The notes under the pieces were generated by a model. That model had not been told where the DNA came from. It did not search any database and saw only the letters and a program-made list of their open reading frames with translations. DNA of 64,000 nucleotides, from positions 1 through 64,000 of the forward strand of contig NZ_JAERQM010000008.1 of NCBI RefSeq assembly GCF_019029495.1, read 5' to 3'. Source of the stretch: Falsiroseomonas oleicola (GTDB taxonomy: Bacteria > Pseudomonadota > Alphaproteobacteria > Acetobacterales > Acetobacteraceae). The position numbers and the translations under genes were made by a program. Shown one piece after another: positions 1 to 64,000 of the stretch. How positions within the stretch are numbered: position 1 is the stretch's first letter; each line of letters begins with the position of its first letter.

Positions 1-329
1 CCCCCGCACCATCACCAACAATCCCTCAGGATCATCAGCAAGCGATACAAGGACCAAAGAGCAGCTAATTACTCTTCCCTCAACAGATACACAGTTTGAA
101 TGAGCGGTGGGACGAAGTGGCCGATCCCTCTTTCGAGAGGCCAGCCCTTGCTGTCCCGGTTACCTCCGCCTTGGCGGGCCGTTGAAGCTAGCGGAGTGTT
201 CCGCGTCTTTCAAGTGGCCGCCTCGTCGTCGGTGGGCGCTTTCTAATGGCGGGGGGCCTCCCTGTCAAATGGGCCTCTGCGCTCCCTCTCCCGCCCCAAA
301 ACCCCAGGAAGTCCCTGGCCTCGGCACGC
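1..329. other. gene-free stretch
   Basis: No reading frame here has a plausible start, ribosome binding site or recognisable product. It contains small hairpins, for example CCTCT-TTCG-AGAGG near 130-145 and GCGGA-GTGT-TCCGC near 195-210. I could not match it to a tRNA, rRNA tail or known small RNA. It may be a degenerate intergenic remnant. Confidence 0.4.
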
Positions 330-358
330 AAAAGGGGCGGCCCCGGCAGGCCGCCCCT
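330..358 (-). terminator. intrinsic terminator of the first Bug-receptor gene
   Basis: On the minus strand, a 10-bp GC-rich stem (arms 333-342 and 349-358, 6-nt loop) is followed by four T. It lies just past the stop codon of the receptor gene ending at 393, so it should end that transcript. Confidence 0.7.
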
Positions 359-392
359 GTCATCAGCCTGCATTTTTTCCGGCGAAAAAGGT

Positions 393-1364
393 TCAGCTAT
401 CCATCCGGATGTTGTTTTCGCGGATCACCGCCCCCCAGCGCTCGATCTCCGCCCCCACGAAGCTCCGTGCCTCATCAGGGGAGGAGGCGACGATGTCGCA
501 GCCCTGCTCCTCGATGCGCGCCTTCACCTCCGGCTCGTTCAACACCTGGCGCAGCGCGGCGTGCATCCGGTCGACGATCGGCTGCGGCGTGCCGGTCCGG
601 CCGAAGAAGGCCCACCAGGTCGGTGCCTCGAAATTGCCGAAGCCCTGCTGCGCGAAGCTCTGGGTTCCGGGCACATGCCGCGTCTCCCCTCGGGTCGTCA
701 CGCCCAGCGGCCGCAGCGTCCCGGCACGGATATGCTGGGAGACGATGACCACATTGGTCATGAACAGCGGAATTTCCCCCGCGATCGCCGCCGTCACGGC
801 CGGCCCACCGCCGCGATAGGGCACATGGGTCATCCGGAAGCCGTTCTGCTGTTGCAGCAGCGTGGTCGCGATATGCGCCAGGCCACCGACGCCGGAGGTG
901 GCGTAGTTGAGCCGGTCCGGGTCCTTCTTCGCCGCCTCCATCACCTCCCGGAAGTTCTGGAAGGGGGTGTCCTTATGGGCGGTCATCACCAGCGGGCCGG
1001 TCGCCACCAGGCTGACCGGGACCAGATCCTCCATCGTCTTGTAGTTCAGGCGCAGCAGCGACTGGTTCGGCGCCTCATTGTCATAGGCCAGCATCCAGGC
1101 GCTGCCATCGGCAGGCGCCCGCGCCATTTCGGAGGCGCCGATGGACCCCGAGGCACCGCCCCGGTTCTCGATGATGACGTTCTGGCCCAGAACGGCGGCC
1201 AGCCGAGGCTGGAACAGGCGTGCCACCGTGTCGGTGGACCCACCGGGTGCCCAGGGCACGATCAGCCGGATCGGCCGCTCCGGCCAGGCGCCCTGTGCCC
1301 GCAGCACGGAAGGCGCGGCGAGCCCGGCCGCGGTCAAGGCGATCAACTTGCGACGCTGCATCAT
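393..1364 (-). CDS. Bug-family tricarboxylate transporter substrate-binding protein
   Basis: Periplasmic receptor of the Bug/TctC family, which binds small carboxylates for tripartite tricarboxylate transporters. It begins with an RR-containing export signal (MQRRKLIALTAAGLAAPSVL..AQG). The family blocks follow: WPERPIRLIVPWAPGGSTD, ENRGGASGSIGA and HVPYRGGGPA. At about 323 aa it has full family length. The start is set at 1364 because GGGAGGG lies 9 nt upstream; an in-frame ATG at 1382 lies upstream of that site. A second Bug gene follows upstream on the same strand, and no TctA/TctB membrane genes are nearby, so it is an orphan receptor. The ligand cannot be read from sequence. Confidence 0.93.
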   Translation of the reverse strand: MMQRRKLIALTAAGLAAPSVLRAQGAWPERPIRLIVPWAPGGSTDTVARLFQPRLAAVLGQNVIIENRGGASGSIGASEMARAPADGSAWMLAYDNEAPNQSLLRLNYKTMEDLVPVSLVATGPLVMTAHKDTPFQNFREVMEAAKKDPDRLNYATSGVGGLAHIATTLLQQQNGFRMTHVPYRGGGPAVTAAIAGEIPLFMTNVVIVSQHIRAGTLRPLGVTTRGETRHVPGTQSFAQQGFGNFEAPTWWAFFGRTGTPQPIVDRMHAALRQVLNEPEVKARIEEQGCDIVASSPDEARSFVGAEIERWGAVIRENNIRMDS

Positions 1365-1450
1365 CTGCAGAAACCCTCCCATTGTTCTTCGTCATACAGG
1401 TTAGGGTCAGCGTCGCGGCTTCGCCAAGCCTGAACCTTCGCGCCGGTCGT

Positions 1451-2422
1451 TCAGCTATCCGCGCGGATACCGTTGTCCCGGATCACCGCCCCCCATTTCT
1501 CGATCTCCGATCGGACGAAGGCCTCGGTCTCGGCGGGGGTGGAGCCGACGATATCCGCCCCCTGCTCCGCCATGCGGGCCTGGACATTCGCCTCCGCCAG
1601 CACCTGCTTCACTGCCTGCTGCATACGGTTGAGGATCGGCGCTGGGATCCCGGCGGGGCCAACCAACTGCCAATAGGTCAGCGCCTCGAACTCCGGAAAA
1701 CCCTGGCGGGTGAAGGGCACGACGCCGGGCAGGTAGCGGCTGTCGGTCTTCTGGGTCAGGCCGAGCGGGCGCAGCGCCCCGGCGCGGATATGCGGCAGGA
1801 TGATGACGATGTTCGACATGAACAGCGGCACATGCCCGGCCAGGGCATCCTGCAGCGCGGGTCCGCCGCCGCGATAGGGCACGTGTTCCAGCTTGAAGTC
1901 GCCGCGCTGCTGCAGCAGCACCGTGGCGATATGCGCCCCGCTGCCCACCCCCGTGGTGGCGTAGTTCAGGGTCTGCGGCCGTGCCTTCGCCGCCGCCACC
2001 ATCTGGGTGAAGTTCTGGAAGGGGGTGGAGGGGTGGGTCACCAGCGCATAGGGGCAGGTGCCGACCAGGGTGCAGAAGGAAAACGCCTCCATCACCCGGT
2101 AGGGAAGCTGCATCAACGTCTCATTGGTGGCCAGCGTGTCGTTCGCCAGCAGCCAGGTATGGCCATCCGGCGCCGCCCGCGCGGTTTCCGAGGCGCCCAC
2201 CGAGCCGGAGGCCCCTGCCCGGTTCTCCACCACCACCGGCCGGCCGAGCAGCTCCGTCAATTTGGGCTGGAGGATTCGCGCCACCGTGTCGTTCGACCCG
2301 CCGGGTGGGTAGGGCACGATGATCCGGACCGGCCGTTCCGGCCAGGAACCCTGGGCGCGGGCAAGCCCCGGCATGGCCAGGGCCGCGGCAGCGGGCGCTG
2401 CCAGCAATGTGCGGCGATGCAT
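1451..2422 (-). CDS. Bug-family tricarboxylate transporter substrate-binding protein
   Basis: Second orphan Bug/TctC receptor, 323 aa. It starts MHRRTLLAAPAAAALAMPG with an export signal ending ARAQG. It carries WPERPVRIIVPYPPGGSND, ENRAGASGSVGA and HVPYRGGGPA. GGAG lies 9-12 nt before the ATG at 2422, and longer upstream frame starts have no such site. It is a paralog of the preceding gene (393-1364), with the same strand and spacing of about 90 bp, so the two may be cotranscribed. The ligand is unknown. Confidence 0.93.
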   Translation of the reverse strand: MHRRTLLAAPAAAALAMPGLARAQGSWPERPVRIIVPYPPGGSNDTVARILQPKLTELLGRPVVVENRAGASGSVGASETARAAPDGHTWLLANDTLATNETLMQLPYRVMEAFSFCTLVGTCPYALVTHPSTPFQNFTQMVAAAKARPQTLNYATTGVGSGAHIATVLLQQRGDFKLEHVPYRGGGPALQDALAGHVPLFMSNIVIILPHIRAGALRPLGLTQKTDSRYLPGVVPFTRQGFPEFEALTYWQLVGPAGIPAPILNRMQQAVKQVLAEANVQARMAEQGADIVGSTPAETEAFVRSEIEKWGAVIRDNGIRADS

Positions 2423-2493
2423 CTTGTGACGTCTCCGGTTTCCCTTTCGGCATTGCCGCATGGCGGCATGGCCGAAAGCAAGCGCGGAAAGCC

Positions 2494-3630
2494 TCAGCGA
2501 AAGGCGCGCCTGGCCAGCACGGCCCCGGCGAGCGCCAGCATCGCCCCCGCCAGCCCGGTCCAGGCCAGCCCGCCGGTCGCCAGAACCAGCCCGCCATAAC
2601 CCGCGCCTACCCCCTGCCCCGCCAGGATCACCGCGCCGTTCAGCGCCAGGGCCACGGAGCGATCCTGCGGCGCCAGACCCATCAGCCGCGCCTGCACCAT
2701 CGGCGCCAGGGCGAAAAGGCTGGCCGAGCCCAGGAAGACCAGCAGGCATAGCGGGCCGACATGCCAGAAGGCCGCCGGCGCGGCGAGCAGCGCGGAATAA
2801 CCGACCAGCGCCAGGGCGAGCACGATATATAGGACCACGGGCAGCCCCGGCCCCCGCCGCTCCGCCATCCGTCCGCCCAGTCCGATGCCGACCAGGCTGC
2901 CAAGTCCCACGAAGACCTGCACCGCGCCGATGCCCGAGCCCTCGATTCCCGTGGTCGCGGTGACGATCGGGCCGAGATAGGCGGCGATGCAGAACAGGCC
3001 GGCGAAGGCCAGGAAGCTGGTGCCGAGCACGGCGAGGACCGCCGGTTTCAACGCGATGCCCAGCGATCCGGCCCCGCCGCGGTCGGTGCTGGGCAGTGGC
3101 GGCAGGCCGATCCGCACCGCCAGTGCCGCCACCCCGGCCAGGACACCCGAGAAAAGGAAGGTGCCACGCCAGCCGACCATGCCGCCGATCGCGGTGCCGA
3201 GCGGGATGCCGAGCGAAAAGGCCAGGGTCAGCCCCGCCATGACCGTGGCGATGGCGCGCCCCCGCTGTTCGGGCGGCACGAGCATGGAGGCCGCGACCGC
3301 CGGCAGCACAAGCGCGGCGGCCAGGGCGGTCACCACCCGAAGACCCAGCGCGGTGCCGAAATCGGGCACCGCGGCGGTCAGCAGGTTCAGCAGCCCCACC
3401 AGCCCGAGTCCGACCGTCAGCAGCCAGCGCCGGTCGAGCCGCGCGGTCGCGGCGGCAATCGGCGGCCCCGCCAGCGCGAAGGTCAGCGCATAGAAGGCCG
3501 CGAGCTGCCCGGCGGTGGCCAGGCTGACGCCGAGGTCCTCGGCCATGCGGGCGATCAGCCCGGTAAAGGCATAGGCCCCGGTGGCGGCGGCGAATTGCGC
3601 GCCGGTCAGCAGCCAGATGCGGCGATCCAT
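2494..3630 (-). CDS. MFS transporter (DHA1/AraJ-like)
   Basis: Inner-membrane major facilitator protein, 378 aa, with about twelve hydrophobic segments starting WLLTGAQFAAATGAYAF. A motif-A-like loop with RLDRR falls after the second helix, and PPEQRGRAIATVMAGLTLAF matches the middle-loop pattern of sugar/drug efflux members (AraJ, NepI type). GGGAGAGGG precedes the ATG. It lies upstream of the two Bug genes on the same strand, with about 70 bp between. Substrate and direction are not readable; efflux is likely from the family. Confidence 0.85.
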   Translation of the reverse strand: MDRRIWLLTGAQFAAATGAYAFTGLIARMAEDLGVSLATAGQLAAFYALTFALAGPPIAAATARLDRRWLLTVGLGLVGLLNLLTAAVPDFGTALGLRVVTALAAALVLPAVAASMLVPPEQRGRAIATVMAGLTLAFSLGIPLGTAIGGMVGWRGTFLFSGVLAGVAALAVRIGLPPLPSTDRGGAGSLGIALKPAVLAVLGTSFLAFAGLFCIAAYLGPIVTATTGIEGSGIGAVQVFVGLGSLVGIGLGGRMAERRGPGLPVVLYIVLALALVGYSALLAAPAAFWHVGPLCLLVFLGSASLFALAPMVQARLMGLAPQDRSVALALNGAVILAGQGVGAGYGGLVLATGGLAWTGLAGAMLALAGAVLARRAFR

Positions 3631-3709
3631 GCCCTCTCCCGTATCGGCGCCCGACCGGACCTGTGGGACCGGGGCTATCGCATGCGGGAGGACGGGCCGG
3701 AAGTCGCGC

Positions 3710-4153
3710 TCAGATGGACCAGGGATCGCCCAGCTTCAGCCCCGCACGCCGGAAGGCGCAGCCCAGGGCAATGGCGGCCGAGGTCGCGGCATAGGCCTGG
3801 TAGGGCGGCAGCCGGCGCAGCAGGCAGGCCAGGGCCTCTCGCCGCGGGCCGCGCTGGGCGCAGGCGACCGCCAGCAGCAGCACCGGCTCCTCCCCCACCA
3901 GGCGCGGGCAGAGCGGGCAGCCGAGCGTCAGCGGATGCTGGGCCAGGCTGCGCAGCAGCGCATCCAGCGGTTCGGCGGCGGACATCGCATCCTCCGTCGC
4001 CAGCAGCCGGCGCAGGGCCAGCAGGGCCGGCTGGCCCTGGCGGGCGGCGGCGGCCCAGGCGCGGGCGGCGTCGATCAGCAGACGCTCCGGATTGGGCAAG
4101 GCATCCGCCTCGGCGCCGGTCCAGGGCCAGTTGGGAAGGCCGGTTGTTGCCAT
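3710..4153 (-). CDS. conserved hypothetical protein
   Basis: 147 aa, predicted cytosolic, mostly helical and rich in Ala and Leu. It has a CPLCP motif near the middle and Cys residues in HPLTLGCPLCPRL and AVACAQRG, which could be a metal or redox site, though this is a guess. GGAG lies 9 nt before the ATG. It lies just upstream of the MFS gene on the same strand with a short gap. I do not recognise the family. Confidence 0.6.
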   Translation of the reverse strand: MATTGLPNWPWTGAEADALPNPERLLIDAARAWAAAARQGQPALLALRRLLATEDAMSAAEPLDALLRSLAQHPLTLGCPLCPRLVGEEPVLLLAVACAQRGPRREALACLLRRLPPYQAYAATSAAIALGCAFRRAGLKLGDPWSI

Positions 4154-4291
4154 GGAATCGCTCCTGCCTGACGGACTCCGGGTTACCGCAATTGCGAGTC
4201 ATTCGCAAACATTCTTGCGGCCATCGTTCAGGAATGGGCAAGGCCCGTCGTCCCAAGGTGACGCACCCCCCATGCGGCACAGGATGTTCCC

Positions 4292-4522
4292 ATGCAAAGA
4301 TCGATACCCCTGCATCACCGACTGGCATCGTTTGCCGTCGAGGCCGGACGGCTTTTCGGCGTCCTGGCCCTGGGACTGGCGGCCGGACTCCTGCTCGGAG
4401 CCTGCGCCACAATGCCGCCATCATCGGAGCTATCATCACAAATGCGTGATATATTTAGGCTCGGCGTCCTATCGACTGCGTCGACAAGCGTCGATTCTGA
4501 GCGGATCGCGCCCGCGGGCTAG
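4292..4522 (+). CDS. possible small lipoprotein
   Basis: 76 aa. A hydrophobic segment (LFGVLALGLAAGLLLGAC) ends in an LGAC lipobox, so the mature protein would start at Cys and carry a short Ser/Thr-rich tail. AGGA lies about 8 nt before the ATG. The downstream part looks weakly coding, and its TAG stop sits at the centre of an 18-bp palindrome. It may be a real entericidin-like or other small lipoprotein, or a fortuitous frame. Confidence 0.4.
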   Translation: MQRSIPLHHRLASFAVEAGRLFGVLALGLAAGLLLGACATMPPSSELSSQMRDIFRLGVLSTASTSVDSERIAPAG

Positions 4523-4529
4523 CCCGCGG
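4512..4529. repeat. 18-bp perfect palindrome
   Basis: CCGCGGGC-TA-GCCCGCGG, with the stop codon of the small lipoprotein candidate at its centre. It has no T tract, so it could be a weak transcript-end hairpin or a chance GC palindrome. Confidence 0.5.
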
Positions 4530-4777
4530 CGCATCATTGCTTGACGCAGGACCGTCCCCTGCGGCCCATAGCACACGTCGTCGCCCCCAACGGACGACAT
4601 GACCACCGCGACGCACCCCCCGGCGCGCCGCCTCGTCACCACAGGCATGGGCAACCGCGGCACCCCGCCGGCGGCCAGCTTTTTCGTGCCGTTTCGGTCC
4701 GGTTCCGCAACCGGCCAGACGCTGCCCGCGCCTGCGAGGCCATTCCCCAGAAGGGGTGGCGTGAAGGAGGAGAAGAC

Positions 4778-5197
4778 ATGCCGAACCTGCCCATGCGGCG
4801 CCTCGCGCTGCTGGCCGCTCTGGCGCTGGCGACTTTGCCGATACCGTCCCAGGCCTTCGAGGTCACACAGCAACGCGGAATTGCTTCCTATTACCATCAT
4901 AAATTCACCGGCCGCACTATGGCCAATGGCGACCGTTTCAATCCCAATTCCAATACCGCCGCGCACCGCACTTTTCCTTTTGGAACAGTGGTCGAGGTGA
5001 CGAACCTCCGGAACGGCGAGAGCCGAGTCGTGGTCATCACCGACCGCGGGCCCTTCATCCGGGGCCGCATCATCGACGTCTCCCCCCGGATCGCGGAAGA
5101 GTTGGGCATGCGCCGGGCCGGTTTGGCCGAGGTGGTGGTGCGTCCCCTCGGCCAGATCGACACCTATGAGGAAGTCGCTGAGGCTTCCGCCCGCTGA
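4778..5197 (+). CDS. RlpA-like septal lytic transglycosylase / double-psi beta-barrel protein
   Basis: 139 aa secreted protein. The signal peptide (RRLALLAALALATLPIPSQA) is followed by one double-psi beta-barrel. Landmarks are GIASYYHHKFTGRTMANGDRF, AAHRTFPFGTVVEVTNLRNG and VVVITDRGPFIRGRIIDVS, as in RlpA proteins that cleave glycan strands lacking stem peptides. The catalytic-type Asp (TDRGPF) and the GRIIDVS segment are present. It lacks the C-terminal SPOR domain of E. coli RlpA, so it is a short form. AGGAGG lies 7 nt before the ATG. It converges with the DUF1127 gene. Confidence 0.9.
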   Translation: MPNLPMRRLALLAALALATLPIPSQAFEVTQQRGIASYYHHKFTGRTMANGDRFNPNSNTAAHRTFPFGTVVEVTNLRNGESRVVVITDRGPFIRGRIIDVSPRIAEELGMRRAGLAEVVVRPLGQIDTYEEVAEASAR

Positions 5198-5206
5198 CCT
5201 CCGGTC

Positions 5207-5449
5207 CTATTGGGCGCGGGGACCCGTGTCCCAGGGCGCCCGTGACGATTCCTGGAGTGCCTCGGACCGGCTGACGCCGATATCCTTCAGCATCCGGTCG
5301 TCCATCGCCGCCAGGTGCCGGCGGGTGGTCATCGCGTGCAGCATCATCGCGATCCGGTCGGCCCAGCCACGCGCGGGCAGACCATCCTGGCGCGAAGGGG
5401 CTTGGGCTGTGCGCCGCACGCCGCCCCGCGAAAGCGAAAAGCCGGACAT
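5207..5449 (-). CDS. DUF1127 (YjiS-like) protein
   Basis: 80 aa basic protein with the DUF1127 core near its C-terminus: TRRHLAAMDDRMLKDIGVSRSEA. Such short Arg-rich proteins can act as RNA-binding or regulatory factors in alphaproteobacteria. AAGGA lies 9 nt before the ATG. It is divergent from a LysR regulator, an arrangement in which the regulator often controls the small gene. The 109-bp gap holds a LysR-type operator. Confidence 0.88.
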   Translation of the reverse strand: MSGFSLSRGGVRRTAQAPSRQDGLPARGWADRIAMMLHAMTTRRHLAAMDDRMLKDIGVSRSEALQESSRAPWDTGPRAQ

Positions 5450-5531
5450 GTCGGGATATCCTTCTACCAATCCATCGGTGGGAAGGATCGGTCGCGCCAA
5501 GGGATCAGTAAAACGACTAATGTTGACGTGA

Positions 5532-5552
5532 AGCATCAATGTCGCTGATGCT
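5532..5552. promoter_or_regulatory. LysR-type operator (T-N11-A palindrome)
   Basis: AGCATCA-N7-TGATGCT is a perfect 7-bp inverted repeat that contains TCA-N7-TGA, i.e. T-N11-A, the core LysR box. It lies 7 bp before the LysR start codon, so the regulator probably binds it to repress itself and to control the divergent DUF1127 gene. Confidence 0.7.
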
Positions 5553-5558
5553 CGCCTT

Positions 5559-6488
5559 ATGGCCCCCCTGCCCCCCGCCCTCGACCCCGACCTGCTGCGC
5601 GCCTTCGTCCTCATCGCCGAGGGCCGCTCCTTCACCCGCGCGGCCGACCGGGTGGGCCGGACGCAATCCGCCGTCTCCATGCAGATCCGCCGGCTGGAGC
5701 AGATGCTGGGCCAGACCCTTCTGGTCCGCACCTCGAAGGGTGTGCAGCCGACCCCGCAGGGGGCCTGGCTGCTGGACCGCGCCCGCGACCTGCTGGCGCT
5801 GAATGACGAGATCATCACCAATTTCCGCGCCCCCCCGATGGTCGGCTCGGTGCGCCTGGGCACGCCCGACGACTACGCCCTGAACTGGCTGCCAGGCATC
5901 CTGGCCCGCTTCGCGGAAGCGCATCCGGCGGTGGAGCTGGACGTCACCTGCCTGAATTCGGATGTGCTGGTGGAGCAGTTCCGCCAGGGCCAGCTCGACC
6001 TCACCCTGGTCAGTGAGGGCCAGGAGCCGCCCGGCGTGGCGGCCCAGCGCATCTGGCGCGGCCCGCTGCGCTGGGTCGGCAGCCCGACCCACGGGCTGCA
6101 TCGCCGGGACCCGCTGCCCCTGGCCCTGTCCCGGCCGAGCATGAACCCGGCCCGCCCCGAATTCGCCTGCGCCTGGCGTGAGGCCGCGCTGGCCAGCCTG
6201 CGCGCCGCCGGGCGCGACTGCCGCGTCACCTACAACTCCGCCACCCAGACTGGCTGCTTCACCGTCGCCCTGGCGGGGCTGGCCCTCACCGTCAGCACCC
6301 CGACCACCCTGCCCGTCGGCCTTGCCTGGCTGGGTGAGGCAGAGGCGCTGCCGCCGCTGCCGGATATGGGCATCCTGCTGCTGCGCCACGAATCCGCCCT
6401 CGGCGTGCCGGCCGTGGACACCCTGGCCGAACATATCCAGGAGGGTTTCCGCCGCGCCGCCGAGTCACCCGTGGTGCTGGCGGCGTGA
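5559..6488 (+). CDS. LysR family transcriptional regulator
   Basis: 309 aa. The N-terminal winged helix-turn-helix (residues about 8-65) reads LLRAFVLIAEGRSFTRAADRVGRTQSAVSMQ, then RRLEQMLGQTLLVRT. A LysR substrate-binding domain follows, with VRLGTPDDYALNWLPGILARF and later AGLALTVSTPT. It probably binds the palindrome just before its own start. The inducer is unknown. A MITE begins 4 bp after its stop. No strong ribosome site precedes the ATG, and leader-poor translation is possible. Confidence 0.93.
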   Translation: MAPLPPALDPDLLRAFVLIAEGRSFTRAADRVGRTQSAVSMQIRRLEQMLGQTLLVRTSKGVQPTPQGAWLLDRARDLLALNDEIITNFRAPPMVGSVRLGTPDDYALNWLPGILARFAEAHPAVELDVTCLNSDVLVEQFRQGQLDLTLVSEGQEPPGVAAQRIWRGPLRWVGSPTHGLHRRDPLPLALSRPSMNPARPEFACAWREAALASLRAAGRDCRVTYNSATQTGCFTVALAGLALTVSTPTTLPVGLAWLGEAEALPPLPDMGILLLRHESALGVPAVDTLAEHIQEGFRRAAESPVVLAA

Positions 6489-6492
6489 GGTC

Positions 6493-6654
6493 AGAGACCG
6501 TTTGAGAATGCGGGCGGCTGAGGATTCGCAGGTGATTTTACGTCACCGCAAGGCACGGAACGCCGCCGATGCTAATTGCATCGGCAAGTTTCGTAACGCC
6601 GCGGTGGCGCAAAAGCGCCGCGAAGCCGACCCGCCAGTGTTCTCAAACGGTCTC
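6493..6654. mobile_element. MITE with IS5/IS1031-group features
   Basis: 162-bp element with 15-bp perfect terminal inverted repeats starting GAGACCGTTTGAGAA (6493-6507 and 6640-6654), flanked on both sides by TCA (6490-6492, 6655-6657). The two halves remain complementary with mismatches almost to the middle, ending in an 8-bp perfect stem (6565-6572/6578-6585) around TAATT. It has no coding capacity. GAG ends and a TNA duplication are known traits of the IS1031 group of IS5 elements, so a related transposase could mobilise it in trans. Confidence 0.8.
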
Positions 6655-6662
6655 TCAGCGCC

Positions 6663-7262
6663 CTACCAGCGCCGGACCGGCCCGCAATCCAGGTGGACGA
6701 AGCCGTCGCGCTGATACAGCCCGACCCCGCCCAGGCGCATATCCGCCGCCAGCCGGGCCATCTGCAGGCTGGACCTTCCGGGCAGCCGGCAATCCGCCGC
6801 CATGCCCGACATGTGCAGCGAAACACGGGAGACGCGGCGGCTGCGGCTGGCATTGCCGGCATTGGTTTCCGGCGTGCGGTAGCCGCTGACCACTTCGAAG
6901 GCCTCATCCGCGTCCATGCGCTGGGCCACCGTGGACATCACATCGAACAGGCGTGGGTCCATCGGCGTGGTCTCGGCGCGCGACAGGTCGCGGAACACCA
7001 CGTCGAGCTGGCGCAGCGCCTCCCGGTCATAGCGACCATTGCGGAAATAGACGCCGGAGAAGCTGTCATTGGTCACCTGCCGTCGCACCCGCAGGCTGCG
7101 CGTCGCGCCCTGCGCCGCCACCGGCCCGGCCGCCGCCACACCGACACCGGCGATCACCGCCGCCAGCACACCACGCCGCGGCACCGCCTCCACCGGCACC
7201 AGCCCGGCTTCCCCGCAGCAGGGGCAGGCACCGGACCAGAGACCGCCATGGGGAATCCGCAT
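6663..7262 (-). CDS. MepK/YcbK-like murein endopeptidase (DUF882, M15 fold)
   Basis: 199 aa exported protein of the YcbK family, zinc peptidases that cut peptidoglycan cross-links. A CPCCGEAG segment and an export signal (RRGVLAAVIAGVGVAAAGPVAAQG) lead into the peptidase domain. Probable zinc ligands are H150 and D157 in SLHMSGMAADCRL and H190 in GFVHLDCG. Its ATG overlaps the stop of the L,D-transpeptidase gene (TGATG), so translation is coupled. In E. coli, ycbB and ycbK are also neighbours, which supports a joint role in 3-3 cross-link formation and removal. Confidence 0.9.
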   Translation of the reverse strand: MRIPHGGLWSGACPCCGEAGLVPVEAVPRRGVLAAVIAGVGVAAAGPVAAQGATRSLRVRRQVTNDSFSGVYFRNGRYDREALRQLDVVFRDLSRAETTPMDPRLFDVMSTVAQRMDADEAFEVVSGYRTPETNAGNASRSRRVSRVSLHMSGMAADCRLPGRSSLQMARLAADMRLGGVGLYQRDGFVHLDCGPVRRW

Positions 7263-8815
7263 CAGCGGGCGGCCTGCCGTGCGAGCCCCGCGACCTGGGG
7301 CCGCGGTGCATTCGCCATGGCACGGGCATAGGCCGCGTCCAGGCGATAGATGTCCGGCCGGATTCGCACCCGGCCACCGGCTTCCACCATCACGGTGTTG
7401 TAGTGCAGCCGCACCGGAAGGCTGCGGCCGAGCGACACCACGCTGGTGCCACGGCTGGCCAGAGCCCGTTCCGCGCGGGACAGGTTCCAACCCGCGGTCC
7501 CCTCCAGCAGCGTCGACATCAGCGCATTCGGCTCCGCCAGCCGGATGCAGCCGGAGGAGAAGGCGCGGTCGGGCCGGCGGAACAGGTGCCGATCCGGGGT
7601 GTCGTGCAGGAAGATGTCCTCATTGTTCGGCATGATGAACTTCAGCCGGCCGAGCGCGCTGGAATCGCCCGCATCCTGCCGCACGAAATAGGGGAAGCGC
7701 CGGCCATTGATGCTGGACCAGTCGATGGTGCGCGGATCGATCTCCATCCGCTCCCCACCCACCACAGAGAACACCCGGAAGCCGCGTTCCATCATCGCCT
7801 GCGGGTCGCGGCGGAAGCGCGGCAGCAGGTCTTCCCGCGCATTGCGCTCCGGCACGCCCCAGGGCGGGTTGAACTGGATCGCCGTCAGCCGCACCGCCAT
7901 CATCGGGGTGGCGCGGTCGGGACGGCCGACGATCACGTCCATGGCCAGGATCTCGCGCTCGCCCTCCACCACCCGAAGGCGATAATCTGGCACGTTCACA
8001 TCCACCCGTCGCTCGGCGGAGGCCGGCGGCTGGGCGCGGGCCATGTCCAGCGCGACGCGAAGTTGGTCGACGCGGGCCGTCAGGGGGCGGTTGAGCAGGC
8101 CGATGGTGATACGGCCGACGCGGCCATCGACCTGGAGCCCGTTCATCGCCTGCCAGCGGCGCACCGCCTCCTCCAGCACCGGGTCATAGAGGCTGCCGGC
8201 ATCGGGCGCGGCGGCCAGCACCGGGTCCTCCACCGCAAGGCGGGCGCGCAGCAGCGGCACCCGCAGCGAATCGACCATGCCGGGATCAATCGTCGACTCG
8301 CCCGGAATCGGCGACCAGGGGCGGCTGGCGATCTGTCGCTGCCGGGCCAGTTCCGCCTTCAGCGCGGCGGCATTGCGCGGCAGCAGCGCCGCACGGTCCA
8401 GCAACGCCGCCGGGTCGGGCGTGGTCGCCAGTTCCATCAGCCAGGTATCGAGGCCGATCAGCGCCGGGTCACGCCGGAAATCCGGTCGGCCCGGCATGCT
8501 GCGCACCCGGCCGAGCAGCAGGTCGGACATCGCGGCGGCCGAGGCGGCGTGCAGGGCCGCGCGGTAGGCCGCCGGGTCGCTGGCCGCCAGGGTGCTGTCC
8601 GGTATGGCGTAATGCGCCGGGTCCAGCCCGTCCTCCTCCAGCCGCAACAGCCGGTCCACCAGGCGCAGCAGCGCGTCGGTGGGCGGCAGCGGGGCGAAGC
8701 CTGGATTGGCGACGGGCTCCGACACCGGAAGGTTCACAGGGCGCATCTGCGCCGCGGCTGGTGCTGCGACCAGGGCGAGGGCTGCGGCGAAAAGCGGCCG
8801 GCGTTGGATCTGCAT
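7262..8815 (-). CDS. L,D-transpeptidase of the YcbB/LdtD family
   Basis: 517 aa periplasmic enzyme that forms 3-3 peptidoglycan cross-links. The order is signal peptide (to about residue 22), scaffold domain, peptidoglycan-binding segment (LEEAVRRWQAMNGLQVDGRVG), then the YkuD catalytic domain. The active site shows HDTPDRHLF and SSGCIRL with nucleophile Cys423. FNPPWGVPERNAREDLLP is typical of YcbB proteins. It is coupled by a 1-base stop/start overlap to the MepK-like gene downstream. The length matches full-size YcbB homologs. Confidence 0.95.
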   Translation of the reverse strand: MQIQRRPLFAAALALVAAPAAAQMRPVNLPVSEPVANPGFAPLPPTDALLRLVDRLLRLEEDGLDPAHYAIPDSTLAASDPAAYRAALHAASAAAMSDLLLGRVRSMPGRPDFRRDPALIGLDTWLMELATTPDPAALLDRAALLPRNAAALKAELARQRQIASRPWSPIPGESTIDPGMVDSLRVPLLRARLAVEDPVLAAAPDAGSLYDPVLEEAVRRWQAMNGLQVDGRVGRITIGLLNRPLTARVDQLRVALDMARAQPPASAERRVDVNVPDYRLRVVEGEREILAMDVIVGRPDRATPMMAVRLTAIQFNPPWGVPERNAREDLLPRFRRDPQAMMERGFRVFSVVGGERMEIDPRTIDWSSINGRRFPYFVRQDAGDSSALGRLKFIMPNNEDIFLHDTPDRHLFRRPDRAFSSGCIRLAEPNALMSTLLEGTAGWNLSRAERALASRGTSVVSLGRSLPVRLHYNTVMVEAGGRVRIRPDIYRLDAAYARAMANAPRPQVAGLARQAAR

Positions 8816-8935
8816 GAAGCTGAAATACCGAAGCGCCGTCAGGGTTGCAAACGCATAAGGGTTTCGTCGCGTTGCGTGACCCGAGGGGCACGGCCTTCAC
8901 CGCCCCTGCCCGGCACAACCCCGGCCCGATACGAC

Positions 8936-9172
8936 TCAGCCGCCAAAGGTCAGGTAGACCAGCCAGGCGAGAACGCCCGCCACCGCGAGCACGATCAGGC
9001 CCGACCCGGCGGCCGCCAGCCCATCCCCCCGGCTTTCACCCTCCTCCGGATGGAAGATCGGCCGCTGCGTCGTGGGCACCCGCGGATTGAACGGATTGCG
9101 CTGGGAGGGCGGCAGGACTGGCGGCGCGGCATGACGCTTCGGGGGAAGGTCTTGCGTGGTGTCTGACGGCAT
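8936..9172 (-). CDS. small single-pass membrane protein (RPxFxPEE type)
   Basis: 78 aa. A polar Pro-rich N-terminal half with NPF and QRPIFHPEE is followed by one C-terminal membrane segment (LIVLAVAGVLAWLVYLTF). GGAAGGAG lies about 7 nt before the ATG. The next gene upstream on the same strand encodes a related protein with the same DPF...QRPxFxPEE plus C-terminal helix layout. Function is unknown; it is probably a tail-anchored inner-membrane protein. Confidence 0.65.
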   Translation of the reverse strand: MPSDTTQDLPPKRHAAPPVLPPSQRNPFNPRVPTTQRPIFHPEEGESRGDGLAAAGSGLIVLAVAGVLAWLVYLTFGG

Positions 9173-9250
9173 CGATGGCTCCTTCCGTTCATGTGGCGGA
9201 GGACGCCAGGCGGCGACCTCACGACCTGATCGAAAGCTCCAACGCAGCGG

Positions 9251-9469
9251 CTACAGCGAAGTCAGCAGCCAGCTCAGTAAAAAAATCGCGCCTGCCGCCA
9301 AGGCGAGACCCTTCAGAGTGGCCCAGATCTCCGAGCGATTTCCGGAAGGTTCCGCCTCCTCCGGCAGAAAGGTCGGTCGCTGCGGCAACTCGGCATGGGC
9401 GAAGGGGTCGCGCGGCGCGGCCTCCGCCATTCGCCTGGCCTCGTCTGCATCGGGTTGCCGACCGGACAT
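9251..9469 (-). CDS. small single-pass membrane protein (RPxFxPEE type)
   Basis: 72 aa. DPFAHAELPQRPTFLPEE is followed by a C-terminal membrane helix (LALAAGAIFLLSWLL). GGGAGGTG lies about 8 nt before the ATG at 9469, which is preferred over upstream in-frame starts. The motif and layout match the 78-aa protein encoded 79 bp downstream, so the two look like diverged tandem duplicates. Function is unknown. Confidence 0.65.
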   Translation of the reverse strand: MSGRQPDADEARRMAEAAPRDPFAHAELPQRPTFLPEEAEPSGNRSEIWATLKGLALAAGAIFLLSWLLTSL

Positions 9470-9644
9470 CGCCGCACCTCCCTTCTGGAAGCAAGCGGGC
9501 ACAAGGCTACCAGCGCCGATGACGGGATACAATTGTTGTCGAATCGTTCCTATATGGTGTGGCCGCGCGCCCGGCCGATTGACGCCGCGCCCGCCCCGGT
9601 CCACCCCTTCGGCCGCGACAGCGATGCGGGGAAACGACAAGACC

Positions 9645-10733
9645 ATGCGGGCGAGTGCGGACAGCGTCAGGGCACAGATCCTGGCCATTCTCGGGGCCTG
9701 GGGCATGCCGGAGGATCTGGCGGCGCAGACGGCGGAGGTGATGCTGGACACCGACCTCGCCGGCGTCGACAGCCACGGCATCGGCATGCTGGCGAGCTAT
9801 GAGGGCATGCGCCGCGCCGGCCAGGTGAAGCTGGACGCAAGGCCGCGGATCGAGCGCGACAATGGCGCGGTGGCCCTGGTGGATGGCGGCGCCGGCCTCG
9901 GCCATCCGGCGGCCGCCTTCGCGATGCGCGAGGCGATTGCCCGCGCGAAGCGCTTCGGCATCGGCGCCGTCGCGGTGCGCAACAGCCACCATTTCGGCGC
10001 CGCGGGCTGGTATGTGAAGCTGGCCGCACAACAGGGCTGCCTCGGCCTGGTTACCAGCGGCACCCGCACCATGGCGATGGTGCCGACCCATGGCGCAGTG
10101 CCGGTGCTGGGCACCAACCCCATCGCCTTCGCCGCCCCCGCCCGTGAACAGCCGCCGGTGGTGCTGGACATGGCGACCACCACGGCGGCGGCGAACAAGG
10201 TGAAGGCCAAGGCGCTGCGCAACAAGCCGATCCCGGCCGGCTGGGTGATGGATGGCCAGGGCCAGCCCGTCACCGAAGGCGCCGCCGCCGTGGCCCAGGT
10301 GTTCGAGAAGCCGGAGGGTGGCCTCTCCCCGGTCGGCGGCACGCCGGACATGGCCAGCCACAAGGGCTACGGCCTGGGGCTGATGGCGCATATCCTCGGC
10401 GCGACCTTGTCCGGCGCCAGCTTCTCCCCGATCCGGGTGAAGACCCAGCGGCCGGAGGACCCAGACGATATCGGCCATTTCATGCTGGCCATCGATCCCA
10501 CGGCCTTCCGCGCGGCCGGTGCCTTCGAGACGGATATGGACGCCGCCATCGACGTGCTCCGCGCCACCCCGCCGGCCGACCCTGCCCAGCCCGTGCTGGT
10601 CCCCGGCGACCCGGAACGCGCCGAGCATGCCGACCGCGGCGCCCATGGCATCCCCATCCCGGCCGGGCTGGAACAGCAGATCCGCGGGATCTGCGAACGC
10701 GCCGGCCTGCCCTTCCTTCTGACCGAAGCCTGA
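9645..10733 (+). CDS. Ldh2/malate-lactate-type NAD(P) dehydrogenase
   Basis: 362 aa cytosolic oxidoreductase of the Ldh2 family, which reduces or oxidises 2-keto/2-hydroxy acids (malate, ureidoglycolate, sulfolactate and others). Typical blocks are DTDLAGVDSHGIGML, RNSHHFGAAGWY with the catalytic-type His, GTNPIAFAAP, and VLDMATTTAAANKV for the nucleotide region. GGGGAAA lies about 10 nt before ATG 9645; ATG 9624 is an alternative. The lyase gene starts 15 bp downstream, so the two form a unit. The exact substrate is unknown. Confidence 0.88.
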   Translation: MRASADSVRAQILAILGAWGMPEDLAAQTAEVMLDTDLAGVDSHGIGMLASYEGMRRAGQVKLDARPRIERDNGAVALVDGGAGLGHPAAAFAMREAIARAKRFGIGAVAVRNSHHFGAAGWYVKLAAQQGCLGLVTSGTRTMAMVPTHGAVPVLGTNPIAFAAPAREQPPVVLDMATTTAAANKVKAKALRNKPIPAGWVMDGQGQPVTEGAAAVAQVFEKPEGGLSPVGGTPDMASHKGYGLGLMAHILGATLSGASFSPIRVKTQRPEDPDDIGHFMLAIDPTAFRAAGAFETDMDAAIDVLRATPPADPAQPVLVPGDPERAEHADRGAHGIPIPAGLEQQIRGICERAGLPFLLTEA

Positions 10734-10748
10734 CAGGAACCCCGACCC

Positions 10749-11642
10749 ATGGCCCATCCCAGTCTGCGCCAGGCGCTCGCCGCCGATGAATTCATCCTCG
10801 CCCCGGGCGTGTTCGACATGATCTCCGCCAAGGTCGCGGATGGCATGGGCTTTCGGGCGCTCTACGCCACCGGCTTCGGGGTGACGGCATCGCATCTCGG
10901 CCTGCCGGATGCCGGCATCGCCACCTATACCGACATGGTCGGCCGCATGGGCACCATCGCCCGGGGCTGCAAGACGCCGGTGATCGCCGATGCCGATACC
11001 GGCTATGGCGGCCTGCTGAACGTGCGCCACACCGTGCGCGGCTATGAGGATGCCGGCGTCACCGGCATCCAGCTCGAAGACCAGGAAGTGCCGAAGAAAT
11101 GCGGCCACACACCCGGCCGCAAGGTGATCCCGGCGGAGGAGATGGCGCTGAAGATCCGCGTCGCCGCCGAGACCCGCCGCAGCGAGGACTTCCTCATCAT
11201 CGCCCGCACCGATGCGCGGACCTCGCTCGGCCTCGATGAGGCGATCCGTCGCGGCCAGATGTTCGCGGAGGCCGGGGCCGATGTGATCTTCATCGAAAGC
11301 CCCGAAAGCGAGGCCGAGATGGCCGAGGTGGGCAAGCGCATCAAGAAGCCGCTGTTTGCCAATATGGTCGAGGGCGGCCGCACGCCGATCGTCCCGGCGG
11401 ACCGGCTGCATGCCATGGGCTACCGCATCGCCATCTACCCGGCGGTCGGCTTCCTGACCGTCGCGGCGGCGCTCGAGAAGGCCTATGGCCAGCTCAAGGC
11501 GGACGGCCATTCCAACAACATGTCGGTCAATGCCGACTACAACTTCGCCAAGATGTGCGAGCTGATGGGCTTCCCGGATGTCTGGGACTTCGACCGTAAA
11601 TGGGCCGAGGCCGCCGGCAACCTGCCCAAGGCCGCGGAATAG
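10749..11642 (+). CDS. isocitrate lyase/PEP mutase family lyase
   Basis: 297 aa TIM-barrel enzyme. The loop motif KKCGH has catalytic Cys118, in the segment VPKKCGHTPGRKVI, and metal-site residues appear in ADADTGYGG and QLEDQ. Family members cleave 2-methylisocitrate, dimethylmalate or oxaloacetate, or act on C-P compounds. KKCGH rather than the mutase loop points to a C-C lyase. It is paired with the Ldh2 dehydrogenase, suggesting a short 2-hydroxyacid pathway. RNA polymerase would meet a convergent gene at its stop. Confidence 0.88.
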   Translation: MAHPSLRQALAADEFILAPGVFDMISAKVADGMGFRALYATGFGVTASHLGLPDAGIATYTDMVGRMGTIARGCKTPVIADADTGYGGLLNVRHTVRGYEDAGVTGIQLEDQEVPKKCGHTPGRKVIPAEEMALKIRVAAETRRSEDFLIIARTDARTSLGLDEAIRRGQMFAEAGADVIFIESPESEAEMAEVGKRIKKPLFANMVEGGRTPIVPADRLHAMGYRIAIYPAVGFLTVAAALEKAYGQLKADGHSNNMSVNADYNFAKMCELMGFPDVWDFDRKWAEAAGNLPKAAE

Positions 11643-12203
11643 TCATCCCCGCGCCAGCGCCATGGCGTGGGCGCGGACATCCTCGGGCCAGCCCGCCATG
11701 CGGGCCTCGAACCCGGCAAGATCCGCTGCGAACAAAGCCCGCGCCGCCTCCTCGAAGCCCGCAAAATTGCCGGCGATGGCGGAGGTGAAGCGATAGGCGG
11801 CAGCCTGCGCCGCCCGGGCGCGCGCAGGGCCGTCATCAGCCCGGCGCGCTGCCTCCACCAACCGACGCAGCACGACGGAGGCACCGCCCGGCTGTGCGGC
11901 GAGCCAGGCCCATTGCTGCGGCAGCAGCGTCACCTCCCGCGCCGTCACGCCGAGACGCGGCCGGCCGCGGCCGCGCGCAGGGGCCTCCTCCGCCGGCGGC
12001 GGGGCCAGGCGGGCCAGCATCTCCGCCTCCGTGCCGCGCAGGTCGAAATCCACCGCTTCCCCGGTGGCATCGTCGAACACCAGGACAGGCGCCAGGGGAT
12101 CGCGTCGCAGCGCCTCCCGCACCGCCAGGGCGACCAGGGGGGCCGGGCCGCCCGCAAGGCGGTGGGTATCGATGAAGGCGGTGCAAAGGCGTGGCGGCGA
12201 CAT
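11643..12203 (-). CDS. DUF2239 family protein
   Basis: 186 aa. It contains the family core GRPRLGVTAREVTLLPQQWAW followed by LAAQPGGASVVLRRLVE, plus VFDDATGEAVDFDLRG near the N-terminus. The role is not established; the family is often annotated as a possible DNA-related or regulatory protein. It is divergent from the GIY-YIG gene, a pairing seen in other proteobacteria. Its stop directly abuts the stop of the PEP-mutase-family gene. Confidence 0.85.
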   Translation of the reverse strand: MSPPRLCTAFIDTHRLAGGPAPLVALAVREALRRDPLAPVLVFDDATGEAVDFDLRGTEAEMLARLAPPPAEEAPARGRGRPRLGVTAREVTLLPQQWAWLAAQPGGASVVLRRLVEAARRADDGPARARAAQAAAYRFTSAIAGNFAGFEEAARALFAADLAGFEARMAGWPEDVRAHAMALARG

Positions 12204-12295
12204 GGGGCTGAGCCATCTGTAATTTTACCCGGGTATTATTGACCATCCGACGTCCGGCCGCTACCACCCTGGTCACGGAAAAGGATCGGGCGGCG

Positions 12296-12631
12296 ATGCA
12301 AAGGGCGGAACGGAAGGCGGCGGCCGACGCCTGGCGGGAGCGGAAGGTCACCCCGGGCATCTACGCCCTGCATTGCCCTGCGGCGGCGCGCCGCTGGGTC
12401 GGCCGCGCGCCGGACGTCTCGACCATCTGGAACCGCATGGCTTTCACCCTGCGCCAGGGCGCCATGCCCCATGGCTCCCTGCGCGAGGCCTGCGCGACGC
12501 ATGGCGCCGAGGCCTTTCGCTTCGAGGTGCTGGAAGCCCTGCCGACCGATCTTTCGGCCGATGACCGCGACCGCGCCCTGAAGGCCCGGCTGGCCCATTG
12601 GGCGGCAGCGCTGGGGGCGGAGCCGATCTGA
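12296..12631 (+). CDS. GIY-YIG nuclease family protein
   Basis: 111 aa single-domain protein: ERKVTPGIYALHCPAAARRWVGRAPD is a degenerate GIY-YIG core, followed by the conserved Arg/Asn helix TIWNRMAFTLRQG. The ATG at 12296 is chosen because AAGGA precedes it and family members start just before the ERK segment; a TTG 57 bp upstream lacks support. It is divergent from DUF2239. Nuclease activity is inferred from the family only. Confidence 0.8.
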   Translation: MQRAERKAAADAWRERKVTPGIYALHCPAAARRWVGRAPDVSTIWNRMAFTLRQGAMPHGSLREACATHGAEAFRFEVLEALPTDLSADDRDRALKARLAHWAAALGAEPI

Positions 12632-12703
12632 CCCGGATGGGGTCGCCAGGGCCTTGCCGGCGCGGCAGTCTGGGCCGGAGGAAACCCGAAGAGGACATCG
12701 CCC

Positions 12704-13426
12704 ATGGACCAGCCGCGCGCCCTGCTGTTCGACGTCTTCGGCACCGTCGTCGACTGGCGCACATCGGTGGCGCGGGAGGTGGCGCCCTTCCTGGCGGAAC
12801 ATGCCCCCGGCACCGACCCCGCCGACTTCGCCCATGCCTGGCGCCGCCGCTACCAGCCGGCGATGGAGGCGGTGCGCAGCGGCGCGCGGCCCTTCACCCG
12901 GCTCGACATCCTGCATCGCGAGAACCTGGAGGCGGTGCTGCGCGACCACGGCATCGACCCGGCGGCGCTGGCGGAGCCCGTGCTGGATCATCTGAACAAG
13001 GCCTGGCACCGGCTGGACCCCTGGCCCGACAGCGTCGAGGGGCTGCGGCGGCTGAAGACCCGCTTCATCATCGCGCCGCTGTCCAACGGCAATATCGCGC
13101 TGATGCTGAATGTCGCGAAACGCGCCGGCCTGCCCTGGGACGCGATCCTGGGGGCGGAGGTGGCGCGGGCCTACAAGCCGAGCCCGGCCGCCTATCTCAA
13201 CACCGCCGAGATCCTCGGCCTGGCGCCGGCGGAATGCATGCTGGTGGCGGCGCATAACAACGATCTGGCGGCGGCGCGCAGGGTCGGCTTCCGCACCGCC
13301 TTCGTCCCGCGCCCCAGGGAGTACGGTCCGCACCAGGACAAGGATTTCGGCCCCGACCAGGATTGGGATTTCGTCGCGGCGGACTTCCCGGCGCTGGCCG
13401 ATGCGCTGGGCTGCGGCCCGGCTTGA
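12704..13426 (+). CDS. haloacid dehalogenase, type II
   Basis: 240 aa HAD-superfamily hydrolase of the L-2-haloacid dehalogenase branch. It has nucleophile Asp10 in LLFDVFGTVVDW, motif II SNGN, the motif III Lys in RAYKPSP, and the acidic C-terminal pair in DLAAARRVGFRTAFVPRP. The substrate-cap features match halo-acid dehalogenases (dehalogenation of 2-haloalkanoates), but many such proteins act on other small substrates. A palindromic repeat separates it from the next gene. Confidence 0.88.
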   Translation: MDQPRALLFDVFGTVVDWRTSVAREVAPFLAEHAPGTDPADFAHAWRRRYQPAMEAVRSGARPFTRLDILHRENLEAVLRDHGIDPAALAEPVLDHLNKAWHRLDPWPDSVEGLRRLKTRFIIAPLSNGNIALMLNVAKRAGLPWDAILGAEVARAYKPSPAAYLNTAEILGLAPAECMLVAAHNNDLAAARRVGFRTAFVPRPREYGPHQDKDFGPDQDWDFVAADFPALADALGCGPA

Positions 13427-13449
13427 TTAAGACCTGTCGCGCCGCGACA

Positions 13450-13557
13450 CTGGAGCATGATGACCGAAGGTGCGAAGGCACCGGAGGTCTGAATCACGCG
13501 ACCAAACAAAAGGTTGGAACGTGCTGCGTGAACGAAGGTGAACGCATCACGCTCCAG
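13450..13557. repeat. intergenic palindromic repeat element
   Basis: Outer 13-bp inverted repeats (13450-13462 and 13545-13557, one mismatch) enclose about 80 bp with inner hairpins, for example GGTGC-GAAG-GCACC at 13469-13482. It resembles the dispersed TGGAGCRTGATG...-type intergenic repeats of alphaproteobacteria. It lies between two plus-strand genes and may stabilise or end the upstream transcript. Confidence 0.65.
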
Positions 13558-13583
13558 CAGCGCAGACAGGCCCCCGATACCGC

Positions 13584-14777
13584 ATGTCCTTCCCCCATGA
13601 TGATGCCGCCTGGGCCGAAACCGCGGAGTTCCTGAGGGGGCAACTCGCCCCCTCCGACCGGGTGCTGGCGCCGGACCCCTTCCGCTGGGCGATCCCCCGG
13701 GCCGAGCGTTTCGCCACCGCCGCCGGCCGCCCGCCGGGCGACTACCGCTGGGTGGTGACCCATAAGGGCGAGCTGGACCGTATCCCCCGGAGCTTCCTGG
13801 ATGCCGTGGTGCGGCAGGCGCGGCCGGTCTTCGCCAACCCGGTCTTCGTCGTCTTCGTCACCAAGCCGCAGCCCGATCAGCCGGACCTGACGGAAACCGA
13901 CCATGTTCGTGCCTTCGCCGCCAATCTGGCCGCACTGCCGCCCGAAGCGGCGCCGGAGCCCGAACCCCTTTTCCTGGCGCTGGACGAGCCGGAGCCGCCC
14001 CCCCCCGCAGCGCCCCTGCCTGCCCCCGCCATGACCCCGCCGCCCCGCGCGCCCCGCCCGCCATCCCGGCCCGCCCCGGCCCCGCCCCGCCCCTGGCTGA
14101 TCCCGGGCGGCGTGCCCGGCACGCGGCGGGAGGCGGCCTTCCAGGCGGAGCTGGACTGGCTGATCGCCGACTACCTCGGCCCGGCGGCGGAGGAAGCGGT
14201 GCTCGACATCGCCTGCGGCCAGGGCCGGCTGGGCGCGCTGCTGCCCGACGCGGCGCGGATCACCGGCATCGATATCGCCGAGGCCGCGCTGGCCGAGGCC
14301 GCCGCCCGGCATGCCGGGCTGCCGCGCTTCGCCTTCGCCCGGATGGATGCGGCCCGGCTGGATTTTCCCGAATCCAGCTTCGACACGGCGCTGCTGATCG
14401 ACAGCCTGGACATGCTCGCCGAGCCCGCCGCCGCTTTGGCCGAGGCCGCGCGGGTGCTGGCGCGCGGTGGCCGGCTGATGGTCAGCGCGATGAACCGCGA
14501 CAGCCTGTTCCTGCGCGCCCAGCGCCGGTTGGGTCTTCCCGTGCCCCCGCTGGGCTTCGGCGTGGCGGAGCTGACGGGCATGCTGCGCGCCGCGGGCCTG
14601 GCGGTGCAGCGCGCCGATGGCCTGTTCGTCTCCCCCGGCTGGGCCCTGCCCGGCGCCGCGCCAGGGCTGGCGGCGTTGGAGGAGGAGCCGGAATTCATCG
14701 AGGCCGCCCGGCGCCTCGGCCGCCGCGCCGGGCCGGAGGATGCGCTCGGCTTTTGTCTGCTGGCGCGAAAAGCCTAA
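13584..14777 (+). CDS. class I SAM-dependent methyltransferase with extra N-terminal domain
   Basis: 397 aa. The N-terminal domain (about 1-125: DRVLAPDPFRWAIPRAERF and later THKGELDRIPRSFLDAVV) is unfamiliar. A Pro/Ala-rich linker (about 130-172) leads to a Rossmann methyltransferase: VLDIACGQGRLGALLP (SAM motif I), TGIDIAE, and DTALLIDSLDMLAEPAAAL. The target is unknown. The N-terminal part could recognise a sugar or lipid substrate, but this is speculation. Its stop overlaps the stop of the convergent chaN-like gene by 4 bp. Confidence 0.85.
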   Translation: MSFPHDDAAWAETAEFLRGQLAPSDRVLAPDPFRWAIPRAERFATAAGRPPGDYRWVVTHKGELDRIPRSFLDAVVRQARPVFANPVFVVFVTKPQPDQPDLTETDHVRAFAANLAALPPEAAPEPEPLFLALDEPEPPPPAAPLPAPAMTPPPRAPRPPSRPAPAPPRPWLIPGGVPGTRREAAFQAELDWLIADYLGPAAEEAVLDIACGQGRLGALLPDAARITGIDIAEAALAEAAARHAGLPRFAFARMDAARLDFPESSFDTALLIDSLDMLAEPAAALAEAARVLARGGRLMVSAMNRDSLFLRAQRRLGLPVPPLGFGVAELTGMLRAAGLAVQRADGLFVSPGWALPGAAPGLAALEEEPEFIEAARRLGRRAGPEDALGFCLLARKA

Positions 14778-15607
14778 GCCGCCTTCGGCACCCGAACCGC
14801 CCGGTCCTCCGGCGGGTCGATGCGGAACACCGCCTCGGCGATGCCAGCCATCTCCGCCGTGTTCATCTCGGCCGCCTCGGTGGTCGCCAGCACGGCGACA
14901 TCGGTGATGCCGAGGTCGCGAAGCTGGTGCGGCGTGCCATGGCCGAAGTCGAGATGGCCGCGGCCGATGATCCCCACAACCAGCGGCGGCGCAGCCTCCG
15001 CCGCCGCGATCGCCTGCGCGATGTTGCAGGCGAAGGCGCGGTCCCAGACCTGCTGGGCGCGCAGGAAGCGGTCGGAGATATCGGCGGCGGGACGGCCGGT
15101 CAGCCAGGCGATGTAGTCACGATGGCCGGGGGTGGGCGCGGCGGCCGGGGTCATGCCGTCCCGCTCCGCCTCCGGCACCGAATCCCAGCCTTCCTTGCCG
15201 ATCTGCGTCACCAGCGGGCGATAGCAGTTCAGCGCCAGCATGCGGACGCCCTGCTGGCGGCAGAAGTGGAAGATCGGCAGGTAGATTTCGGGCGGGAAGC
15301 CCCAGACCGTCTCCCACTCCGCCTCCCGCAGGAAATCCGCGGTGCGCAGGCCGCCGGCCACCCAGCGGTCCAGCACCGGCTGAAGCCGGCGTGGGAACAT
15401 CTCGAACCCCACCGCCATGTTCGGCCGCAGCAGATGCAGGCAGGTGGTCACCTGAAGCTGCCAGCGATGGATTTCCGCGACGTCATGCGTCTCCCCCAGC
15501 AGCACCGCCTGCCGGCCTGCCAGGTCGCGCATCAGCACGGCGGGATCGAGCAGCGCGCCGGTGGTGGGGTCCATCCAGCGGGCCAGCGGATGCGGAATGG
15601 CGGTCAT
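14774..15607 (-). CDS. ChaN family iron/heme-related protein
   Basis: 277 aa. The family hallmark LGETHD is at residues 37-42, and VGFEMFPRRLQPVLDRW, LALNCYRPLV and GRGHLDFGHG are typical of ChaN-like TIKI/EreA-fold proteins, some of which bind heme and are iron-regulated. No lipobox or obvious signal peptide is seen, unlike Campylobacter ChaN. A near-perfect Fur-like palindrome lies 11 bp upstream, suggesting iron repression. No heme transport genes are adjacent. Confidence 0.88.
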   Translation of the reverse strand: MTAIPHPLARWMDPTTGALLDPAVLMRDLAGRQAVLLGETHDVAEIHRWQLQVTTCLHLLRPNMAVGFEMFPRRLQPVLDRWVAGGLRTADFLREAEWETVWGFPPEIYLPIFHFCRQQGVRMLALNCYRPLVTQIGKEGWDSVPEAERDGMTPAAAPTPGHRDYIAWLTGRPAADISDRFLRAQQVWDRAFACNIAQAIAAAEAAPPLVVGIIGRGHLDFGHGTPHQLRDLGITDVAVLATTEAAEMNTAEMAGIAEAVFRIDPPEDRAVRVPKAA

Positions 15608-15617
15608 GGCTCTGCCT

Positions 15618-15650
15618 CATTCATGCGAATGACTCTCATTTGCATGAATG
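15618..15650. promoter_or_regulatory. Fur-like palindrome upstream of chaN-like gene
   Basis: 33-bp inverted repeat with 15-bp arms, one mismatch and a CTC centre. Its core GCGAATGACTCTCATTTGC agrees with the AATGA..CTCATT pattern of Fur boxes. It lies directly before the ChaN-like gene, in the right place for iron-dependent repression, and would also face the Bug receptor gene 3' end. Confidence 0.65.
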
Positions 15651-15697
15651 GGCGCCGCTTGGAAGACGGCGCGAGGCCGCCTCCCAGGCCTCGCGAT

Positions 15698-16684
15698 TCA
15701 GCCGCTGGCGATGCCGCCCTCGCGGATGATCGGCGTCCAGCGTGCCACTTCCTTCGCGATATGGGCGGCGAAATCCTCCGGCGTGCCGCCGACCACGCGG
15801 CCGGCCTGCGCCTCGAAGATGCGCTGCTGCACATCCGGCATGGCGGCGATGCGGCCGAAGACCTGGTTGATCTGCCGCGCCAGCCCCGCATCCATGCCCG
15901 CCGGCGCCACGATGCCGTGCCAGACCGCCACCTCGAAGCCCGGCAGCACGGTGGAGATGGCGGGCGCATCCGGCAGCAGCGGCGTGCCGGCGGCATTGCC
16001 CACCGCGATCGCCCGCGCATTGCCCTGGCGGATCTGCCCGATGCCGGAGGAGACGGTGGGGAAGCCGAATTGCGCATCGCCCCGGATCAGGGAGGTCACC
16101 ATCTCCGCGCCCGAGCGGTAGGGCACATGCACCATGCGGATACCGGCCTCCTTCAGGAACAGCGCCATGAACAGGTGGCTGCCATTGCCATTGCCGGCGG
16201 AGGAATAGGTGAAGCCATCGGGCCGCGCCTTGGCCTGGTCGATCACCTGCTGGATGGTGGTGGCGGTGACGGAGGGATGTGCCATCAGCACCGCCGGCAG
16301 GTTCACCAGATGGATGATCGGCGTGAAGGCGGTGGTCGGGTCGTAGGTCAGGCTGGGGATCAGCTCCTTGCCGATGGCATTGGCGCCCACATCGGCCATC
16401 ATCAGCGTCAGCCCATCCGGCTTCTCCCGCGCCACGAAGCCGCCGGCGATGGTCCCGCCCGCACCGGGGCGATTTTCCACCACCAGCGTCTGGCCGCCGG
16501 TCACCTCGGCGAATTTGGCGGAGAAGGTGCGCGACAGGGTGTCGATGGCGCCGCCGGCGCCGAAGGGCACGATCAGGCGGATCGGCCGGTCAGGCCAGGC
16601 GTTTCCCTGGGCGCGGGCAACGGCCGGCGTCGCCAGCGCCGCCGCTCCGGCAAGAAGATGACGACGCAAGAGCTTGATGGACAT
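15698..16684 (-). CDS. Bug-family tricarboxylate transporter substrate-binding protein
   Basis: 328 aa orphan Bug/TctC receptor. The signal (LLRRHLLAGAAALATPAVARAQG) is followed by WPDRPIRLIVPFGAGGAID, VENRPGAGGTIAGG and HVPYRSGAEM. GGGAG precedes the ATG. It is divergent from the DUF1028 gene; the 107-bp gap has an AT-rich patch (about 16705-16722) that likely holds the promoters. No membrane partner is adjacent. The ligand is unknown. Confidence 0.93.
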   Translation of the reverse strand: MSIKLLRRHLLAGAAALATPAVARAQGNAWPDRPIRLIVPFGAGGAIDTLSRTFSAKFAEVTGGQTLVVENRPGAGGTIAGGFVAREKPDGLTLMMADVGANAIGKELIPSLTYDPTTAFTPIIHLVNLPAVLMAHPSVTATTIQQVIDQAKARPDGFTYSSAGNGNGSHLFMALFLKEAGIRMVHVPYRSGAEMVTSLIRGDAQFGFPTVSSGIGQIRQGNARAIAVGNAAGTPLLPDAPAISTVLPGFEVAVWHGIVAPAGMDAGLARQINQVFGRIAAMPDVQQRIFEAQAGRVVGGTPEDFAAHIAKEVARWTPIIREGGIASG

Positions 16685-16791
16685 TTGATAATTCTCCCAT
16701 GGGACGTTTTAATAAATTTGACCCAACGCGAGCCGACGCGCAATCATGGCACAGGCTGTAGTGTGACGATATTCCGAGTCGGAACCCTGCC

Positions 16792-17511
16792 ATGACCTGG
16801 TCCATTGTCGCCCATGACCCGGCGACCGGCGCCTTCGCCGTCGCCGTCACCACCTGCGCCTTCGCCGTCGGCGCCTCCTGCCCCTTTGTCCGGGCCGGTG
16901 TCGGTGCGGTCTCCACCCAGTCCATGACCAACCGCTATCTCGGCCCCGCGGTGCTGGACGGCCTGGCGCGTGGCCTGTCGCCCGCGGCGGCGATCGAGGG
17001 GGCGCTGGCGGGGGATGAGGGCAAGGGGCTGCGCCAGGTGCATGCGGTGGACCGGCATGGCCGCAGCGCCGCCTTCACCGGGACCAACTGCGTGGAATGG
17101 TGCGGCGAGCTGACCTCCGCCCATGTCGCCTTCGCCGGCAATATGCTGGCCGGGCCGTCGGTGCTGGCCGATACCTATGCCGGCTTCGTCAGCAACCCGG
17201 ACCTGCCGCTCGCCGAGCGCCTGCTCGCCGCGATGGATGCCGGGGAGGCCGCGGGCGGCGACAAGCGCGGCCGGCAATCGGCGGCGCTGGTGCTGACCAC
17301 GACGGAGGACTTCCCGGACATCTCTCTGCGCGTCGATGACCACCCGCTGCCGCTGGTGGAGCTGCGCCGGCTGTATGGGATCTGGCTGCGGGACCGGGCG
17401 CCGGGACTTGGTGACCAGCCCTCCAAGGCCCGCCCCTCCGGCCAGACCGATCTCGACCGCATCGAGGCGCGGTGGATCGCCAAGGGGCTGGACCTGCGGC
17501 TGCGGCGCTGA
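16792..17511 (+). CDS. DUF1028 family protein (Ntn-hydrolase-like)
   Basis: 239 aa. It starts TWSIVAHDPATGAFAVAVTT and contains GAVSTQSMTNRYLGP, FTGTNCVEWCGE, and AFAGNMLAGPSVLADTYAGF, all standard for DUF1028 proteins with an N-terminal-nucleophile-like fold. It may be a peptidase or amidase; the activity is unproven. It heads a plus-strand run, with the MFS gene starting 8 bp after its stop. Confidence 0.9.
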   Translation: MTWSIVAHDPATGAFAVAVTTCAFAVGASCPFVRAGVGAVSTQSMTNRYLGPAVLDGLARGLSPAAAIEGALAGDEGKGLRQVHAVDRHGRSAAFTGTNCVEWCGELTSAHVAFAGNMLAGPSVLADTYAGFVSNPDLPLAERLLAAMDAGEAAGGDKRGRQSAALVLTTTEDFPDISLRVDDHPLPLVELRRLYGIWLRDRAPGLGDQPSKARPSGQTDLDRIEARWIAKGLDLRLRR

Positions 17512-17519
17512 CCCGCCCG

Positions 17520-18725
17520 ATGCTCTCTCCCTGGGTCGCGGCGCTGTCGGCCACGCTGCTGATGCAGACGGTGGGCACCTTCCTAAGCCAGGCCGTGCCC
17601 GTGGTGGCACCGCTGATGACGGCGGAGCTGGGGCTGCGGCCGGAGGCGGTGGGCAATTTCGCCAGCCTCAACACGCTGGGTGCCATCCTTTTTCTGCTGT
17701 TCGGCACGCCGCTGGTCGCCCGCTTCGGGCCGCTGCGCATGTTGCAGGCTGGCGCGGTGCTGGGCAGCGTCGCGCTGCTGGCGGCGGCGGCGGGCATCGT
17801 CTGGCTGCTGCCGCTGGCGGCGCTGCTGATGGGCATCGGCTATGGCCCGACCGGCCCGGCCGGCAGCCGCATCCTCCAGGCCACGGCGCCGCCGCGCCAC
17901 CGGGTGCTGATCTTCTCCGTCAAGCAGGCCGGCGCCCCGGCCGGCGGCGCGCTGGCCGGGCTGGTCGCCGCCCCGGTCGCCGCCATCTGGGGCTGGCAGG
18001 CGGCGCTGCTGGTGGGCATCGCGGTCGCCCTGGCCTGCGCCGTGCTGATCCAGCCGCTGCGTCCCCAGTTGGATGCGGAACGGGACCCGCAAAGACCGTT
18101 GCGGGAGGCGTTTCGCCTGCGCCGCCTGGCCGCGCCGATCACCGCGCTGCGCATGCACCCGGTGCTGCCGCCGCTGACGCTTCAGGCCTTCGCCTTCGCG
18201 GCGCTTCAGGGCAGCCTGTTTGCCTTCACCGTCACCTGGCTGGTGCAGGCGCATGGCGCCAGCCTGACCGCCGCCGGCAGTGTCTTCGCCGCCATGCAAC
18301 TGGCCGGCGTGGCCGGGCGGCTGGTGCTGGGCTGGGCGGCGGACCGGCTGGGGGATGCCACGCGCAGCCTGGCCATCCACGGGCTGGTCGCCGCCTTCCT
18401 GTCGCTGCTCTGGGTGCTGTTCGGGCCGCAGGCGCATTGGGCGGTGGGGCTGGTGCTGGCGGTGGCCTGCGGCTTCACCGCCGCCAGTTGGAACGGCATC
18501 TTCCTGGCCGAGGTCGCCCGCGTCTCCCCGCCCGACCGGGTGGCGGAGGCTTCCTCCGGCGCCATCCTGCTGTGTTTCCTGGGCTACCTCTCCGCGCCTT
18601 CCGCCTTCGCCTGGGCGGTGACCTCCACGGGAAGCTGGGTGCTGCCCTATCTGGTGGCCTGCGGGCTGCTGGCCGCCGTCTCCACCTTCGTCCTGATGCT
18701 TGGAGGCCGCGCCGGCAGCCGGTAA
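17520..18725 (+). CDS. MFS transporter (CynX/NimT-like)
   Basis: 401 aa with about twelve membrane segments. The FGTPLVARFGPLRML loop matches MFS motif A, and the IGYGPTGPAGSRIL segment resembles CynX/NimT-type carriers. The ATG at 17520, 8 bp after the DUF1028 stop, is chosen over an in-frame ATG inside that gene. It probably moves a small metabolite linked to the surrounding enzymes. The substrate is unknown. Confidence 0.85.
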   Translation: MLSPWVAALSATLLMQTVGTFLSQAVPVVAPLMTAELGLRPEAVGNFASLNTLGAILFLLFGTPLVARFGPLRMLQAGAVLGSVALLAAAAGIVWLLPLAALLMGIGYGPTGPAGSRILQATAPPRHRVLIFSVKQAGAPAGGALAGLVAAPVAAIWGWQAALLVGIAVALACAVLIQPLRPQLDAERDPQRPLREAFRLRRLAAPITALRMHPVLPPLTLQAFAFAALQGSLFAFTVTWLVQAHGASLTAAGSVFAAMQLAGVAGRLVLGWAADRLGDATRSLAIHGLVAAFLSLLWVLFGPQAHWAVGLVLAVACGFTAASWNGIFLAEVARVSPPDRVAEASSGAILLCFLGYLSAPSAFAWAVTSTGSWVLPYLVACGLLAAVSTFVLMLGGRAGSR

Positions 18726-18756
18726 AGCTGCCCGCCTATCGACAGGGGAGCGCGGC

Positions 18757-19722
18757 ATGGCGATCAGGCTCGGGGTGGTCGGCTTCGGCATCATGGGGGA
18801 GCGCCTGCTGCGTGCCGCCTTGGCGCCCGACCAGACGGCGGTGCGCCCGGTGGCGGTCTGGGACCCCTCCCCCAGCGCCGCCGCGCGGCTGGCGGAGATC
18901 GCGCCGGAGCTGCCGATGCTGGACAGCCCGCGGGCGGTGATCGCGGCCTGCGAGGTGCTCTACATCGCCTCCCCACCCAGCTCGCATCTGGAGCATGCCG
19001 GCGCCGCCTTCGCCGCCGGCCGCGCCGCCTTCCTGGAAAAGCCGCTGGCCGCCAACCTGGCCGCCGCGCGGGACTTCGTGGCGGCGGCCGAGGCCGGCGA
19101 GGCGCGGGCGGCGGTGAACTTCCCCATGGCCTCCTCCCCCGCCGTGGCGCAGCTTTCCGCCTGGCGGGCGGGGATCGGCGCGCCCCGCGCCCTGACACTG
19201 CGCGCCGATTTCGCCAAATGGCCGCGCGGCTGGCAGCAGGATGCGGCGAGCTGGCTGGCGAAGCGGGCGGAAGGCGGCTTCACGCGGGAGGTGCTGTCGC
19301 ATTTCCTGTTCCTGACGCGCCGTCAGCTCGGCCCGCTGGTGCTGCTGGAGCGTGACGCGACCTTCCCGGCGGGCGATGGGTCGGAGATCGCGGTGCAAGC
19401 ACGTCTCACCGCCGGCGGCGTCCCGGTGGATCTCGCCGGGCAGGTCGGCGGCACCGATCGCGATGAATCCAACGAATGGCGGCTGGAAGGCGAGACCGGC
19501 AGCATCCGCCTGCGCGACTGGTCCTTTGCCGAAAAGCGGGACGCCGACGGCATCTACCGCCCAGCCCCGGACGCCCTGCCGAATGAGCGCATGCGGCCCA
19601 TGGTGCTGCGCGACCAGCTTTCGAAGCTGGCGGCCCTGACCCGGGGCGAGCCCCAGAACCTCGCCACATTGCGGGAGGCGCTGGAGGTGCAGGAGGTGGT
19701 GGAGGCGATCCTTGGCGGTTGA
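18757..19722 (+). CDS. Gfo/Idh/MocA family oxidoreductase
   Basis: 321 aa. The N-terminal NAD(P) Rossmann fold starts RLGVVGFGIMGERLL. The EKPLA segment (FLEKPLAANLAAARDFV) carries the family Lys, and a C-terminal beta-sheet domain follows. GGGGAG lies 8 nt before the ATG. It probably oxidises or reduces a sugar or cyclitol-like substrate. The histidine phosphatase gene overlaps its end by 11 bp. Confidence 0.88.
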   Translation: MAIRLGVVGFGIMGERLLRAALAPDQTAVRPVAVWDPSPSAAARLAEIAPELPMLDSPRAVIAACEVLYIASPPSSHLEHAGAAFAAGRAAFLEKPLAANLAAARDFVAAAEAGEARAAVNFPMASSPAVAQLSAWRAGIGAPRALTLRADFAKWPRGWQQDAASWLAKRAEGGFTREVLSHFLFLTRRQLGPLVLLERDATFPAGDGSEIAVQARLTAGGVPVDLAGQVGGTDRDESNEWRLEGETGSIRLRDWSFAEKRDADGIYRPAPDALPNERMRPMVLRDQLSKLAALTRGEPQNLATLREALEVQEVVEAILGG

Positions 19723-20356
19723 CCGCCGCGCCCTGCTCGGGCTGGCGCTGCTGGCCGGCCCGGCTGTGGCGCAGGGACGGCTGGTGCCCCAGGGCGTCGC
19801 GGAGGCGGGACCCCTTCTGGACCGGCTGCGCCAGGGCGGGCTGGTGCTGTTCTTCCGCCATGCCGATACCCGCGGCCAGCCCTGCGACCGCAGCTTCCGC
19901 CTCGGCGACCGGCCTGGCCAGCGCAACCTCTCGCCGCAGGGCCGCGCGCAATCGGCGGCAATTGGCCGCCGGCTGGAGGAGCTCGGCATTCCTGTCACGC
20001 GCCCGGTGCTGGCCGGGCCGGTGTTCCGGGCGCAGGACACGGCGGAGCTGGCCTTCGGCGCCGAGCAGGTGGTGGTGACGGACAGCCTGCTGGCGGATGA
20101 CTATGCCGGCGGGCGCCTCGCCTGGGTGCTGGCGGAGCATCGCCGCCTGTTCTCCGAACCCGTCCCCGCCGGCACCAACCGCGTGCTGGTCGGCCATCGC
20201 ACGCCGGCCATCATGGTCGCGGGTGACAGCGTGGGCGGCCGCGCCTTCCCGGAAGGCGCGGCGCTGCTCCTGGCGCCGGGCGGTGCGGATTTCCGGGTGC
20301 TGGGCATCCTCGACATCGTGCCGCTGCCGGGTGGCGGGTTTCACGACTGCGGCTGA
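19712..20356 (+). CDS. exported histidine phosphatase family protein
   Basis: 214 aa. An export signal (DRRALLGLALLAGPAVAQG) precedes a phosphoglycerate-mutase-like domain with the catalytic motif FFRHADTRG, later GPVFRAQDTAEL and a second catalytic His in LVGHRTPAIM. The start is TTG at 19712; GGAGG lies 6 nt upstream and the start overlaps the end of the oxidoreductase gene by 11 bp. It is presumably a periplasmic phosphatase on an unknown substrate. Confidence 0.85.
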   Translation: MAVDRRALLGLALLAGPAVAQGRLVPQGVAEAGPLLDRLRQGGLVLFFRHADTRGQPCDRSFRLGDRPGQRNLSPQGRAQSAAIGRRLEELGIPVTRPVLAGPVFRAQDTAELAFGAEQVVVTDSLLADDYAGGRLAWVLAEHRRLFSEPVPAGTNRVLVGHRTPAIMVAGDSVGGRAFPEGAALLLAPGGADFRVLGILDIVPLPGGGFHDCG

Positions 20357-20415
20357 GAAGCGCCACGCAAGCTTCACGCCTCGATCGCCCCCAAGCCTGC
20401 TACGCGCGCCGCGGA

Positions 20416-21303
20416 ATGTCAGCACGGATACCGATGAGCCTTCGCGATGCAGCCCTGGCCCGACGGCTGGTCCAGGCACAATTTCCGCAATGGGCCGATT
20501 TCCCGGTCTGCCCGCTGGCCGAGGGCGGGCAGAACAACCTGACTTTTCGCCTCGGCGCCCATCTGCTGATCCGCCTGCCCAGCGCCGAGCGCTATGTGGC
20601 CCAGGTGGCGAAGGAACAGGCCTGGCTGCCGCGCCTCGCGCCCCTGCTGCCCCTGCCGATTCCGCGCCCCATCGCGCTCGGCCGGCCCAGCGCGGATTTC
20701 CCCTTCCCCTGGTCGATCTACGACTGGATCGAGGGCGAGACGGCGCGGCCGGAGCGCATCGCCGATCCCTGCCGCCTCGCCGCCGATCTGGCCGGCTTCC
20801 TGCGGGTGCTGCAATCCATCACGGCGCAGGAGGGTCCGGCGGCCGGGGCGCACAACTTCCATCGCGGCGGGCAGCTCGCCGTCTATGACGGGGAAACCCG
20901 CGCGGCGATCGCGGCGCTGGGCGCGGAGATCGACGCGCCGGCGGCGACCGCGATCTGGGATGCGGCGCTGGCCTCGCGCTGGGCGGGCGCGCCGGTCTGG
21001 GTCCATGGCGATGTGGCGCCTGGCAACCTGCTGCTGCGCGCGGGGCAGCTCCACGCCGTGATCGACTTCGGCAATCTGGGCACCGGCGACCCGGCCTGCG
21101 ACCTGGTGCCGGCCTGGACCATCTTCGCGGGCGCGGCGCGCCAACGGTTTCGCGACAGCCTGCCGCTCGGCGACGATACCTGGGCGCGCGCCCGTGGCTG
21201 GGCGCTGTGGAAGGCGCTGATCACCTGCCGCGCGCCGGGGCCGATCGGGGAGGCGTCGCAGCGCGTGCTGGCCGCGCTGCTGGCCGAAAGCTACACTTCG
21301 TAG
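20416..21303 (+). CDS. aminoglycoside phosphotransferase (APH) family kinase
   Basis: 295 aa protein-kinase-like fold. The nucleotide loop is GGQNNLTFRLG. The catalytic motif VHGDVAPGNLLL (Asp) and metal-binding IDFGNLGTGDPACDL are intact, so it should be an active small-molecule kinase. Homologs act on drugs, macrolides or metabolites such as choline. ATG 20434 is an alternative start. Its stop overlaps the convergent pobA stop by 13 bp. Confidence 0.85.
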   Translation: MSARIPMSLRDAALARRLVQAQFPQWADFPVCPLAEGGQNNLTFRLGAHLLIRLPSAERYVAQVAKEQAWLPRLAPLLPLPIPRPIALGRPSADFPFPWSIYDWIEGETARPERIADPCRLAADLAGFLRVLQSITAQEGPAAGAHNFHRGGQLAVYDGETRAAIAALGAEIDAPAATAIWDAALASRWAGAPVWVHGDVAPGNLLLRAGQLHAVIDFGNLGTGDPACDLVPAWTIFAGAARQRFRDSLPLGDDTWARARGWALWKALITCRAPGPIGEASQRVLAALLAESYTS

Positions 21304-22475
21304 TCCAGCCCGACATAATTCTCCGCCAGCGTGGTCATCGCCGCGCGGCTGGTCGCGACATAATCCAGCTCCGCCACCTGCACCCGATGCTCGAAGGCGT
21401 CGTCCCCGTCGAAGCGGTGCAGCATGGAGGTCATCCACCAGGAGAAGCGCTGGCCCTTCCAGATGCGGCGCAGGCAGATTTGCGAGTATTGCTCCAGCAG
21501 ATCCGCGTCGTTCTTCGCGAAGTAGCGCTCCAGGCCGCGCGCCAGCACGCGGATATCGGCGATCGCCAGGTTCATGCCCTTGGCCCCGGTGGGCGGCACG
21601 ATATGGGCGGCGTCGCCGGCGAGGAACAGCCGGCCATGGCGCATCGGCTCCACCACGTAGCTGCGCATGGCGGTGACGCCCTTCTGGAAGATCGGACCTT
21701 CCTGCAATTCCGGCCCACAGCCCAGCCGCTTGTGCAGCTCCGCCCAGATGCGGTCATCGGGCCAGAGGGAAAGGTCCTCATCCGGCGTGCATTGCAGATA
21801 CATGCGCGTCACGGTCTCGCTGCGCATGGTGGCCAGCGCGAAGCCGTCGCTGTGACGGGCGTAGATCAGCTCCTCCGACACCGGCCTGGAATGGGCCAGG
21901 ATGCCGAGCCAGGCGAAGGGGTAGATGCGGTCATAGGTGCGGATGATCTCCGGCGGGATGGCGCCGCGGCAGATGCCGTGGAAGCCGTCGCAGCCGCCGA
22001 TGAACAGGCAATCCAGCACCTGCGCCCGGCCCTCATGCGTGAAGCTGATGCGCGGGCTGTCGGAGGTGACGTCATGCACCGCGACATCCGCCACCTCGAA
22101 CAGGATCGGCGGATTGCCGGAACGGGTGCCGGCGGCGAGCCGGGCGGCGATCAGGTCCTTCACCACCTCCTGCTGCCCATAGATGGTGACGACCTTGCCG
22201 GTCAGCTCGGTCAGCGGGATGCGGTGGCCCTTGCCGTCGAAGCGCAGCTCGATGCCGTGATGCGCCAGGCCCTGGCGGTGCAGGCGCTCCCCCACCCCGG
22301 CCTCGGTCAGCGTGTCGACGCTGCCCTGTTCCAGCAGCCCGGCGCGAACCCGTTCCTCGACATAGGCGCGGGACCGGGCTTCCAGCACCACGCTGTCGAT
22401 GCCCGCCAGGTGCAGCAGGTGGGACAGCAGCAGGCCGGCGGGCCCGGCGCCGATGATGCCGATCTGGGTGCGCAT
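21291..22475 (-). CDS. pobA: 4-hydroxybenzoate 3-monooxygenase
   Basis: 394 aa, the exact length of Pseudomonas PobA. This flavoprotein hydroxylates 4-hydroxybenzoate to protocatechuate with NAD(P)H. FAD-binding GAGPAG is at residues 9-14, then LEARSRAYVEERVRAGLLEQG, the IYARHSDGFAL substrate region and GDAAHIVPPTGAKGMNLA. It ends AENYVGLDYE as in PobA. No pobR or pca genes adjoin. The upstream gap holds the palindrome GCTATATAGC. Confidence 0.96.
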   Translation of the reverse strand: MRTQIGIIGAGPAGLLLSHLLHLAGIDSVVLEARSRAYVEERVRAGLLEQGSVDTLTEAGVGERLHRQGLAHHGIELRFDGKGHRIPLTELTGKVVTIYGQQEVVKDLIAARLAAGTRSGNPPILFEVADVAVHDVTSDSPRISFTHEGRAQVLDCLFIGGCDGFHGICRGAIPPEIIRTYDRIYPFAWLGILAHSRPVSEELIYARHSDGFALATMRSETVTRMYLQCTPDEDLSLWPDDRIWAELHKRLGCGPELQEGPIFQKGVTAMRSYVVEPMRHGRLFLAGDAAHIVPPTGAKGMNLAIADIRVLARGLERYFAKNDADLLEQYSQICLRRIWKGQRFSWWMTSMLHRFDGDDAFEHRVQVAELDYVATSRAAMTTLAENYVGLDYEV

Positions 22476-22523
22476 CGCCTCTCTCCCCTGCCGCCCCGGC
22501 CTTCAGCGGGGCGCGCCTTGAAA

Positions 22524-22533
22524 GCTATATAGC
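22524..22533. promoter_or_regulatory. candidate operator upstream of pobA
   Basis: GCTATATAGC, a perfect 10-bp palindrome in an AT-rich patch (about 22520-22545), about 50 bp before the pobA start. It is unusual in this GC-rich window. It could be an operator or -10 region for pobA, or serve the divergent acyltransferase gene. Confidence 0.45.
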
Positions 22534-22632
22534 ATAACAATTAGCCAACCAGCCCCGGCCATCAAGCGCCCTTCCCCGCCGCGCCACAAATCCGTCAAAC
22601 GAATGCAACAGGGCCGGCGCATCCTGCCCGTC

Positions 22633-23301
22633 ATGAAAGACACAACTCCCTACCGTGACCCTGCCACGGCGAAGAAGACCCTGGGGCTGGAGCCCTGCAT
22701 CGATCCGACCGCCCAGGTGCGCGACAGCCAGTTCGGCATCTATACGGAAGTCGGCGCCCGCACGACGGTCGCGGAGACCAGCTTCGGCGACTATTCCTAC
22801 GTCGTGCAGGACAGCCAGATCATCTACACGACGGTGGGAAAGTTCTGCTCCATCGCCAGCCATACGCGGATCAACCCCGGCAACCACCCGCTGCAGCGCG
22901 TGGCGCTGAGCCACGTCACCTATCGGGCCAGCGCCTATGGCCTGGGCGAGGATGAGGCCGGCTTCTTCGACTGGCGGCGCGAACACCATGTCACGCTGGG
23001 CCATGATGTCTGGATCGGCCATGGCGTGGTGGTGCTGCCCGGCGTCACGATCGGCACTGGCGCTGCGATCGGCGCGGGTGCGGTGGTGACGAAGGACATC
23101 CCGCCTTTCGCCATCGCGGTGGGGAATCCAGCGCGGATTCTGCGCTTCCGATTCCCGCAGGCGGTGCAGGACAGCCTGCGGCGCATCGCCTGGTGGGACT
23201 GGTCGCGCGACAAGCTGGCCGCAGGACTGGATGACATCCGTCGCTTGTCCGCAGAGCAGTTCTGCGAACGGCACGACCCGGCCTTCTGTCACAAAGACTA
23301 A
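22633..23301 (+). CDS. phosphonate-metabolism-type hexapeptide acyltransferase (DapH/GlmU-like)
   Basis: About 222 aa left-handed beta-helix transferase. It carries IDPTAQVRDSQFGIYTEVGA, GKFCSIASHTRINPGNHP, HVTYRASAYGLGEDEAGFFDWRR and HDVWIGHGVVVLPGVTIGTG. This pattern matches the hexapeptide-repeat family found in phosphonate (C-P lyase) gene clusters. ATG 22633 fits homologs better than 22603; neither has a strong ribosome site. It precedes the phosphonate monoester hydrolase gene by 68 bp and is the first clue that the cluster concerns phosphonates. The acyl acceptor is unknown. Confidence 0.8.
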   Translation: MKDTTPYRDPATAKKTLGLEPCIDPTAQVRDSQFGIYTEVGARTTVAETSFGDYSYVVQDSQIIYTTVGKFCSIASHTRINPGNHPLQRVALSHVTYRASAYGLGEDEAGFFDWRREHHVTLGHDVWIGHGVVVLPGVTIGTGAAIGAGAVVTKDIPPFAIAVGNPARILRFRFPQAVQDSLRRIAWWDWSRDKLAAGLDDIRRLSAEQFCERHDPAFCHKD

Positions 23302-23325
23302 GCCGAGCCGTCACAAGACGGTCGC
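23286..23325 (+). promoter_or_regulatory. Pho-box-like repeats before the hydrolase gene
   Basis: Heptamers CTGTCAC (23286), CCGTCAC (23308) and CGGTCGC (23319) sit at multiples of 11 bp; the slot at 23297 is degenerate. CTGTCAY repeated every 11 bp is the PhoB binding pattern. The array ends about 45 bp before the hydrolase ATG, so phosphate-starvation control is plausible but not certain. Confidence 0.4.
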
Positions 23326-23369
23326 CACTCCCCGGCTAAGCCCCGCCGCATCGAATGGAGCGGCGCAGC

Positions 23370-24926
23370 ATGGCCAGGCGGAAAAACGTACTTCTCATCG
23401 TGGTGGATCAGTGGCGGGCGGATTTCGTGCCCGCCCTCGGCGCGGATTTCCTGCGCACGCCGAACCTGGACCGGCTGTGCCGCGAGGGTGTCACCTTCCG
23501 CAACCACGTCACCAACACCGTCCCCTGCGGCCCGGCGCGCGCCAGCCTGTTGACCGGCCTGTATCTGATGAACCATCGCGCCGTGCAGAACACGGTGCCG
23601 CTGGATGCGCGCCACACCAACCTCGGCAAGCAGCTTCGCCTGATCGGCTACGACCCGGCGCTGATCGGCTACACGACGACGACGCCGGACCCGCGCACCA
23701 CCGGCCCGAAGGACCCGCGCTTCACCACGCTCGGCGATCTGATGGACGGCTTTCGCAGTGTCGGCGCCTTCGAGCCGAACATGGACGGCTATTTCGGCTG
23801 GCTCGCGCATCAGGGCTACGAACTGCCGGCGAAGCGCGAGGACATCTGGCTGCCGGAGGGTGAGGACGCCGTGCCGGGCGCGACCAACCGCCCCTCCCGC
23901 ATCCCTTCGGAACTGTCGGACACGAGCTTCTTCACGGAAAAGGCGCTGACCTATCTGAAGGGCAAGGGCGAGAAGCCCTGGTTCCTGCACCTCGGCTACT
24001 ACCGCCCGCATCCCCCCTTCATCGCGCCCGCGCCCTACAACACCATGTACGACCCGGCGGACATGCCGGCCCCCGTGCGCGCGCCGCGCTGGGAGGAGGA
24101 GGCGGAACAGCACCCGCTGCTGCGCCACTACCTGCGCGCCATCGGCCAGGCCAGCTTCTTCCGTGGCGGCCAGGGTGCCGGCGCGGGCCTCGACGAGGCC
24201 AGCATCCGCCAGATGCGCGCCAGCTACTGCGGCCTGATGACCGAGATCGACGACGCGCTCGGCCGCGTCTTCGCCTATCTCGAACAGACTGGGCAGTGGG
24301 ATGACACGACCATCATCTTCACCTCCGACCATGGCGAGCAACTCGGCGACCATTGGCTGCTCGGCAAGCTCGGCTATTTCGACCAGAGTTTTCGGATTCC
24401 GCTGGTGGTGAAGGGCGCCGGTGCGCAGGCCGGGCTGATCGACGACACGCTGACGGAAAGCGTCGATGTGATGCCGACCATCCTCGACATCCTCGGCGGC
24501 GACGTGCCGCGCGCCTGCGACGGCCGTTCGCTGCTGCCGGTTCTGGCCGGCAACAAGCCCGCCGATTGGCGTGAGCTGCACCACTACGAATACGACTTCC
24601 GCGACATCCACTACTCCCAGCCCGAGACGGCACTGGGCCTGACGATGGACACGTCGAGCCTCTGCGTCGTGCAGGATGCCGACTACAAATACGTCCACTT
24701 CGCCGCCCTGCCGCCGCTGTTCTTCGACCTGAAGCGCGACCCGAACCAGTTCGAGAACCGCGCCGAGGATCCCGAATACGCCGCCCGCGTGAAGGACTAC
24801 GCCCAGCGCGCCCTGTCGCTGCGCCTGCGCCACGCCGACCGCACGCTGACCCATTTCCGCGCCACACCGCAGGGCCTGGACGAGCGCCGCCCGGCGCCGC
24901 CCGCGCTGCGCGCCGCCGCCGAATAA
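23370..24926 (+). CDS. phosphonate monoester hydrolase (sulfatase/alkaline phosphatase superfamily)
   Basis: 518 aa. It matches Rhizobium and Burkholderia phosphonate monoester hydrolase along its length from memory: NVLLIVVDQWRADF (metal Asp13), PCGPARASLLTG with the formylglycine-forming Cys53, GYTTTTPDPRTT, GYYRPHPPFIAPAPY, TSDHGEQLGDHWLLGK, and a tail rich in the same motifs. Such enzymes hydrolyse phosphonate monoesters, phosphodiesters and sulfate esters, and need Cys oxidation to formylglycine. There is no signal peptide, so it acts inside the cell. GGAG lies 9 nt before ATG 23370. Five receptor genes and an ABC transporter follow without breaks. Confidence 0.92.
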   Translation: MARRKNVLLIVVDQWRADFVPALGADFLRTPNLDRLCREGVTFRNHVTNTVPCGPARASLLTGLYLMNHRAVQNTVPLDARHTNLGKQLRLIGYDPALIGYTTTTPDPRTTGPKDPRFTTLGDLMDGFRSVGAFEPNMDGYFGWLAHQGYELPAKREDIWLPEGEDAVPGATNRPSRIPSELSDTSFFTEKALTYLKGKGEKPWFLHLGYYRPHPPFIAPAPYNTMYDPADMPAPVRAPRWEEEAEQHPLLRHYLRAIGQASFFRGGQGAGAGLDEASIRQMRASYCGLMTEIDDALGRVFAYLEQTGQWDDTTIIFTSDHGEQLGDHWLLGKLGYFDQSFRIPLVVKGAGAQAGLIDDTLTESVDVMPTILDILGGDVPRACDGRSLLPVLAGNKPADWRELHHYEYDFRDIHYSQPETALGLTMDTSSLCVVQDADYKYVHFAALPPLFFDLKRDPNQFENRAEDPEYAARVKDYAQRALSLRLRHADRTLTHFRATPQGLDERRPAPPALRAAAE

Positions 24927-24937
24927 GGAGAATATCG

Positions 24938-26563
24938 ATGCAGATCTCCCGCCGCCTGATCCTCGCCGCACCGGCCGCGCTGGCCCTGCCGCGCTTCGCC
25001 ATCGCGCACGGCGACAACCGCCCCTCCATCACCATCGCCGTGCAGAAGGTGGTGAACAGCAACACCCTCGAAGTGCTGCGCGAGCAGTCCAATGTGGGGG
25101 AGCGCGTGTTCTTCTCCTCGCTGTGGGAAGGGCTGATCGGCCGCGACTGGCTCGGCCAGCTCGGCGCCGTGCCGGGGCTCGCCACCGAATGGCGCCGCAT
25201 CTCCGACCAGGTGGTGGAGTTGAAGCTGCGCCAGGGCGTGCGCTTCCACAATGGCGACGAGATGACGGCGGAAGACGTGGTCTTCTCCTTCTCCCGCGAC
25301 CGCATGTTCGGCAATACGCTGGCGACCGCCCAGGGCCGCACCATCCCGATCGGCGAGGGCATGCCCGCGCCACGCGCCGGCAAGGAACTGCCGCCGGAGG
25401 TTCCCGCCGTCGCCCGCCGTTCCTGGCCGGCGCTGGAGCGTGTGGAGGCCGTGGACAAGTACACGGTGCGTTTCCACAACGCGACGCCGGATGTGACGCT
25501 GGAAGGCCGCCTCTCGCGCTACGGCAGCGACATCATGAGCCGCCGTGGCTTCGAGGAAGCCGCAAACTGGCTGGAATGGGCGCGCAAGCCGATCACCACC
25601 GGCCCCTATATGGTGGCCGAATATCGCCCGGACGTGTCGCTGACGCTGGTGGCGCATGACGCCTATTGGGGCGGCCGCCCGCCGCTGAAGCAGATCCGCT
25701 TCGTCGAGGTGCCGGAGGTGTCCTCCCGCATCAACGGCCTGCTCTCCGGCCAGTACCAGTTCGCCTGCGACCTGCCGCCGGACCAGATCCCGGGCATCGA
25801 GGCGAACAGCGCCTTCGAAGTGCAGGGCGGCACCATCCTGAACCATCGCCTGATCTGCTTCGACAAGAACTTCCCCGCGCTGCGCGATGCCCGCGTGCGC
25901 CGCGCGCTGACGCATGCGATGGACCGCCAGGCGATCGTGGACAGCCTCTGGGCCGGGCGCACGGAAGTGCCGAAGGGTCTCCAGTGGCCCTATTACGACC
26001 AGATGTTCCACGCCGACTGGTCCGTGCCCGCCTTCGACCCGGCACTCGCCCGCCGCCTGCTGCGCGAGGCGAACTATCGCGGTGAGCCGATCCCCTATCG
26101 CCTGCTGAACAACTACTACACCAACCAGAATGCGACGGCGCAGGTGCTGGTCGAGATGTGGCGCCAGGTCGGCCTGAACGTGCAGATCGAGATGAAGGAG
26201 AACTGGTCGCAGATCCTGGAGCGCAGCCCGACGCGCGCCGTGCGCGACTGGTCCAACAGCGCCCCCTTCAACGACCCGGTCTCCTCGCTGGTGAACCAGC
26301 ACGGCCCGAACGGCCAGCAGCAGCAGGTCGGCGAATGGACGAATGAGGAGATGAACCGCCTGTCGGTCGAGCTGGAAACCAGCACCGACCGCCCGCGCCG
26401 CCGCGCCGTCTTCCGCCGCATGCTGGAGATCGCGGAGCGCGAGGACCCGGCCTATACCGTGATCCACCAGAACGCGACCTTCACGGCGAAGCGCAAGGAT
26501 ATCCGCTGGAAGGCGAGCCCAGCCTTCGCGATGGATTTCCGCGCCACCAACTGGGGGGCCTGA
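24938..26563 (+). CDS. peptide-type ABC substrate-binding protein 1 of 5
   Basis: 541 aa SBP_bac_5 (DppA/OppA fold) periplasmic receptor with an RR export signal (QISRRLILAAPAALALPRF). All five tandem paralogs share TITIAVQK, SNVG, YWGGRPP, EVPEVSSRINGL, ACDLPPDQI and NNYYTNQ blocks. This copy has the longest insert after RDRMFG (about residues 120-150), and its residues after SNVG (ERVFFSSLWEGL) differ from the others. AAGGAG precedes the ATG, 11 nt after the hydrolase stop. It ends NWGA, whose codons serve as the ribosome site of the next gene. Ligand probably an ester or peptide-like phosphonate; this is inference. Confidence 0.92.
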   Translation: MQISRRLILAAPAALALPRFAIAHGDNRPSITIAVQKVVNSNTLEVLREQSNVGERVFFSSLWEGLIGRDWLGQLGAVPGLATEWRRISDQVVELKLRQGVRFHNGDEMTAEDVVFSFSRDRMFGNTLATAQGRTIPIGEGMPAPRAGKELPPEVPAVARRSWPALERVEAVDKYTVRFHNATPDVTLEGRLSRYGSDIMSRRGFEEAANWLEWARKPITTGPYMVAEYRPDVSLTLVAHDAYWGGRPPLKQIRFVEVPEVSSRINGLLSGQYQFACDLPPDQIPGIEANSAFEVQGGTILNHRLICFDKNFPALRDARVRRALTHAMDRQAIVDSLWAGRTEVPKGLQWPYYDQMFHADWSVPAFDPALARRLLREANYRGEPIPYRLLNNYYTNQNATAQVLVEMWRQVGLNVQIEMKENWSQILERSPTRAVRDWSNSAPFNDPVSSLVNQHGPNGQQQQVGEWTNEEMNRLSVELETSTDRPRRRAVFRRMLEIAEREDPAYTVIHQNATFTAKRKDIRWKASPAFAMDFRATNWGA

Positions 26564-26566
26564 TCC

Positions 26567-28150
26567 ATGCTCCGCCGCCGCACCCTGCTGGCCGCCGCGC
26601 CGATCGGCGCGGCGGCGGCCACCTTGCCGCGCTTCGCCATCGCCCAGGGCGACCAGCGCCCCGTCATCACCATCGCCGTGCAGAAGATCGCCAATAACGG
26701 CACGCTGGATATCATTCGCGAAGCCAGCAATGTCGGCACGCGGTGGTACAACCTGTTCGGCGAGCCGCTGATCGACACGGACTGGACGGGCGATCTCGCC
26801 TTGCGCCCGGGCCTGGCCAGCGCCTGGCGCCGCATCGATGACCGCACCGTCGAGATCGATCTGCGCGACGATGTCCGCTTCCATGACGGCACAAGGCTGA
26901 CCGCCGAAGACGTGGCCTTCACCTTCAGCGCGGAACGCATGTTCGGCCGCGAGGGCCTGGCCGGCCCCGCCGCGCCGCCGCCCGAAGTCGTGGCTGGTGC
27001 ACGCGGCACCTTCCCGGGATTCGAGAAGGTGGAAGTGCTCGGCCCACACCGGCTCCGCTGGGTCAACCGCACCGGTGACGTGACGCTGGAAGGCCGCCTT
27101 TCGCACCGCGCCGGCAGCATCTTCCCTGCGGAGGCCTTTGCGCGCGCCGGTGGCTGGAGCCGCTTCGCCCAATCACCGATCGGCACCGGCCCCTATCGTG
27201 TCGCCGAATGGCGCATCGACAGCCGTCTGGTGCTGGAAGCCTTCGACGACTACTGGGGCGGCCGCCCGCCGATCCGCCAGATACGCTTCCTGGAAGTGCC
27301 GGAGCTGTCCTCCCGCATCAACGGCATGTTCGCCGGCGAATACGACTTCGCCTGCGACATCACGCCCGACCAGATCGCGACCATCGAGCGTGATCCGCGC
27401 TTCGAGGTGGTGGGTGGCGTCATCATGAACCACCGCGTCACGCATTTCGACACGACGCATCCGGTGCTGGAGAACCCTCTGGTCCGCCGCGCGATGACGC
27501 ATGCTGTGGACCGCAAGGCCATCGTCGACAGCCTCTGGGCCGGCCGCACCGAAATCCCCGCCGGCCTTCAATTCCCCTTCTTCGAGGGCATGATGGCGCA
27601 GGGCTGGTCCGTGCCGCGCTTCGACGTCACGGAAGCCCGCCGCCTGCTGCGCGAGGCGAATTACCGCGGCGATCCGATCCCCTATCGCATGCTGAACAAC
27701 TACTACACCAACCAGACCTCCACCGGTCAGGTGATGATGGAGATGTGGCGCGCCGCGGGGCTGAATGTCGAAATGCAGATGGTGGAGAATTGGGGCCAGG
27801 CGCAGGCCGCCGGCCCCGGCCGCGGCATGTTCGAACACTCCGTCACCGCCTTCTTCAACGACCCCGTCTCCTTCGTTCCCACCACCTATGGTCCGCGCGG
27901 CTCGCTCAGCCGCAACGGCATGTGGAAGAATGCCGAGTTCATGGCGCTGGTCCCGCAGCTGGAATCCGGCACGGACCGCACGCGCCGCGCCGCCATCTGG
28001 GCGCGCATGCTCCAGATCATGGAACGCGAGGACCCGGTGGTGAACGTCATCCACCAGACCGCCAACTTCACCGCGAAACGCCGCAACATCACCTGGCGTC
28101 CCGCGAAATCCTTCGTGATGGATTTCCGCCGCCAGAACTGGGGGGCCTGA
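26567..28150 (+). CDS. peptide-type ABC substrate-binding protein 2 of 5
   Basis: 527 aa paralog of the previous gene, 3 nt after its stop. Export signal LRRRTLLAAAPIGAAAATLP. It has ITIAVQKIANNGTLD, REASNVGTR, YWGGRPPIRQI and ACDITPDQI, and ends QNWGA. The segment after SNVGTR (WYNLFGEPLID) and the shorter insert after ERMFG set it apart. It lacks signs of decay, with full-length and conserved core blocks. The receptor presumably delivers to the single permease pair downstream. Confidence 0.92.
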   Translation: MLRRRTLLAAAPIGAAAATLPRFAIAQGDQRPVITIAVQKIANNGTLDIIREASNVGTRWYNLFGEPLIDTDWTGDLALRPGLASAWRRIDDRTVEIDLRDDVRFHDGTRLTAEDVAFTFSAERMFGREGLAGPAAPPPEVVAGARGTFPGFEKVEVLGPHRLRWVNRTGDVTLEGRLSHRAGSIFPAEAFARAGGWSRFAQSPIGTGPYRVAEWRIDSRLVLEAFDDYWGGRPPIRQIRFLEVPELSSRINGMFAGEYDFACDITPDQIATIERDPRFEVVGGVIMNHRVTHFDTTHPVLENPLVRRAMTHAVDRKAIVDSLWAGRTEIPAGLQFPFFEGMMAQGWSVPRFDVTEARRLLREANYRGDPIPYRMLNNYYTNQTSTGQVMMEMWRAAGLNVEMQMVENWGQAQAAGPGRGMFEHSVTAFFNDPVSFVPTTYGPRGSLSRNGMWKNAEFMALVPQLESGTDRTRRAAIWARMLQIMEREDPVVNVIHQTANFTAKRRNITWRPAKSFVMDFRRQNWGA

Positions 28151-28154
28151 GCCC

Positions 28155-29729
28155 ATGAAACTGTCCCGTCGTTCCGCGCTGAAACTGGGCGCCGGCCTGC
28201 CTGTCGCGCTGGCCGCGCCCGCTTTGGCGCAAGCCGATACACGCCCGGTCATCACCATCGCGGTGCAGGAGATCACCAACTCCAACATGCTGGAGATGCT
28301 GACGGAACAATCCAATGTCGGCACCCGCATCTTTCGCAACTATGTGGAGCCGCTGGTCGATACGGACTGGATCGGCGACATGGCGATGCGCCCTGGCCTG
28401 GCCAGCGCCTGGCGCCGCATCGACGACCGCAGCGTCGAATTCACGCTGCGCGATGGCGTGCGCTTCCACAATGGCGATCCGCTGACGGCGGAGGAGGTTG
28501 CCTTCTCCTTCGGCCCCGAACGCATGTGGGGTGGCAGCGAGGGCGGCAAGGCGCCGCCCGCCGGCGGCGCGCAGACCGCACGCCGCATCTTCCCGGGCTT
28601 CGAGAAGATGGAGGTGGTGGATGCGCGCACCGTCCGCTTCATCAACCGCACGCCTGACCTGACGCTGGAAGGCCAGATGGCGCGCACCGCCGCCGTCATC
28701 GCCAATCGCCGCGCCTTCGAGGCCGCGCCGAGCTGGCAGGACTGGGCGCGCAAGCCGGTGGGCACCGGCCCCTATGTCGTTGCCGACTTCCGGCCCGGCC
28801 AGATGCTGGTACTGGAAGCCTTTGACCACCACTGGCAGGGCCGCCCGCCGATCCGCCGGCTGCGCTTCGTACAGGTTCCCGAAGTCGCCTCCCGCATCAA
28901 TGCGTTGCTGTCCGGCGAGGTGGATTTCGCCTGCGACATTCCGCCCGACCAGATCGTGCAGATCGAACGCAATCCTCGCTTCGAGGTCGCCGGCGGCCCG
29001 ATCAACAACACCCGCATCATCTGCTTCGACCAGCAGCACCCGTCGCTCGCCAATCCGCTGGTCCGTCGTGCCCTGACCCACAGCATTGACCGTCAGTCGA
29101 TCGTGGAGGCGCTGTGGGCCGGGCGCATCGACATCCCGCGTGGCCTGCAATGGGACTTCTACGGCGACATGCTGGTCTCAGACTGGCAGGTGCCGCGCTT
29201 CGACATGGCTGAGGCGCGCCGCCTGCTGCGTGAGGCGAATTATCGTGGCGAGCCGATCCCCTATCGCTGCCTGAACAACTACTACACCAACCAGACCGCG
29301 ACGGCGCAGATCCTGGTCGAAGGCTGGCGCGCGGTCGGCCTCAATGTGCAGCTCCAGATGATGGAGAATTGGGGCCAGATCACCGGCCGTGCGACGCAGC
29401 CCGGCATCCGCGACTGGTCGCAATCCTCCACCCTGCCCGATCCGGCCGCGCAGATGGTGCCCAATTACGGCCGCGGTGGCGCGCCCTGGGTGCGCGGCGA
29501 ATGGCGCAACGAGGAGTTCGGAACACTCGCCGCCGAATTGCAGTCCAGCGTCGATCGCCCGCGTCGGCGCCAGGCCTGGCGGCGAATGCTTCAGATCATT
29601 GAGCGCGAGGACCCTGCCTATACCGTCCTGCATCGGAACGGAAACTTCACCGCCAAGCGCCGCGACATCGCCTGGCGCGCCGCGCAGTCCTTCGTGATGG
29701 ATTTCCGCGGCAGCAATTGGGGAGCCTGA
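28155..29729 (+). CDS. peptide-type ABC substrate-binding protein 3 of 5
   Basis: 524 aa paralog, 4 nt after the previous stop. The export signal runs KLSRRSALKLGAGLPVALAAPALA. It shares ITIAVQEITNSNML, TEQSNVGTR, HHWQGRPPIRRL (YWGG replaced by HWQG), ACDIPPDQIVQIERNPRFE and NNYYTNQTATAQILVEGWR. The HWQG change in an otherwise invariant block and the short Gly-rich insert suggest a shifted ligand pocket. It ends SNWGA with an embedded GGGGAG for the next gene. Confidence 0.92.
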   Translation: MKLSRRSALKLGAGLPVALAAPALAQADTRPVITIAVQEITNSNMLEMLTEQSNVGTRIFRNYVEPLVDTDWIGDMAMRPGLASAWRRIDDRSVEFTLRDGVRFHNGDPLTAEEVAFSFGPERMWGGSEGGKAPPAGGAQTARRIFPGFEKMEVVDARTVRFINRTPDLTLEGQMARTAAVIANRRAFEAAPSWQDWARKPVGTGPYVVADFRPGQMLVLEAFDHHWQGRPPIRRLRFVQVPEVASRINALLSGEVDFACDIPPDQIVQIERNPRFEVAGGPINNTRIICFDQQHPSLANPLVRRALTHSIDRQSIVEALWAGRIDIPRGLQWDFYGDMLVSDWQVPRFDMAEARRLLREANYRGEPIPYRCLNNYYTNQTATAQILVEGWRAVGLNVQLQMMENWGQITGRATQPGIRDWSQSSTLPDPAAQMVPNYGRGGAPWVRGEWRNEEFGTLAAELQSSVDRPRRRQAWRRMLQIIEREDPAYTVLHRNGNFTAKRRDIAWRAAQSFVMDFRGSNWGA

Positions 29730-29731
29730 AC

Positions 29732-31351
29732 ATGACCACCCTCACCCGCCGCGGCGCCTTCGGGCTCGCCGGCGCCTCGCTGATCCTGCCGCGCTTCGCG
29801 ATTGCGCAGGCGGACCAGCGTCCGACCATCACCATCGCGGTGCAGAAGCTGGCGAACACCAACACGCTGGAGCCGCTGCGCGAGCAGTCCAATGTCGGCA
29901 CGCGCACCTGGCACAGCTATGCCGAGACGCTGATCGAGCAGAGCTGGACCGGCGATCTCGGCCTGAAGCCGGCGCTCGCCGAATCCTGGCGCCGCATCGA
30001 CGACCGCACGGTGGAGCTCTCGCTGCGCCGCGGCGTCCGCTTCCATGACGGGCGGGAGATGACGGCGGAAGACGTCGCCTTCTCCTTCAGCGCGGAACGC
30101 ATGGGCTGGGGCATGACGGTGGAGCAGGCGCGCAACCTGTTCGCCGTGATCCCTGGCCAGAACCCCGGCCGCACACCGCCGCCCGAGGTGCTCGCCGTGG
30201 CGCGCCGCACCTATCCGGCCTTCGAGCGCATCGAGATCGTGGACCGCCACACGGTGCGCTTCGTGAACAAGGTGCCCGACGTCACGCTGGAAGGCCGCAT
30301 CAGCCGCAATGTCGGCGCGATCTTCTCCCGCCACGCCTTCGAGCAGTCTGCCTCCTGGCTCGACTGGGCGCGCCGACCCATCGGCACGGGCCCCTATCGC
30401 GTCGCGGAATTCCGCCCCGACCAGTCGCTGATCCTGGAAGCCTTCGACGATTACTGGGGTGGCCGCCCGCCGATCGCGCGGCTGCGCTTCATGGAAGTTC
30501 CGGAGGTGGCGTCGCGCATCAACATGCTGTTGTCCGGCGAGGCCGACTTCGCCTGCGACATGCCGCCCGACCAGATCGTTCAGATCGAACGCAACCCGCG
30601 CCACCAGGTGGTCGGCGGCCCGATCATGAACCATCGGCTGACAGTGTTCGACAAGAACCACCCGGTGCTCGCCAACCCGCTGGTGCGCCGCGCCTTCACC
30701 CACAGCATCGACCGCGACGCCATCACCGCGGCGCTGTGGGACAGCCGCGCGCCGGTGCCGAAGGGGCTGCAATTCCCCTTCTATGGCGAGATGTTCCACC
30801 AGGATTGGGAAGCACCGAAGTTCGACCTCGCCGAGGCACGCCGCCTGCTGCGCGAGGCGAACTATCGCGGCGAGGCCATCCCCTATCGCCTGCTGAACAA
30901 CTACTACACCAACCAGACGCCGACCGCGCAGATCCTGGTGGAAGGCTGGCGCCAGGTCGGGCTGAACGTGCAGATCGAGATGCGCGAGAATTTCCCGCAG
31001 GTGCTGTCGCGCGAAGGCCAGCGTGGCGTGCGGGACTGGTCGAACAGCGCCAGCTTCAACGACCCCACCGCCTCCATCACCGCGCAGCACGGGCCGCAGG
31101 GCCAGCAATGGCAGATCGGCGAATGGCGCAACGAGGAATTCGGCCGCCTGTCCGGTGAGCTGGAGACCAGCACCGACCGCGCCCGTCGCCGTGTGGTGTT
31201 CCGCCGCCTGCTGGAAATCGCGGAGCGCGAGGACCCCGCCTACACCGTGCTGCACCAGTCGGTGAACCTGACGGCCAAGCGCCGCGACATCGCCTGGAAC
31301 GCGGCGCAATCCTTCGCCATGGATTTCCGCAGCCGGAACTGGGGAGCCTGA
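29732..31351 (+). CDS. peptide-type ABC substrate-binding protein 4 of 5
   Basis: 539 aa paralog, ATG 2 nt after the previous stop; GGGGAG within the preceding NWGA codons is the ribosome site. Export signal LTRRGAFGLAGASLILPRF. It has LREQSNVGTRTWHSYAETLI, YWGGRPPIARL, ACDMPPDQIVQIERNPRHQ and a long insert after ERMGWG (about 25 residues). The C-terminal half is very like that of paralog 1. It is closer to copies 1 and 3 in places, which suggests serial duplication with exchange. Confidence 0.92.
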   Translation: MTTLTRRGAFGLAGASLILPRFAIAQADQRPTITIAVQKLANTNTLEPLREQSNVGTRTWHSYAETLIEQSWTGDLGLKPALAESWRRIDDRTVELSLRRGVRFHDGREMTAEDVAFSFSAERMGWGMTVEQARNLFAVIPGQNPGRTPPPEVLAVARRTYPAFERIEIVDRHTVRFVNKVPDVTLEGRISRNVGAIFSRHAFEQSASWLDWARRPIGTGPYRVAEFRPDQSLILEAFDDYWGGRPPIARLRFMEVPEVASRINMLLSGEADFACDMPPDQIVQIERNPRHQVVGGPIMNHRLTVFDKNHPVLANPLVRRAFTHSIDRDAITAALWDSRAPVPKGLQFPFYGEMFHQDWEAPKFDLAEARRLLREANYRGEAIPYRLLNNYYTNQTPTAQILVEGWRQVGLNVQIEMRENFPQVLSREGQRGVRDWSNSASFNDPTASITAQHGPQGQQWQIGEWRNEEFGRLSGELETSTDRARRRVVFRRLLEIAEREDPAYTVLHQSVNLTAKRRDIAWNAAQSFAMDFRSRNWGA

Positions 31352-31353
31352 AC

Positions 31354-32961
31354 ATGACCAAGATCTCCCGCCGTGCCCTTCTCGCGGCACCGACGCTGCT
31401 GGCGATGCCGGCCATCGCGCAGAGCGATGACCGGCCGACGCTGACGATTGCCGTGCAGAAGCTGTCGAATTCCAACACCTTCGAGCCGCCGCGCGAACAA
31501 TCCAATGTCGGCTTCCGCATCCATGGCCTCTATGCGGAGCAGTTGGTCGGCACGAACTGGCTCGGCAATGCGGAGCTGGTTCCGGGCCTTGCCACCGAAT
31601 GGCGCCGTCCGGATGCCTCCACGCTGGAACTCACGCTGCGGCAGGGCGTGCGCTTCCATGACGGGCGGGAGATGACGGCGGAAGATGTCGCCTTCTCCTT
31701 CGGCGAGCGCCTGTTCGGCACGCAGGGCGCAGCCGGCACGGGGCGATCCGGCGTACTGGCAGGCACCGCGACCAAGGAGCCGCCGGCCGAGGTGGTCGCC
31801 GTCAGCCGCCGCACCTATCCGGGTCTGGAGCGGATCGAGATCACAGGTCGCAACACGCTGCGCTTCATCAACCGCACGCCGGATGTGACGCTGGAAGGCC
31901 GCCTGGCACAGAGCGTCGGCGCCATCCTCTCCCGCCAGGCTTTCGCCGCCGCGCCGAGCTGGCTGGAATGGGGCCGCGCGCCCGTCGGCACGGGCCCCTA
32001 CCGCATCGCGGACTTCCGCCCCGACACCTCCCTCGTCATGGAAGCGCATGACAGCTACTGGGGCGGCCGACCGCCCGCGCGGCGCCTGCGCTTCGTCGAG
32101 GTGCCGGAAGTCTCCGGCCGGGTGAACGGCCTGTTCTCCGGCGAATATGACTTCGCCTGCGACATTCCGCCCGACCAGATCAGCGTCGTGGAGCGCAACA
32201 GCCGCTTCGAGGTGCTGGGCAGCCCGATCAACAACATCCGCAAGCTGGCCTTTGACAAGACCAACCCGGTGCTGGCCGATGCGCGCATCCGCCGTGCCAT
32301 GACCCATGCCATCGACCGGCGCGTGCTGGTGGAGACGCTCTGGGCCGGGCGCACCGCGATTCCGCGCGGCATGCAGCTGGAAAGCTACGGCGCCATGTAT
32401 CTCCCGGATTGGGAGAATCCGCGCTTCGACCCGGCGGAGGCACGCCGCCTGCTGCGGGAGGCGAACTACCAGGGCCAGCCGATCACCTATCGCCTGCTGA
32501 ACAACTACTACACCAATCAGGTGGCCAGCGGGCAGATCGCCGTCGAGATGTGGCGCGCCGTGGGCCTGAACGTGCAGATCGAGATGCTGGAGAACTTCCC
32601 GCAGGTCACCGCCCGCACCCCGGGGCGCGGCGTTCGAGATTGGTCCAATACCTCCATTTTCGGCGACCCGGTCGCCGGCATCCTGCGCAGCTTCGGCCCG
32701 CGCACGGAATCCGAGCGCAACGGCGAATGGGCCAATGAGGATTTCAACCGCGTCGCCACCGCGCTGGAGGCCGAGACCGACATCGCCCGCCGCCGCGAGC
32801 TGTTCCGCCGCCTGCTGACCATCGTGGAGCGGGAGGACCCGGGCTACATCGTGCTGCACCAGGCGGCCGCCTTCACGGCGAAGCGCAAGGACATCCAGTG
32901 GCGCGCCGCGAATGGCTGGGCGATGGTCTTCGGCCCCGGCAATCTGCGGGTCGGCGCATGA
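31354..32961 (+). CDS. peptide-type ABC substrate-binding protein 5 of 5
   Basis: 535 aa paralog, 2 nt after the previous stop. Export signal KISRRALLAAPTLLAMPAIA. It has PPREQSNVGFRIHGLYAEQL, YWGGRPPARRL, ACDIPPDQISVVERNSRFE and NNYYTNQVASGQIAVEMWR. It alone loses the NWGA end (it ends NLRVGA) and instead overlaps the ATPase gene by ATGA. This suggests it is the receptor originally linked to the transporter, with the other copies amplified upstream, though that is inference. Confidence 0.92.
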   Translation: MTKISRRALLAAPTLLAMPAIAQSDDRPTLTIAVQKLSNSNTFEPPREQSNVGFRIHGLYAEQLVGTNWLGNAELVPGLATEWRRPDASTLELTLRQGVRFHDGREMTAEDVAFSFGERLFGTQGAAGTGRSGVLAGTATKEPPAEVVAVSRRTYPGLERIEITGRNTLRFINRTPDVTLEGRLAQSVGAILSRQAFAAAPSWLEWGRAPVGTGPYRIADFRPDTSLVMEAHDSYWGGRPPARRLRFVEVPEVSGRVNGLFSGEYDFACDIPPDQISVVERNSRFEVLGSPINNIRKLAFDKTNPVLADARIRRAMTHAIDRRVLVETLWAGRTAIPRGMQLESYGAMYLPDWENPRFDPAEARRLLREANYQGQPITYRLLNNYYTNQVASGQIAVEMWRAVGLNVQIEMLENFPQVTARTPGRGVRDWSNTSIFGDPVAGILRSFGPRTESERNGEWANEDFNRVATALEAETDIARRRELFRRLLTIVEREDPGYIVLHQAAAFTAKRKDIQWRAANGWAMVFGPGNLRVGA

Positions 32962-33941
32962 GCGCGCCGCTCGTCTCCCTCAAGGGCCTGCGCGTCAGCT
33001 TCGATGGGCAGGCTGCGCTGCGCGGCATCGACCTGGATGTCGCGCCCGGCGAATCCGTGGGCCTTGTCGGTGAATCCGGCTGCGGCAAGTCCGTCACCTG
33101 GCTCGCGGCGCTGGGCCTGCTGCCCGGCCGCGCCAGCATCTCCGGCAGCGTTAAGCTGGATGGCCAGGAGTTGTTGCCGGCGCGCCCGCAGGTGCTCGAC
33201 CGCGTGCGCGGCGGCCGTATCGCCATGATCTTCCAGGACCCCGCGAGCAGCCTCAACCCCGTGCACCGCATCGGCAAGCAGATCACGGAGGCGCTGCGCC
33301 TGCATCGTGGCATGAATGGCGCCGAGGCCCGCGCCGAGGCGAAGCGGCTGCTCGACCAGGTCGGCATCCCCGACGCCGCGCGCCGCCTCGATGCCTGGCC
33401 GCACGAACTCTCCGGCGGGCAGAATCAGCGCGTGATGATCGCCATCGCGCTGGCCGGCCGGCCGGAACTGCTGGTGGCGGATGAGCCCACCACGGCGCTC
33501 GACGTCACCATCCAGGCGCAGATCCTGACCCTGCTGCAGGAGCTGCGGCGGGAGACGGGGATGGCGCTGGTGCTGATCTCGCACGACCTCGGCGTGGTCG
33601 CCGATAGCTGCGAGCGGGTCTGCGTGATGTATGCGGGACGCATCGTCGAACAGGTGCCCACCGCGCGGCTGTTCGAGGCGCCGGCGCATCCCTACACCCG
33701 CGGCCTGCTCGGCGCCCTGCCGCCGCTGCATGGGCCGCGCCGCCCGCTTTCCGCCATTCCCGGTGGCGTGCCGGAGCCCTGGGCGATGCCGACCGGCTGC
33801 GCCTTCGCGCCGCGCTGCGCCATGCATGTCTCCGCATGTGATGCCAATGTGCCGGAGCAGGTCAGCCTCGCGCGCAACCACCGCGCCGCCTGCATCCGCG
33901 CCACCCTCCCAGCCCCGCATCCGGAGACCGTCTACGCATGA
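32958..33941 (+). CDS. oligopeptide-type ABC transporter ATPase (DppD-like)
   Basis: 327 aa nucleotide-binding subunit. Walker A GESGCGKS is at residues 38-45, signature LSGGQNQR and Walker [13 protein letters not shown]. It ends with the oligopeptide-type C-terminal region ([16 protein letters not shown]) that can hold an Fe-S-like Cys set. ATGA overlaps couple it both to receptor 5 and to the second ATPase. It energises import through the two permeases downstream. Confidence 0.94.
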
Positions 33942-34942
33942 GGAAGGATGGGGAACTGCTCGTCGCGCAAGGCATCACGCGTCGCTACGCGATGCGGCGC
34001 GGCGTGATGGGCAAGTCGGTCGAGGTGCGCGCCGTCGATGGCGTCTCCCTGACGCTGGAGCGGGGCCGCACGCTGGGACTCGTGGGCGAATCCGGCTGTG
34101 GCAAATCCACCACCGGTCGCCTGGTGCTGGGGCTGGAGCGGCCGGATGACGGCAGCGTGGCCTTCGAGGGCCGCCCCATGCCAACGCCCAACACGCAGGA
34201 GTGGCGCAAGCTTCGCGCGCGCATGCAGATGGTGTTCCAGGACCCGCTGGGGGCGCTTGACCGGCGCCTGCCGATCGGTGCGCAGGTGATGGAACCGCTG
34301 GAGATCCACAACGTCGGCACGCCCGCCGAACGAAAGGAGCGCGTCGCCGAATTGCTGCGTGGCGTCGGCCTGCGGCCGGACCAGGCGGAGCGCTATCCGC
34401 ACGAACTCTCGGGCGGGCAGCGCCAGCGCGCCGTGCTGGCGCGTGCGCTCGCCACCAACCCCGCCATGCTGGTCTGCGACGAGCCGATCAGCGCGCTGGA
34501 TGTCTCGATCCAGGCGCAGGTGATGAACCTGCTGGTGGAGCTGCAATCCCGCCTTGGCCTCGGCATCCTGTTCATCAGCCACGATCTGCGGGCCGTGCGG
34601 CAGGTGAGCCATCGCGTGGCCGTGATGTATCTCGGCCGCATCGTCGAGGAGGGCGAGCCGGACGAGGTGCTGCACGACCCGGCGCACCCCTATGCCCAGG
34701 CGCTCGTCTCCGCGATTCCGCATCCTGGCAAGATCGGCCGCGGCATCGTGCTGCAGGGCGACCCGCCCAATCCGGCCGACCGTCCCTCCGGCTGCGCCTT
34801 CCATCCGCGCTGCGCCTTCGCCTCCGCGCTCTGCGCACGCGAAACCCCTGTGCTGAAGCCGCGCTCCGGCGACGGCCGCCTCGTGGCCTGCCACGTCGCC
34901 CAGGGTGAGATCGCCCCCGGCAATCTGCAAAAGGCCGCCTGA
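33938..34942 (+). CDS. oligopeptide-type ABC transporter ATPase (DppF-like)
   Basis: 334 aa partner ATPase. Walker [17 protein letters not shown] signature, Walker B MLVCDEPISALDVS, then the oligopeptide C-terminal motif PSGCAFHPRCAFAS. It forms a heterodimer with the preceding ATPase, whose gene it overlaps by 4 bp (ATGA). The permease gene starts 1 nt after its stop. Confidence 0.94.
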   Translation: MRKDGELLVAQGITRRYAMRRGVMGKSVEVRAVDGVSLTLERGRTLGLVGESGCGKSTTGRLVLGLERPDDGSVAFEGRPMPTPNTQEWRKLRARMQMVFQDPLGALDRRLPIGAQVMEPLEIHNVGTPAERKERVAELLRGVGLRPDQAERYPHELSGGQRQRAVLARALATNPAMLVCDEPISALDVSIQAQVMNLLVELQSRLGLGILFISHDLRAVRQVSHRVAVMYLGRIVEEGEPDEVLHDPAHPYAQALVSAIPHPGKIGRGIVLQGDPPNPADRPSGCAFHPRCAFASALCARETPVLKPRSGDGRLVACHVAQGEIAPGNLQKAA

Positions 34943-34943
34943 C

Positions 34944-35879
34944 ATGATGCGATTCTTCGCCAGCCGCCTGCTGCGCGCCGCCATCACCATCGTGATGGTG
35001 GTGACTTTCGCCTTCATCGTGCTGCGCCTGTCCGGTGACCCCGCGCAGATCATTATGGGCGCCGATGCCCCGCCCGAGGCGGTGGACGCCTTCCGCACGG
35101 CCTGGGGCCTCGATCAGCCCGTGTGGCTGCAGTACTTTCACTATTTTGGTGCCATCTTTCAGGGCGACCTCGGGCGTTCCATGCGTGACGGGCGCGATGC
35201 CATCGTGCTGGTGACGGAGCGGATTCCAGCCACCCTGGCGCTGACCATCCCCGCGCTCATCATCAAGCTCGGCCTCGGCATTCCCGCCGGCATCACCGCG
35301 GCGCTGCACCGCAACTCCTTCATCGACCGCGCCGTGATGCTGCTGGCGGTCGCCGGCTTCACCGTGCCGTCCTTCGTGCTCGGGTTGTTGCTGGTGCTGG
35401 TCTTTGCCGTGCAGCTCGGCTGGCTGCCCTCCGGCGGGCAGGAAAGCTGGCGCCACGCCATCCTGCCCATCATCACCATGGGTGTCGGCGGCGCCGCCGT
35501 GCTGGCGCGCTTCACCCGGTCCGCGATGCTCGAAGTGCTCGGCCAGCCCTATATCCGCACGGCCTCCGCCAAGGGCGTGCCGTGGCGCTCGGTGGTCTGG
35601 GGGCACGCCCTGCCCAACGCCGCCATCCCCACCGTCACCATCGTGGGCTTCATGGTCGGCAGCCTGATCGCCGGCGCCGTCGTCGTCGAAAGCGTCTTCT
35701 CCTGGCCCGGTGTCGGGCGCCTGCTCGTCGTCGCCGTCGCCAACCGGGACCTCGCCGTCGTGCAATGCATCCTGCTGCTGGTCGCGGCCACCATGGTCAC
35801 CGCCAATCTGGTGGTGGACCTGCTCTACGGCCTGCTCGACCCGCGACTTCGCAACCAACCCAAGCGCGCGGCGGCCTGA
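34944..35879 (+). CDS. oligopeptide-type ABC permease (DppB-like)
   Basis: 311 aa inner-membrane subunit with about six helices. The N-terminal helix (RLLRAAITIVMVVTFAFIVL) is followed by GDPAQIIMG, and the EAA-like loop reads YIRTASAKGVPWRSVVWGHALPNA, where it contacts the ATPases. It ends ESVFSWPGVGRLLVVAV as in DppB. ATG 34944 (or 34947) is 1 nt after the ATPase stop. Confidence 0.94.
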   Translation: MMRFFASRLLRAAITIVMVVTFAFIVLRLSGDPAQIIMGADAPPEAVDAFRTAWGLDQPVWLQYFHYFGAIFQGDLGRSMRDGRDAIVLVTERIPATLALTIPALIIKLGLGIPAGITAALHRNSFIDRAVMLLAVAGFTVPSFVLGLLLVLVFAVQLGWLPSGGQESWRHAILPIITMGVGGAAVLARFTRSAMLEVLGQPYIRTASAKGVPWRSVVWGHALPNAAIPTVTIVGFMVGSLIAGAVVVESVFSWPGVGRLLVVAVANRDLAVVQCILLLVAATMVTANLVVDLLYGLLDPRLRNQPKRAAA

Positions 35880-35882
35880 ACC

Positions 35883-36761
35883 ATGTCCGACATCACCGCC
35901 CCCCTCACCCTGCCCACCACCGCGCCCCGCAAGGCGCGGCCGCTGCCACCGCCGATGGTGATCTTCGGCCTGGTCTGGCTGGCCGCCATGCTCGCCACCG
36001 CGCTGCTGGCCGATGTCATCAGCCCCTATGCCTATACCGCGCTCGACCTGCGCAACCGCCTCTCGCCCCCCATCGGCATGGGCGGCACCTGGCTGCACCC
36101 GCTCGGCACGGACGAACTCGGCCGCGATGTGCTGGCACGCCTGATCTACTCGATCCGCATGAGCCTTCTCATCGCCTTCGGCGCCACCATCATCGGCGCC
36201 GTGGTCGGTACCACCCTCGGCTTCCTCGCCGCCCACTTCCGCGGCTTCGTGGAACAGGTGGTGCTGGCGCTGGTCGACTTCTCGGCCAGCCTGCCCTTCC
36301 TGATCCTGGCGCTGTCCGTCCTCGCCTTCTTCGGCAACTCGATGGTGCTGTTCATCTGCCTGCTCGGCTTCCACGCCTGGGAACGCTACGCCCGCATCGC
36401 CCGCGGCCTGGCGATCTCCGCCAACGGCCAGGGCTACGCTGCCGCAGTGCGCCAACTCGGCGCCACCCCCTGGCGGATCTACGGGCGCCACGTGCTGCCG
36501 AACATCGCCTCCACCCTCATCGTCTCGATGACCCTCGCCTTCCCGGAAATCATCCTGCTGGAATCCGGCCTCTCCTTCCTCGGCCTCGGCGTGCAACCGC
36601 CCGCCACCTCCCTCGGCTCCATGGTCGGCTACGGCCGCGAATACCTGACCCGCGCCCCCTGGATCCTGCTCGCCCCGGCCTTCACCATCATCCTGACCAC
36701 CCTCTCCGTCTCCCTCCTCGGCGACTGGCTCCGCGACCGCCTCGACCCGACCCTGCGGTGA
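35883..36761 (+). CDS. oligopeptide-type ABC permease (DppC-like)
   Basis: 292 aa second permease. It has HPLGTDELGRDVLARLIYSIR, the EAA-like loop YAAAVRQLGATPWRIYGRHVLPN, ESGLSFLGLGVQPPATSLGSM and DWLRDRLDPTLR, the standard DppC pattern. It starts 3 nt after the DppB-like stop and closes the transporter operon. A BIME-like palindromic element follows. Confidence 0.94.
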   Translation: MSDITAPLTLPTTAPRKARPLPPPMVIFGLVWLAAMLATALLADVISPYAYTALDLRNRLSPPIGMGGTWLHPLGTDELGRDVLARLIYSIRMSLLIAFGATIIGAVVGTTLGFLAAHFRGFVEQVVLALVDFSASLPFLILALSVLAFFGNSMVLFICLLGFHAWERYARIARGLAISANGQGYAAAVRQLGATPWRIYGRHVLPNIASTLIVSMTLAFPEIILLESGLSFLGLGVQPPATSLGSMVGYGREYLTRAPWILLAPAFTIILTTLSVSLLGDWLRDRLDPTLR

Positions 36762-36782
36762 GGAGGGTTGCGCGGGTGGTTT

Positions 36783-36993
36783 GCAAGGAGGGCTCTGCCC
36801 TCCCTGCACCCTCCCGCGAAGGGGCAGTGGCCCCTTCGATCCCTTGGATGAGGGGTAGGCGAGAGGAGGGGCACGGAGCGACCGCTTGTCCCGACGCGCC
36901 CGCCATGCCCCTCCTCTCGCCTACCCCTTAACGGGATTCCAAAGGGACCACTGTCCCTTTGGCAGGGGGTGCAGGGGGACAGCGTCCCCCTGC
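36783..36993. repeat. BIME-like composite palindromic element
   Basis: Two inverted copies of a REP-like unit flank a 23-bp perfect inverted repeat (36851-36873/36906-36928). Each unit has two hairpins: 36787-36803 and 36817-36838 on the left, 36939-36962 and 36971-36993 on the right. The right unit is the reverse complement of the left with scattered, partly compensatory changes. It sits between the transporter operon and the phosphodiesterase gene, and could act as a transcription or RNA-stability boundary. Confidence 0.8.
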
Positions 36994-37035
36994 AATCACC
37001 CGCACCACCTTCCTCAACCATAGGAGTCCGTGTCG

Positions 37036-38460
37036 ATGTCGCGTTTCGTGCTGGTGGCGTTGGATGGGTTGAGGCCGGACATGGTGTCGGCCGCGGCGAC
37101 GCCGCATTTGGCGGGGTTGGTGGCGGCGGGGACGCGGTTTGCGAATGCGCGGAGTGTGTTTCCGAGTGAGACGCGGGTGGCGACGCCGTCGCTCATCACC
37201 GGGTGCCGGCCGGGTGGGCATGGGATGGTGGCGAATACCTTGTTCGATGCGGGGGTGGCGCCGGACCGGTTGTTGCGGACGAAGCTGGTGGCCGATGTGC
37301 TGGCCATGGCGAAGGGGGCGGAGAGCCCCCTGGAGCGGTTGAGCCTTGGGGAGAGGCTGGCGGCGGCCGGGCGCAGCTTTGCGCTGGTCAGCGCGGGCAC
37401 GGCGGGGGCGGCGCGGTTGCTGCATCCGGCGGCGGAGCGGCTGGGCGGTTTTCGCTGGAATGTCGAGGATACCGAAGGCGCGACGGCGGCGGAGGTGCGG
37501 GCGGCGCTGGGCGAGACCCCGGCCCATGCCGTGCCGAATCTTGGCCGGGTGGCGCATGCGGGGCGGGTGCTGCTGGAGCATGTGCTGCCGAAGCTGAAGC
37601 CGGATGTGGCGCTGCTGTGGCTGTCGGAGCCGGATATCGCCTTCCATTGGGGCGGGCTGTTGTCGCCGGAGGCGAAGGCCGGGTTGGCGGCGGCGGATGC
37701 GGTTGTGGGCCAGGTGGTGGCCTGGCGGGATGCGCAGCCGGATGCGGCGGAGATCGGCATCGTGGTGCTGTCCGACCACGGCCATGTGACGGGGCGCGGC
37801 AAGCTGTCGCTGGCGGCAGAGCTGCGGCGGGCGGGCTTTCGGGCCGGCACCGGCATGGCGCCGGATGTGGATGTCGTGGTGGCGCCCGCCGCCGCGCCGG
37901 GGATGTGGTTCCGGGACAAGGCGCTGGCGCCGCAGGTGGCGGAATTCCTGGCGACCCAGGCCTGGGCCGGGCCGCTGCTGGCGCGCGATCCGGGGATTCT
38001 GCCGGCGGGCCAGGCCATGGCGCTGTCGGTGCTCGGCAGCGGGCATCGGCGCAGCGCCGATCTGGTCGCGACGTTTGCGGGCAGCGCGGAGGCCGATGAA
38101 TGGGGCCTGCCCGGCCATGCGCCCTTCGATGCGCCGGATGTGCCGGAGGGTGGCGGCATGCATGGCGGGCTGCACCGGGCGGAGCTGGCGACGGTGCTGG
38201 TGATGCAGGGTGGCCCGTTCCGGCGCGGCGCGGTGGCACAGTCCCCCGCCGACCTCACCGACATCGCCCCCACCGTGCTGCATCTGCTGGGGCTGGGCCC
38301 GGAGGGCTGCGAGGGCCGCCCGCTGGCCGCCGCCTGGGACGCGGCGCGGGATGCCGCGCCGCTGCACGAGCTGGTCGAAATGCCGCGCGGCTTCGTGCTG
38401 GAAGCGATGCGGGCGGAGCCGGCGGGCCGGCTCTACCCCACCGGAATGCGGAAAGTTTAG
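37036..38460 (+). CDS. type I phosphodiesterase / alkaline phosphatase family protein
   Basis: 474 aa metal-dependent hydrolase of the nucleotide pyrophosphatase/phosphodiesterase clan. It has metal Asp10 in LVALDGLRPD, nucleophile-type Thr46 in FPSETRVATPSLITG, SEPDIAFHWGG, VLSDHGHV and a late MHGG motif. It has no signal peptide. Possible substrates are phosphodiesters, or a phosphonate such as phosphonoacetate. AGGAG lies 9 nt before ATG 37036, and a GTG 6 bp upstream is too close to that site. It follows the transporter operon across the palindromic element. Confidence 0.82.
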   Translation: MSRFVLVALDGLRPDMVSAAATPHLAGLVAAGTRFANARSVFPSETRVATPSLITGCRPGGHGMVANTLFDAGVAPDRLLRTKLVADVLAMAKGAESPLERLSLGERLAAAGRSFALVSAGTAGAARLLHPAAERLGGFRWNVEDTEGATAAEVRAALGETPAHAVPNLGRVAHAGRVLLEHVLPKLKPDVALLWLSEPDIAFHWGGLLSPEAKAGLAAADAVVGQVVAWRDAQPDAAEIGIVVLSDHGHVTGRGKLSLAAELRRAGFRAGTGMAPDVDVVVAPAAAPGMWFRDKALAPQVAEFLATQAWAGPLLARDPGILPAGQAMALSVLGSGHRRSADLVATFAGSAEADEWGLPGHAPFDAPDVPEGGGMHGGLHRAELATVLVMQGGPFRRGAVAQSPADLTDIAPTVLHLLGLGPEGCEGRPLAAAWDAARDAAPLHELVEMPRGFVLEAMRAEPAGRLYPTGMRKV

Positions 38461-39488
38461 CGAATCGGCGGCGCGTACATCAGCCCACCGCGGGTCCAGA
38501 GGTCGTTCTGGCCGCGGTCGAGGCCGATCGGCGTGTTCTCGCCGAGGTGGCGGGCGAAGATCTCGCCGTAATTGCCCACCGCCTTGATGGCGTTGTAGGC
38601 CCAGCGGCGATCGAGGCCCATGAAGGGGCCGTGGTCGCCGGTGACGCCCAGCAGGCGGCGCACATCGGGGCGTGGGCTGGACAGCATCTCGTCCAGATTG
38701 GCCCGGGTGATGCCGAGTTCCTCCGCCTCGATCAGCGCATAGACGGTCCAGCGGACGATATCGAACCACTGGTCGTCGCCCTGCCGAACGGCGACAGCCA
38801 GCGGCTCCTTGGAGATGCGGTCAGGCAGGATGACGTGGTCGCGCGGATTCTGCATGGCCGAACGCGCGCCGGCCAGTTGCGAGGCATCCGTGGTGAAGAC
38901 GTCGCAGCGGTTGGACTGGTAGGCGATGCGCGTCTCGTCATTCTGCTCGAAGACCACGGGGCGGACGCGGATGTTGTTGGAGCGTGCCCAGTCGGCCAGG
39001 TTCAGCTCGCTGGTCGTGCCGGAGGTGACGCAGAAGCTGGCGCCGTCCAGTTCTACGCCGCGCGTCACGCCCAGGCTGCGGCGCACCAGGAAGCCCTGGC
39101 CGTCGTAGAAGTTCACGGCGGTGAAGTTCAGGCCATTGGCGGTGTCGCGGCTCTGCGTCCAGGTGGTGCTGCGCGGCAGGATATCGATCTGGCCCGACTG
39201 CAGCGCCGTCATGCGGGAGGCGGAGTTGAGGATGGTCCAGCGCGCGGTGCCGGCATCGCCCAGCACGGCGGCGGCGACGGCGCGGCAGGTATCGGCATCG
39301 AGGCCGGTATAGACGCCACGGCTGTCCATCACGCCGAGGCCCGGCGCGCCGGGATGGCCGCCGCAGAGCACGGTGCCACGTGCGCGCACCGCCTGCAGCG
39401 TCGGCCCGGGCTGCGCCACGCTCTGCGCCAGCGCGGGCAGCGCGAGCGACAGCAGCAGCCCCGCGGCTGCGAAGGTCTTGCGGATCAT
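38457..39488 (-). CDS. amino-acid-type periplasmic binding protein (SBP_bac_3, AapJ-like)
   Basis: 343 aa receptor. Signal peptide (KTFAAAGLLLSLALPALAQ), then RGTVLCGGHPGAPGLGVMDS and GLDADTCRAVAAAVLGD, TTWTQSRDTANGLNF and FCVTSGTTSELNLADW, as in AapJ-type general amino-acid receptors. Oddly, its ATG overlaps the stop of a TRAP permease gene by ATGA rather than sitting with an ABC permease. It may work with that TRAP permease or be a stranded ABC receptor. It converges on the phosphodiesterase gene, with a 4-bp overlap of stops. Confidence 0.88.
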   Translation of the reverse strand: MIRKTFAAAGLLLSLALPALAQSVAQPGPTLQAVRARGTVLCGGHPGAPGLGVMDSRGVYTGLDADTCRAVAAAVLGDAGTARWTILNSASRMTALQSGQIDILPRSTTWTQSRDTANGLNFTAVNFYDGQGFLVRRSLGVTRGVELDGASFCVTSGTTSELNLADWARSNNIRVRPVVFEQNDETRIAYQSNRCDVFTTDASQLAGARSAMQNPRDHVILPDRISKEPLAVAVRQGDDQWFDIVRWTVYALIEAEELGITRANLDEMLSSPRPDVRRLLGVTGDHGPFMGLDRRWAYNAIKAVGNYGEIFARHLGENTPIGLDRGQNDLWTRGGLMYAPPIR

Positions 39489-41398
39489 GATTGGTGTTCC
39501 TCCGTGCGGCGTGCGGTTCGTGCCGCCGCCATTTGCCATGCCGCCACGACGCCCAGGGAACCGAAGGCCAGGGCGAAGCGGCCCGCGTCAGGGATTGCGT
39601 GCAGGAAGGCCACCGCCAGGCCCAGCGCGCCGAGCGCCATGCGCAGCGGCGCCCCCATCGGCGCCAACAGGAAGCCGGCATAGGCCGAGGTGAACAGCAC
39701 CAGGGCGCCGGCCATGATGGAGATGGACAGGCAGATCTGCACCAGCCCGCCCCGCATCATGATCCCCGGATCGTAGATGAAGGCGAAGCCCACCGCGAAA
39801 CCGGCAATGGCGAAGCGGGAGGAATGCAGCGCCGTCATCAGCGGGCTGGCCTTGGCGATCGCGGCGGCGGCGAAGGCGGCCGCGGCGACCGGCGGCGTCG
39901 TATCCGCCAGCACCGCGAAATAGAAGACGAACATGTGCGCCTGCAGCATGTCGACATTCAGGTAGCTGCCCAGTTCCAGCACCTGCGGCACGCCGATGGC
40001 GGCGGCGATGATGTAGCTCGGCGTGGTCGGGATCCCCATGCCCAGGATCAGCACGGTGATCGCCAGCAGCAGCAGCAGCATCGCCAGGTCGCCGCCGGCG
40101 ACTTCCTTGATGATGCCGCCGAAGGCCACCACCATGCCCGTCGCGGTCAGGGCGGAGACGACGATGCCGGCACCGGCGATGGTCACGGCCAGCGGCGCCA
40201 TGGTCAGCCCGGCGCGGGCCAGGCTGTCCAGCACCTGCATCGGCGTCATTCGCGTGCGCCGGCGCAGGAAGGCGACGCCGACCATGGAGAGCGTGGCGCA
40301 GAAGGCGGCGAAGTTGCCGGACCAGCGTTCGGTCATCAGCCAGACCAGCACGCCGATCGGGATCACCAGATGGGCATCGGCCAGAACCTCACGCCATGCC
40401 GGGATCTCGGCGGCGGGCACGGGCTGGAGACCGAGCTTCTTCGCCTCGAAATGCACGGCGGCGAGAATGGCGAAATAGTACAGCACCGCCCCGGCGGCGG
40501 CGGCCACCAGGATATTGCCGTAGGGGATATTGGTGATCTCCGCCATCACGAAGGCGGCCGCCCCCATCACGGGGGGCATCAGCGCACCACCGACGGAGGA
40601 GGCGCTCTCGATCCCACCGGCCACCGCCGGCCGGTAGCCGACGCGCATCATCAGCGGAATGGTCATCGATCCGGTGGTGATGACGTTGGAGACGGAGGAG
40701 CCGCTCATCGTCCCGAACAGGCCGGAGGTGACGACCGCCACCTTGGCCGGCCCACCCGAATAGCGCCCGGCCACGGCCGTGCCGAAATTGGAGAACAGCC
40801 GCCCCGTGCCGCTGCCCTGCATGAAGCTGCCGAACAGGATGAAGACGGCGATGATGGTGGCGACGATCCCGGTCAGCGGACCGTAGACACCGCCGGCCGT
40901 GGGCACGAGCCAGGAGGCCTCGACGATTTCCTGCGGCGTGAAGGGCCGCGCATTCAGCAGCCCCGGCACCAGCCAGCCGAACTGCATATAGGCCAGCGAC
41001 ACGGCGACCATGATGGCCAGGCCCGGCTCCACCGCGCGGCGAATCGCCTCCAGCAGTGTGACGATCGCGATGATGCCAAGCACCATCATGGTCGGCGTGA
41101 AGGGGTCGACATATTCCATGCGGTCGGCGACCGCCATCCAGTTCCACATCACCCAGGCATGCGGAACGCCCGACACCACGGCCCAGACCCAGTCGAGCAC
41201 CGAGGGCCGGTGCCGGGGGGATCGGGTCTTGAAGGCCGGGTACAACAGGAACAGCAGCGGCGTGAACACCAGCAGGTGAAAGCCGCGCATCTGGATCGGC
41301 TCGGGGAACCCCGTGCCGCCGAAATACAGGTGGACCGCCGCAGCCGCGGCGGCCCAGGCCCAACAGACCCACTTCAGTGGGCCGGCGAGATCACGCAT
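39485..41398 (-). CDS. TRAP transporter fused permease (DctQM)
   Basis: 637 aa. An N-terminal four-helix small-subunit-like part (about 1-120) is fused to the large 12-helix DctM-type unit, as in TAXI-TRAP systems. GSFMQGSGTGRLFSNFGTA, SGSSVSNVITTGSMTIP and FGTMSGSS-type loops match the family. It is driven by an ion gradient, and its binding partner is the TAXI protein 25 bp upstream. Its stop overlaps the amino-acid-type receptor start by ATGA. Confidence 0.93.
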   Translation of the reverse strand: MRDLAGPLKWVCWAWAAAAAAVHLYFGGTGFPEPIQMRGFHLLVFTPLLFLLYPAFKTRSPRHRPSVLDWVWAVVSGVPHAWVMWNWMAVADRMEYVDPFTPTMMVLGIIAIVTLLEAIRRAVEPGLAIMVAVSLAYMQFGWLVPGLLNARPFTPQEIVEASWLVPTAGGVYGPLTGIVATIIAVFILFGSFMQGSGTGRLFSNFGTAVAGRYSGGPAKVAVVTSGLFGTMSGSSVSNVITTGSMTIPLMMRVGYRPAVAGGIESASSVGGALMPPVMGAAAFVMAEITNIPYGNILVAAAAGAVLYYFAILAAVHFEAKKLGLQPVPAAEIPAWREVLADAHLVIPIGVLVWLMTERWSGNFAAFCATLSMVGVAFLRRRTRMTPMQVLDSLARAGLTMAPLAVTIAGAGIVVSALTATGMVVAFGGIIKEVAGGDLAMLLLLLAITVLILGMGIPTTPSYIIAAAIGVPQVLELGSYLNVDMLQAHMFVFYFAVLADTTPPVAAAAFAAAAIAKASPLMTALHSSRFAIAGFAVGFAFIYDPGIMMRGGLVQICLSISIMAGALVLFTSAYAGFLLAPMGAPLRMALGALGLAVAFLHAIPDAGRFALAFGSLGVVAAWQMAAARTARRTEEHQS

Positions 41399-41423
41399 TC
41401 TTCCGCGCCAGCCCTGCCAGACT

Positions 41424-42419
41424 TCAGGCCGGCATCACGCCGGCTTCGCGGAAGGCCCGCGCGGCGCCGGGATGCAGGGGCACGCCGTTGTAGCGCCAGG
41501 CCTTGGCAGGGTCGAAGGCGCCCATCGAGGCATGGATCTGCGTCAGCCGCGTGCCGCGGTTCTTGATGAGGGTGCGGGTGATGCCATAGGCGACATCATC
41601 CGGCACGCTCTCATTCACCAGGATCACGCTGTCCATGGTGGTGACCATCAGGTCGCGGGACTGCAGCGTCGGATAGGTCGCCGCCGGCAGCACGCCCTCG
41701 GCATAGGCGTAGGTATCGGCCAGGTGCTTGCGGACATCGTCCGGGAAGCCGACGAGCTGGGAGGCGCGGCGGCCCTGGCCGATCTCGGTCAGGATCGCGG
41801 CCGGCTTGGCCAGCGCGGCATAGAGGTAGTCCACCTGCCCATCGGCATAGGCCGCGCCGATATCGGCGTAGCTGCCATTCAGGTAGCGGCCACCCTCGCT
41901 GCGGATCTTGTCCGGGCTGGTGCCGAGGAAGCGCAGGATGCGCTGAAGCGTCATCTCATCGGTGGAGGAACGCTGCGGGCAGGCGATCTTCAGGCCCCGC
42001 TGGGTCAGGATTTCGCGCATCCCCTCCGGCCCCGTGCCGACGGCGCGGACCAGGTTGTGCTCGGTCGGGCTGTAGCCGGTGCCGAGGCTGCGCAGGCGCT
42101 CATGCTTGGTGGTATAGGGCTCCTCGCCCCGCGCCGCGGCAGCGGTGAAGGCATCGATGCCCCAGCCGAGCGGCGACTGGCCGTTGTTCACGCGGGTGGA
42201 ATTCGCCAGGCCACCGCCGGGCACCACGCGGATGCGGATGTTCGGATTCTCCTCGCCGATCAGGGAGGAAAGGCCGGCGGCCATGGTGTACCAGCCGCCA
42301 CCGACGGAACCGGCCACCCATTCGAAGGTCTGCTGCGCCTGAGCGGTGCGGATGAAGGGTGCGGAAAGCGCGGCGGCGCCCAGCAGCAAGCCGCTGCGGC
42401 GCGAAATCATCATGGCCAT
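41424..42419 (-). CDS. TAXI family TRAP solute-binding protein
   Basis: 331 aa periplasmic receptor. Export signal MISRRSGLLLGAAALSAPF, then WVAGSVGGGWYTMAAGLSSLI, VPGGGLANSTRVNNGQSPLGW and ILRFLGTSPDKIRSEGG, as in TAXI receptors for C4-dicarboxylates, glutamate or similar solutes. GGGGAGG lies 6 nt before ATG 42419, chosen among three in-frame ATGs. It heads the TRAP operon. Confidence 0.93.
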   Translation of the reverse strand: MAMMISRRSGLLLGAAALSAPFIRTAQAQQTFEWVAGSVGGGWYTMAAGLSSLIGEENPNIRIRVVPGGGLANSTRVNNGQSPLGWGIDAFTAAAARGEEPYTTKHERLRSLGTGYSPTEHNLVRAVGTGPEGMREILTQRGLKIACPQRSSTDEMTLQRILRFLGTSPDKIRSEGGRYLNGSYADIGAAYADGQVDYLYAALAKPAAILTEIGQGRRASQLVGFPDDVRKHLADTYAYAEGVLPAATYPTLQSRDLMVTTMDSVILVNESVPDDVAYGITRTLIKNRGTRLTQIHASMGAFDPAKAWRYNGVPLHPGAARAFREAGVMPA

Positions 42420-42522
42420 CGAGGGCCTCCCCGTTATGTCTGCGGCGCGGATCATGCGCGCCGCTTTGCCCGGCTTGCAACCGGGTCGGGGGCAGGTTTT
42501 GGCGGATGCCGGCCGTAATTGC

Positions 42523-42825
42523 TCAGCTTCGCGGCAGATAGGGCCTCGCCGCCTGCATCGCCGGCCCGCAGTTGGGCGCCGCCTCGGCCAGCACGGCATC
42601 GGCCTGCACCGTGCCGATCCAGGTGCCGATGCCGGTCCGGATCGCCCACCAGGGGTCCTCCGTCGCGCGCCGCAGCAACGCCGGGGCGGCCGAGGCGCCA
42701 CAGGCCGCGACCTGTCCCACCACCGCCGGCGGGGCATTGGCCTCCGCCAGGCGGGACTGCACCTCCGCGGTCAGGGGGTTCACCAGGAAGGCCAGGACGA
42801 ACCAGGCAATCAGATCGCCGATCAT
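42523..42825 (-). CDS. hypothetical protein with N-terminal hydrophobic segment
   Basis: 100 aa. It starts MIGDLIAWFVLAFLVNPLTAE, one hydrophobic stretch that could be a membrane anchor or signal, followed by an Ala-rich helical part with Cys37 and Cys85, which could pair in the periplasm. No clear ribosome binding site. It lies upstream of the TAXI gene on the same strand. I do not recognise the family; it may be real. Confidence 0.5.
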   Translation of the reverse strand: MIGDLIAWFVLAFLVNPLTAEVQSRLAEANAPPAVVGQVAACGASAAPALLRRATEDPWWAIRTGIGTWIGTVQADAVLAEAAPNCGPAMQAARPYLPRS

Positions 42826-43026
42826 CGGCCAGGACCCGGGCTGGGGTCGATGGTGGTCATGCGCAACAGCCTCCGCGATAGACGATCCGACATCGCGCGG
42901 CTGCGCCAGAGGGGCCCGGACCCGCCGCGCATCTGGCCGCGCGGGCCGCGCGCTTCAAGGGCGGTTGCGTCGCAACCGCGCCCCGCCCCATGCTGGGCCG
43001 AGAGCAATCGTTTGCCGGAGAGAACC

Positions 43027-44619
43027 ATGTATCGCCGCAGCCTGATGGCCGGATTGGCCGCCGCCGGAACCCTGAAATTCGGGCTGCCCGCCCCGGCCCT
43101 GACCCAGGGCGCCGCCGCCCATACCCTGCGCTTCATCCCGCAGGCGGATGTCACCACGCTCGACCCGCTGAACACCACCAGCTACGGCGTGCGCAACCAC
43201 GGCCATATGTGCTGGGACACGCTGTATGGCCCGGACACCAACTTCGTTATGCGCCCGCAGCTCTGCGAAGGGCATGTGGTGGAGGATGACGGGCTGCGCT
43301 GGGTCTTCACCCTGCGCCCGGGCATCAAGTTCCATGACCTGGAGCCGATCCGTGCCCAGGACGCCATCGCCTCCATCGCCCGCTGGTCGGCGCGGGACAC
43401 GCTGGGCCAGACGCTGCGCGCCCGCACGGAATCGATGACGGCGCTGGATGAGCGCCGTTTCGAAATCCGCCTGAAGCAGAAGTTCGGCCCGATGCTGGAG
43501 GCGCTGGGCAAGCCTTCCTCCTACCCCTGCTTCATCTTCCCGGAGCGCTTCGCCACGGTCGACCCGACCCGCCCCTTCACCGAGGTCGTGGGCAGCGGCC
43601 CCTATCGCTTCGTGGCGAGTGAGCGCCTGTCCGGCGCCCGGGTGGTCTATCAGAAATTCGCCGAATACGTGCCGAACCCGAACCCGCCGAGCCTGCTGGG
43701 CGGCGCCAAGATCGCGCATTTCGAGCGGGTGGTGTTCAACATCATGCCGGATTCCGGCACCGCCGCCGCCGCAATCCAGGCCGGCGAGATCGACTGGTAC
43801 GAGCAGGTGGCGCCCGACCTGCGCCCCGTGCTGGCGCGCAACCGCGACATCACGGTGGAGCGGGTGGATTTCGGCGGGTTGATGGCGAATCTCCGCTTCA
43901 ACCACCTGCACGCGCCCTTCGATGATGTGCGGGTGCGCCGGGCGCTGCTGCATTCGATCAACCAGGCCGATTTCATGACCTCCATCATGGGTACCGACAA
44001 GGCGCTCTGGTCCGATGGCATGGGTCCCTTCCCGCGTTCCTCGCCCCTGGTGAATGACGAGGGCATCACCAACCTCACCGGTCCGCGCAGCTTCGACGCG
44101 GCCCGCGCGGCGCTGCGGGAGGCCGGCTACGCCAACCAGCCGGTGACGGTGCTGCACCCGACCGATGTGGTGAACAACAACACCCTGACCACGGTGCTCA
44201 CCGATGCGCTGAAACGCTCCGGCCTCAATGCCGAAAGCGCGACCAGCGACTGGGGCACGGTGCTGCAGCGCCGCGGCCGGATGGAACCGCCGGGCCAGGG
44301 CGGCTGGAATGCGCTGATCGTGCTGTTCGGCGGTGTCGACCTCGGCAATCCGGGCGTGCATCCGCTGCTGCGCGCCAATGGCCGCCAGGCCTGGTTCGGC
44401 TGGCCCACCAGCCCGGCGCTGGAGGCACTGCGCGACGAATGGCTGGAGGCGCCGGACCTCGACGCCCAGAAGGGCATCGCCCGCCGGCTGCAGGCGCAGT
44501 TCTGGCAGGACGTGCCCTTCATCCCCCTCGGCCAGTACTTTGTCGACAGCGCCTGGCGGAAGGATATCTCGACCCCGCAGAAGGGCATGGCGCTGCCGAT
44601 CAACGTGCGGAGGGTGTGA
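43027..44619 (+). CDS. peptide-type ABC substrate-binding protein
   Basis: 530 aa SBP_bac_5 receptor, distinct from the five-copy array. Export signal YRRSLMAGLAAAGTLKFGLP, then HTLRFIPQADVTTLDPLNTT, FTLRPGIKFHD and VGSGPYRFVASERLSGARVVYQKF. GGAG lies 6 nt before the ATG. No matching permeases adjoin, so it may use a distant or shared dipeptide transporter. Ligand unknown. It could also be a nickel or glutathione-type receptor. Confidence 0.9.
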   Translation: MYRRSLMAGLAAAGTLKFGLPAPALTQGAAAHTLRFIPQADVTTLDPLNTTSYGVRNHGHMCWDTLYGPDTNFVMRPQLCEGHVVEDDGLRWVFTLRPGIKFHDLEPIRAQDAIASIARWSARDTLGQTLRARTESMTALDERRFEIRLKQKFGPMLEALGKPSSYPCFIFPERFATVDPTRPFTEVVGSGPYRFVASERLSGARVVYQKFAEYVPNPNPPSLLGGAKIAHFERVVFNIMPDSGTAAAAIQAGEIDWYEQVAPDLRPVLARNRDITVERVDFGGLMANLRFNHLHAPFDDVRVRRALLHSINQADFMTSIMGTDKALWSDGMGPFPRSSPLVNDEGITNLTGPRSFDAARAALREAGYANQPVTVLHPTDVVNNNTLTTVLTDALKRSGLNAESATSDWGTVLQRRGRMEPPGQGGWNALIVLFGGVDLGNPGVHPLLRANGRQAWFGWPTSPALEALRDEWLEAPDLDAQKGIARRLQAQFWQDVPFIPLGQYFVDSAWRKDISTPQKGMALPINVRRV

Positions 44620-44692
44620 GGGATCGCCTGCGGCACGTTCATGGCGCGATGATTGCATGGTTGCAAGGAACCCATAGCAAGGACCCTTGCCC

Positions 44693-45682
44693 ATGCTGTC
44701 GCGCCGCGCCCTGCTCGCCGCCCCGGCCGGAACCCTGGCCGCGCCAACCCTGGCCGCGCCATCCCTGGCCCGCGCCCAGGGATGGGCGCCGGACCGGCCG
44801 ATCCGCCTGCTGATCGGCTTCCCACCGGGCGGCGCCTCCGATGCCGCCTTGCGCATCATCCAGCCCAGGCTTTCGGCACGTCTCGGCCAGAATGTGGTGG
44901 TCGAGAATCGCGCCGGCGCCGGCGGCAACCTCGCGGCGGATGCCGCGGCCAAGGCGCTGCCGGATGGCACCACGATGGTCTCCGCCAATATCGGCACGCT
45001 GGCTGTGAACCCGGCGCTGATGCGCTCCATGCCCTTCGACCCGATCGCGGACCTCGCGCCGCTGTCGATGATCTTCAACGCCACCAATGTGCTGGTGGTG
45101 CCGGCCACAAAACCCTTCCGCAGCGTGGCGGATATCCTGGCGGCGGCGAAGGCGCGGCCGGATACGCTGACCTATGGCACGGGCGGCGTCGGCTCCCCGG
45201 GTCATCTCTGCGGTATCCTGCTGGACAGCATCGCCGGGGTGAAGACCGTGGCCGTGCCCTATCGTGGCGGAGGGCCGCAGATGCTTGGGCTGCTGGCGGG
45301 GGAGCAGGATTTCGCCTTCTCCCCGATCGGCAACGTCACCACCCATGTCGCCGCCGGCACCCTGCGCGCTTTGGCGGTTGCCACCCGCGGCCGGGCGCCA
45401 TCCCTGCCCGATGTGCCGACCATGATCGAATCCGGCCTGGCCGATTTCGAGGTGCTGAACTGGGACGGCGTGCTGGTGCCCAGGGCCACCCCCGCCCCGA
45501 TCCGCACCCGCCTGGGCGACACGCTGCGGGAGGTGCTGGCCGATCCGGAGGTGGCCGTTGAATTCAGCCGCCGCGGCCTGACCCCGCGCCCGACCAGCGA
45601 GGCGGATTTCGCCGCCCAACTCGCCGCCGACAGCCAGCGCTGGCAGCGCCTGATCCGCGCCGCGGGCATCGAGCCGAGCTGA
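44693..45682 (+). CDS. Bug-family tricarboxylate transporter substrate-binding protein
   Basis: 329 aa orphan Bug/TctC receptor, the fourth in the window. Signal LSRRALLAAPAGTLAAPTL, then APDRPIRLLIGFPPGGASD, VENRAGAGGNLAADA and AVPYRGGGPQM. AAGGA lies 9 nt before ATG 44693. A hairpin and the exporter gene follow. No membrane subunits adjoin, so it must share a distant TctAB pair or act as a signal receptor. Ligand unknown. Confidence 0.93.
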   Translation: MLSRRALLAAPAGTLAAPTLAAPSLARAQGWAPDRPIRLLIGFPPGGASDAALRIIQPRLSARLGQNVVVENRAGAGGNLAADAAAKALPDGTTMVSANIGTLAVNPALMRSMPFDPIADLAPLSMIFNATNVLVVPATKPFRSVADILAAAKARPDTLTYGTGGVGSPGHLCGILLDSIAGVKTVAVPYRGGGPQMLGLLAGEQDFAFSPIGNVTTHVAAGTLRALAVATRGRAPSLPDVPTMIESGLADFEVLNWDGVLVPRATPAPIRTRLGDTLREVLADPEVAVEFSRRGLTPRPTSEADFAAQLAADSQRWQRLIRAAGIEPS

Positions 45683-45695
45683 GATTGCAGCCCAA

Positions 45696-45724
45696 GCATG
45701 GGGTGGTGTATCGCCACCCCATGC
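45696..45724 (+). promoter_or_regulatory. hairpin enclosing the exporter start codon
   Basis: 11-bp perfect inverted repeat GCATGGGGTGG-N7-CCACCCCATGC. The ATG of the ABC exporter (45721) lies in the right arm, so folded mRNA would hide it. GTG codons at 45703 and 45706 lie in the left arm and are alternative starts. No T tract, so it is not a typical terminator. Confidence 0.6.
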
Positions 45725-47445
45725 TCCGACAATTCCTCGGCTTCTACCGCCCGCACCGCCGCCTGGTGCTGGTGGCCTTCGGCTCGGCCGCGCTCTCCGG
45801 CCTGCTGGAGCTTGGCTTTCCCATGGCCGTGCGCGGCTTCATCGACCATCTGCTGCCGCAGCAGGACATGGGCGTGGTGGCGCTGGCGGTGGCCGTGCTG
45901 CTGGCGGTCTACCTGCTGAATGCTGGGCTGATGGCGGTGGTCACCTATTGGGGCCATGTGCTGGGCATCGCCATCGAGACGGAGCTGCGCGGTCGCGCCT
46001 TCGACCATCTGATGCGGCTGTCCTTCCGCTTCTACGACAACCAGAAGACCGGCCACCTGGTCGGCCGCGTCACCAAGAACCTGGAGGATATCGGGGAGGT
46101 CGCGCATCACGGGCCGGAAGACCTGCTGATCGCGGTGCTGACCTTCCTCGGCGCCTTCACCCTGATGCTGCTGGTCAGCCCGCCTTTGGCCCTGCTGACG
46201 GCGGCGATCGTGCCGCTGATCGGCTGGGTGGTGGCGCATTTCGGCGGGCGGATGACGCTCAACTGGCAGGCCCAGTTCGGCCGCGTCGGCGCCTTCAATG
46301 CCCGCATCGAGGAAGCCGTCGGCGGCATCCGCGTGGTCAAGGCCTTTGCGAACGAGGCGCATGAGCGGAAGCTGTTCGCGGCGGACAATGCGAAGTACCG
46401 CACCACCAAGCTCGACGCCTACCGCATCATGGCCATCAGCATGACGCTGAACTACCTGGGCATGCGGCTGGTGCAGCTTGTGGTGATGCTGGCGGGTGCC
46501 GCCTTCATCGTGGCGGGCACGCTCTCCATCGGCGATTTCGTCGCCTTCCTGCTGCTGGTCGGCGTGTTCTACCGGCCGCTGGAGAAGATCAACGCCGTCA
46601 TCGAGACCTATCCCAAGGGCATCGCCGGCTTCCGGTCCTATCTCGACCTGCTGGCCACCGCGCCCGACATCGCCGATGCGCCGGATGCCATCGAGGCCCC
46701 GCCACTGAAGGGCGCCGTGCGGTTCGAGGGCGTGACCTTCGGCTATACGCCGGACCGGCCGGTGCTGCGCGACCTGTCGCTGTCGGTGGCGCCGGGAGAG
46801 ACCATCGCCCTGGTGGGGCCATCAGGGGCCGGCAAGACCACCATCTGCGCTTTGCTGCCGCGATTCTATGAGGTGGAGGCCGGGCGCATCACCATCGACG
46901 GCATCGACATCCGTCGGATGACCCTCGCCTCCCTGCGCGGCCAGATCGGGCTGGTGCAGCAGGATGTCTTCCTGTTTGCCGGCAGCATCCGCCAGAACAT
47001 CGCTTATGGCCGCCTCGGCGCCAGCGATGCCGAGATCCTGGAAGCCGCCCGCCGCGCCCGGCTGGATGCGCTGATCGCCGACCTGCCGGAGGGGCTGGAC
47101 ACGCTGATCGGCGAGCGGGGCGTGAAGCTTTCCGGCGGGCAGAAGCAGCGCCTCGCCATCGCCCGCATCTTCCTGATGAACCCGCCCATCCTGATCCTGG
47201 ACGAGGCGACCAGCGCCCTGGATACGGAGACGGAGCGCGCCATCCAGCAGGCGCTGGCCGAGCTGGCCGCGGGCCGCACCACCCTGGTCATCGCCCATCG
47301 CCTGGCCACCATTCGCGATGCCGACCGCATCCTGGTGGTGACGCCCGAGGGTATCGCGGAACAGGGCAGCCACCAGGAATTGCTGGCGGCGAATGGCCAT
47401 TATCGCCGGCTGCATGAGGCGCAGTTTGCCTCGGCGGCGGAATAG
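45721..47445 (+). CDS. ABC exporter (MsbA-like fused permease-ATPase)
   Basis: 574 aa homodimeric exporter half-unit. Six membrane helices (about 1-300) contain ELRGRAFDHLMRLSFRFYDNQKTG. The ATPase domain has Walker A GPSGAGKTT, the Q-loop, signature LSGGQKQRLAIARIF and Walker B ILILDEATSALDTE. It is MsbA/lipid-A-like or a multidrug exporter; the substrate is unproven. The ATG at 45721 is chosen over a TTG further upstream. Confidence 0.92.
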   Translation: MLRQFLGFYRPHRRLVLVAFGSAALSGLLELGFPMAVRGFIDHLLPQQDMGVVALAVAVLLAVYLLNAGLMAVVTYWGHVLGIAIETELRGRAFDHLMRLSFRFYDNQKTGHLVGRVTKNLEDIGEVAHHGPEDLLIAVLTFLGAFTLMLLVSPPLALLTAAIVPLIGWVVAHFGGRMTLNWQAQFGRVGAFNARIEEAVGGIRVVKAFANEAHERKLFAADNAKYRTTKLDAYRIMAISMTLNYLGMRLVQLVVMLAGAAFIVAGTLSIGDFVAFLLLVGVFYRPLEKINAVIETYPKGIAGFRSYLDLLATAPDIADAPDAIEAPPLKGAVRFEGVTFGYTPDRPVLRDLSLSVAPGETIALVGPSGAGKTTICALLPRFYEVEAGRITIDGIDIRRMTLASLRGQIGLVQQDVFLFAGSIRQNIAYGRLGASDAEILEAARRARLDALIADLPEGLDTLIGERGVKLSGGQKQRLAIARIFLMNPPILILDEATSALDTETERAIQQALAELAAGRTTLVIAHRLATIRDADRILVVTPEGIAEQGSHQELLAANGHYRRLHEAQFASAAE

Positions 47446-47446
47446 C

Positions 47447-47722
47447 TCAACGCCAGCCGGAACGCCGCTCGCAGGCCTCCCGCGCCCGCGGATTAGCCCG
47501 CTCCCACTGGGTGATGGAGCGGGTCTCGCTGTTCGGCATGCGGTTGTTCATGCAGGTGCAGTAGTCGCGCACGATCCGGGTTGAAACCCGTGCATCCCGG
47601 TTGTCCCGCAGACACTGGTTGATCCAGCGCCGGTCATCGGCGGAGGAGGAAGACCCGCTGGTGACGCAGCCCGGGGTGATCAGCACCGCGAGCAGAAGCA
47701 TGGACCCCGATGCGCGCCGCAT
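47447..47722 (-). CDS. small putative lipoprotein
   Basis: 91 aa. SMLLLAVLITPGC is a signal with a lipobox-like end (TPGC, non-canonical), followed by a Ser-rich spacer and RDYCTCMNNRMPN with two Cys that may form a disulphide. AAGGG precedes the ATG. Function is unknown; it may be an outer-membrane or periplasmic lipoprotein. It converges with the ABC exporter gene, 1 bp between stops. Confidence 0.6.
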   Translation of the reverse strand: MRRASGSMLLLAVLITPGCVTSGSSSSADDRRWINQCLRDNRDARVSTRIVRDYCTCMNNRMPNSETRSITQWERANPRAREACERRSGWR

Positions 47723-47792
47723 GTCGCCCTTCCCACGGCCATGATGGCCGCTGGCGAAACGTTGCATCGGCGACCCGTGGCGACAAGCGGGT

Positions 47793-48218
47793 TCAGCGCA
47801 GACGCCGCCGCTCCTCCTCGATCCGCCGCTGTTGTTCGGCCAACCGGCGCTGTTGCTCGGCGAGCTGGCGGTCGCGTTCACGCAACTGCTGCTGCTGCTG
47901 CTGTTCCCGGCCGTAGCGGCCCTGCCGGCCTTCCCGCCGCGATTCCCGCTCCCGCGCCTCGGCCCGGCCGCGCTCATAGGCCTCCCGCTCGCGTTCCCGC
48001 GCCTCGCGGTCGCGTTCCCGGCCCTCGCGCTCCCGCTCGCGCTGCTGGCGGTGCGCCTCCTCCTGCTGCCGCTGCGCCTCGCGCGGGTCGCCGCCCTGGA
48101 ACTGGCGTAGCACCTCGCCGAGCAGGTCCTGCTGCTGGGCGAAAGCGGGCGTGGCGAGCAGGGCGGCGGCGGCGCCCAGGGTGCTGAAAAAGGCCCGGCG
48201 TGATGAGATGTGTCGCAT
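47793..48218 (-). CDS. exported low-complexity Arg/Glu/Gln-rich protein
   Basis: 141 aa. Export signal (SSRRAFFSTLGAAAALLATPAFAQ) is followed by about 110 residues almost only of Arg, Glu and Gln with heptad-like repeats (REREREGRERDREARERER, LAEQQRRLAEQQRRIEEERR), so a highly charged coiled coil or disordered rod is predicted. It may bind polyanions or the cell wall. No family is recognised. Confidence 0.6.
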   Translation of the reverse strand: MRHISSRRAFFSTLGAAAALLATPAFAQQQDLLGEVLRQFQGGDPREAQRQQEEAHRQQREREREGRERDREAREREREAYERGRAEARERESRREGRQGRYGREQQQQQQLRERDRQLAEQQRRLAEQQRRIEEERRRLR

Positions 48219-48271
48219 GGCGTGATCTCCCGTTGCGGAAGAAACGCGCCATGCGACCTGGCGTTGCGCCC

Positions 48272-49174
48272 TCAGCAGGCGACGGCGCGAAAGACGCGGG
48301 ACGGGGTGACGAACTCCTCCTGCGCCGCGACCGTCAGGATTTCCCGGGATCCGGCCTCCGCCGTGCGCCGCAGCAGCCCGTGGATGGAGGAGGCGGCGGC
48401 CGAGAGCGCGACGGAGGGCTCGCCCCAGCGCAGCCGGTGGAACAGGAACAGCGCCGCGATGGCATCCCCCGCGCCATTCACCGAAATCGGCAGCAGCGGG
48501 GTGCGGATGCGGAAGAAGCGCCCACCCTCCCCCACCAGCATGTCCATCGCATCCGCCGGCGTGTCCTCGACATGCAGGGAGGTCACCAGCACGCAGCGCG
48601 GCCCCCTGGCCTGCAAGGCGGCGATGGCGGCCTTGGCGCTGTCGAGGCCGGTGATCGTCAGGCCGGTCAGCCATTCCAGCTCGAACTGGTTCGGCGTGAG
48701 GATATCGGCCGCCGGCACCGCCCGGTCGCGCATGAATTCCGGAATGCCCGGGCGGACGAAGACGCCGCGGCCGACATCGCCGATCACCGGGTCGCAGCAA
48801 TACATCGCCCCCGGATTGGCCGCCTTCACCTTGGCCACCGCCGAGAGGATGGCGGCGCCAGTGCCCGGGTCGCCCATATAGCCCGACAGCACCGCATCGC
48901 AGCGCTCCAGCGCGCCGCGCTCGGCAATGCCCAGCACCAGTTCCTCGATCAGCTCGCTGGCAAAGACCTGGCCGCGCCAGGCGCCGTAGCCGGTGTGGTT
49001 GGAGAACTGCACCGTGTTCAGCGCCCAGACCTCCGCCCCCAGCCGTTGCAGCGGAAACACGGCGGAGGTGTTGCCGACATGGCCATAGGCGACCCAGGAC
49101 TGGATCGACATGATGTTGAGCGGCCGGCCCGCATCGGCCGGCGACACGGCTTGGTTGATCCCCGGCTGGTTCAT
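48272..49174 (-). CDS. pdxY: pyridoxal kinase
   Basis: 300 aa ribokinase-fold enzyme that phosphorylates pyridoxal in vitamin B6 salvage. Matches to E. coli PdxY are clear: VAYGHVGNTSAVFPLQRLGA, ALNTVQFSNHTGYGAW, AVLSGYMG, DPVIGDVGRGVFV and ITPNQFELEWL, with the GAGDA anion hole near the C-terminus. Its ATG overlaps the SDR stop by ATGA, so the two are coupled. An N-terminal extension of about 20 residues precedes the IQS motif. Confidence 0.93.
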   Translation of the reverse strand: MNQPGINQAVSPADAGRPLNIMSIQSWVAYGHVGNTSAVFPLQRLGAEVWALNTVQFSNHTGYGAWRGQVFASELIEELVLGIAERGALERCDAVLSGYMGDPGTGAAILSAVAKVKAANPGAMYCCDPVIGDVGRGVFVRPGIPEFMRDRAVPAADILTPNQFELEWLTGLTITGLDSAKAAIAALQARGPRCVLVTSLHVEDTPADAMDMLVGEGGRFFRIRTPLLPISVNGAGDAIAALFLFHRLRWGEPSVALSAAASSIHGLLRRTAEAGSREILTVAAQEEFVTPSRVFRAVAC

Positions 49175-49917
49175 GCGCAGCGCCCCCCATCCACCGGCAG
49201 CAGCACCCCGGTGATGAAGTTGGAGGCATCCTCGGCCAGCCAGAGGCAGGCATTGGCGATATCGGCCGGGGTGGACATGCGGCCGAGCGGCACGCTGGCC
49301 ACGAACTTCGCCCGCATCTCCGGCGTGTCCGGCCCGCCCATGAAGGCCTCCAGCAGTCCCGTCGCGCCGATCACCGGGCAGACGGCGTTCACCCGGATAT
49401 TGTCCTTGGCGAATTCCTGCGCCATCGCCTGGGTCGCGGTGTTCACCGCCCCCTTGGTGGAATTGTACCAGGTCAGCCCCGGCCGCGGCCGGATGCCGGC
49501 GGTGGAGGCGATGTTGATGATCGACCCGCCGCGCCCCTGGCGCTGCATCACCGGCACCGCTTCCCGCACCATCCAGAAGATGGATTTGACGTTGACGGCA
49601 TAGACCCGGTCGAACTCGTCCTCCGTCACCTCCAGGATCGGCTTGTTCCGGTGGGTGGTGCCGGCGTTGTTCAGCACGATGTCGAGCCCGCCGAACTCCT
49701 CCACCGCACGGGCGACGATGGCGCGCACCGCCGCTTCCTCCGCCACATCGCCGCCGACCGGGGTGCCGCCGATCTCCTTGGCCAGGCGCGCGGCGCCTTC
49801 CAGGTTCTGGTCGGCGCAGATCACCCAGGCGCCCTCGGCGGCGAAGCGGCGGGCGATGCCCTCCCCGAAGCCGGAGGCCGCGCCGGTGACGATGGCGGAT
49901 TTTCCCTGCAGACGCAT
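49171..49917 (-). CDS. short-chain dehydrogenase/reductase (SDR)
   Basis: 248 aa classical SDR: NAD(P) motif TGAASGFGEGIA, NNAG, catalytic Ser in NIASTAG and YNSTK catalytic Tyr/Lys, with VDGG near the end. The substrate is unknown. It is coupled by ATGA to pdxY downstream, but that pairing gives no clear pathway. The start codon is chosen at 49917; upstream in-frame sequence to 50097 is not coding-like. Confidence 0.9.
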   Translation of the reverse strand: MRLQGKSAIVTGAASGFGEGIARRFAAEGAWVICADQNLEGAARLAKEIGGTPVGGDVAEEAAVRAIVARAVEEFGGLDIVLNNAGTTHRNKPILEVTEDEFDRVYAVNVKSIFWMVREAVPVMQRQGRGGSIINIASTAGIRPRPGLTWYNSTKGAVNTATQAMAQEFAKDNIRVNAVCPVIGATGLLEAFMGGPDTPEMRAKFVASVPLGRMSTPADIANACLWLAEDASNFITGVLLPVDGGRCA

Positions 49918-50116
49918 GCGGCATTCCCCAATGACAGGCCGCCGAGGCCGGGCGACCATGGCAGGATCGGCCAAGCGGCGCGGTGGCTCAATGGGGGGAT
50001 GCGGGCTTCTGCCCCTTGGGCCGCAAGGTTGCGCCGCCCCCGCCTGTCCTCTATAGGCCGTTTTCCCGCGCCTGCCGGTCGCTGTCGGTGGGCCCATCAG
50101 CGTGAGCGCCCCTGCG

Positions 50117-50347
50117 ATGAAGCCCGATATCCATCCCGAGTATCACACCATCAACGTCATCATGACGGATGGTTATGCCTATACGACCCGGTCCTGCTAC
50201 GGGAAGGAAGGCGACACCATTCGCCTGGACATCGACCCCAAGTCGCACCCGGCCTGGACCGGCCAGCAGCGCGTGATGGACACGGGCGGCCAGATCGCCA
50301 AGTTCAACAAGAAGTTCGCTGGCCTGGGCATCCGCAAGACCGCCTGA
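50117..50347 (+). CDS. rpmE: 50S ribosomal protein L31
   Basis: 76 aa, matching alphaproteobacterial L31: [44 protein letters not shown], then [16 protein letters not shown]. It lacks the CxxC zinc ribbon of zinc-containing L31, so it is the C- form. ATG 50117 is preferred to a GTG 15 nt upstream from homology. A strong terminator follows. Confidence 0.95.
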
Positions 50348-50376
50348 TCCGGCGCGGGGTTCCCGATTGGCGAGGG

Positions 50377-50404
50377 GGGCGTGCCCGATGGGCGCGCCCT
50401 TTTT
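50377..50404 (+). terminator. intrinsic terminator after rpmE
   Basis: 10-bp stem (one G-U) around GAT (50377-50386/50390-50399) followed by T5. It separates rpmE from the heat-shock promoter 20 bp downstream. Confidence 0.85.
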
Positions 50405-50420
50405 GCGTGTTGGGCGCCCT

Positions 50421-50449
50421 CTTGAAGCCGTTCCGGCGGCTGCCTAACT
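50421..50449 (+). promoter_or_regulatory. candidate RpoH (sigma-32) promoter
   Basis: CTTGAA (50421-50426), 17 nt, then CTAACT (50444-50449), resembling the alphaproteobacterial RpoH pattern CTTGAA-N17-CYTAT. It would start a leader of about 120 nt ahead of the small heat-shock gene. Confidence 0.55.
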
Positions 50450-50455
50450 CCTGCG

Positions 50456-50574
50456 TGCTGGCGGTGCCCGATCGGGGCCGACAGCGCGGAAGCCGGACCA
50501 TGTCGCCCGCTGAGCGGGGGCAGACCACCCGGTGATCCGCCGTGCAACGACCTTGCTACCGCAGGAGGTCTTCC
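50456..50574 (+). promoter_or_regulatory. ROSE-like RNA thermometer, hsp20 leader
   Basis: The leader ends in a hairpin GACCUUGCU-ACCGC-AGGAGGUC (50549-50570). CUUGCU pairs with AGGAG, leaving one unpaired G (50555), exactly the ROSE hallmark U(U/C)GCU opposite the ribosome site. Upstream GC hairpins such as CCCGC-TGA-GCGGG support a multi-hairpin ROSE leader. At low temperature the site is masked; heat opens it. The 5' limit is inferred from the promoter. Confidence 0.75.
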
Positions 50575-51057
50575 GTGAACGCTTTCGATTTCTCGCCCCT
50601 GTTCCGTTCCGCCATCGGTTTCGACCGTATGGCCCGCCTGGTGGAAAACGCCCGCGCGGCGGCGGATGGGCCCAGCTACCCGCCCTACAATATCGAGAAG
50701 ACCGGTGAGGACAGCTACGTGCTGACCATGGCCGTCGCCGGCTTCGGTCCCGACGACATCGAGGTCACGGCGCATGACAACACCCTGACCGTCGCCGGCA
50801 AGGCCGCGCCCGCCCCTGCCAATACCCAGGACAATGGCCGCGTCCTGTATCGTGGCATCGCCGGCCGTGCCTTCGAGCGGCGCTTCGTCCTCGCCGACCA
50901 TATCGTCATCGAGGGCGCGCAGCTTGAACACGGCCTGCTGCATGTGGCGCTGAAGCGCCAGGTGCCGGAGGCGCTGAAGCCGCGCCGGATCGAGATCCAG
51001 GCCCCCAAGACGCAGCGGGTGCTGGAGCAGGCGGCGCCGCAGGCCCAGGCGGCCTGA
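50575..51057 (+). CDS. small heat-shock protein (Hsp20/IbpA-like)
   Basis: 160 aa chaperone that holds unfolding proteins. The alpha-crystallin core begins YPPYNIEKTGEDSYVLTMAVAG and includes VAGKAA and RGIAGRAFERRFVLADHI. Start is GTG 50575, because GCAGGAGG lies 6 nt upstream; homologs begin at the same NAFDFSPLF. Expression is predicted to be heat-induced through an RpoH promoter and a ROSE leader. Terminator directly follows. Confidence 0.93.
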   Translation: MNAFDFSPLFRSAIGFDRMARLVENARAAADGPSYPPYNIEKTGEDSYVLTMAVAGFGPDDIEVTAHDNTLTVAGKAAPAPANTQDNGRVLYRGIAGRAFERRFVLADHIVIEGAQLEHGLLHVALKRQVPEALKPRRIEIQAPKTQRVLEQAAPQAQAA

Positions 51058-51078
51058 GGCCGTCTTCCTTGCCAACCG

Positions 51079-51107
51079 GGCCGGCGGAGCAATCCGCCGG
51101 CCTTTTT
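51079..51107 (+). terminator. intrinsic terminator after hsp20
   Basis: Perfect 10-bp stem, GCAA loop (51079-51088/51093-51102), followed by T5 at 51103-51107. Confidence 0.9.
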
Positions 51108-51114
51108 CGTTGGC

Positions 51115-51306
51115 TCAGCCGGGCCGCTTGAAGAACAGGTCGGCCGCCGCCTTGCTGGCCTGGCGCTTTCCGATCTCGGTCTCGGCCCGCGCGATCTCGG
51201 CCCGGAGCTGGTCGATATAGGCGCGCAGCTCGGCTTCGTCCCAGCGGTCGATCACCGGGGGCTTGAAGCGCCCGGTCGGGCGCGGCCCCTCCTCCTCGAT
51301 CATCAT
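51115..51306 (-). CDS. DUF1192 family protein
   Basis: 63 aa coiled-coil protein: VIDRWDEAELRAYIDQLRAEIARAETEI, then ASKAAADLFFK, as in DUF1192. A typical alphaproteobacterial partner of the TrcR gene, with which it is divergent. Role unknown. Start may be 51306 or 51303. Confidence 0.85.
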   Translation of the reverse strand: MMIEEEGPRPTGRFKPPVIDRWDEAELRAYIDQLRAEIARAETEIGKRQASKAAADLFFKRPG

Positions 51307-51455
51307 GCGGCCAGCCTCATTCCTTATCGTCCAGGGTCCCGCGAGCCTTTGACCCGGCCCCGGCTGCTCTCTATATCCGAAATTGACGAGGCGCGGGCGC
51401 CCCGGCGGCAGCGTGGTCGCATGCCCGGGCCGCGGCCCGAACCACAAAGGGTCCC

Positions 51456-52028
51456 ATGATGAAGACGCCCCTGATGCCGAAGGCCACCGCCGTGTGGCTG
51501 ATCGAGAAGACGTCGCTCTCCTTCGAGCAGATTGCCGATTTCGTCGGGATGCACCCGCTGGAAGTCCAGGCGATCGCGGATGGCGAGGTGGCGCAAGGCA
51601 TTGTCGGCTACGACCCGATCGCCAATGACCAGTTGAAGCGGGAGGAAATCATCCGCTGCGAGGCCAATCCGGCGGCGCGGCTGGTGCTGACCGAATCCTC
51701 CACCCCGCTGCCGAAGCAGCGCAGCAAGGGCGCGCGCTACATCCCGGTGGCGAAGCGGACGGAGCGGCCGGATGCGATCGCCTGGCTGCTGCGCAACTAC
51801 CCGCAGCTGTCGGACCCGCAGATCGTGAAGCTGCTGGCGACCACCAAGGAAACCATCGCCAAGGTGCGGGACAAGACCCACCCGAACACGGCCAATATCA
51901 AGCCGCGGGACCCGGTGACGCTGGGCCTCTGCACCCAGACGGCGTTGAATGAGGCGGTGGGGACGGCGAATGATCGCCATGGCGGGCCGGTGCCGCCGCC
52001 GCAGCCGCTGGACGACGCGGCCGCCTGA
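51456..52028 (+). CDS. trcR: TrcR/DUF1013 cell-cycle transcriptional regulator
   Basis: 190 aa. Conserved core: MPKATAVWLIEKTSLSFEQIADFVGMHPLEVQAIADGE, then ARYIPVAKRTERPDAIAWL, NYPQLSDPQIVKLLATTKETI. DUF1013 proteins of alphaproteobacteria associate with RNA polymerase and are named TrcR. Ends in a Pro-rich tail. Divergent from DUF1192. A perfect 10-bp hairpin lies 10 bp after the stop. Confidence 0.9.
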   Translation: MMKTPLMPKATAVWLIEKTSLSFEQIADFVGMHPLEVQAIADGEVAQGIVGYDPIANDQLKREEIIRCEANPAARLVLTESSTPLPKQRSKGARYIPVAKRTERPDAIAWLLRNYPQLSDPQIVKLLATTKETIAKVRDKTHPNTANIKPRDPVTLGLCTQTALNEAVGTANDRHGGPVPPPQPLDDAAA

Positions 52029-52037
52029 GACGCGAAT

Positions 52038-52060
52038 GGGCGAGGGTCGAACCCTCGCCC
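52038..52060. terminator. hairpin between convergent trcR and DUF465 gene
   Basis: 10-bp perfect stem around CGA (52038-52047/52051-52060). No T tract on either side, but it lies exactly between two convergent stops, so it probably ends both transcripts. Confidence 0.55.
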
Positions 52061-52069
52061 GCACACCAC

Positions 52070-52240
52070 TCAGTGGCGCGTCTTGAGCTTCTCCATTTCC
52101 TCCTTGAGGCGCAGTTTTTCGCGCTTCAGGCGCATCAGCGCCAGGTCATCGGGGCGGGGTCGGCCGCCTTCCTCAGCGATTCGCGTCTCGAGTGTCGCGT
52201 GCCGCGCCTCCAGGGAGCGGATACGTGCAGCCTCGGCCAT
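52070..52240 (-). CDS. DUF465/YdcH family protein
   Basis: 56 aa helical hairpin: RIRSLEARHATLETRIAEE, then MRLKREKLRLKEEMEKLK, as in YdcH proteins. GGAAG lies 8 nt before ATG 52240. Divergent from a second DUF465 gene about 200 bp away. Function unknown. Confidence 0.85.
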   Translation of the reverse strand: MAEAARIRSLEARHATLETRIAEEGGRPRPDDLALMRLKREKLRLKEEMEKLKTRH

Positions 52241-52444
52241 GCGCAATCTTCCTTGTCCGTTGCCTTGCGGGGCAGCGGCGGCACGATCCACGCCAGAGGC
52301 GGTCGCCGCAGGGATAGATCAGGCGGCATAACCAGCCCCGGGCGCGCAACCGTCCCTTCTGCGCCCGCGAATGACATGTTATGCGGATGGCTGGCGCTTT
52401 CCAGCGCCAAGTTTGAGACACCCAACTGAAACATTTGGGGGCCC

Positions 52445-52645
52445 ATGCAGGCCGATCGCGATAGCCTCCTCCGCCGCCTGCACGAATTGCGCAGCGAGCA
52501 CCGCGACCTCGACACCGTCATCGCCCGGCTGGATGAGGCCGGGACCGACGCCTTGCAGCTCCAGCGGCTGAAAAAGCGCAAGCTGAAGCTGAAGGACGAG
52601 ATCGCCTGGCTGGAAAGCCAGCTCGTCCCCGACATCATCGCCTGA
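52445..52645 (+). CDS. DUF465/YdcH family protein
   Basis: 66 aa: [22 protein letters not shown], then [20 protein letters not shown], the family core. Divergent paralog of the preceding small gene; a TGGCGCT-TTCC-AGCGCCA hairpin (52392-52409) lies in the gap. purE starts 17 bp after its stop, so it may be cotranscribed with purEK. Confidence 0.85.
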
Positions 52646-52662
52646 CCAGCCCGAGGGCCTGC

Positions 52663-53160
52663 ATGACCGAAGCCACCGCCCCCACGCCCCGCGTGGGCGT
52701 CATCATGGGCAGCACCTCGGATTGGGAAACCATGCGCCATGCGGCGGATGTGCTGACACGCCTCGATGTGCCGCATGAAACCCGCGTGGTGTCCGCCCAC
52801 CGCACGCCGACCCGCATGTATGACTATGCCCAGGCCGCGGCCGGGCGCGGGTTGAAGGTGCTGATCGCCGGCGCCGGCGGGGCCGCGGCGCTGCCGGGCA
52901 TGGTCGCCTCCCTCACCGCGCTGCCGGTGCTGGGCGTGCCGGTGGAAAGCCATGCGCTGAAGGGCATGGACAGCCTGATGTCCATCGTCCAGATGCCCGG
53001 CGGCATCCCGGTGGGGACACTCGCCATCGGCAAGGCCGGCGCCATCAATGCCGGGCTTCTGGCCGCCGCCATCCTGGCGCTGGAGGATCCGGCCCTGGCC
53101 GCGCGGCTGGCCGCCTTCCGCCAGGCCCAGACGGATGCGGTGGCGGAGTCCCCCGTATGA
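52663..53160 (+). CDS. purE: N5-carboxyaminoimidazole ribonucleotide mutase
   Basis: 165 aa class I PurE, moving the carboxylate from N5 to C4 of the imidazole ring in purine synthesis. Motifs: [39 protein letters not shown] and [17 protein letters not shown]. The ATGA overlap with purK shows translational coupling. Confidence 0.97.
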
Positions 53161-54278
53161 GCGAGGCGCTGCCCCCCGGATCGACCATCGGCATCCTCGG
53201 CGGCGGCCAGCTTGGCCGCATGTCGGCGTTGGCCGCGGCAGCGCTGGGTTATCGCTGCCACATCTTCGCGCCGGAGGATGACAGCCCGGGGATGCAGGTG
53301 GCCGCCGCCCGCACCGTCGCGGCCTATACCGACGCGGCCGCGCTGGCGGGCTTCGCCGCCGCCGTCGACGTGGTGACCTTCGAATTCGAGAATGTGCCGG
53401 CGGCGACGCTGGACGCCCTGGCCCCCCTGGTGCCCTGCCGCCCCGGCGTCGCCGCGCTGCGCATCGGCCAGGACCGCATCGCCGAGAAGACTTTTTTGGA
53501 AAAGGCCGGCATTCCGGTCGGACCCTGGCGGGCCGTGCACAGCCTGTCGGAGCTGGAGGGTGCCATCGCCGAGCTGGGGCTGCCGGCGGTGCTGAAGACC
53601 ACGCGCATGGGCTATGACGGCCGTGGCCAGGCGGTGCTGCGCCGGCCGGAGGATGCGGCGGAAGCCTTCGGCCGCCTCGCCCCGCATCCGCTGATCCTGG
53701 AAGCCTTCATCCCCTTCGCGAAGGAGGTCTCGGCCATCGCCGCGCGCGGGGTGGATGGCACCGTCGTGACCTTCGACGCGGTGGAGAATCGCCACGCCCA
53801 CCACATCCTGGACCTGACCTTCGCCCCGGCCCTGGTGCCCGGGCAGGTTGCCGCCCAGGCCCGCGCCCATGTCGCGGCGCTGGCCACGGCACTGGATCTG
53901 GTGGGCGTGCTGGCGCTGGAGATGTTCCTGCTGCCGGATGGCACCCTGCTGGCCAACGAGATGGCGCCCCGCCCCCATAACTCCGGCCATTGGACCATGG
54001 ATGCCTGCCGGCACGGCCAGTTCGAGCTGCATATCCGCGCGGTCGCCGGCCTGCCGCTGCCGGAGCCGGGTCGCCATGCCGATTCGGTCATGAAGAACCT
54101 GGTCGGGCCCGAGAGCTACAATGCCTGGCCGGCGCTGGCCGCCATGCCGGATGTCGCACTGCATCTCTATGGCAAGGCAGAAGCCCGGCCAGGCCGCAAA
54201 CTCGGCCATGCCACACGGCTTTTCGCGCTGGGAACCCTTGAAAAAACGGCCGATCCGGACCTGCTCGCGCCCCTGTGA
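53157..54278 (+). CDS. purK: N5-carboxyaminoimidazole ribonucleotide synthase
   Basis: 373 aa ATP-grasp enzyme that makes the PurE substrate from AIR, bicarbonate and [52 protein letters not shown], and [16 protein letters not shown] are diagnostic. Overlaps purE by 4 bp. Confidence 0.97.
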
Positions 54279-54463
54279 CCAATTTGCCATGGTTAGCTGT
54301 GGCGCGATTGTCACACCGCGTGGATTGTGCCGAAACACACGCTGTTGGTGGCTGAAATCCGGTGTAGATAGCCTTTATGCACTTGGCGCGGCGGGGATGC
54401 GGTTCTCTGCGGCATACCCCCGAAGCGGACCAGTGCCGCGATATGTGTTTGAGGAGAATTTCT

Positions 54464-55555
54464 ATGAGCCTGAAGAAAGTCCTTCTGGCCGCGACGGTGC
54501 TGGCCCTGCCGGTTGCCGCCAACGCCCAGCCGATCAGCGGTCTCTATGTCGGCGCCGGCGCCGGCGTGAACCTGCGCCAGGAATCCGACATCAGCCTGTC
54601 GCGCAGCATGGCGAGCACCGTCGGCGCCCCGCTGACCGGCACCGCCGAGTTCAACTACGGCTATGTCGGCGTGATCAGCCTGGGCTACGGCTTCGGCAAC
54701 GGCGTCCGCGCCGAGATCGAGGGTTCCTACCGCAGCAATGACGTGGACGACGTGTCCGGCATGGGCGTGCCGCGCAACGGCCGCGCCACCGGCCGCGCCG
54801 TGACCTATGGTGTGATGGCGAATGCCCTGTATGACTTCGACCTCGGCCCGGGCAGCTTCCTGACGCCGTATGTCGGCGTTGGCGCCGGCTACCAGTGGGT
54901 GGACAACGACATCCGCGGCGGCGTGAACAGCGGCGCCACCGTGCGCGTCGATGGCACCGACGGCCAGTTCGCCTATCAGGCGATCGTCGGCGCTGCCTTC
55001 CCGATCGCGCAGGTGCCGGGCCTGGCCATCACCACCGAGTATCGCTTCATGGGCACGCTCGACAACGACGTCGACGCGCGCCGTGACAACTCCGGCCGCG
55101 GCACCGCCGAGCTGGACAACTACAACCACAGCCTGCTGATCGGCCTGCGCTACGCCTTCGGCGTGACGCCGCCGCCGCCGGTCGTGGCCCCGGCCGCCCC
55201 GGCCCCGGCCGCCGCCCCGGCCGTCGCCCGCACCTACCTGGTGTTCTTCGACTTCGACCGCGCCGACCTGACGGACCGTGCCCGCCAGATCATCGCGGAA
55301 GCCGCGACGAACAGCCAGCGCGTCGGCACGACCCGCATCGAGGTCTCCGGCCACGCCGACCGTTCCGGCACGCCGCAGTACAACCAGCGCCTGTCCGAGC
55401 GCCGCGCGGCGGCCGTTGCCGCCGAGCTGGAGCGCCGTGGCGTTCCGCGCGCCGCCATGGCCATCCAGGCCTTCGGCGAGAGCCGCCCGCTGGTCCCGAC
55501 CGCCGACGGCGTCCGCGAGCCGCAGAACCGCCGCGTCGAGATCGTCCTGCGCTGA
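54464..55555 (+). CDS. OmpA family outer membrane protein
   Basis: 363 aa. Signal peptide (KKVLLAATVLALPVAANAQ), an N-terminal beta-barrel (GLYVGAGAGVNLRQ, then aromatic/Gly alternating strands), a Pro/Ala hinge (TPPPPVVAPAAPAPAAAPA) and an OmpA peptidoglycan-binding domain (FFDFDRADLTDRARQII, VSGHADRSGTPQYNQRLSERR). GAGGAG lies 7-12 nt before the ATG. It anchors the outer membrane to the cell wall. A strong terminator follows. Confidence 0.95.
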   Translation: MSLKKVLLAATVLALPVAANAQPISGLYVGAGAGVNLRQESDISLSRSMASTVGAPLTGTAEFNYGYVGVISLGYGFGNGVRAEIEGSYRSNDVDDVSGMGVPRNGRATGRAVTYGVMANALYDFDLGPGSFLTPYVGVGAGYQWVDNDIRGGVNSGATVRVDGTDGQFAYQAIVGAAFPIAQVPGLAITTEYRFMGTLDNDVDARRDNSGRGTAELDNYNHSLLIGLRYAFGVTPPPPVVAPAAPAPAAAPAVARTYLVFFDFDRADLTDRARQIIAEAATNSQRVGTTRIEVSGHADRSGTPQYNQRLSERRAAAVAAELERRGVPRAAMAIQAFGESRPLVPTADGVREPQNRRVEIVLR

Positions 55556-55582
55556 TTGCAGGCTTCTCGCGAAGCGAAATGA

Positions 55583-55615
55583 GGGGGGCGCCGCAGGGCG
55601 CCCCCCTTTCTTTTT
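55583..55615 (+). terminator. intrinsic terminator after ompA-family gene
   Basis: 10-bp perfect stem around GCAG (55583-55592/55597-55606) followed by a T-rich stretch. Confidence 0.9.
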
Positions 55616-55641
55616 GGACTCAACCTTGGGACGTTGCGCCC

Positions 55642-56247
55642 ATGATCCTCATCGGCCGCAACCTCTCCCCCTTCGTCCGCCGCAGCGCGGCCTCCCTCAA
55701 CCTGCTCGGCCTGCCCTATACGCAGCGCCCGCTCAGCACCGTCGCGGATGCGGCGGCGATCCGCGCGCTCAACCCGCTCGGCCGGGTGCCGGCTTTGGTG
55801 CTGGAGGATGGGGAGGTGCTGGTGGACAGCGCCGCCATCCTGGACGCGCTGGACGAGATGGCACCGGACCGCGCCCTCGTGCCCCGCGAAGGACCCGCGC
55901 GCCGCACCGTGCTGCGGGCGCTGGCCCTCGCCGTGGGGGCGACCGAGAAGCTGGTCGCGGCCTATTACGAATCGCGCCGCCCCGCGGAATGGCTGTGGCC
56001 GGAGAACCAGGCGCGCCTCGCCAGCCAGGCACAGGCCGGCTTCGCGGCGCTGGACCGGCTGGCGGAATCCGGCGCCTGGCTTTGTGGGGAATCGCTGACC
56101 CAGGCCGATGTCACCGCCGTCGCCGGCTTCGATTTCGCCGCGACGGTCCTGCCGGGCGTGATCGAGGGTCGCTTCACGGCCTTGGCCGCGCTGCGGGACC
56201 GCGCCAATGCCATCCCCGCGATCGGGGATACACGCTGGCAAGGCTGA
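55642..56247 (+). CDS. glutathione S-transferase family protein
   Basis: 201 aa. The N-terminal thioredoxin-like fold (LIGRNLSPFVRRSAASLNLLGL, then NPLGRVPALVLEDGEVLVDSAAIL) is followed by a helical C-terminal domain (ESLTQADVTAVAGFDF). It is cytosolic. The SPFVRR motif has Ser rather than Cys in the active-site position. Substrate unknown. Gap of about 170 bp to the next gene has no recognised element. Confidence 0.9.
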   Translation: MILIGRNLSPFVRRSAASLNLLGLPYTQRPLSTVADAAAIRALNPLGRVPALVLEDGEVLVDSAAILDALDEMAPDRALVPREGPARRTVLRALALAVGATEKLVAAYYESRRPAEWLWPENQARLASQAQAGFAALDRLAESGAWLCGESLTQADVTAVAGFDFAATVLPGVIEGRFTALAALRDRANAIPAIGDTRWQG

Positions 56248-56419
56248 CGCCGCATTTCCAGGCAGTTTTTGCGTCACTTGCCTCATGCGGGTCAAAGACC
56301 GGGCAGACGCCCGTATTTCAGGCAAAATCCATGTTGCGGTGCAGCATTTTCAGGGTTAGGAAACGCAGAGGGAGTTAGCGTCCGAAACGGCCATCGCGGC
56401 TGCGAAGGAGCGCTTGCAC

Positions 56420-57172
56420 ATGCGGATCGGATCCACCACTCGGCGCGGCTTCATCGGCGGCGCCCTCGCGGCCCCCTTGATCCTTCGCCCCGCCCCTGCC
56501 AGGGCCATGGAACCCGTCGATATCGAGCTGGTGCTCGCCGTCGATGTCAGCCGGTCGGTGGATGAGCAGGAACAGGAACTGCAATTCAAGGGCTATGCCG
56601 CCGCCTTTCGCGATCCGCGCCTGATCGAGGGCATCGCCGGTGGCCCGCTCGGCCAGATCGCCGTCACCCTCTTCACTTGGTCCGACTGGCATATCCAGGA
56701 ATTGCTGGTGCCCTGGACCCGGGTGGATGGCGCCGCCACCGCCGAGGGCCTGGCCCAGGCGCTGGACGCGGCGCCGCGCCGCACCTGGCTCTACACCTCC
56801 ATCTCCGGTGCCATCGACTATGCATCCGGCCTGTTCGGCCAGGGCTATGAGGGCACGCGCAAGGTGGTGGACATCTCCGGCGACGGCATCAGCAATTCCG
56901 GCCGGCCGGTGGCCGATGCGCGGGCGGAGGCGCTGGACAAGGGCATCGTGCTGAACGGCCTGGCGGTGCTCGACCGTTCGCCGCAGCCCTGGGCCGCCGG
57001 CATGCCCTCGCTCGACAACTACTACCGCGACGAGGTGATCGGCGGGCCGGGTGCCTTCCTGATGGTGGCGGAGGGCTTCGACGCCTTCGAGACGGCGGTG
57101 AAGCGCAAGATCATCCGCGAAATCGCCTCCGCCCCGCCGCCCGGCCCCCTGGTGGAACGCGCCTACGCCTGA
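56420..57172 (+). CDS. exported DUF1194/VWA-like protein
   Basis: 250 aa. Export signal TTRRGFIGGALAAPLIL, then a von Willebrand A-like fold with a MIDAS DVSRSVDEQEQELQ, ISGDGISNSG and VLNGLAVL. DUF1194 family, role unknown, periplasmic. AAGGAG lies 9 nt before ATG 56420. Convergent 3' overlap of 10 bp with the DUF3072 gene. Confidence 0.9.
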   Translation: MRIGSTTRRGFIGGALAAPLILRPAPARAMEPVDIELVLAVDVSRSVDEQEQELQFKGYAAAFRDPRLIEGIAGGPLGQIAVTLFTWSDWHIQELLVPWTRVDGAATAEGLAQALDAAPRRTWLYTSISGAIDYASGLFGQGYEGTRKVVDISGDGISNSGRPVADARAEALDKGIVLNGLAVLDRSPQPWAAGMPSLDNYYRDEVIGGPGAFLMVAEGFDAFETAVKRKIIREIASAPPPGPLVERAYA

Positions 57173-57417
57173 GCCTTGCCGCGTCCGGTCTTCGCCTGAA
57201 GCGCGTCGATGCGGATCGAGGCGGCGGCCTTGGACAAGGACGGGTCGAAGTCCTCCTTCGCCTCCTCGCTCAGGGTCTTGAGGTAGGAGGCCTGGGCGCC
57301 GGTCATCGGCTCATCCCCCGTGGTCCAATCCGTGGGGTCCTTGATGGTGTTGGAGCCCGGGTCGGCACTGGTCTTGGGGTTCTCGTCCTCAACGGGCGTC
57401 GTCTTACGGTCGGCCAT
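57163..57417 (-). CDS. DUF3072 family protein
   Basis: 84 aa hydrophilic protein: MTGAQASYLKTLSEEAKEDFDPSLSK, then AAASIRIDALQ, the DUF3072 core, with a Pro/Asp-rich N-terminus. Function unknown. It may respond to stress, judging by short hydrophilic families of this type, but nothing local shows it. Confidence 0.85.
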   Translation of the reverse strand: MADRKTTPVEDENPKTSADPGSNTIKDPTDWTTGDEPMTGAQASYLKTLSEEAKEDFDPSLSKAAASIRIDALQAKTGRGKAQA

Positions 57418-57470
57418 GGGGGATATGCTCCGGCTTGTGTTGCCAGAACGTTCATGCTGGCCGGATGGTT

Positions 57471-57881
57471 TCAGCCGAAGACCCGGGAGATCGCCGCCGC
57501 CGCGATCTCCCGGTCCTGGTCGCCGGTGCCGGAGCCGATGCCGATGCCGCCGACCACCTGGCCCTCCACGATGATCGGCAGGCCGCCCTTCAGGTTGGTC
57601 ATGCGGCCGTCGCTGGCGATGGCGAGCTTGATCTCCACCTCCGCATGCATGCTGCCGCTCGGCTTGCCCATGGCGGCGGCGGTCTCCGCCTTGCGGCGGG
57701 CGCTGTCGATGGACAGAACGCGGGCGCCGTCCATGCGCAGGAAGGCGAGCAGATTGCAGCCCTCATCCACCACCGCGATGCATTGCGGCACGCCCATGGC
57801 CGTGGAGGCCTCGGCGGCGGCCTGCACCAGGGCCAGCGCGGCTTCCTGGGTCAGCTTCAAGGCGGGGCGGGTCAGGGCCAT
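57471..57881 (-). CDS. GlcG/HbpS-like heme-binding family protein
   Basis: 136 aa. Core: CIAVVDEGCNLLAFLRMDGA, SARRKAETAAAMGKPS and GGLPIIVEGQVVGGIGIGSGTG, diagnostic of the GlcG/HbpS fold, often encoded with catabolic enzymes. Last gene of a five-gene operon; overlaps the DUF1445 gene by 10 bp. Role uncertain. Confidence 0.88.
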   Translation of the reverse strand: MALTRPALKLTQEAALALVQAAAEASTAMGVPQCIAVVDEGCNLLAFLRMDGARVLSIDSARRKAETAAAMGKPSGSMHAEVEIKLAIASDGRMTNLKGGLPIIVEGQVVGGIGIGSGTGDQDREIAAAAISRVFG

Positions 57882-58645
57882 GCGGGCATCTCCTCGGGCA
57901 GGTCAGTCACCAGCATGCAGCCGGGCGCATGGGTCGCGAAGTGGGGAAGGCCGGCGGCTTCCAGCGCCGCGAGGGCGGTGAGGCCGCAGCCCCAATAGAC
58001 AAGGATCTCGCCGGCTTCTGGCGGAATCGGCTCGCCCCAGTCGGGGCGGTTCAGGTCGGCGACGCCCAGCGCGGCGGGGTCGCCCTGATGCAGCGGTGCG
58101 CCGTGGCTGCGCGGCAATCGGGCGGTGATGGCGACGACGCGCGGCACATCGTCGGCGGCGAAAGGCCGGGCGGAGACGACCAGCGGTCCCGCGAAGCCGC
58201 CCGCCGGGTTGGCCATGCGGTTGCTGCGGAACAGCGGGCCTTGCAGGCCCAGCTCCACATGGCGCATCCGGATGCCCGCCGCCGCAAGTGCCGCCTCCGC
58301 CCCGAACCAGCAGCCGATGGCGAGCGCCACCGAATCGGCATGCCAGTCGCCCAGCAGGTCGGCAGCGGCCGTGACCTTCCCGCCGCAATGCAGCAGATAG
58401 CCCGGCAGGTCGGTCCGCACATCCAGGTCCTCGCCCAGCGCCGGCAGGCGCGGATCACCCGGCGCGCCCACCGCCAGCAGCGGACAGGCCACCGGATTGG
58501 CCGCGCAGAACGCCGCAAAACCTTCGGCCTGTTCCGCCGGCAGCACCACCAGATTGGCCTGCACAAAACCCCGCGCCCGGCCGACGGTGCGCCCCACAAA
58601 GCCGGCCCGCGCCACCAGCCGCAGGTCGCGGCCCGTTTCAGACAT
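57872..58645 (-). CDS. DUF1445 putative hydro-lyase (D-glutamate cyclase-like)
   Basis: 257 aa. Family signs: GPLVVSARPFAADD, HGAPLHQGDPAALGVADLN, and VYWGCGLTALAAL with THAPGCMLVTD. Homologs include D-glutamate cyclase, which hydrates 5-oxo-proline-type rings, so a hydratase/cyclase on a cyclic amide would fit its hydantoinase neighbour. Start 58645 overlaps the SDR stop by 8 bp. Confidence 0.85.
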   Translation of the reverse strand: MSETGRDLRLVARAGFVGRTVGRARGFVQANLVVLPAEQAEGFAAFCAANPVACPLLAVGAPGDPRLPALGEDLDVRTDLPGYLLHCGGKVTAAADLLGDWHADSVALAIGCWFGAEAALAAAGIRMRHVELGLQGPLFRSNRMANPAGGFAGPLVVSARPFAADDVPRVVAITARLPRSHGAPLHQGDPAALGVADLNRPDWGEPIPPEAGEILVYWGCGLTALAALEAAGLPHFATHAPGCMLVTDLPEEMPAWP

Positions 58646-59414
58646 GACGCACGAAGCCGCCATCGACGCGAAGCACGGCGCCGGTGACGTAGCTGGCGCG
58701 CGCGGAGCAGGCGAAGGCGGCCATGGCGGCGATCTCCTCCGGCTCGGCGTAGCGGCCCATCGGGATCTGCGCCCAGGAGCGCTGGCGGATCACCTCGGCC
58801 GGCACGCCTTCCCGCTCGGCGGCGGCGGCATCCGTCAGGTGGACGCGGTCGGTGCCGACGCGGCCGGGCATCAGGATGTTCACCGTGACGCCATCCTTCG
58901 CCACCTCGCCCGACAGGGTCTTGGACCAGGCGATGATCCCGGCGCGGATGGAATTGGAAATGCCCAACACCGGCAGCGGCTGCACCGCCCCGGTCGAGAC
59001 CACCGTCAGCACCCTGCCCCAGCCCGCCTGCCGCATCGCCGGCAGGAACAGGTCCGTCAGCCGGATGACGGAGAGCGCCATGCCCTGGAAGGCGTCCGTC
59101 CAATCCGTCACGGCGCGGCCGGAAGCACCGCCATAGGCCGGGCCGCCGGTGTTGTTCACCAGGATTTCGGGCGCCCCGAATTTCTGGCCGACGTCCTCGG
59201 CGAAGGCGTCGAGGCAGGCGGTGTCCATCAGGTCCAGCGGGAAGCCGTCCGCGCCCTCCCCCAGCGTCGCCACGGCGGCGTCCAGCGCCACCTTGTCCCG
59301 CGCCGCGATGGCCACCCGCGCGCCCTCCGCCGCCAGGGCCTGGGCGATGGCCAGCCCCATGCCGCGATTGCCGCCGAGCACCAGCGCCCGGCGCCCTCTC
59401 AGCCCGAGATCCAT
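58638..59414 (-). CDS. atypical SDR oxidoreductase
   Basis: 258 aa. Rossmann motif LVLGGNRGMGLAIA and NNTGG are present, and the active-site Ser lies in VVSTGAVQP. The usual YxxxK is replaced: the aligned segment reads SNSIRAGIIAWSK, without the catalytic Tyr. Related proteins with SNxxR exist, and may use a different mechanism. It overlaps the hydantoinase gene by 16 bp. Confidence 0.88.
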   Translation of the reverse strand: MDLGLRGRRALVLGGNRGMGLAIAQALAAEGARVAIAARDKVALDAAVATLGEGADGFPLDLMDTACLDAFAEDVGQKFGAPEILVNNTGGPAYGGASGRAVTDWTDAFQGMALSVIRLTDLFLPAMRQAGWGRVLTVVSTGAVQPLPVLGISNSIRAGIIAWSKTLSGEVAKDGVTVNILMPGRVGTDRVHLTDAAAAEREGVPAEVIRQRSWAQIPMGRYAEPEEIAAMAAFACSARASYVTGAVLRVDGGFVRHV

Positions 59415-60847
59415 GGCAGCCCCTCCGCGCGCGGCCCGAAGGCCGAGGATATGTCCTGTTCCAGGAAGCGCCCGCGCCCCGGTGCGGCCAGCAGCGCGCC
59501 GTCCCGCACCACCACCTCGCCGCGCGACATCACCAGTTCCGGCCAGCCGGTGACGATGCGGCCCTCATAGGGGGTGTAGTCCACCTCGTGATGCAGCAGG
59601 TCGTTGGTGATGGTCACGCGCTTCTCGGGGTCCCAGATGGCCAGGTCCGCATCCGCCCCCACCGCGATCCGCCCCTTGGCCGGCAGCCCGTAGAGCGCGG
59701 CATTGTTGGTGGCGGTCAGCGCGACGAAGCGCGGCAGGGAGAGACGGCCGGTGACCACGCCCTCGCTGAACAGCAGCGGCATGCGCGTGGCGAGGCCGGG
59801 GATGCCGTTCGCCACGCGCCGAAAAGGCGGGTTCGGCCCGGCATGCAGCTTGCCCTCCGCGTCGAAGCGGTAGGGCGCGTGGTCGCTGTTGAAGATGTCG
59901 AAGCTGCCATCCTCCAGCCCACGCCAGCAGGCGGCCTGGCTTTCCGTGTCGCGCGGCGGCGGGCTGCACATCACCTGGGCGCCGAGCATGTCCGGCTGGT
60001 CCAGGTCGGCCTCGGTCAGCAGCAGGTATTGCGGGCAGGTCTCGGCGAAGACCTTGAGGCCGCGGGCGCGGGCGCGGCGGATTTCCGCCAGCGGTTCGGC
60101 GCCGCTGACATGGACGATGACCAGCGGCGTATCCGCGACCTCGCCCAGGGTCAGCGCCCGATGCGTCGCCTCCCGCTCCACCGCCAAGGGGCGGGAGGTG
60201 GCGTGGTGTTTCGGGCGGGTGTCACCGGCGCGTTCCAGCCGGTCGGCGAGCCAGCCGATGATCTCGTGATTCTCCGCATGCACCAAGGTGATGGCGCGCT
60301 GGGCGCGGGAGACGTCGAGCACGTCGAGGATCTGGCGATCCGACAGGCGCATCGCCTCATAGGTCATGTAGACCTTCACGCTGCGATGGCCGCGCGCGAT
60401 CAGCCCCGGCAGTTCCTGGCCCAGCACCTCCGGCGTCGGGTCGCTGACGACGAGGTGGAAGGCATAATCGAGCAAGGCATTGCCCTGCGCCCGCCGGTGA
60501 TAGTCGGCGACGGCCGCGCGCAGCGAGGCGCCGCGATGCTGCACGGCGAAGGACATTGTGCAGGTGGTGCCGCCAAAGGCGGCGCTGCGGGTGCCGGACA
60601 GGAAGCCATCCGCCATGCGCGCCCCGGCCGAGGCCAGCCCCGGCGCCTGCGCCTGGTCGATATGCACATGCGCGTCGATGCCGCCCGGCAGCACCAGCCG
60701 CCCGGTGGCATCGATCACCTGATCCGCGCCGTGCAGCTTCTCAGCCAGCGCAGTGATGCGTCCGGCGGAAATGCCGATATCGGCCCGGAAGACGTCGGAG
60801 GCCGTGGCGACGGTGCCGCCACGGATGATGGTGTCGAAGCTGTTCAC
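59399..60847 (-). CDS. dihydropyrimidinase/hydantoinase-like amidohydrolase
   Basis: 482 aa TIM-barrel metallohydrolase: metal HxH at residues 60-62 (GGIDAHVHID), the carboxylated Lys in SVKVYMTYE, metal His in HAENH and VHVSG, metal Asp in NSDHAPY. Hydrolyses cyclic amides such as dihydropyrimidines or hydantoins. Starts with GTG at 60847, overlapping the receptor stop (GTGA). Second gene of the operon. Confidence 0.92.
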   Translation of the reverse strand: MNSFDTIIRGGTVATASDVFRADIGISAGRITALAEKLHGADQVIDATGRLVLPGGIDAHVHIDQAQAPGLASAGARMADGFLSGTRSAAFGGTTCTMSFAVQHRGASLRAAVADYHRRAQGNALLDYAFHLVVSDPTPEVLGQELPGLIARGHRSVKVYMTYEAMRLSDRQILDVLDVSRAQRAITLVHAENHEIIGWLADRLERAGDTRPKHHATSRPLAVEREATHRALTLGEVADTPLVIVHVSGAEPLAEIRRARARGLKVFAETCPQYLLLTEADLDQPDMLGAQVMCSPPPRDTESQAACWRGLEDGSFDIFNSDHAPYRFDAEGKLHAGPNPPFRRVANGIPGLATRMPLLFSEGVVTGRLSLPRFVALTATNNAALYGLPAKGRIAVGADADLAIWDPEKRVTITNDLLHHEVDYTPYEGRIVTGWPELVMSRGEVVVRDGALLAAPGRGRFLEQDISSAFGPRAEGLPWISG

Positions 60848-61860
60848 GTGGGGATGCGTCGGATCTCGGCGGAGGGCAGGAAGGAGGGATCGAAGACATC
60901 GCCCGGCGCCAGCGGCGTCGCCAGCCCGAAGGCGCGGGAGACGGTGGCGACGGATTCGGCAAAGCGGTCGGCACGCACGCCGCCCAGCCCATCCGCCCGG
61001 CTTTCCTCCGTGGTCAATTGCTTGGTGATGAGCCAGCGCAGCTTCTCCGTCTCCAGCGGCACGTCGGTCAGCGACTGGCGCTTGCGCAGCGCGGCGATCG
61101 CGGCCTCCGGCTCGGCCATCGCCGCCTGCCAACCGCGGGCGGAGGCGGCGGTGAAGCGACGCACGGCTTCCGGATTGCCCTCCAGCATCTTCTTCGAGGC
61201 GAGGATGCCATTGCCGTAGAGCGGCAGGCCGGCATCGGCGAAATAGGTGAAGCGGATATCCTCCGGCTTCGCCCCGGCGCGGGTCAGGCCGAAATACATG
61301 GTGCTGTCGAAGCCGAGGATGGCATCCGCATCGCCGCGCAGCAGGAAGGCCTCCCGCAGCCGCAGGTCGCCATATTGCCAGCGGATGGTGCTGGCATCGA
61401 GGCCGGCCACCGCGGCGAAGGCCGGGAAGATGCGATAGGCGCCATCGGTCAGCGCCGCGCCGATGCGCTTGCCGGCCAGCTTTGCCGCGCTGTCGATGCC
61501 GCTGCGGGTGAAGGAGGCGGCCGAGAGCGGGCTGCGGTAATAGACCATGTAGGTGCAGCGCGCGGCGGAGGCCGGGTTCTTGGCGTTGAATTCCAGCAGC
61601 ACGTTGATATCGCCGATGCCGAAGTCGTAGCTGCCGGAACCGACGCGCGTCACCGCCTCCCCCGACCCGCCCGAGCTGTCGAATTGCGGGCGCAGCCCGG
61701 CCTCGGCGTACCAGCCGCGTTCCTCGGCGAGGAAGAAGGCGGCGTTGGAGCCATCGAAGGGCGCGGCGAGCGAGACCTTGATGTCGAGCGGCGCCTGCGC
61801 ATGGGCGCGGGTGGCGAGAAGGGCGGGGGTGGCGAGCAGGAGGCGGCGGGTGATCCTCAT
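60844..61860 (-). CDS. NMT1/THI5-like ABC substrate-binding protein
   Basis: 338 aa receptor with RR export signal (RITRRLLLATPALLATRAHA). It has AAFFLAEERGWYAEAGLRPQF, GSGSYDFGIGDINVLLEF, and GKRIGAALTDGAYRIFPAF, like SsuA/TauA/THI5 pyrimidine or nitrile-type receptors. First gene of the hydantoinase operon; GTGA overlap. Its ATPase and permease are not in the window. Confidence 0.9.
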   Translation of the reverse strand: MRITRRLLLATPALLATRAHAQAPLDIKVSLAAPFDGSNAAFFLAEERGWYAEAGLRPQFDSSGGSGEAVTRVGSGSYDFGIGDINVLLEFNAKNPASAARCTYMVYYRSPLSAASFTRSGIDSAAKLAGKRIGAALTDGAYRIFPAFAAVAGLDASTIRWQYGDLRLREAFLLRGDADAILGFDSTMYFGLTRAGAKPEDIRFTYFADAGLPLYGNGILASKKMLEGNPEAVRRFTAASARGWQAAMAEPEAAIAALRKRQSLTDVPLETEKLRWLITKQLTTEESRADGLGGVRADRFAESVATVSRAFGLATPLAPGDVFDPSFLPSAEIRRIPT

Positions 61861-61872
61861 CGATGCGTGTCC

Positions 61873-61971
61873 CTGTCTGGTCCGTGCAGGCCAGACAGCA
61901 AGGGTCGTGCCAGCCCATTCCGGGGCCGGATTTGCCCCGAAATGCAGCTTCGGGCAGGATTGCGCACAATC
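61873..61971. promoter_or_regulatory. candidate GntR operators in the divergent gap
   Basis: Two inverted repeats: CTGTCTGG-N10-CCAGACAG (61873-61898) and GATTG-CGCA-CAATC (61958-61971). The latter resembles FadR/FCD-type operators. They lie between the receptor-hydrolase operon and its divergent GntR regulator gene. Confidence 0.5.
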
Positions 61972-61992
61972 CAGTGCGCGGGAGTGCGGCAT

Positions 61993-62721
61993 ATGCGCCA
62001 AGGCGCGGGGCGTTTGGTGGGGGTGGTGACGCCGGCGACCAGGCCCAAGGCGGAGGATGCGGAGGGTGTCCACGCCCATCTGTTCCAGGCCATCGTCGAC
62101 CAGCGCCTGCCGCCCGGCGCCAAGCTCACCGAACAATCCCTGGTCGAGACCTTCGACATCGGCCGCCGCGCCATCGGCGATGCGCTGCGCCGGCTGGTCT
62201 GGGAGAGACTGGCGGTGGCCCCGCCCAATCGCGGCGTCTTCGTCGCGGCGCCCGATGCCGAGGAAGCCCGCGCCATCTTCGCCGCCCGCCGCGCCATCGA
62301 GGCCGGCACGACGGAGGCCGTGGCCCGGCGCGGCGATCCGAAACAGGCGGACGCTCTGGCGGCCAACCTGGCGGAGGAAGCCCGGCTGCGAAAGGCCGGG
62401 CGGGTGCGGGAGGCGATCGGCCTGTCGGGCGGCTTCCACACCCTGGTGGCGCGGCTGTCCGGCAATCCGATCCTGGAGGAACAGGTCAGGCTGCTGGTGG
62501 CGCGCACCAGCCTGGTGGTCGCGCTATATGAGGACCGCAATGGCCTCGCCTGCTGGCATGACGACCATGCGGAGCTGGTGGCGCTGATCCGCGCCCGCCG
62601 CCACCGCGCCGCCGCCGGCCTGATGCAGCGGCATCTCTCGGAGCTTGAGCTCGGCCTGCGGCTGGACCGACCACCGACCGAGGGGCTGGACATCCGGCTG
62701 ATGCTGGCACGCCAGGGCTGA
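61993..62721 (+). CDS. GntR/FCD family transcriptional regulator
   Basis: 242 aa. Winged helix: EGVHAHLFQAIVDQRLPPGAKLTEQSLVE, then RRAIGDALRRLVWERLAVAPPNRGVFV; FCD ligand domain: AIFAARRAIEAGTTEAV and HDDHAELVALIRARRHRAAAGLMQRH. GGGAG lies 8 nt before ATG 61993. It likely controls the divergent hydantoinase operon and senses its substrate. Ligand unknown. Confidence 0.92.
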   Translation: MRQGAGRLVGVVTPATRPKAEDAEGVHAHLFQAIVDQRLPPGAKLTEQSLVETFDIGRRAIGDALRRLVWERLAVAPPNRGVFVAAPDAEEARAIFAARRAIEAGTTEAVARRGDPKQADALAANLAEEARLRKAGRVREAIGLSGGFHTLVARLSGNPILEEQVRLLVARTSLVVALYEDRNGLACWHDDHAELVALIRARRHRAAAGLMQRHLSELELGLRLDRPPTEGLDIRLMLARQG

Positions 62722-62805
62722 CACATTCCTGACACGAAACGTGCTTCATTTTTCCAGGATTGGCCGCACAGACTGAGACCGGTCACACCCCAAGGAAAAC
62801 ATCCC

Positions 62806-63165
62806 ATGCGTCGTCTTCTGCTCGCCGGTTTCGCGGCGATGTGCCTGTCCCCCGCGGTCCAGGCGCAGGGGCGCCAGGATTTCACGATGGTCAATCGCAC
62901 CGGCTACCAGATCAACGAGATCTATGTCGGCCCATCCAGCAGCCCGAACTGGGGCCGCGACCTGCTCGGCCAGAACGTGCTGGCCAATGGCCGCAGCTTC
63001 AACGTGAACTTCACCGGCAATTCCCGCGAATGCCTCTGGGACATCAAGATCGTCTATGAGGATCGCGACCAGTCCGAATTGCGACAGGTCGATCTGTGCC
63101 GCGTCAGCCGGGTGACCATGTTCTGGGACCGCCAGCGCAACAACACGCGCTTCGTCGCGGAGTAG
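62806..63165 (+). CDS. small exported protein of unknown function
   Basis: 119 aa. Signal peptide RRLLLAGFAAMCLSPAVQAQG, then DFTMVNRTGYQINEIYVGPSSS, NWGRDLLGQNVLANG and a two-Cys C-terminal half (ECLWDIKIVYEDRD, VDLCRVSRVTMFW). A beta-rich periplasmic fold is likely. I do not recognise a function. Its stop lies close to a convergent methyltransferase gene. Confidence 0.8.
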   Translation: MRRLLLAGFAAMCLSPAVQAQGRQDFTMVNRTGYQINEIYVGPSSSPNWGRDLLGQNVLANGRSFNVNFTGNSRECLWDIKIVYEDRDQSELRQVDLCRVSRVTMFWDRQRNNTRFVAE

Positions 63166-63171
63166 AACGCC

Positions 63172-63900
63172 TCAATTGGCCGCCTTCACGAGCAGAAAAC
63201 TCGGCCGGTCACGCTCCTCCGCCCAGTCCGGCTCGGCTTCCAGCTGCGCCGGGCTGGGCGACCATTCCTCCAGCTTCGTCAGGGTGAAGCCGGCGCCGAT
63301 CAGGGCGTTGACCAGCGTGCCCAGGCCCCGGTGCTGCTTCACCACGCCGGGGGCGAGCCAGTCGGTCACGCGCGGCCCGTCCTCCAGATAATCATCCAGC
63401 GCCCAGACCCGCTGGCCCTCGGCCGGCGTGATCCAGCCGGGGTTGCTCGGCGCCGTCAGCAGCGGATGTTCCTGGGAGAAGACCAGCACCCCCTTCGGCG
63501 CCATCGCCGCATGCACCCGGCGCAGCATGTCCGGCAGTTCAACCACATAGTGGAAGGCGAGCGAGGAGAAGACGAGGTCGAAGGCGGCGATGGGAATGTC
63601 CAGCGCCTCCAGGTCCCCCTGGCGGTATTCGATGCCCTCGCCCTCGGTCAGCGCCGCGGCGCGTTCCAGCATGCGGGTGGAGACATCGAGGGCGAGCACG
63701 CTCTCCGCCCCCTGCCCCATCGCCCAGCGGGCGAACGAGCCATAGCCGCAGCCAAGGTCGAGCACCCGCTTCCCCGCCATCTCCGGCAGCAGGGCCTGGA
63801 GGGCCGGCCATTCCGGCGCGGCCTCCAGCCCCTTCTCCGAGCGTGGCAGCCGCGCATAGGCGGCGAAGAAGTCCGGACGGTCGTAGAGGCTTTCGGTCAC
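63172..63900 (-). CDS. class I SAM-dependent methyltransferase
   Basis: 242 aa. SAM motif I VLDLGCGYGSFARWA, ALDVSTRML, and YRQGDLEALDIPIAAFDLVF; a UbiE-like small-molecule methyltransferase, target unknown. Start is GTG 63900, 1 nt after the stop of the upstream gene, so translation is coupled. In-frame sequence further upstream belongs to the other gene. Confidence 0.88.
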   Translation of the reverse strand: MTESLYDRPDFFAAYARLPRSEKGLEAAPEWPALQALLPEMAGKRVLDLGCGYGSFARWAMGQGAESVLALDVSTRMLERAAALTEGEGIEYRQGDLEALDIPIAAFDLVFSSLAFHYVVELPDMLRRVHAAMAPKGVLVFSQEHPLLTAPSNPGWITPAEGQRVWALDDYLEDGPRVTDWLAPGVVKQHRGLGTLVNALIGAGFTLTKLEEWSPSPAQLEAEPDWAEERDRPSFLLVKAAN

Positions 63901-63901
63901 C

Positions 63902-64000
63902 TCACCGCCCGTGCCGCTTCCGCCATTCGGCGAAGCGTTCCAGGTTGCTCTCATCGGTCGGCGGATACAGGCCGAGGATGGATTGGCCGCCGGCCACCTG
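63902..64000 (-). CDS. 3' end of an unidentified gene
   Basis: The last 32 codons plus stop, ending SNLERFAEWRKRHGR, run off the window. The gene is coupled to the methyltransferase start (TGA-G-GTG). Too short to name. Confidence 0.6.
   Translation of the reverse strand, partial: QVAGGQSILGLYPPTDESNLERFAEWRKRHGR

Follow-up and report, generated by a model that had tools for sequence, protein, structure and literature searches.

A PehA-led import operon with five AccA-type receptors in Falsiroseomonas oleicola, a probable phosphorus-scavenging system

Known uptake systems and the layout of the operon

The receptor AccA of the Agrobacterium acc system, whose ligand agrocinopine is a sugar phosphodiester, works with an ABC importer and an intracellular phosphodiesterase, an arrangement that we also propose for an operon of Falsiroseomonas oleicola, which belongs to the Roseomonas group. 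The two systems are alike in the fold and the phosphate-ester clamp of the receptor. The acc system, however, has one receptor, the phosphodiesterase AccF and control by AccR with a link to quorum sensing, whereas the Falsiroseomonas operon has five receptors, the hydrolase PehA and a Pho-box-like site. On plasmid pRL9 of Rhizobium leguminosarum (johnstonii) 3841, a gene for a PehA that is 73% identical to the present one is followed directly by a single AccA-type receptor gene and an importer, and then by a LacI-type regulator gene. The crystallised R. leguminosarum phosphonate monoester hydrolase (PMH; 2vqr) has the same sequence as this pRL9 enzyme except for the mutated nucleophile. PMH/PehA enzymes are model promiscuous hydrolases and, to our knowledge, their natural substrate is not settled.

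An earlier, sequence-only reading of this DNA had called five receptors on one importer unusual, which is true only in part: the set recurs among relatives within a range of one to six receptors, and sets of five occur in two peptide systems as well. In Pseudomonas aeruginosa, DppA1-5 serve the single importer DppBCDF with differing ligand profiles among the binders, dppA1-4 adjoining the transporter and dppA5 lying elsewhere (PMC12728205), whereas the five genes studied here stand in tandem. The peptide receptors OppA1-A5 of Borrelia, three of them in tandem and thought to be derived by duplication, come with two permease pairs, and two of the five are plasmid-borne (PMC5736914). PhnCDE, PhnSTUV and AepXVW resemble the proposed system in taking up organophosphorus compounds for degradation, but they import free phosphonates. 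Among the papers listed in a search of the open-access literature, none deals with a receptor array linked to PehA or with an importer for phosphonate esters, and the accessible part of a 2023 review describes no importer of the latter kind (PMC10574752).

The window, that is the whole stretch of 64,000 nt that was analysed, carries one compact operon according to its open reading frames and family searches, with all genes on the forward strand. A flanking hexapeptide transferase gene (22603..23301) belongs to the 'phosphonate metabolism' family TIGR03308, as the sequence-only reading had it (283.9 bits, cut-off 201.65; NCBIfam); an internal ATG at 22633, where that reading placed the start, is a possible alternative. 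It is followed by a Pho-box-like direct repeat, CCGTCACAAGACGGTCGC (23308..23325, 9/14 matches), and by pehA (23370..24926, alternative start 23355), a sulfatase-fold ORF for a phosphonate monoester hydrolase/phosphodiesterase of the formylglycine type. Receptors 1 to 5 occupy 24938..26563, 26567..28150, 28155..29729, 29732..31351 and 31354..32961, the first with a twin-arginine start. Taking ATG 29732 for receptor 4, the gaps between them are 3, 4, 2 and 2 nt, in agreement with the 2-4 nt reported before. Two ATPases of the ABC_tran/oligo_HPY type, OppD-like (32958..33941) and OppF-like (33938..34942), each overlap the preceding gene by 4 nt, the first one from its ATG at 32958 with the stop of receptor 5. 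Permease B (34947..35879, ATG 34944 also possible) and permease C (35883..36761) complete the importer, one matched by Pfam BPD_transp_1 and the other by OppC-like NCBIfam models below their cut-offs. The type I phosphodiesterase/nucleotide pyrophosphatase (PF01663; 37030..38460) said to follow the operon is present, but 268 nt separate its gene from the last permease; a homologue follows the importer in 17/87 loci, and the gene is likely to be linked to the operon.

Receptors and hydrolase

All five receptors match SBP_bac_5 at 217-248 bits (cut-off 32.4), the sole Pfam family found in each, so that no PhnD-type receptor was detected among them. In sequence searches their nearest solved structure is AccA, which is 32-33% identical, at 2.2e-75, 9e-75, 1.2e-74, 6.9e-82 and 3.2e-77 for receptors 1 to 5 versus 1.8e-26, 2.3e-28, 5.6e-33, 3e-40 and 1.1e-29 for the respective first non-AccA structure. 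This comparison covers all five, and that of folds covers receptor 1, whose predicted model (pLDDT 89) likewise places AccA at the top with Foldseek (8e-51; first non-AccA 4.5e-40) and VIA-align (Z 45.0; first non-AccA 38.1).

In AccA the phosphate and O1 are contacted by Asn54, Asn284, Tyr375, Tyr376 and Ser419, as given in the part of PMC4526662 available to us. These five residues are conserved in each of the five receptors and are all present in 161 of 164 full-length surveyed receptors (the window's included), the remaining three having gaps at contact positions. By comparison, among 56 other aligned SBP_bac_5 proteins of the genome one has all five, one has four and 54 have at most one. 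In AccA the pyranose O1 is held by Glu510 as well; the receptors have Phe or Trp here and may therefore fail to bind the exact pyranose-2-phosphate motif. The pyranose-site positions Trp178, Trp423, Thr430 and Glu434 also carry different residues. Judged from these alignments, the receptors are AccA-like but lack the full pyranose site, and we do not class them as agrocinopine receptors. Position 423, which that source equates with Asp408 of DppA, is Asp in none of the 164 receptors. Together with AccA being nearest for all five, this leads us to reject the 'peptide-type' receptors of the sequence-only reading.

Beyond the clamp, the pockets seem to vary modestly more among the five receptors than the background. 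Across 13 contacts that the AccA paper names, with loop 403-408 omitted, the mean is 2.5 different class consensuses versus 2.0 for other columns (p 0.044), and eight pocket positions picked after the residues had been viewed reach 3.0 (p about 0.007-0.008). Orthologues of the receptors are under purifying selection (dN/dS 0.07-0.40).

The operon-leading hydrolase, recognised as a phosphonate monoester hydrolase before, is assigned to PehA by NF045661 (960 bits, cut-off 900; NCBIfam). Numbered from ATG 23370, it has Asp13 and, within CGPAR, Cys53, and all 14 checked positions, including the formylglycine motif CxPxR, are identical to the Rhizobium enzyme RlPMH; the residue numbers, Thr107 excepted, are those that we take to make up the RlPMH active site. 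Thr103 equals Thr107 of RlPMH, named as an active-site residue in an excerpt of PMC5488252. PehA has no evident signal peptide, and the genome encodes a member of the formylglycine-generating enzyme family (PF03781 at C12:554561, 245 bits).

The operon in related genomes

An AccA-type receptor clusters with PehA in 82/87 family loci, 79 of them scored by script and three (L118, L159, L160) read by eye, the script having scored 0 although the receptor lies in the cluster. ATPase and permease are also within the stretch in 68 of the 79 script-scored loci, some being clipped by contig ends. Outside the genus, 80 of 92 PehA places were examined, the other 12 all being below the family cut-off and some partial. 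Loci of more distant PehA-like proteins hold an AccA-type receptor in 0/5 cases, and on plasmid records with a PehA match above 60% the receptor directly adjoins in 20/20. A five-receptor operon of this kind without the hydrolase is absent among the loci read; a Bosea locus (L177) has three receptors and an importer but no PehA in the stretch examined, and Bradyrhizobium loci have one receptor without PehA.

A GDPD gene adjoins receptor and importer in R. sophoriradicis and in 5/39 PehA-less loci, and a lone relative in the present genome neighbours a calcineurin-like phosphoesterase. As a stand-alone argument such phosphodiesterase neighbours are weak: 33 of the 39 PehA-less loci gave no match to PehA, GDPD, metallophosphoesterase or PF01663 queries, and in genome G000 two unrelated, non-AccA receptor loci have a sulfatase or phosphoesterase match no more than 5 kb away.

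In the receptor tree the five proteins fall in separate old lineages, which rules out five recent tandem duplicates. Lineages 1, 3, 4 and 5 contain members from several genera, and members of lineage 2 were seen in no more than four genomes, all of the genus, its sisters being from other genera (support 89/92). Support is 81-95 at several of the deeper nodes, and the first receptor of genome G007, which is divergent, sits on a long branch. With receptors numbered as in the window, the lineages hold one order in 29/29 loci, 30 having passed before L112, with a single broken receptor, was removed. A class-3-like receptor stands upstream of PehA in L151, L153 and L156, which are outside the order test as one receptor each passed the margin. 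The array length of one to six was counted from ORF matches in the locus stretches; probably broken receptors of L112 and L141 are counted as two, and L139 has two receptors plus one further along the operon. A second five-receptor family-5 array in the same genome, on contig C30, is unrelated: its receptors are 45-55% identical to each other and 18-21% to receptor 3, keep at most one clamp residue, and the one of the five that was searched has 8vdx as nearest structure. The array alone is thus uninformative on the substrate, and a five-receptor array is ruled out as a sign of phosphonate metabolism.

Between -115 and -40 of PehA, 53/89 loci carry a Pho-box-like site with at least 10/14 matches, scored against what we take to be the PhoB direct-repeat consensus; the controls give 1/89 further upstream and 1/89 on the opposite strand. 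The window's own site, at 9/14, is weak alone (rank 112 of 127,966 window positions) and occupies the place where relatives score better; the PstS promoter of this genome likewise reaches 9/14. As positive control, 12/15 PstS promoters have at least 10/14, scored over 360 nt of one strand and so not equal in size to the PehA test; in one of the 12 (L261) the site is at an odd place. Two PhnJ loci (L245, L246) have no site of at least 11 matches, but these stretches are short and may miss the promoter.

Proposed function and alternatives

These observations are best explained by an AccA-type (agrocinopine-type) import operon that serves phosphorus scavenging and has been broadened by receptor diversification. 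Under phosphate starvation it would import sugar- or polyol-type phosphodiesters, possibly also phosphonate esters, for cleavage by PehA inside the cell, a reading to which we give a probability of about 0.7. Counting against it are the low identity to AccA (32-33%), the replaced Glu510, the PehA-less loci, most of which have a TIM barrel and no phosphodiesterase match to the four queries, the modest excess of pocket variation, the window's Pho-box-like site of 9/14 and the two non-AccA loci near sulfatase or phosphoesterase matches. Import of esters followed by cytoplasmic hydrolysis, suggested before, is supported by the AccA-type receptors with their clamp, the intact PehA residues, the lack of an evident signal peptide, the synteny and the Pho-box-like site upstream in relatives. 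The five exported receptors would share a phosphate-ester clamp and differ elsewhere in the pocket, so that each should capture a different compound; the old lineages and the different pocket residues agree with the earlier proposal that the array may widen the range of esters. Each captured compound would be a phosphate diester, or a phosphonate monoester, linking two groups of which at least one is probably a sugar or polyol. All five receptors presumably hand over to the single ABC importer, and PehA, a formylglycine hydrolase, would cleave the ester in the cytoplasm, releasing a phosphomonoester or phosphonate for phosphatases or C-P lyase and a sugar or alcohol that may be used as a carbon source. 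Phosphate shortage probably induces the operon in this lineage via PhoB, and the same control may hold in this strain.

A dedicated phosphonate-ester system is unlikely. In it the cargo of the receptors would be phosphonate monoesters, such as sugar esters of methyl- or hydroxyethylphosphonate, from which PehA would release the phosphonate for C-P lyase to split its C-P bond. Phosphonate esters are kept as candidate cargo because the C-P lyase protein PhnJ is encoded in 15/15 genus genomes and in 5/15 PehA has a TIGR03308 gene as its immediate upstream neighbour; in six loci (L171, L173, L174, L176, L178, L210) such a gene lies near the operon on the opposite strand. Enzymes of the PehA/PMH family cleave phosphonate monoesters, according to excerpts of PMC5488252 and PMC5649143, and a sugar phosphonate monoester would nearly match in shape the sugar phosphodiesters that AccA binds. 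Phosphonate as the substrate, as the sequence-only reading had it, is nevertheless disfavoured: the closest characterised receptor takes sugar phosphodiesters, GDPD accompanies the importer in some relatives, PhnJ is on a different contig from the operon in this genome, and 4/15 genus genomes have PhnJ without a PehA above the family cut-off.

Less probable again is sugar or polyol catabolism with carbon as the goal, PehA acting as a promiscuous phosphate/sulfate esterase on sugar-containing esters. It would account for the AP_endonuc_2-like (xylose isomerase-like) TIM barrel beside the receptor in 32/39 PehA-less loci, mostly of Bradyrhizobium, and beside the importer of Rhizobium sp. SSA_523 (Pfam on two), and for the annotated LacI-family or sugar-binding regulator genes that adjoin Rhizobium operons, but not for the Pho-box-like site upstream of PehA. 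Such a use of carbon is compatible with phosphorus scavenging. A Dpp/Opp-type peptide importer beside an unrelated hydrolase, its five receptors being comparable to DppA1-5 of Pseudomonas, is very improbable, since the shared transporter superfamily and the matches of the tested ATPase and permease to Opp/Dpp models, below cut-offs, face the AccA kinship of all five receptors, the missing equivalent of DppA Asp408, the PehA linkage and the Pho-box-like site.

More tentatively, phosphorus scavenging through this operon may amount to a receptor-repertoire system: an importer of the AccA type whose receptor set, one to six in number and conserved in order, can be adjusted and samples different sugar- or polyol-linked phosphodiesters and phosphonate monoesters for PehA. 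If so, it would include a dedicated phosphonate-ester uptake route, of which we found no description, and would provide a natural role for PehA/PMH. The recurrence of the gene set in relatives points to a natural function of an enzyme known chiefly in vitro, and the locus pairs this enzyme with a specific importer whose receptor pocket can be read, which reduces the substrate question to a binding assay with five proteins (one in Rhizobium). If our reading is right, phosphodiesters, and possibly phosphonates bound to sugars, become available to the cell through additional receptors rather than additional transporters, a solution already known in peptide systems that would here be found outside them.

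Organization and conservation of the PehA-receptor operon

The window is part of contig C29, from a genome of 5.6 Mb (G000). Its forward strand encodes, in this order, a TIGR03308 hexapeptide protein, the phosphonate monoester hydrolase/phosphodiesterase PehA (23370-24926), five family-5 binding proteins (receptors 1 to 5; 24938-32961), two ATPases and two permeases, with gaps of 1-11 nt or 4-nt overlaps from PehA onward. A type I phosphodiesterase is encoded on the same strand 268 nt downstream of the operon. Gene calls, family models and spacing all bear out the gene run as described in the sequence-only reading. The interval that separates the operon from the phosphodiesterase gene contains a perfect 21-nt inverted repeat (36852-36927) with only two copies within the window, and a terminator scan gave no terminator-like site. 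Further downstream, on the reverse strand, a terC RNA (Rfam RF03067; 42878-42927; 47.7 bits against a gathering threshold of 39.9) lies a short way upstream of a TRAP transporter subunit of the TAXI type (41424-42737), not of a terC gene.

PehA scores 960 bits against a cut-off of 900 for the NCBI model and, in an alignment of 507 residues, shares 73% identity with the enzyme from R. leguminosarum. All 14 positions checked are identical, including the nucleophile Cys and Thr107; except for Thr107, their numbers are what we take to be those of the Rhizobium enzyme. A member of the formylglycine-generating enzyme family is encoded in the genome. No signal peptide is evident from a reading of the PehA sequence, whereas each of the five receptors has an N-terminal twin-arginine motif and a hydrophobic stretch. 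The receptors should thus be exported and PehA should be cytoplasmic.

The association of PehA with receptors is widespread. PehA matches occur in 12 of the 15 genus genomes, 11 of them above the family cut-off, and in all 11 AccA-type receptors (AccA being the agrocinopine receptor) are encoded directly downstream. Their number varies: two (G001, G002, G006, G009, G013), three (G012), four (G003, G014, and G011 over two contigs), five (G000) or six (G007). In the latter genome, that of Falsiroseomonas selenitidurans, a cassette between PehA and receptor 1 (locus L072, 5565-8344) consists of an additional divergent receptor and, after it, a PF01663 phosphodiesterase of its own. A family-wide search at 1e-150 gave PehA matches in 93 of 347 genomes, and 92 PehA loci were read, 12 from the genus (window included) and 80 of 92 others. 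Among the 87 loci scoring above 700 bits to the PehA of the window, 82 have a receptor in the PehA cluster, 79 directly downstream by script and three more in the cluster (L118, L159, L160). It is absent at L092, L103, L132, L142 and L152, the stretch of L142 stopping 2.6 kb past PehA, and at each of the five loci whose PehA-like protein is more distant. The sequence of the crystallised enzyme (PDB 2vqr) equals that of a pRL9 protein with the nucleophile Cys as sole change, and on pRL9 one receptor, two ATPases and two permeases follow this gene, as they follow PehA on a Pseudoroseomonas cervicalis plasmid. By coordinates, a receptor match directly adjoins PehA in 20 of 20 plasmid records with a PehA match above 60% (19 Rhizobium, one Pseudoroseomonas; three weaker PehA matches fall outside this comparison).

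Receptor pocket and history of the array

For all five receptors the nearest solved structures are those of AccA, 42 to 49 orders of magnitude ahead of the first other protein. The fold comparison, covering receptor 1, agrees: its predicted structure (mean pLDDT 89.1) ranks AccA entries at the top in Foldseek and aligns with AccA in VIA-align with Z 45.0 and rmsd 1.9 over 483 residues, against Z 38.1 for the first non-AccA entry. According to the AccA paper, Asn54, Ser419, Tyr375 and Tyr376 bind the phosphate, and Asn54, Glu510, Asn284 and Ser419 the pyranose O1 (PMC4526662). When aligned to AccA, all five receptors keep Asn54, Asn284, Tyr375, Tyr376 and Ser419, further referred to as the clamp. 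Of the 56 other aligned family-5 receptors of the genome (63 matches minus the five of the array and two split pieces), 54 keep at most one clamp residue. One keeps four (C26:81488) and adjoins a calcineurin-like phosphoesterase. Another, an orphan, keeps all five (C25:351145; C25:350797-352410, L020 8795-10411), shares about 58% identity with the array and has no importer genes among its called neighbours; it may serve the importer of the array as a sixth receptor. Similar copies outside the array are present in G001, G007, G012 and G014.

On the sugar side the receptors diverge. Glu510 is replaced by Phe or Trp in the five receptors, and positions 145, 178, 423, 430 and 434 vary among them. 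Position 504, Glu504 in PMC4526662, is Trp in AccA by the numbering used here. The five clamp positions do not vary across the 82 receptors that could be classed with confidence. The 13 further contact positions that the AccA paper names average 2.5 class consensuses against 2.0 for other columns (p 0.044); for eight of these, picked after the residues were known, the mean is 3.0 (p 0.007-0.008). The phosphate grip is thus constant and the remaining pocket differs among the five receptors, with a modest excess over background, from which it is natural to infer that their ligands differ but belong to a single chemical class.

A tree of 81 receptors places those of the window in five distinct lineages. 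Members of several genera occur in lineages 1, 3, 4 and 5, and lineage 2 is found only in G000, G003, G007 and G011. The order 1-2-3-4-5 is unbroken in 29 of 29 loci where two or more receptors could be assigned with confidence to different classes; these loci include the window, which defines the numbering. L151, L153 and L156, with a class-3-like receptor upstream of PehA, have too few classed receptors for this comparison. Pairwise dN/dS of receptor orthologues against three genus members ranges from 0.07 to 0.40. Given the separate lineages, the unbroken order and these ratios, the array is an old set maintained by selection, not the product of a recent amplification.

Partner enzymes and the nature of the ligand

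The same receptor family also occurs with other enzymes. Among the best 80 receptor-profile loci of a longer list, PehA is present in 41 and absent in 39. Within these 39, a xylose isomerase-like (AP_endonuc_2-like) protein adjoins the receptor in 32, mostly in Bradyrhizobium, GDPD occurs in five (L181, L182, L189, L192, L212), followed in L181 by an inositol-monophosphatase-family protein, and one Bosea locus combines three receptors with a PF01663-like protein. In L196, L193 and other Bradyrhizobium loci, the importer has a single receptor and the AP_endonuc_2-like TIM barrel replaces PehA. Elsewhere, R. sophoriradicis encodes GDPD directly after the permeases, and a metallophosphoesterase is also found at two PehA loci (L149, L184). 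Since different phosphodiesterase folds adjoin one receptor family, the data point to phosphodiesters as its ligands, and sugar-type proteins and regulators near the importer point to a sugar or polyol part. Four phosphodiesterase queries, which as single sequences can miss distant families, gave no match in 33 of the 39 PehA-less loci among the best 80, which speaks against phosphodiesters as a universal rule. Two receptor loci of G000 that are unrelated also have a sulfatase or phosphoesterase match less than 5 kb away.

Phosphonate esters are possibly substrates as well, given PhnJ, the TIGR03308 neighbour and the fit to the clamp. PhnJ is encoded in 15 of 15 genus genomes, in that of the window on another contig. 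The TIGR03308 gene directly precedes PehA in G000, G007, G011, G012 and G014, which may represent one event. An AccA-like clamp would accept a sugar phosphonate monoester and a sugar phosphodiester about equally well. A marine study postulates that polysaccharide ester-linked phosphonates are freed by hydrolases, reports phosphonate monoester hydrolase in its isolates, and mentions that some C-P lyase operons contain a putative chloramphenicol acetyltransferase (PMC5649143). A PEP mutase/isocitrate lyase-family protein (PF13714; 10749-11642) scores under the cut-offs of the NCBIfam models listed and is not called a phosphonate enzyme. The phosphonate ester originally proposed as substrate is widened to esters of either phosphate or phosphonate that probably contain a sugar or polyol.

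Regulation and relation to known systems

Using a direct-repeat consensus that we take to be that of the Pho box, a site with at least 10 of 14 matches was found in 53 of 89 loci (87 PehA loci plus two plasmid loci) on the sense strand, 40-115 bp ahead of PehA, against one of 89 both in an equal stretch further upstream and on the opposite strand. Over 250-bp upstream regions, at least 10 matches occur in 62 of 89, compared to about 11% of dinucleotide shuffles. As positive control, the PstS upstream regions of the genus reach 10 matches in 12 of 15, over a longer stretch. The site of the window (23308-23325) has 9 of 14 matches, as does the PstS upstream region of its genome, and ranks 112th among the 127,966 positions when scored with a matrix whose training left out the genus. 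Because of the enrichment in relatives over the controls, PhoB control is likely for the operon family and possible for the strain of the window.

Five receptors serving one importer are known for peptides. P. aeruginosa has DppA1-5, four of which bound peptides with differing profiles (PMC12728205), and Borrelia has five family-5 peptide receptors, OppA1-5, with two permease pairs (PMC5736914). Here, by contrast, the receptors are of the AccA type. In G000, contig C30 (42296-50216; L001 5072-13511) carries another tandem run of five family-5 receptors, accompanied by importer genes of its own; this second array belongs to another subfamily, with 45-55% mutual identity and 8vdx as the nearest structure of the one searched. 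A review of phosphonate degradation lists PhnCDE, PhnSTUV, AepXVW and symporters, and a word search of its text returned neither "monoester" nor "PehA" (PMC10574752). No earlier description of the PehA-linked receptor operon was found among the open-access papers listed by the literature searches.

Import of an ester followed by cytoplasmic hydrolysis, as initially suggested, holds in outline, with AccA-type receptors instead of the peptide-type ones assumed. Compared to the acc system, the importer is of the same kind, PehA replaces AccF, and the receptor set is conserved yet variable in length. The operon is an acc-like importer with PehA in the place of AccF and a conserved receptor set of variable length.

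Follow-up and report, generated by a model that had tools for sequence, protein, structure and literature searches.

Does the DNA ahead of the small heat-shock gene that starts at 50575 in the window (the whole stretch analysed here, 64,000 nucleotides of Falsiroseomonas oleicola, an Acetobacteraceae member with a genome of 5.6 Mb) specify an RNA thermometer, and if so, how is it related to the thermometers already described? The gene is flanked by rpmE and, on the opposite strand, by a DUF1192 gene. The protein read from the GTG at 50575 is an Hsp20 (Pfam, E = 5e-17), and the nearest NCBIfam model is IbpA (E = 7.6e-45), but the match lies under the equivalog cut-off. Orthologues share this start residue, encoded by either GTG or ATG; this supports the GTG start and, together with the Pfam match, bears out the GTG-started small heat-shock gene of the initial annotation. 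The region in question is thus the 5' leader of a small heat-shock gene, as expected of a ROSE-like element. A close orthologue of hsp20 is present in 14 of 15 genomes searched within the genus, and the protein has a match in 145 of 150 Acetobacteraceae genomes. The features of the locus are collected in Table 1. Elsewhere in the window, a terC RNA (Rfam RF03067) is found at 42878–42927 on the minus strand with 47.7 bits, above its cut-off.

Table 1. Features of the hsp20 locus in the window
Feature	Position	Strand	Basis or remark
rpmE (ribosomal protein L31)	50102–50347		upstream neighbour of hsp20
Sigma-32 (RpoH)-type promoter, CTTGAA-N17-CTAACT	50421–50449	+	conserved in orthologues
5' leader with three-hairpin ROSE-like element, from inferred transcript start to base before GTG	50456–50574	+	match to covariance model R1
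Hairpin I, bulged G50466	50457–50485	+	compensatory changes in genus; bulged G invariant
Hairpin II	50486–50540	+	MFE fold; outer stem in genus; family-wide covariation
Hairpin III (SD hairpin), CCUUGCU/AGGAGG, bulged G50555, loop ACCGC	50549–50570	+	sequence; comparative pairing
Shine-Dalgarno AGGAGG	50563–50568	+	sequence; 6 nt ahead of GTG
IbpA-like small heat-shock protein gene	50575–51057	+	GTG start 50575, TGA end; Pfam HSP20
Intrinsic-terminator-like hairpin, 3' of hsp20	51078–51107	+	pattern scan

As judged from the sequences, the leader of this core ibpA-type hsp20 gene is very probably a ROSE-like RNA thermometer transcribed from an RpoH-type promoter. Its 119 nt would fold into three hairpins, which agrees with the two to four hairpins of conserved structure found in ROSE-like elements, and the conservation is accompanied by compensatory changes described below. 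The 3'-most hairpin has the sequence GACCUUGCU-ACCGC-AGGAGGUC, also written GAC-CUUGCU-ACCGC-AGGAG-GUC, in which the U(U/C)GCU motif of such elements is imperfectly paired with the Shine-Dalgarno (SD) sequence around a bulged G. Five pairs (50549-50570, 50550-50569, 50551-50568, 50552-50567 and 50553-50566) are followed inwards by a U.G pair (50554.50565), the bulged G and the pairs 50556-50564 and 50557-50563. The pairing of CUUGCU with AGGAG around one bulged G and the stem of eight pairs plus the bulge, both noted in the initial annotation, can therefore be followed pair by pair in the sequence. The short stem does not reach the start codon, which is unpaired. In the window genus, hairpin II has two parts, an outer stem and, nested inside it, a CCC/GGG hairpin in which G50505 is bulged.

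At low temperature the leader would be folded into the three hairpins, the last of them pairing the SD sequence AGGAGG with CCUUGCU, so that ribosomes could not bind. Heating would open the weak core, where the U.G pair lies beside the bulged G, and translation would start. Transcription is likewise expected to be induced by heat through the RpoH-type promoter. For this gene we infer the melting and the translational control; opening of the SD hairpin on heating is experimental in ROSE-like elements elsewhere (PMC3669281, PMC11342760).

The promoter comprises CTTGAA (50421–50426) and CTAACT (50444–50449) separated by a 17-nt spacer, which is the pattern of the RpoH regulon (a CTTGAA-type -35 box, a spacer of about 17 nt and a C-rich/A-T -10 box). 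Both the pattern and a leader of about 120 nt had been proposed previously, and the coordinates fit. Of the 141 upstream regions taken from orthologues, 122 have CTTG[AC]A at about this distance, in most cases 17 nt ahead of a C/T-A-rich -10 box. Promoters of the same kind precede groES (CTTGAC-N17-CTACAT) and a second hsp20 gene (CTTGCA-N17-CAAAAT) of the same genome, which also contains an rpoH gene. RpoH control of hsp20 is likely, because the promoter is conserved and is common to groES and the second hsp20, and because rpoH is present. A search for a sigma-70-type promoter upstream of hsp20 found none.

Two further observations concern these upstream regions. In many Acetobacteraceae a G+C-rich inverted repeat has the CTTGAA -35 box in its loop, for example GCCGCCCC-CTTGAACC-GGGGGGCGGCG-CTTT (the regions include L058, L061, L072, L085, L088 and L095), as if a terminator on the rpmE side and the hsp20 promoter had been fused; the window has no such repeat. 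The groES upstream region of the window's own genome (L242) contains two CIRCE-like inverted repeats together with the RpoH-type promoter, which suggests double control by HrcA and RpoH.

The evidence for the hairpins is comparative. Among 141 Acetobacteraceae orthologue leaders extracted for pairing counts, 127 contain UUGC[U/C] facing the SD sequence, and the ROSE-like anatomy with sequestration of the SD sequence, which had been read from the window alone, is thus conserved across the family. The four pairs outside the core form in 127, 125, 116 and 115 of these 127 leaders, whereas the next two pairs further out form in 51 and 50, near the chance level. Pairing falls to background past the eight-pair stem, and the stem accordingly ends where the initial annotation had placed its end. 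The third pair of hairpin III is C-G in eight and G-C in six genomes of the window genus. Much of this hairpin cannot show covariation, because its SD side is constrained anyway.

In 14 sequences of the genus, 98% of the cells of hairpin I are paired, with compensatory changes; the outer stem of hairpin II is 90% paired with five compensatory pairs, its inner stem is less conserved (67% paired), and the family-wide version of hairpin II is strongly covarying. We also aligned 46 Acetobacteraceae leaders, all from outside the window genus (alignment A2). In A2, 93.5% of the cells are paired, 14 pairs have changed on both sides, and there are 89 compensatory cells compared with 24.8 ± 6.7 in shuffles; when the partner is slid by one column, pairing drops to approximately 60%. 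The A2 leaders were chosen to contain UUGCU, which makes these figures partly circular for hairpin III and not for hairpins I and II. Held-out leaders, in an alignment fitted to the model structure, yielded 362 compensatory cells compared with 102.7 in shuffles. The bulged Gs are exceptionally constant: that of hairpin I is present in all 143 aligned leaders (46/46 and 97/97), that of hairpin II in 99 of the 102 leaders where it is aligned, and that of hairpin III in 133 of 136, their equivalents in the window being G50466, G50505 and G50555. In acetic acid bacteria, reading by eye finds GGAUCUGCCU against AGGAGGUUC, with a bulged G kept in another register; leaders of this type, with UGCCU for UUGCU, include L162, L165, L168, L169, L173, L176 and L178.

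A covariance model built from A2 (R1) matches the window at 50456–50580 with 46.3 bits (E = 1e-7; next best 0.64). In a search of the whole 5.6-Mb genome the window leader is the only match at E ≤ 0.01 (E = 9.1e-6). R1 recovers 88 of 95 held-out orthologues at E ≤ 0.01, and 68 of 80 named relatives match at the same threshold, including Azospirillum, Komagataeibacter and Acetobacter species. Across 385 class-wide genomes there are 17 matches outside the Acetobacteraceae, of which 14 lie immediately ahead of an Hsp20 gene and one ahead of dnaK. The dnaK match (L241, 1501–1603), directly upstream of the gene in a 0.8-Mb alphaproteobacterial genome, would be unusual for a ROSE-like leader. Two of the class-level matches (L233 and L236) are not ahead of heat-shock genes; they are probably due to chance and were rejected as thermometers.

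The Rfam families give a different picture. None of ROSE, ROSE_2 and ROSE_3 reaches its cut-off in the window at gathering or relaxed thresholds: RF00435 matches a 131-nt search sequence at the correct place and strand with 14 bits (E = 4.7; cut-off 45 bits), and neither RF02523 (ROSE_3) nor RF01832 (ROSE_2) matches the window. Above its cut-off, RF02523 is found in 0 of 150 Acetobacteraceae genomes, with sub-threshold matches at a few orthologues, and 0 of 20 named relatives tested pass any Rfam ROSE family. RF00435 is above its cut-off in 16 of the 150 family genomes, at extra hsp20 copies and never at the core hsp20 orthologue; among the R1 matches outside the family, only one (L225) passes it. 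The covariance-model check that had been proposed for this element was therefore answered in two ways, at chance level by Rfam ROSE and positively by R1, which also matches several genuine RF00435 elements, its coordinates coinciding with theirs. Because of these matches, and because the 5' hairpin of the RF00435 consensus is comparable and likewise has a bulged G, the evidence points to the window element and RF00435 as branches of one ROSE-like class, with the window beyond the reach of the present model.

Comparison with described systems places the element more closely. The short ROSE-like thermometers of Pseudomonas ibpA (PMC3669281) share with it the ibpA-type gene, the sigma-32 promoter, a stable G+C-rich 5' hairpin, U(U/C)GCU paired with the SD sequence in a short 3' hairpin, and an unpaired start codon, although they are about 61 nt long with two hairpins, compared with 119 nt and three hairpins in the window. 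RF00435, the rhizobial hspA type, is likewise a small heat-shock leader with a UUGCU/SD core and bulged G, and its 5' hairpin also has one bulged G ahead of CC-loop-GG, but its SD stem is longer and takes in the start codon. As its stem is short and its start codon unpaired, the window resembles the Pseudomonas ibpA type more than the long rhizobial SD stem. ROSE_3 has a similar first hairpin (AUGCC...GGGU) and a similar end at the start codon, whereas the family genomes fall below its cut-off. ROSE-G (PMC12857270) also has a bulged G in the anti-SD strand, but it lies upstream of ABC transporter genes and its motif is CUGCU, with two bulged Gs facing each other; the motif in the window is UUGCU and forms a U.G pair. 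We found no literature on a ROSE element at the core hsp20 gene of Acetobacteraceae, the only related report found being an RF00435 predicted by Rfam ahead of one Hsp20 gene of Gluconobacter oxydans (PMC5756330).

Folding energies add little to this. Single-sequence folding is no better than shuffles (z = -0.88 for the leader and 0.09 for isolated hairpin III), and the support for hairpin III is comparative, not thermodynamic. Moreover, the minimum-energy form of hairpin III pairs UGC (50554–50556) with GCA (50561–50563) and bulges two Gs of the SD sequence; within this stem the ROSE register is the weaker of the two by about 1.8 kcal/mol (-5.7 compared with -7.5 kcal/mol). The hairpin might thus be a register-switching variant of the thermometer, in which the SD sequence is held at low temperature in UGC:GCA (or CUUCC:GGAGG), with the ROSE register as an intermediate or a minor form. 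The loop ends in GC in 53 of 126 sequences, which allows this pairing, and in nearly all 53, the window included, it is stabler than the ROSE register. We nevertheless consider such switching unlikely, since the alternative registers vary between clades and UGC:GCA is absent from most sequences, while the ROSE register is shared, and since nearest-neighbour energies model the ROSE core poorly. Compensatory changes are invisible here because UUGCU is nearly invariant. One could speculate further that the core alphaproteobacterial ibpA carries a distinct, lineage-wide ROSE subfamily, for the most part overlooked by Rfam, with three hairpins that each have a nearly invariant bulged G and with species-dependent register switching of the SD hairpin, a proposal that we also hold to be improbable as a whole. 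If register switching did occur, the working temperature could be tuned by the loop sequence alone.

The SD hairpin could instead act as a temperature-independent damper of translation or as an mRNA stabiliser, heat control being transcriptional only, via RpoH. The RpoH-type promoter alone could account for heat induction, and folding predictions give almost no opening up to 50 °C: the SD accessibility of the wild type computed with ViennaRNA is nearly flat from 20 to 50 °C (0.32 to 0.35), and shuffling the upstream region does not raise it. The flat curve may mean that the energy model reaches its limits with non-canonical cores, or that the hairpin truly does not respond. We regard the damper as very unlikely, because 127 of 141 orthologues retain an imperfect UUGCU/AGGAG core with its bulged G when a perfect stem could easily have evolved, and because the same core responds to heat in the ROSE-like elements that have been tested (PMC3669281, PMC11342760). 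When G50555 is deleted in silico, the SD accessibility predicted at 37 °C falls from 0.34 to 0.01. This agrees with published experiments on bulge deletions, in which removal of the bulged G lowers heat induction (PMC11342760; for P. aeruginosa ibpA, single-nucleotide deletions within the SD hairpin, PMC3669281). In hairpin III a strong SD sequence could have paired with a pyrimidine-rich stretch by chance, as the shuffle results and the 11 genomic occurrences of its core pattern might suggest, but this reading is refuted by the family-wide conservation, the sharp stem boundary, the compensatory change in the genus and the recovery by R1.

The ROSE-like thermometer that we favour is of a known type, and its presence at the core gene of Acetobacteraceae is new and widespread, a conclusion that is well supported. 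In this family, and in several others of the Alphaproteobacteria, the main small heat-shock gene probably has a ROSE-like thermometer that escapes the present Rfam models, which would extend the class well past the annotated cases. The alignment also supplies a set of naturally occurring loop and stem variants with which to study how sequence sets the response temperature.

The core pattern TTGCT-N3..9-AGGAGG occurs 11 times in the 5.6-Mb genome, compared with six times in a control, and only the window copy has the outer C-G, C-G, A-U and G-C pairs with a start codon 6 nt downstream. The other ten copies were rejected as further elements, as none of them combines these outer pairs with a suitable start codon. 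The leader of the second hsp20 gene yielded no match in an R1 search (L002, the same gene as L028). At this gene (L028, G000:C25:127392-127790) a different hairpin lies over the SD sequence, GCUUCGCUCCUGAGCGAGGAGGC, which is seen in several members of the genus and is perhaps another type of thermometer.
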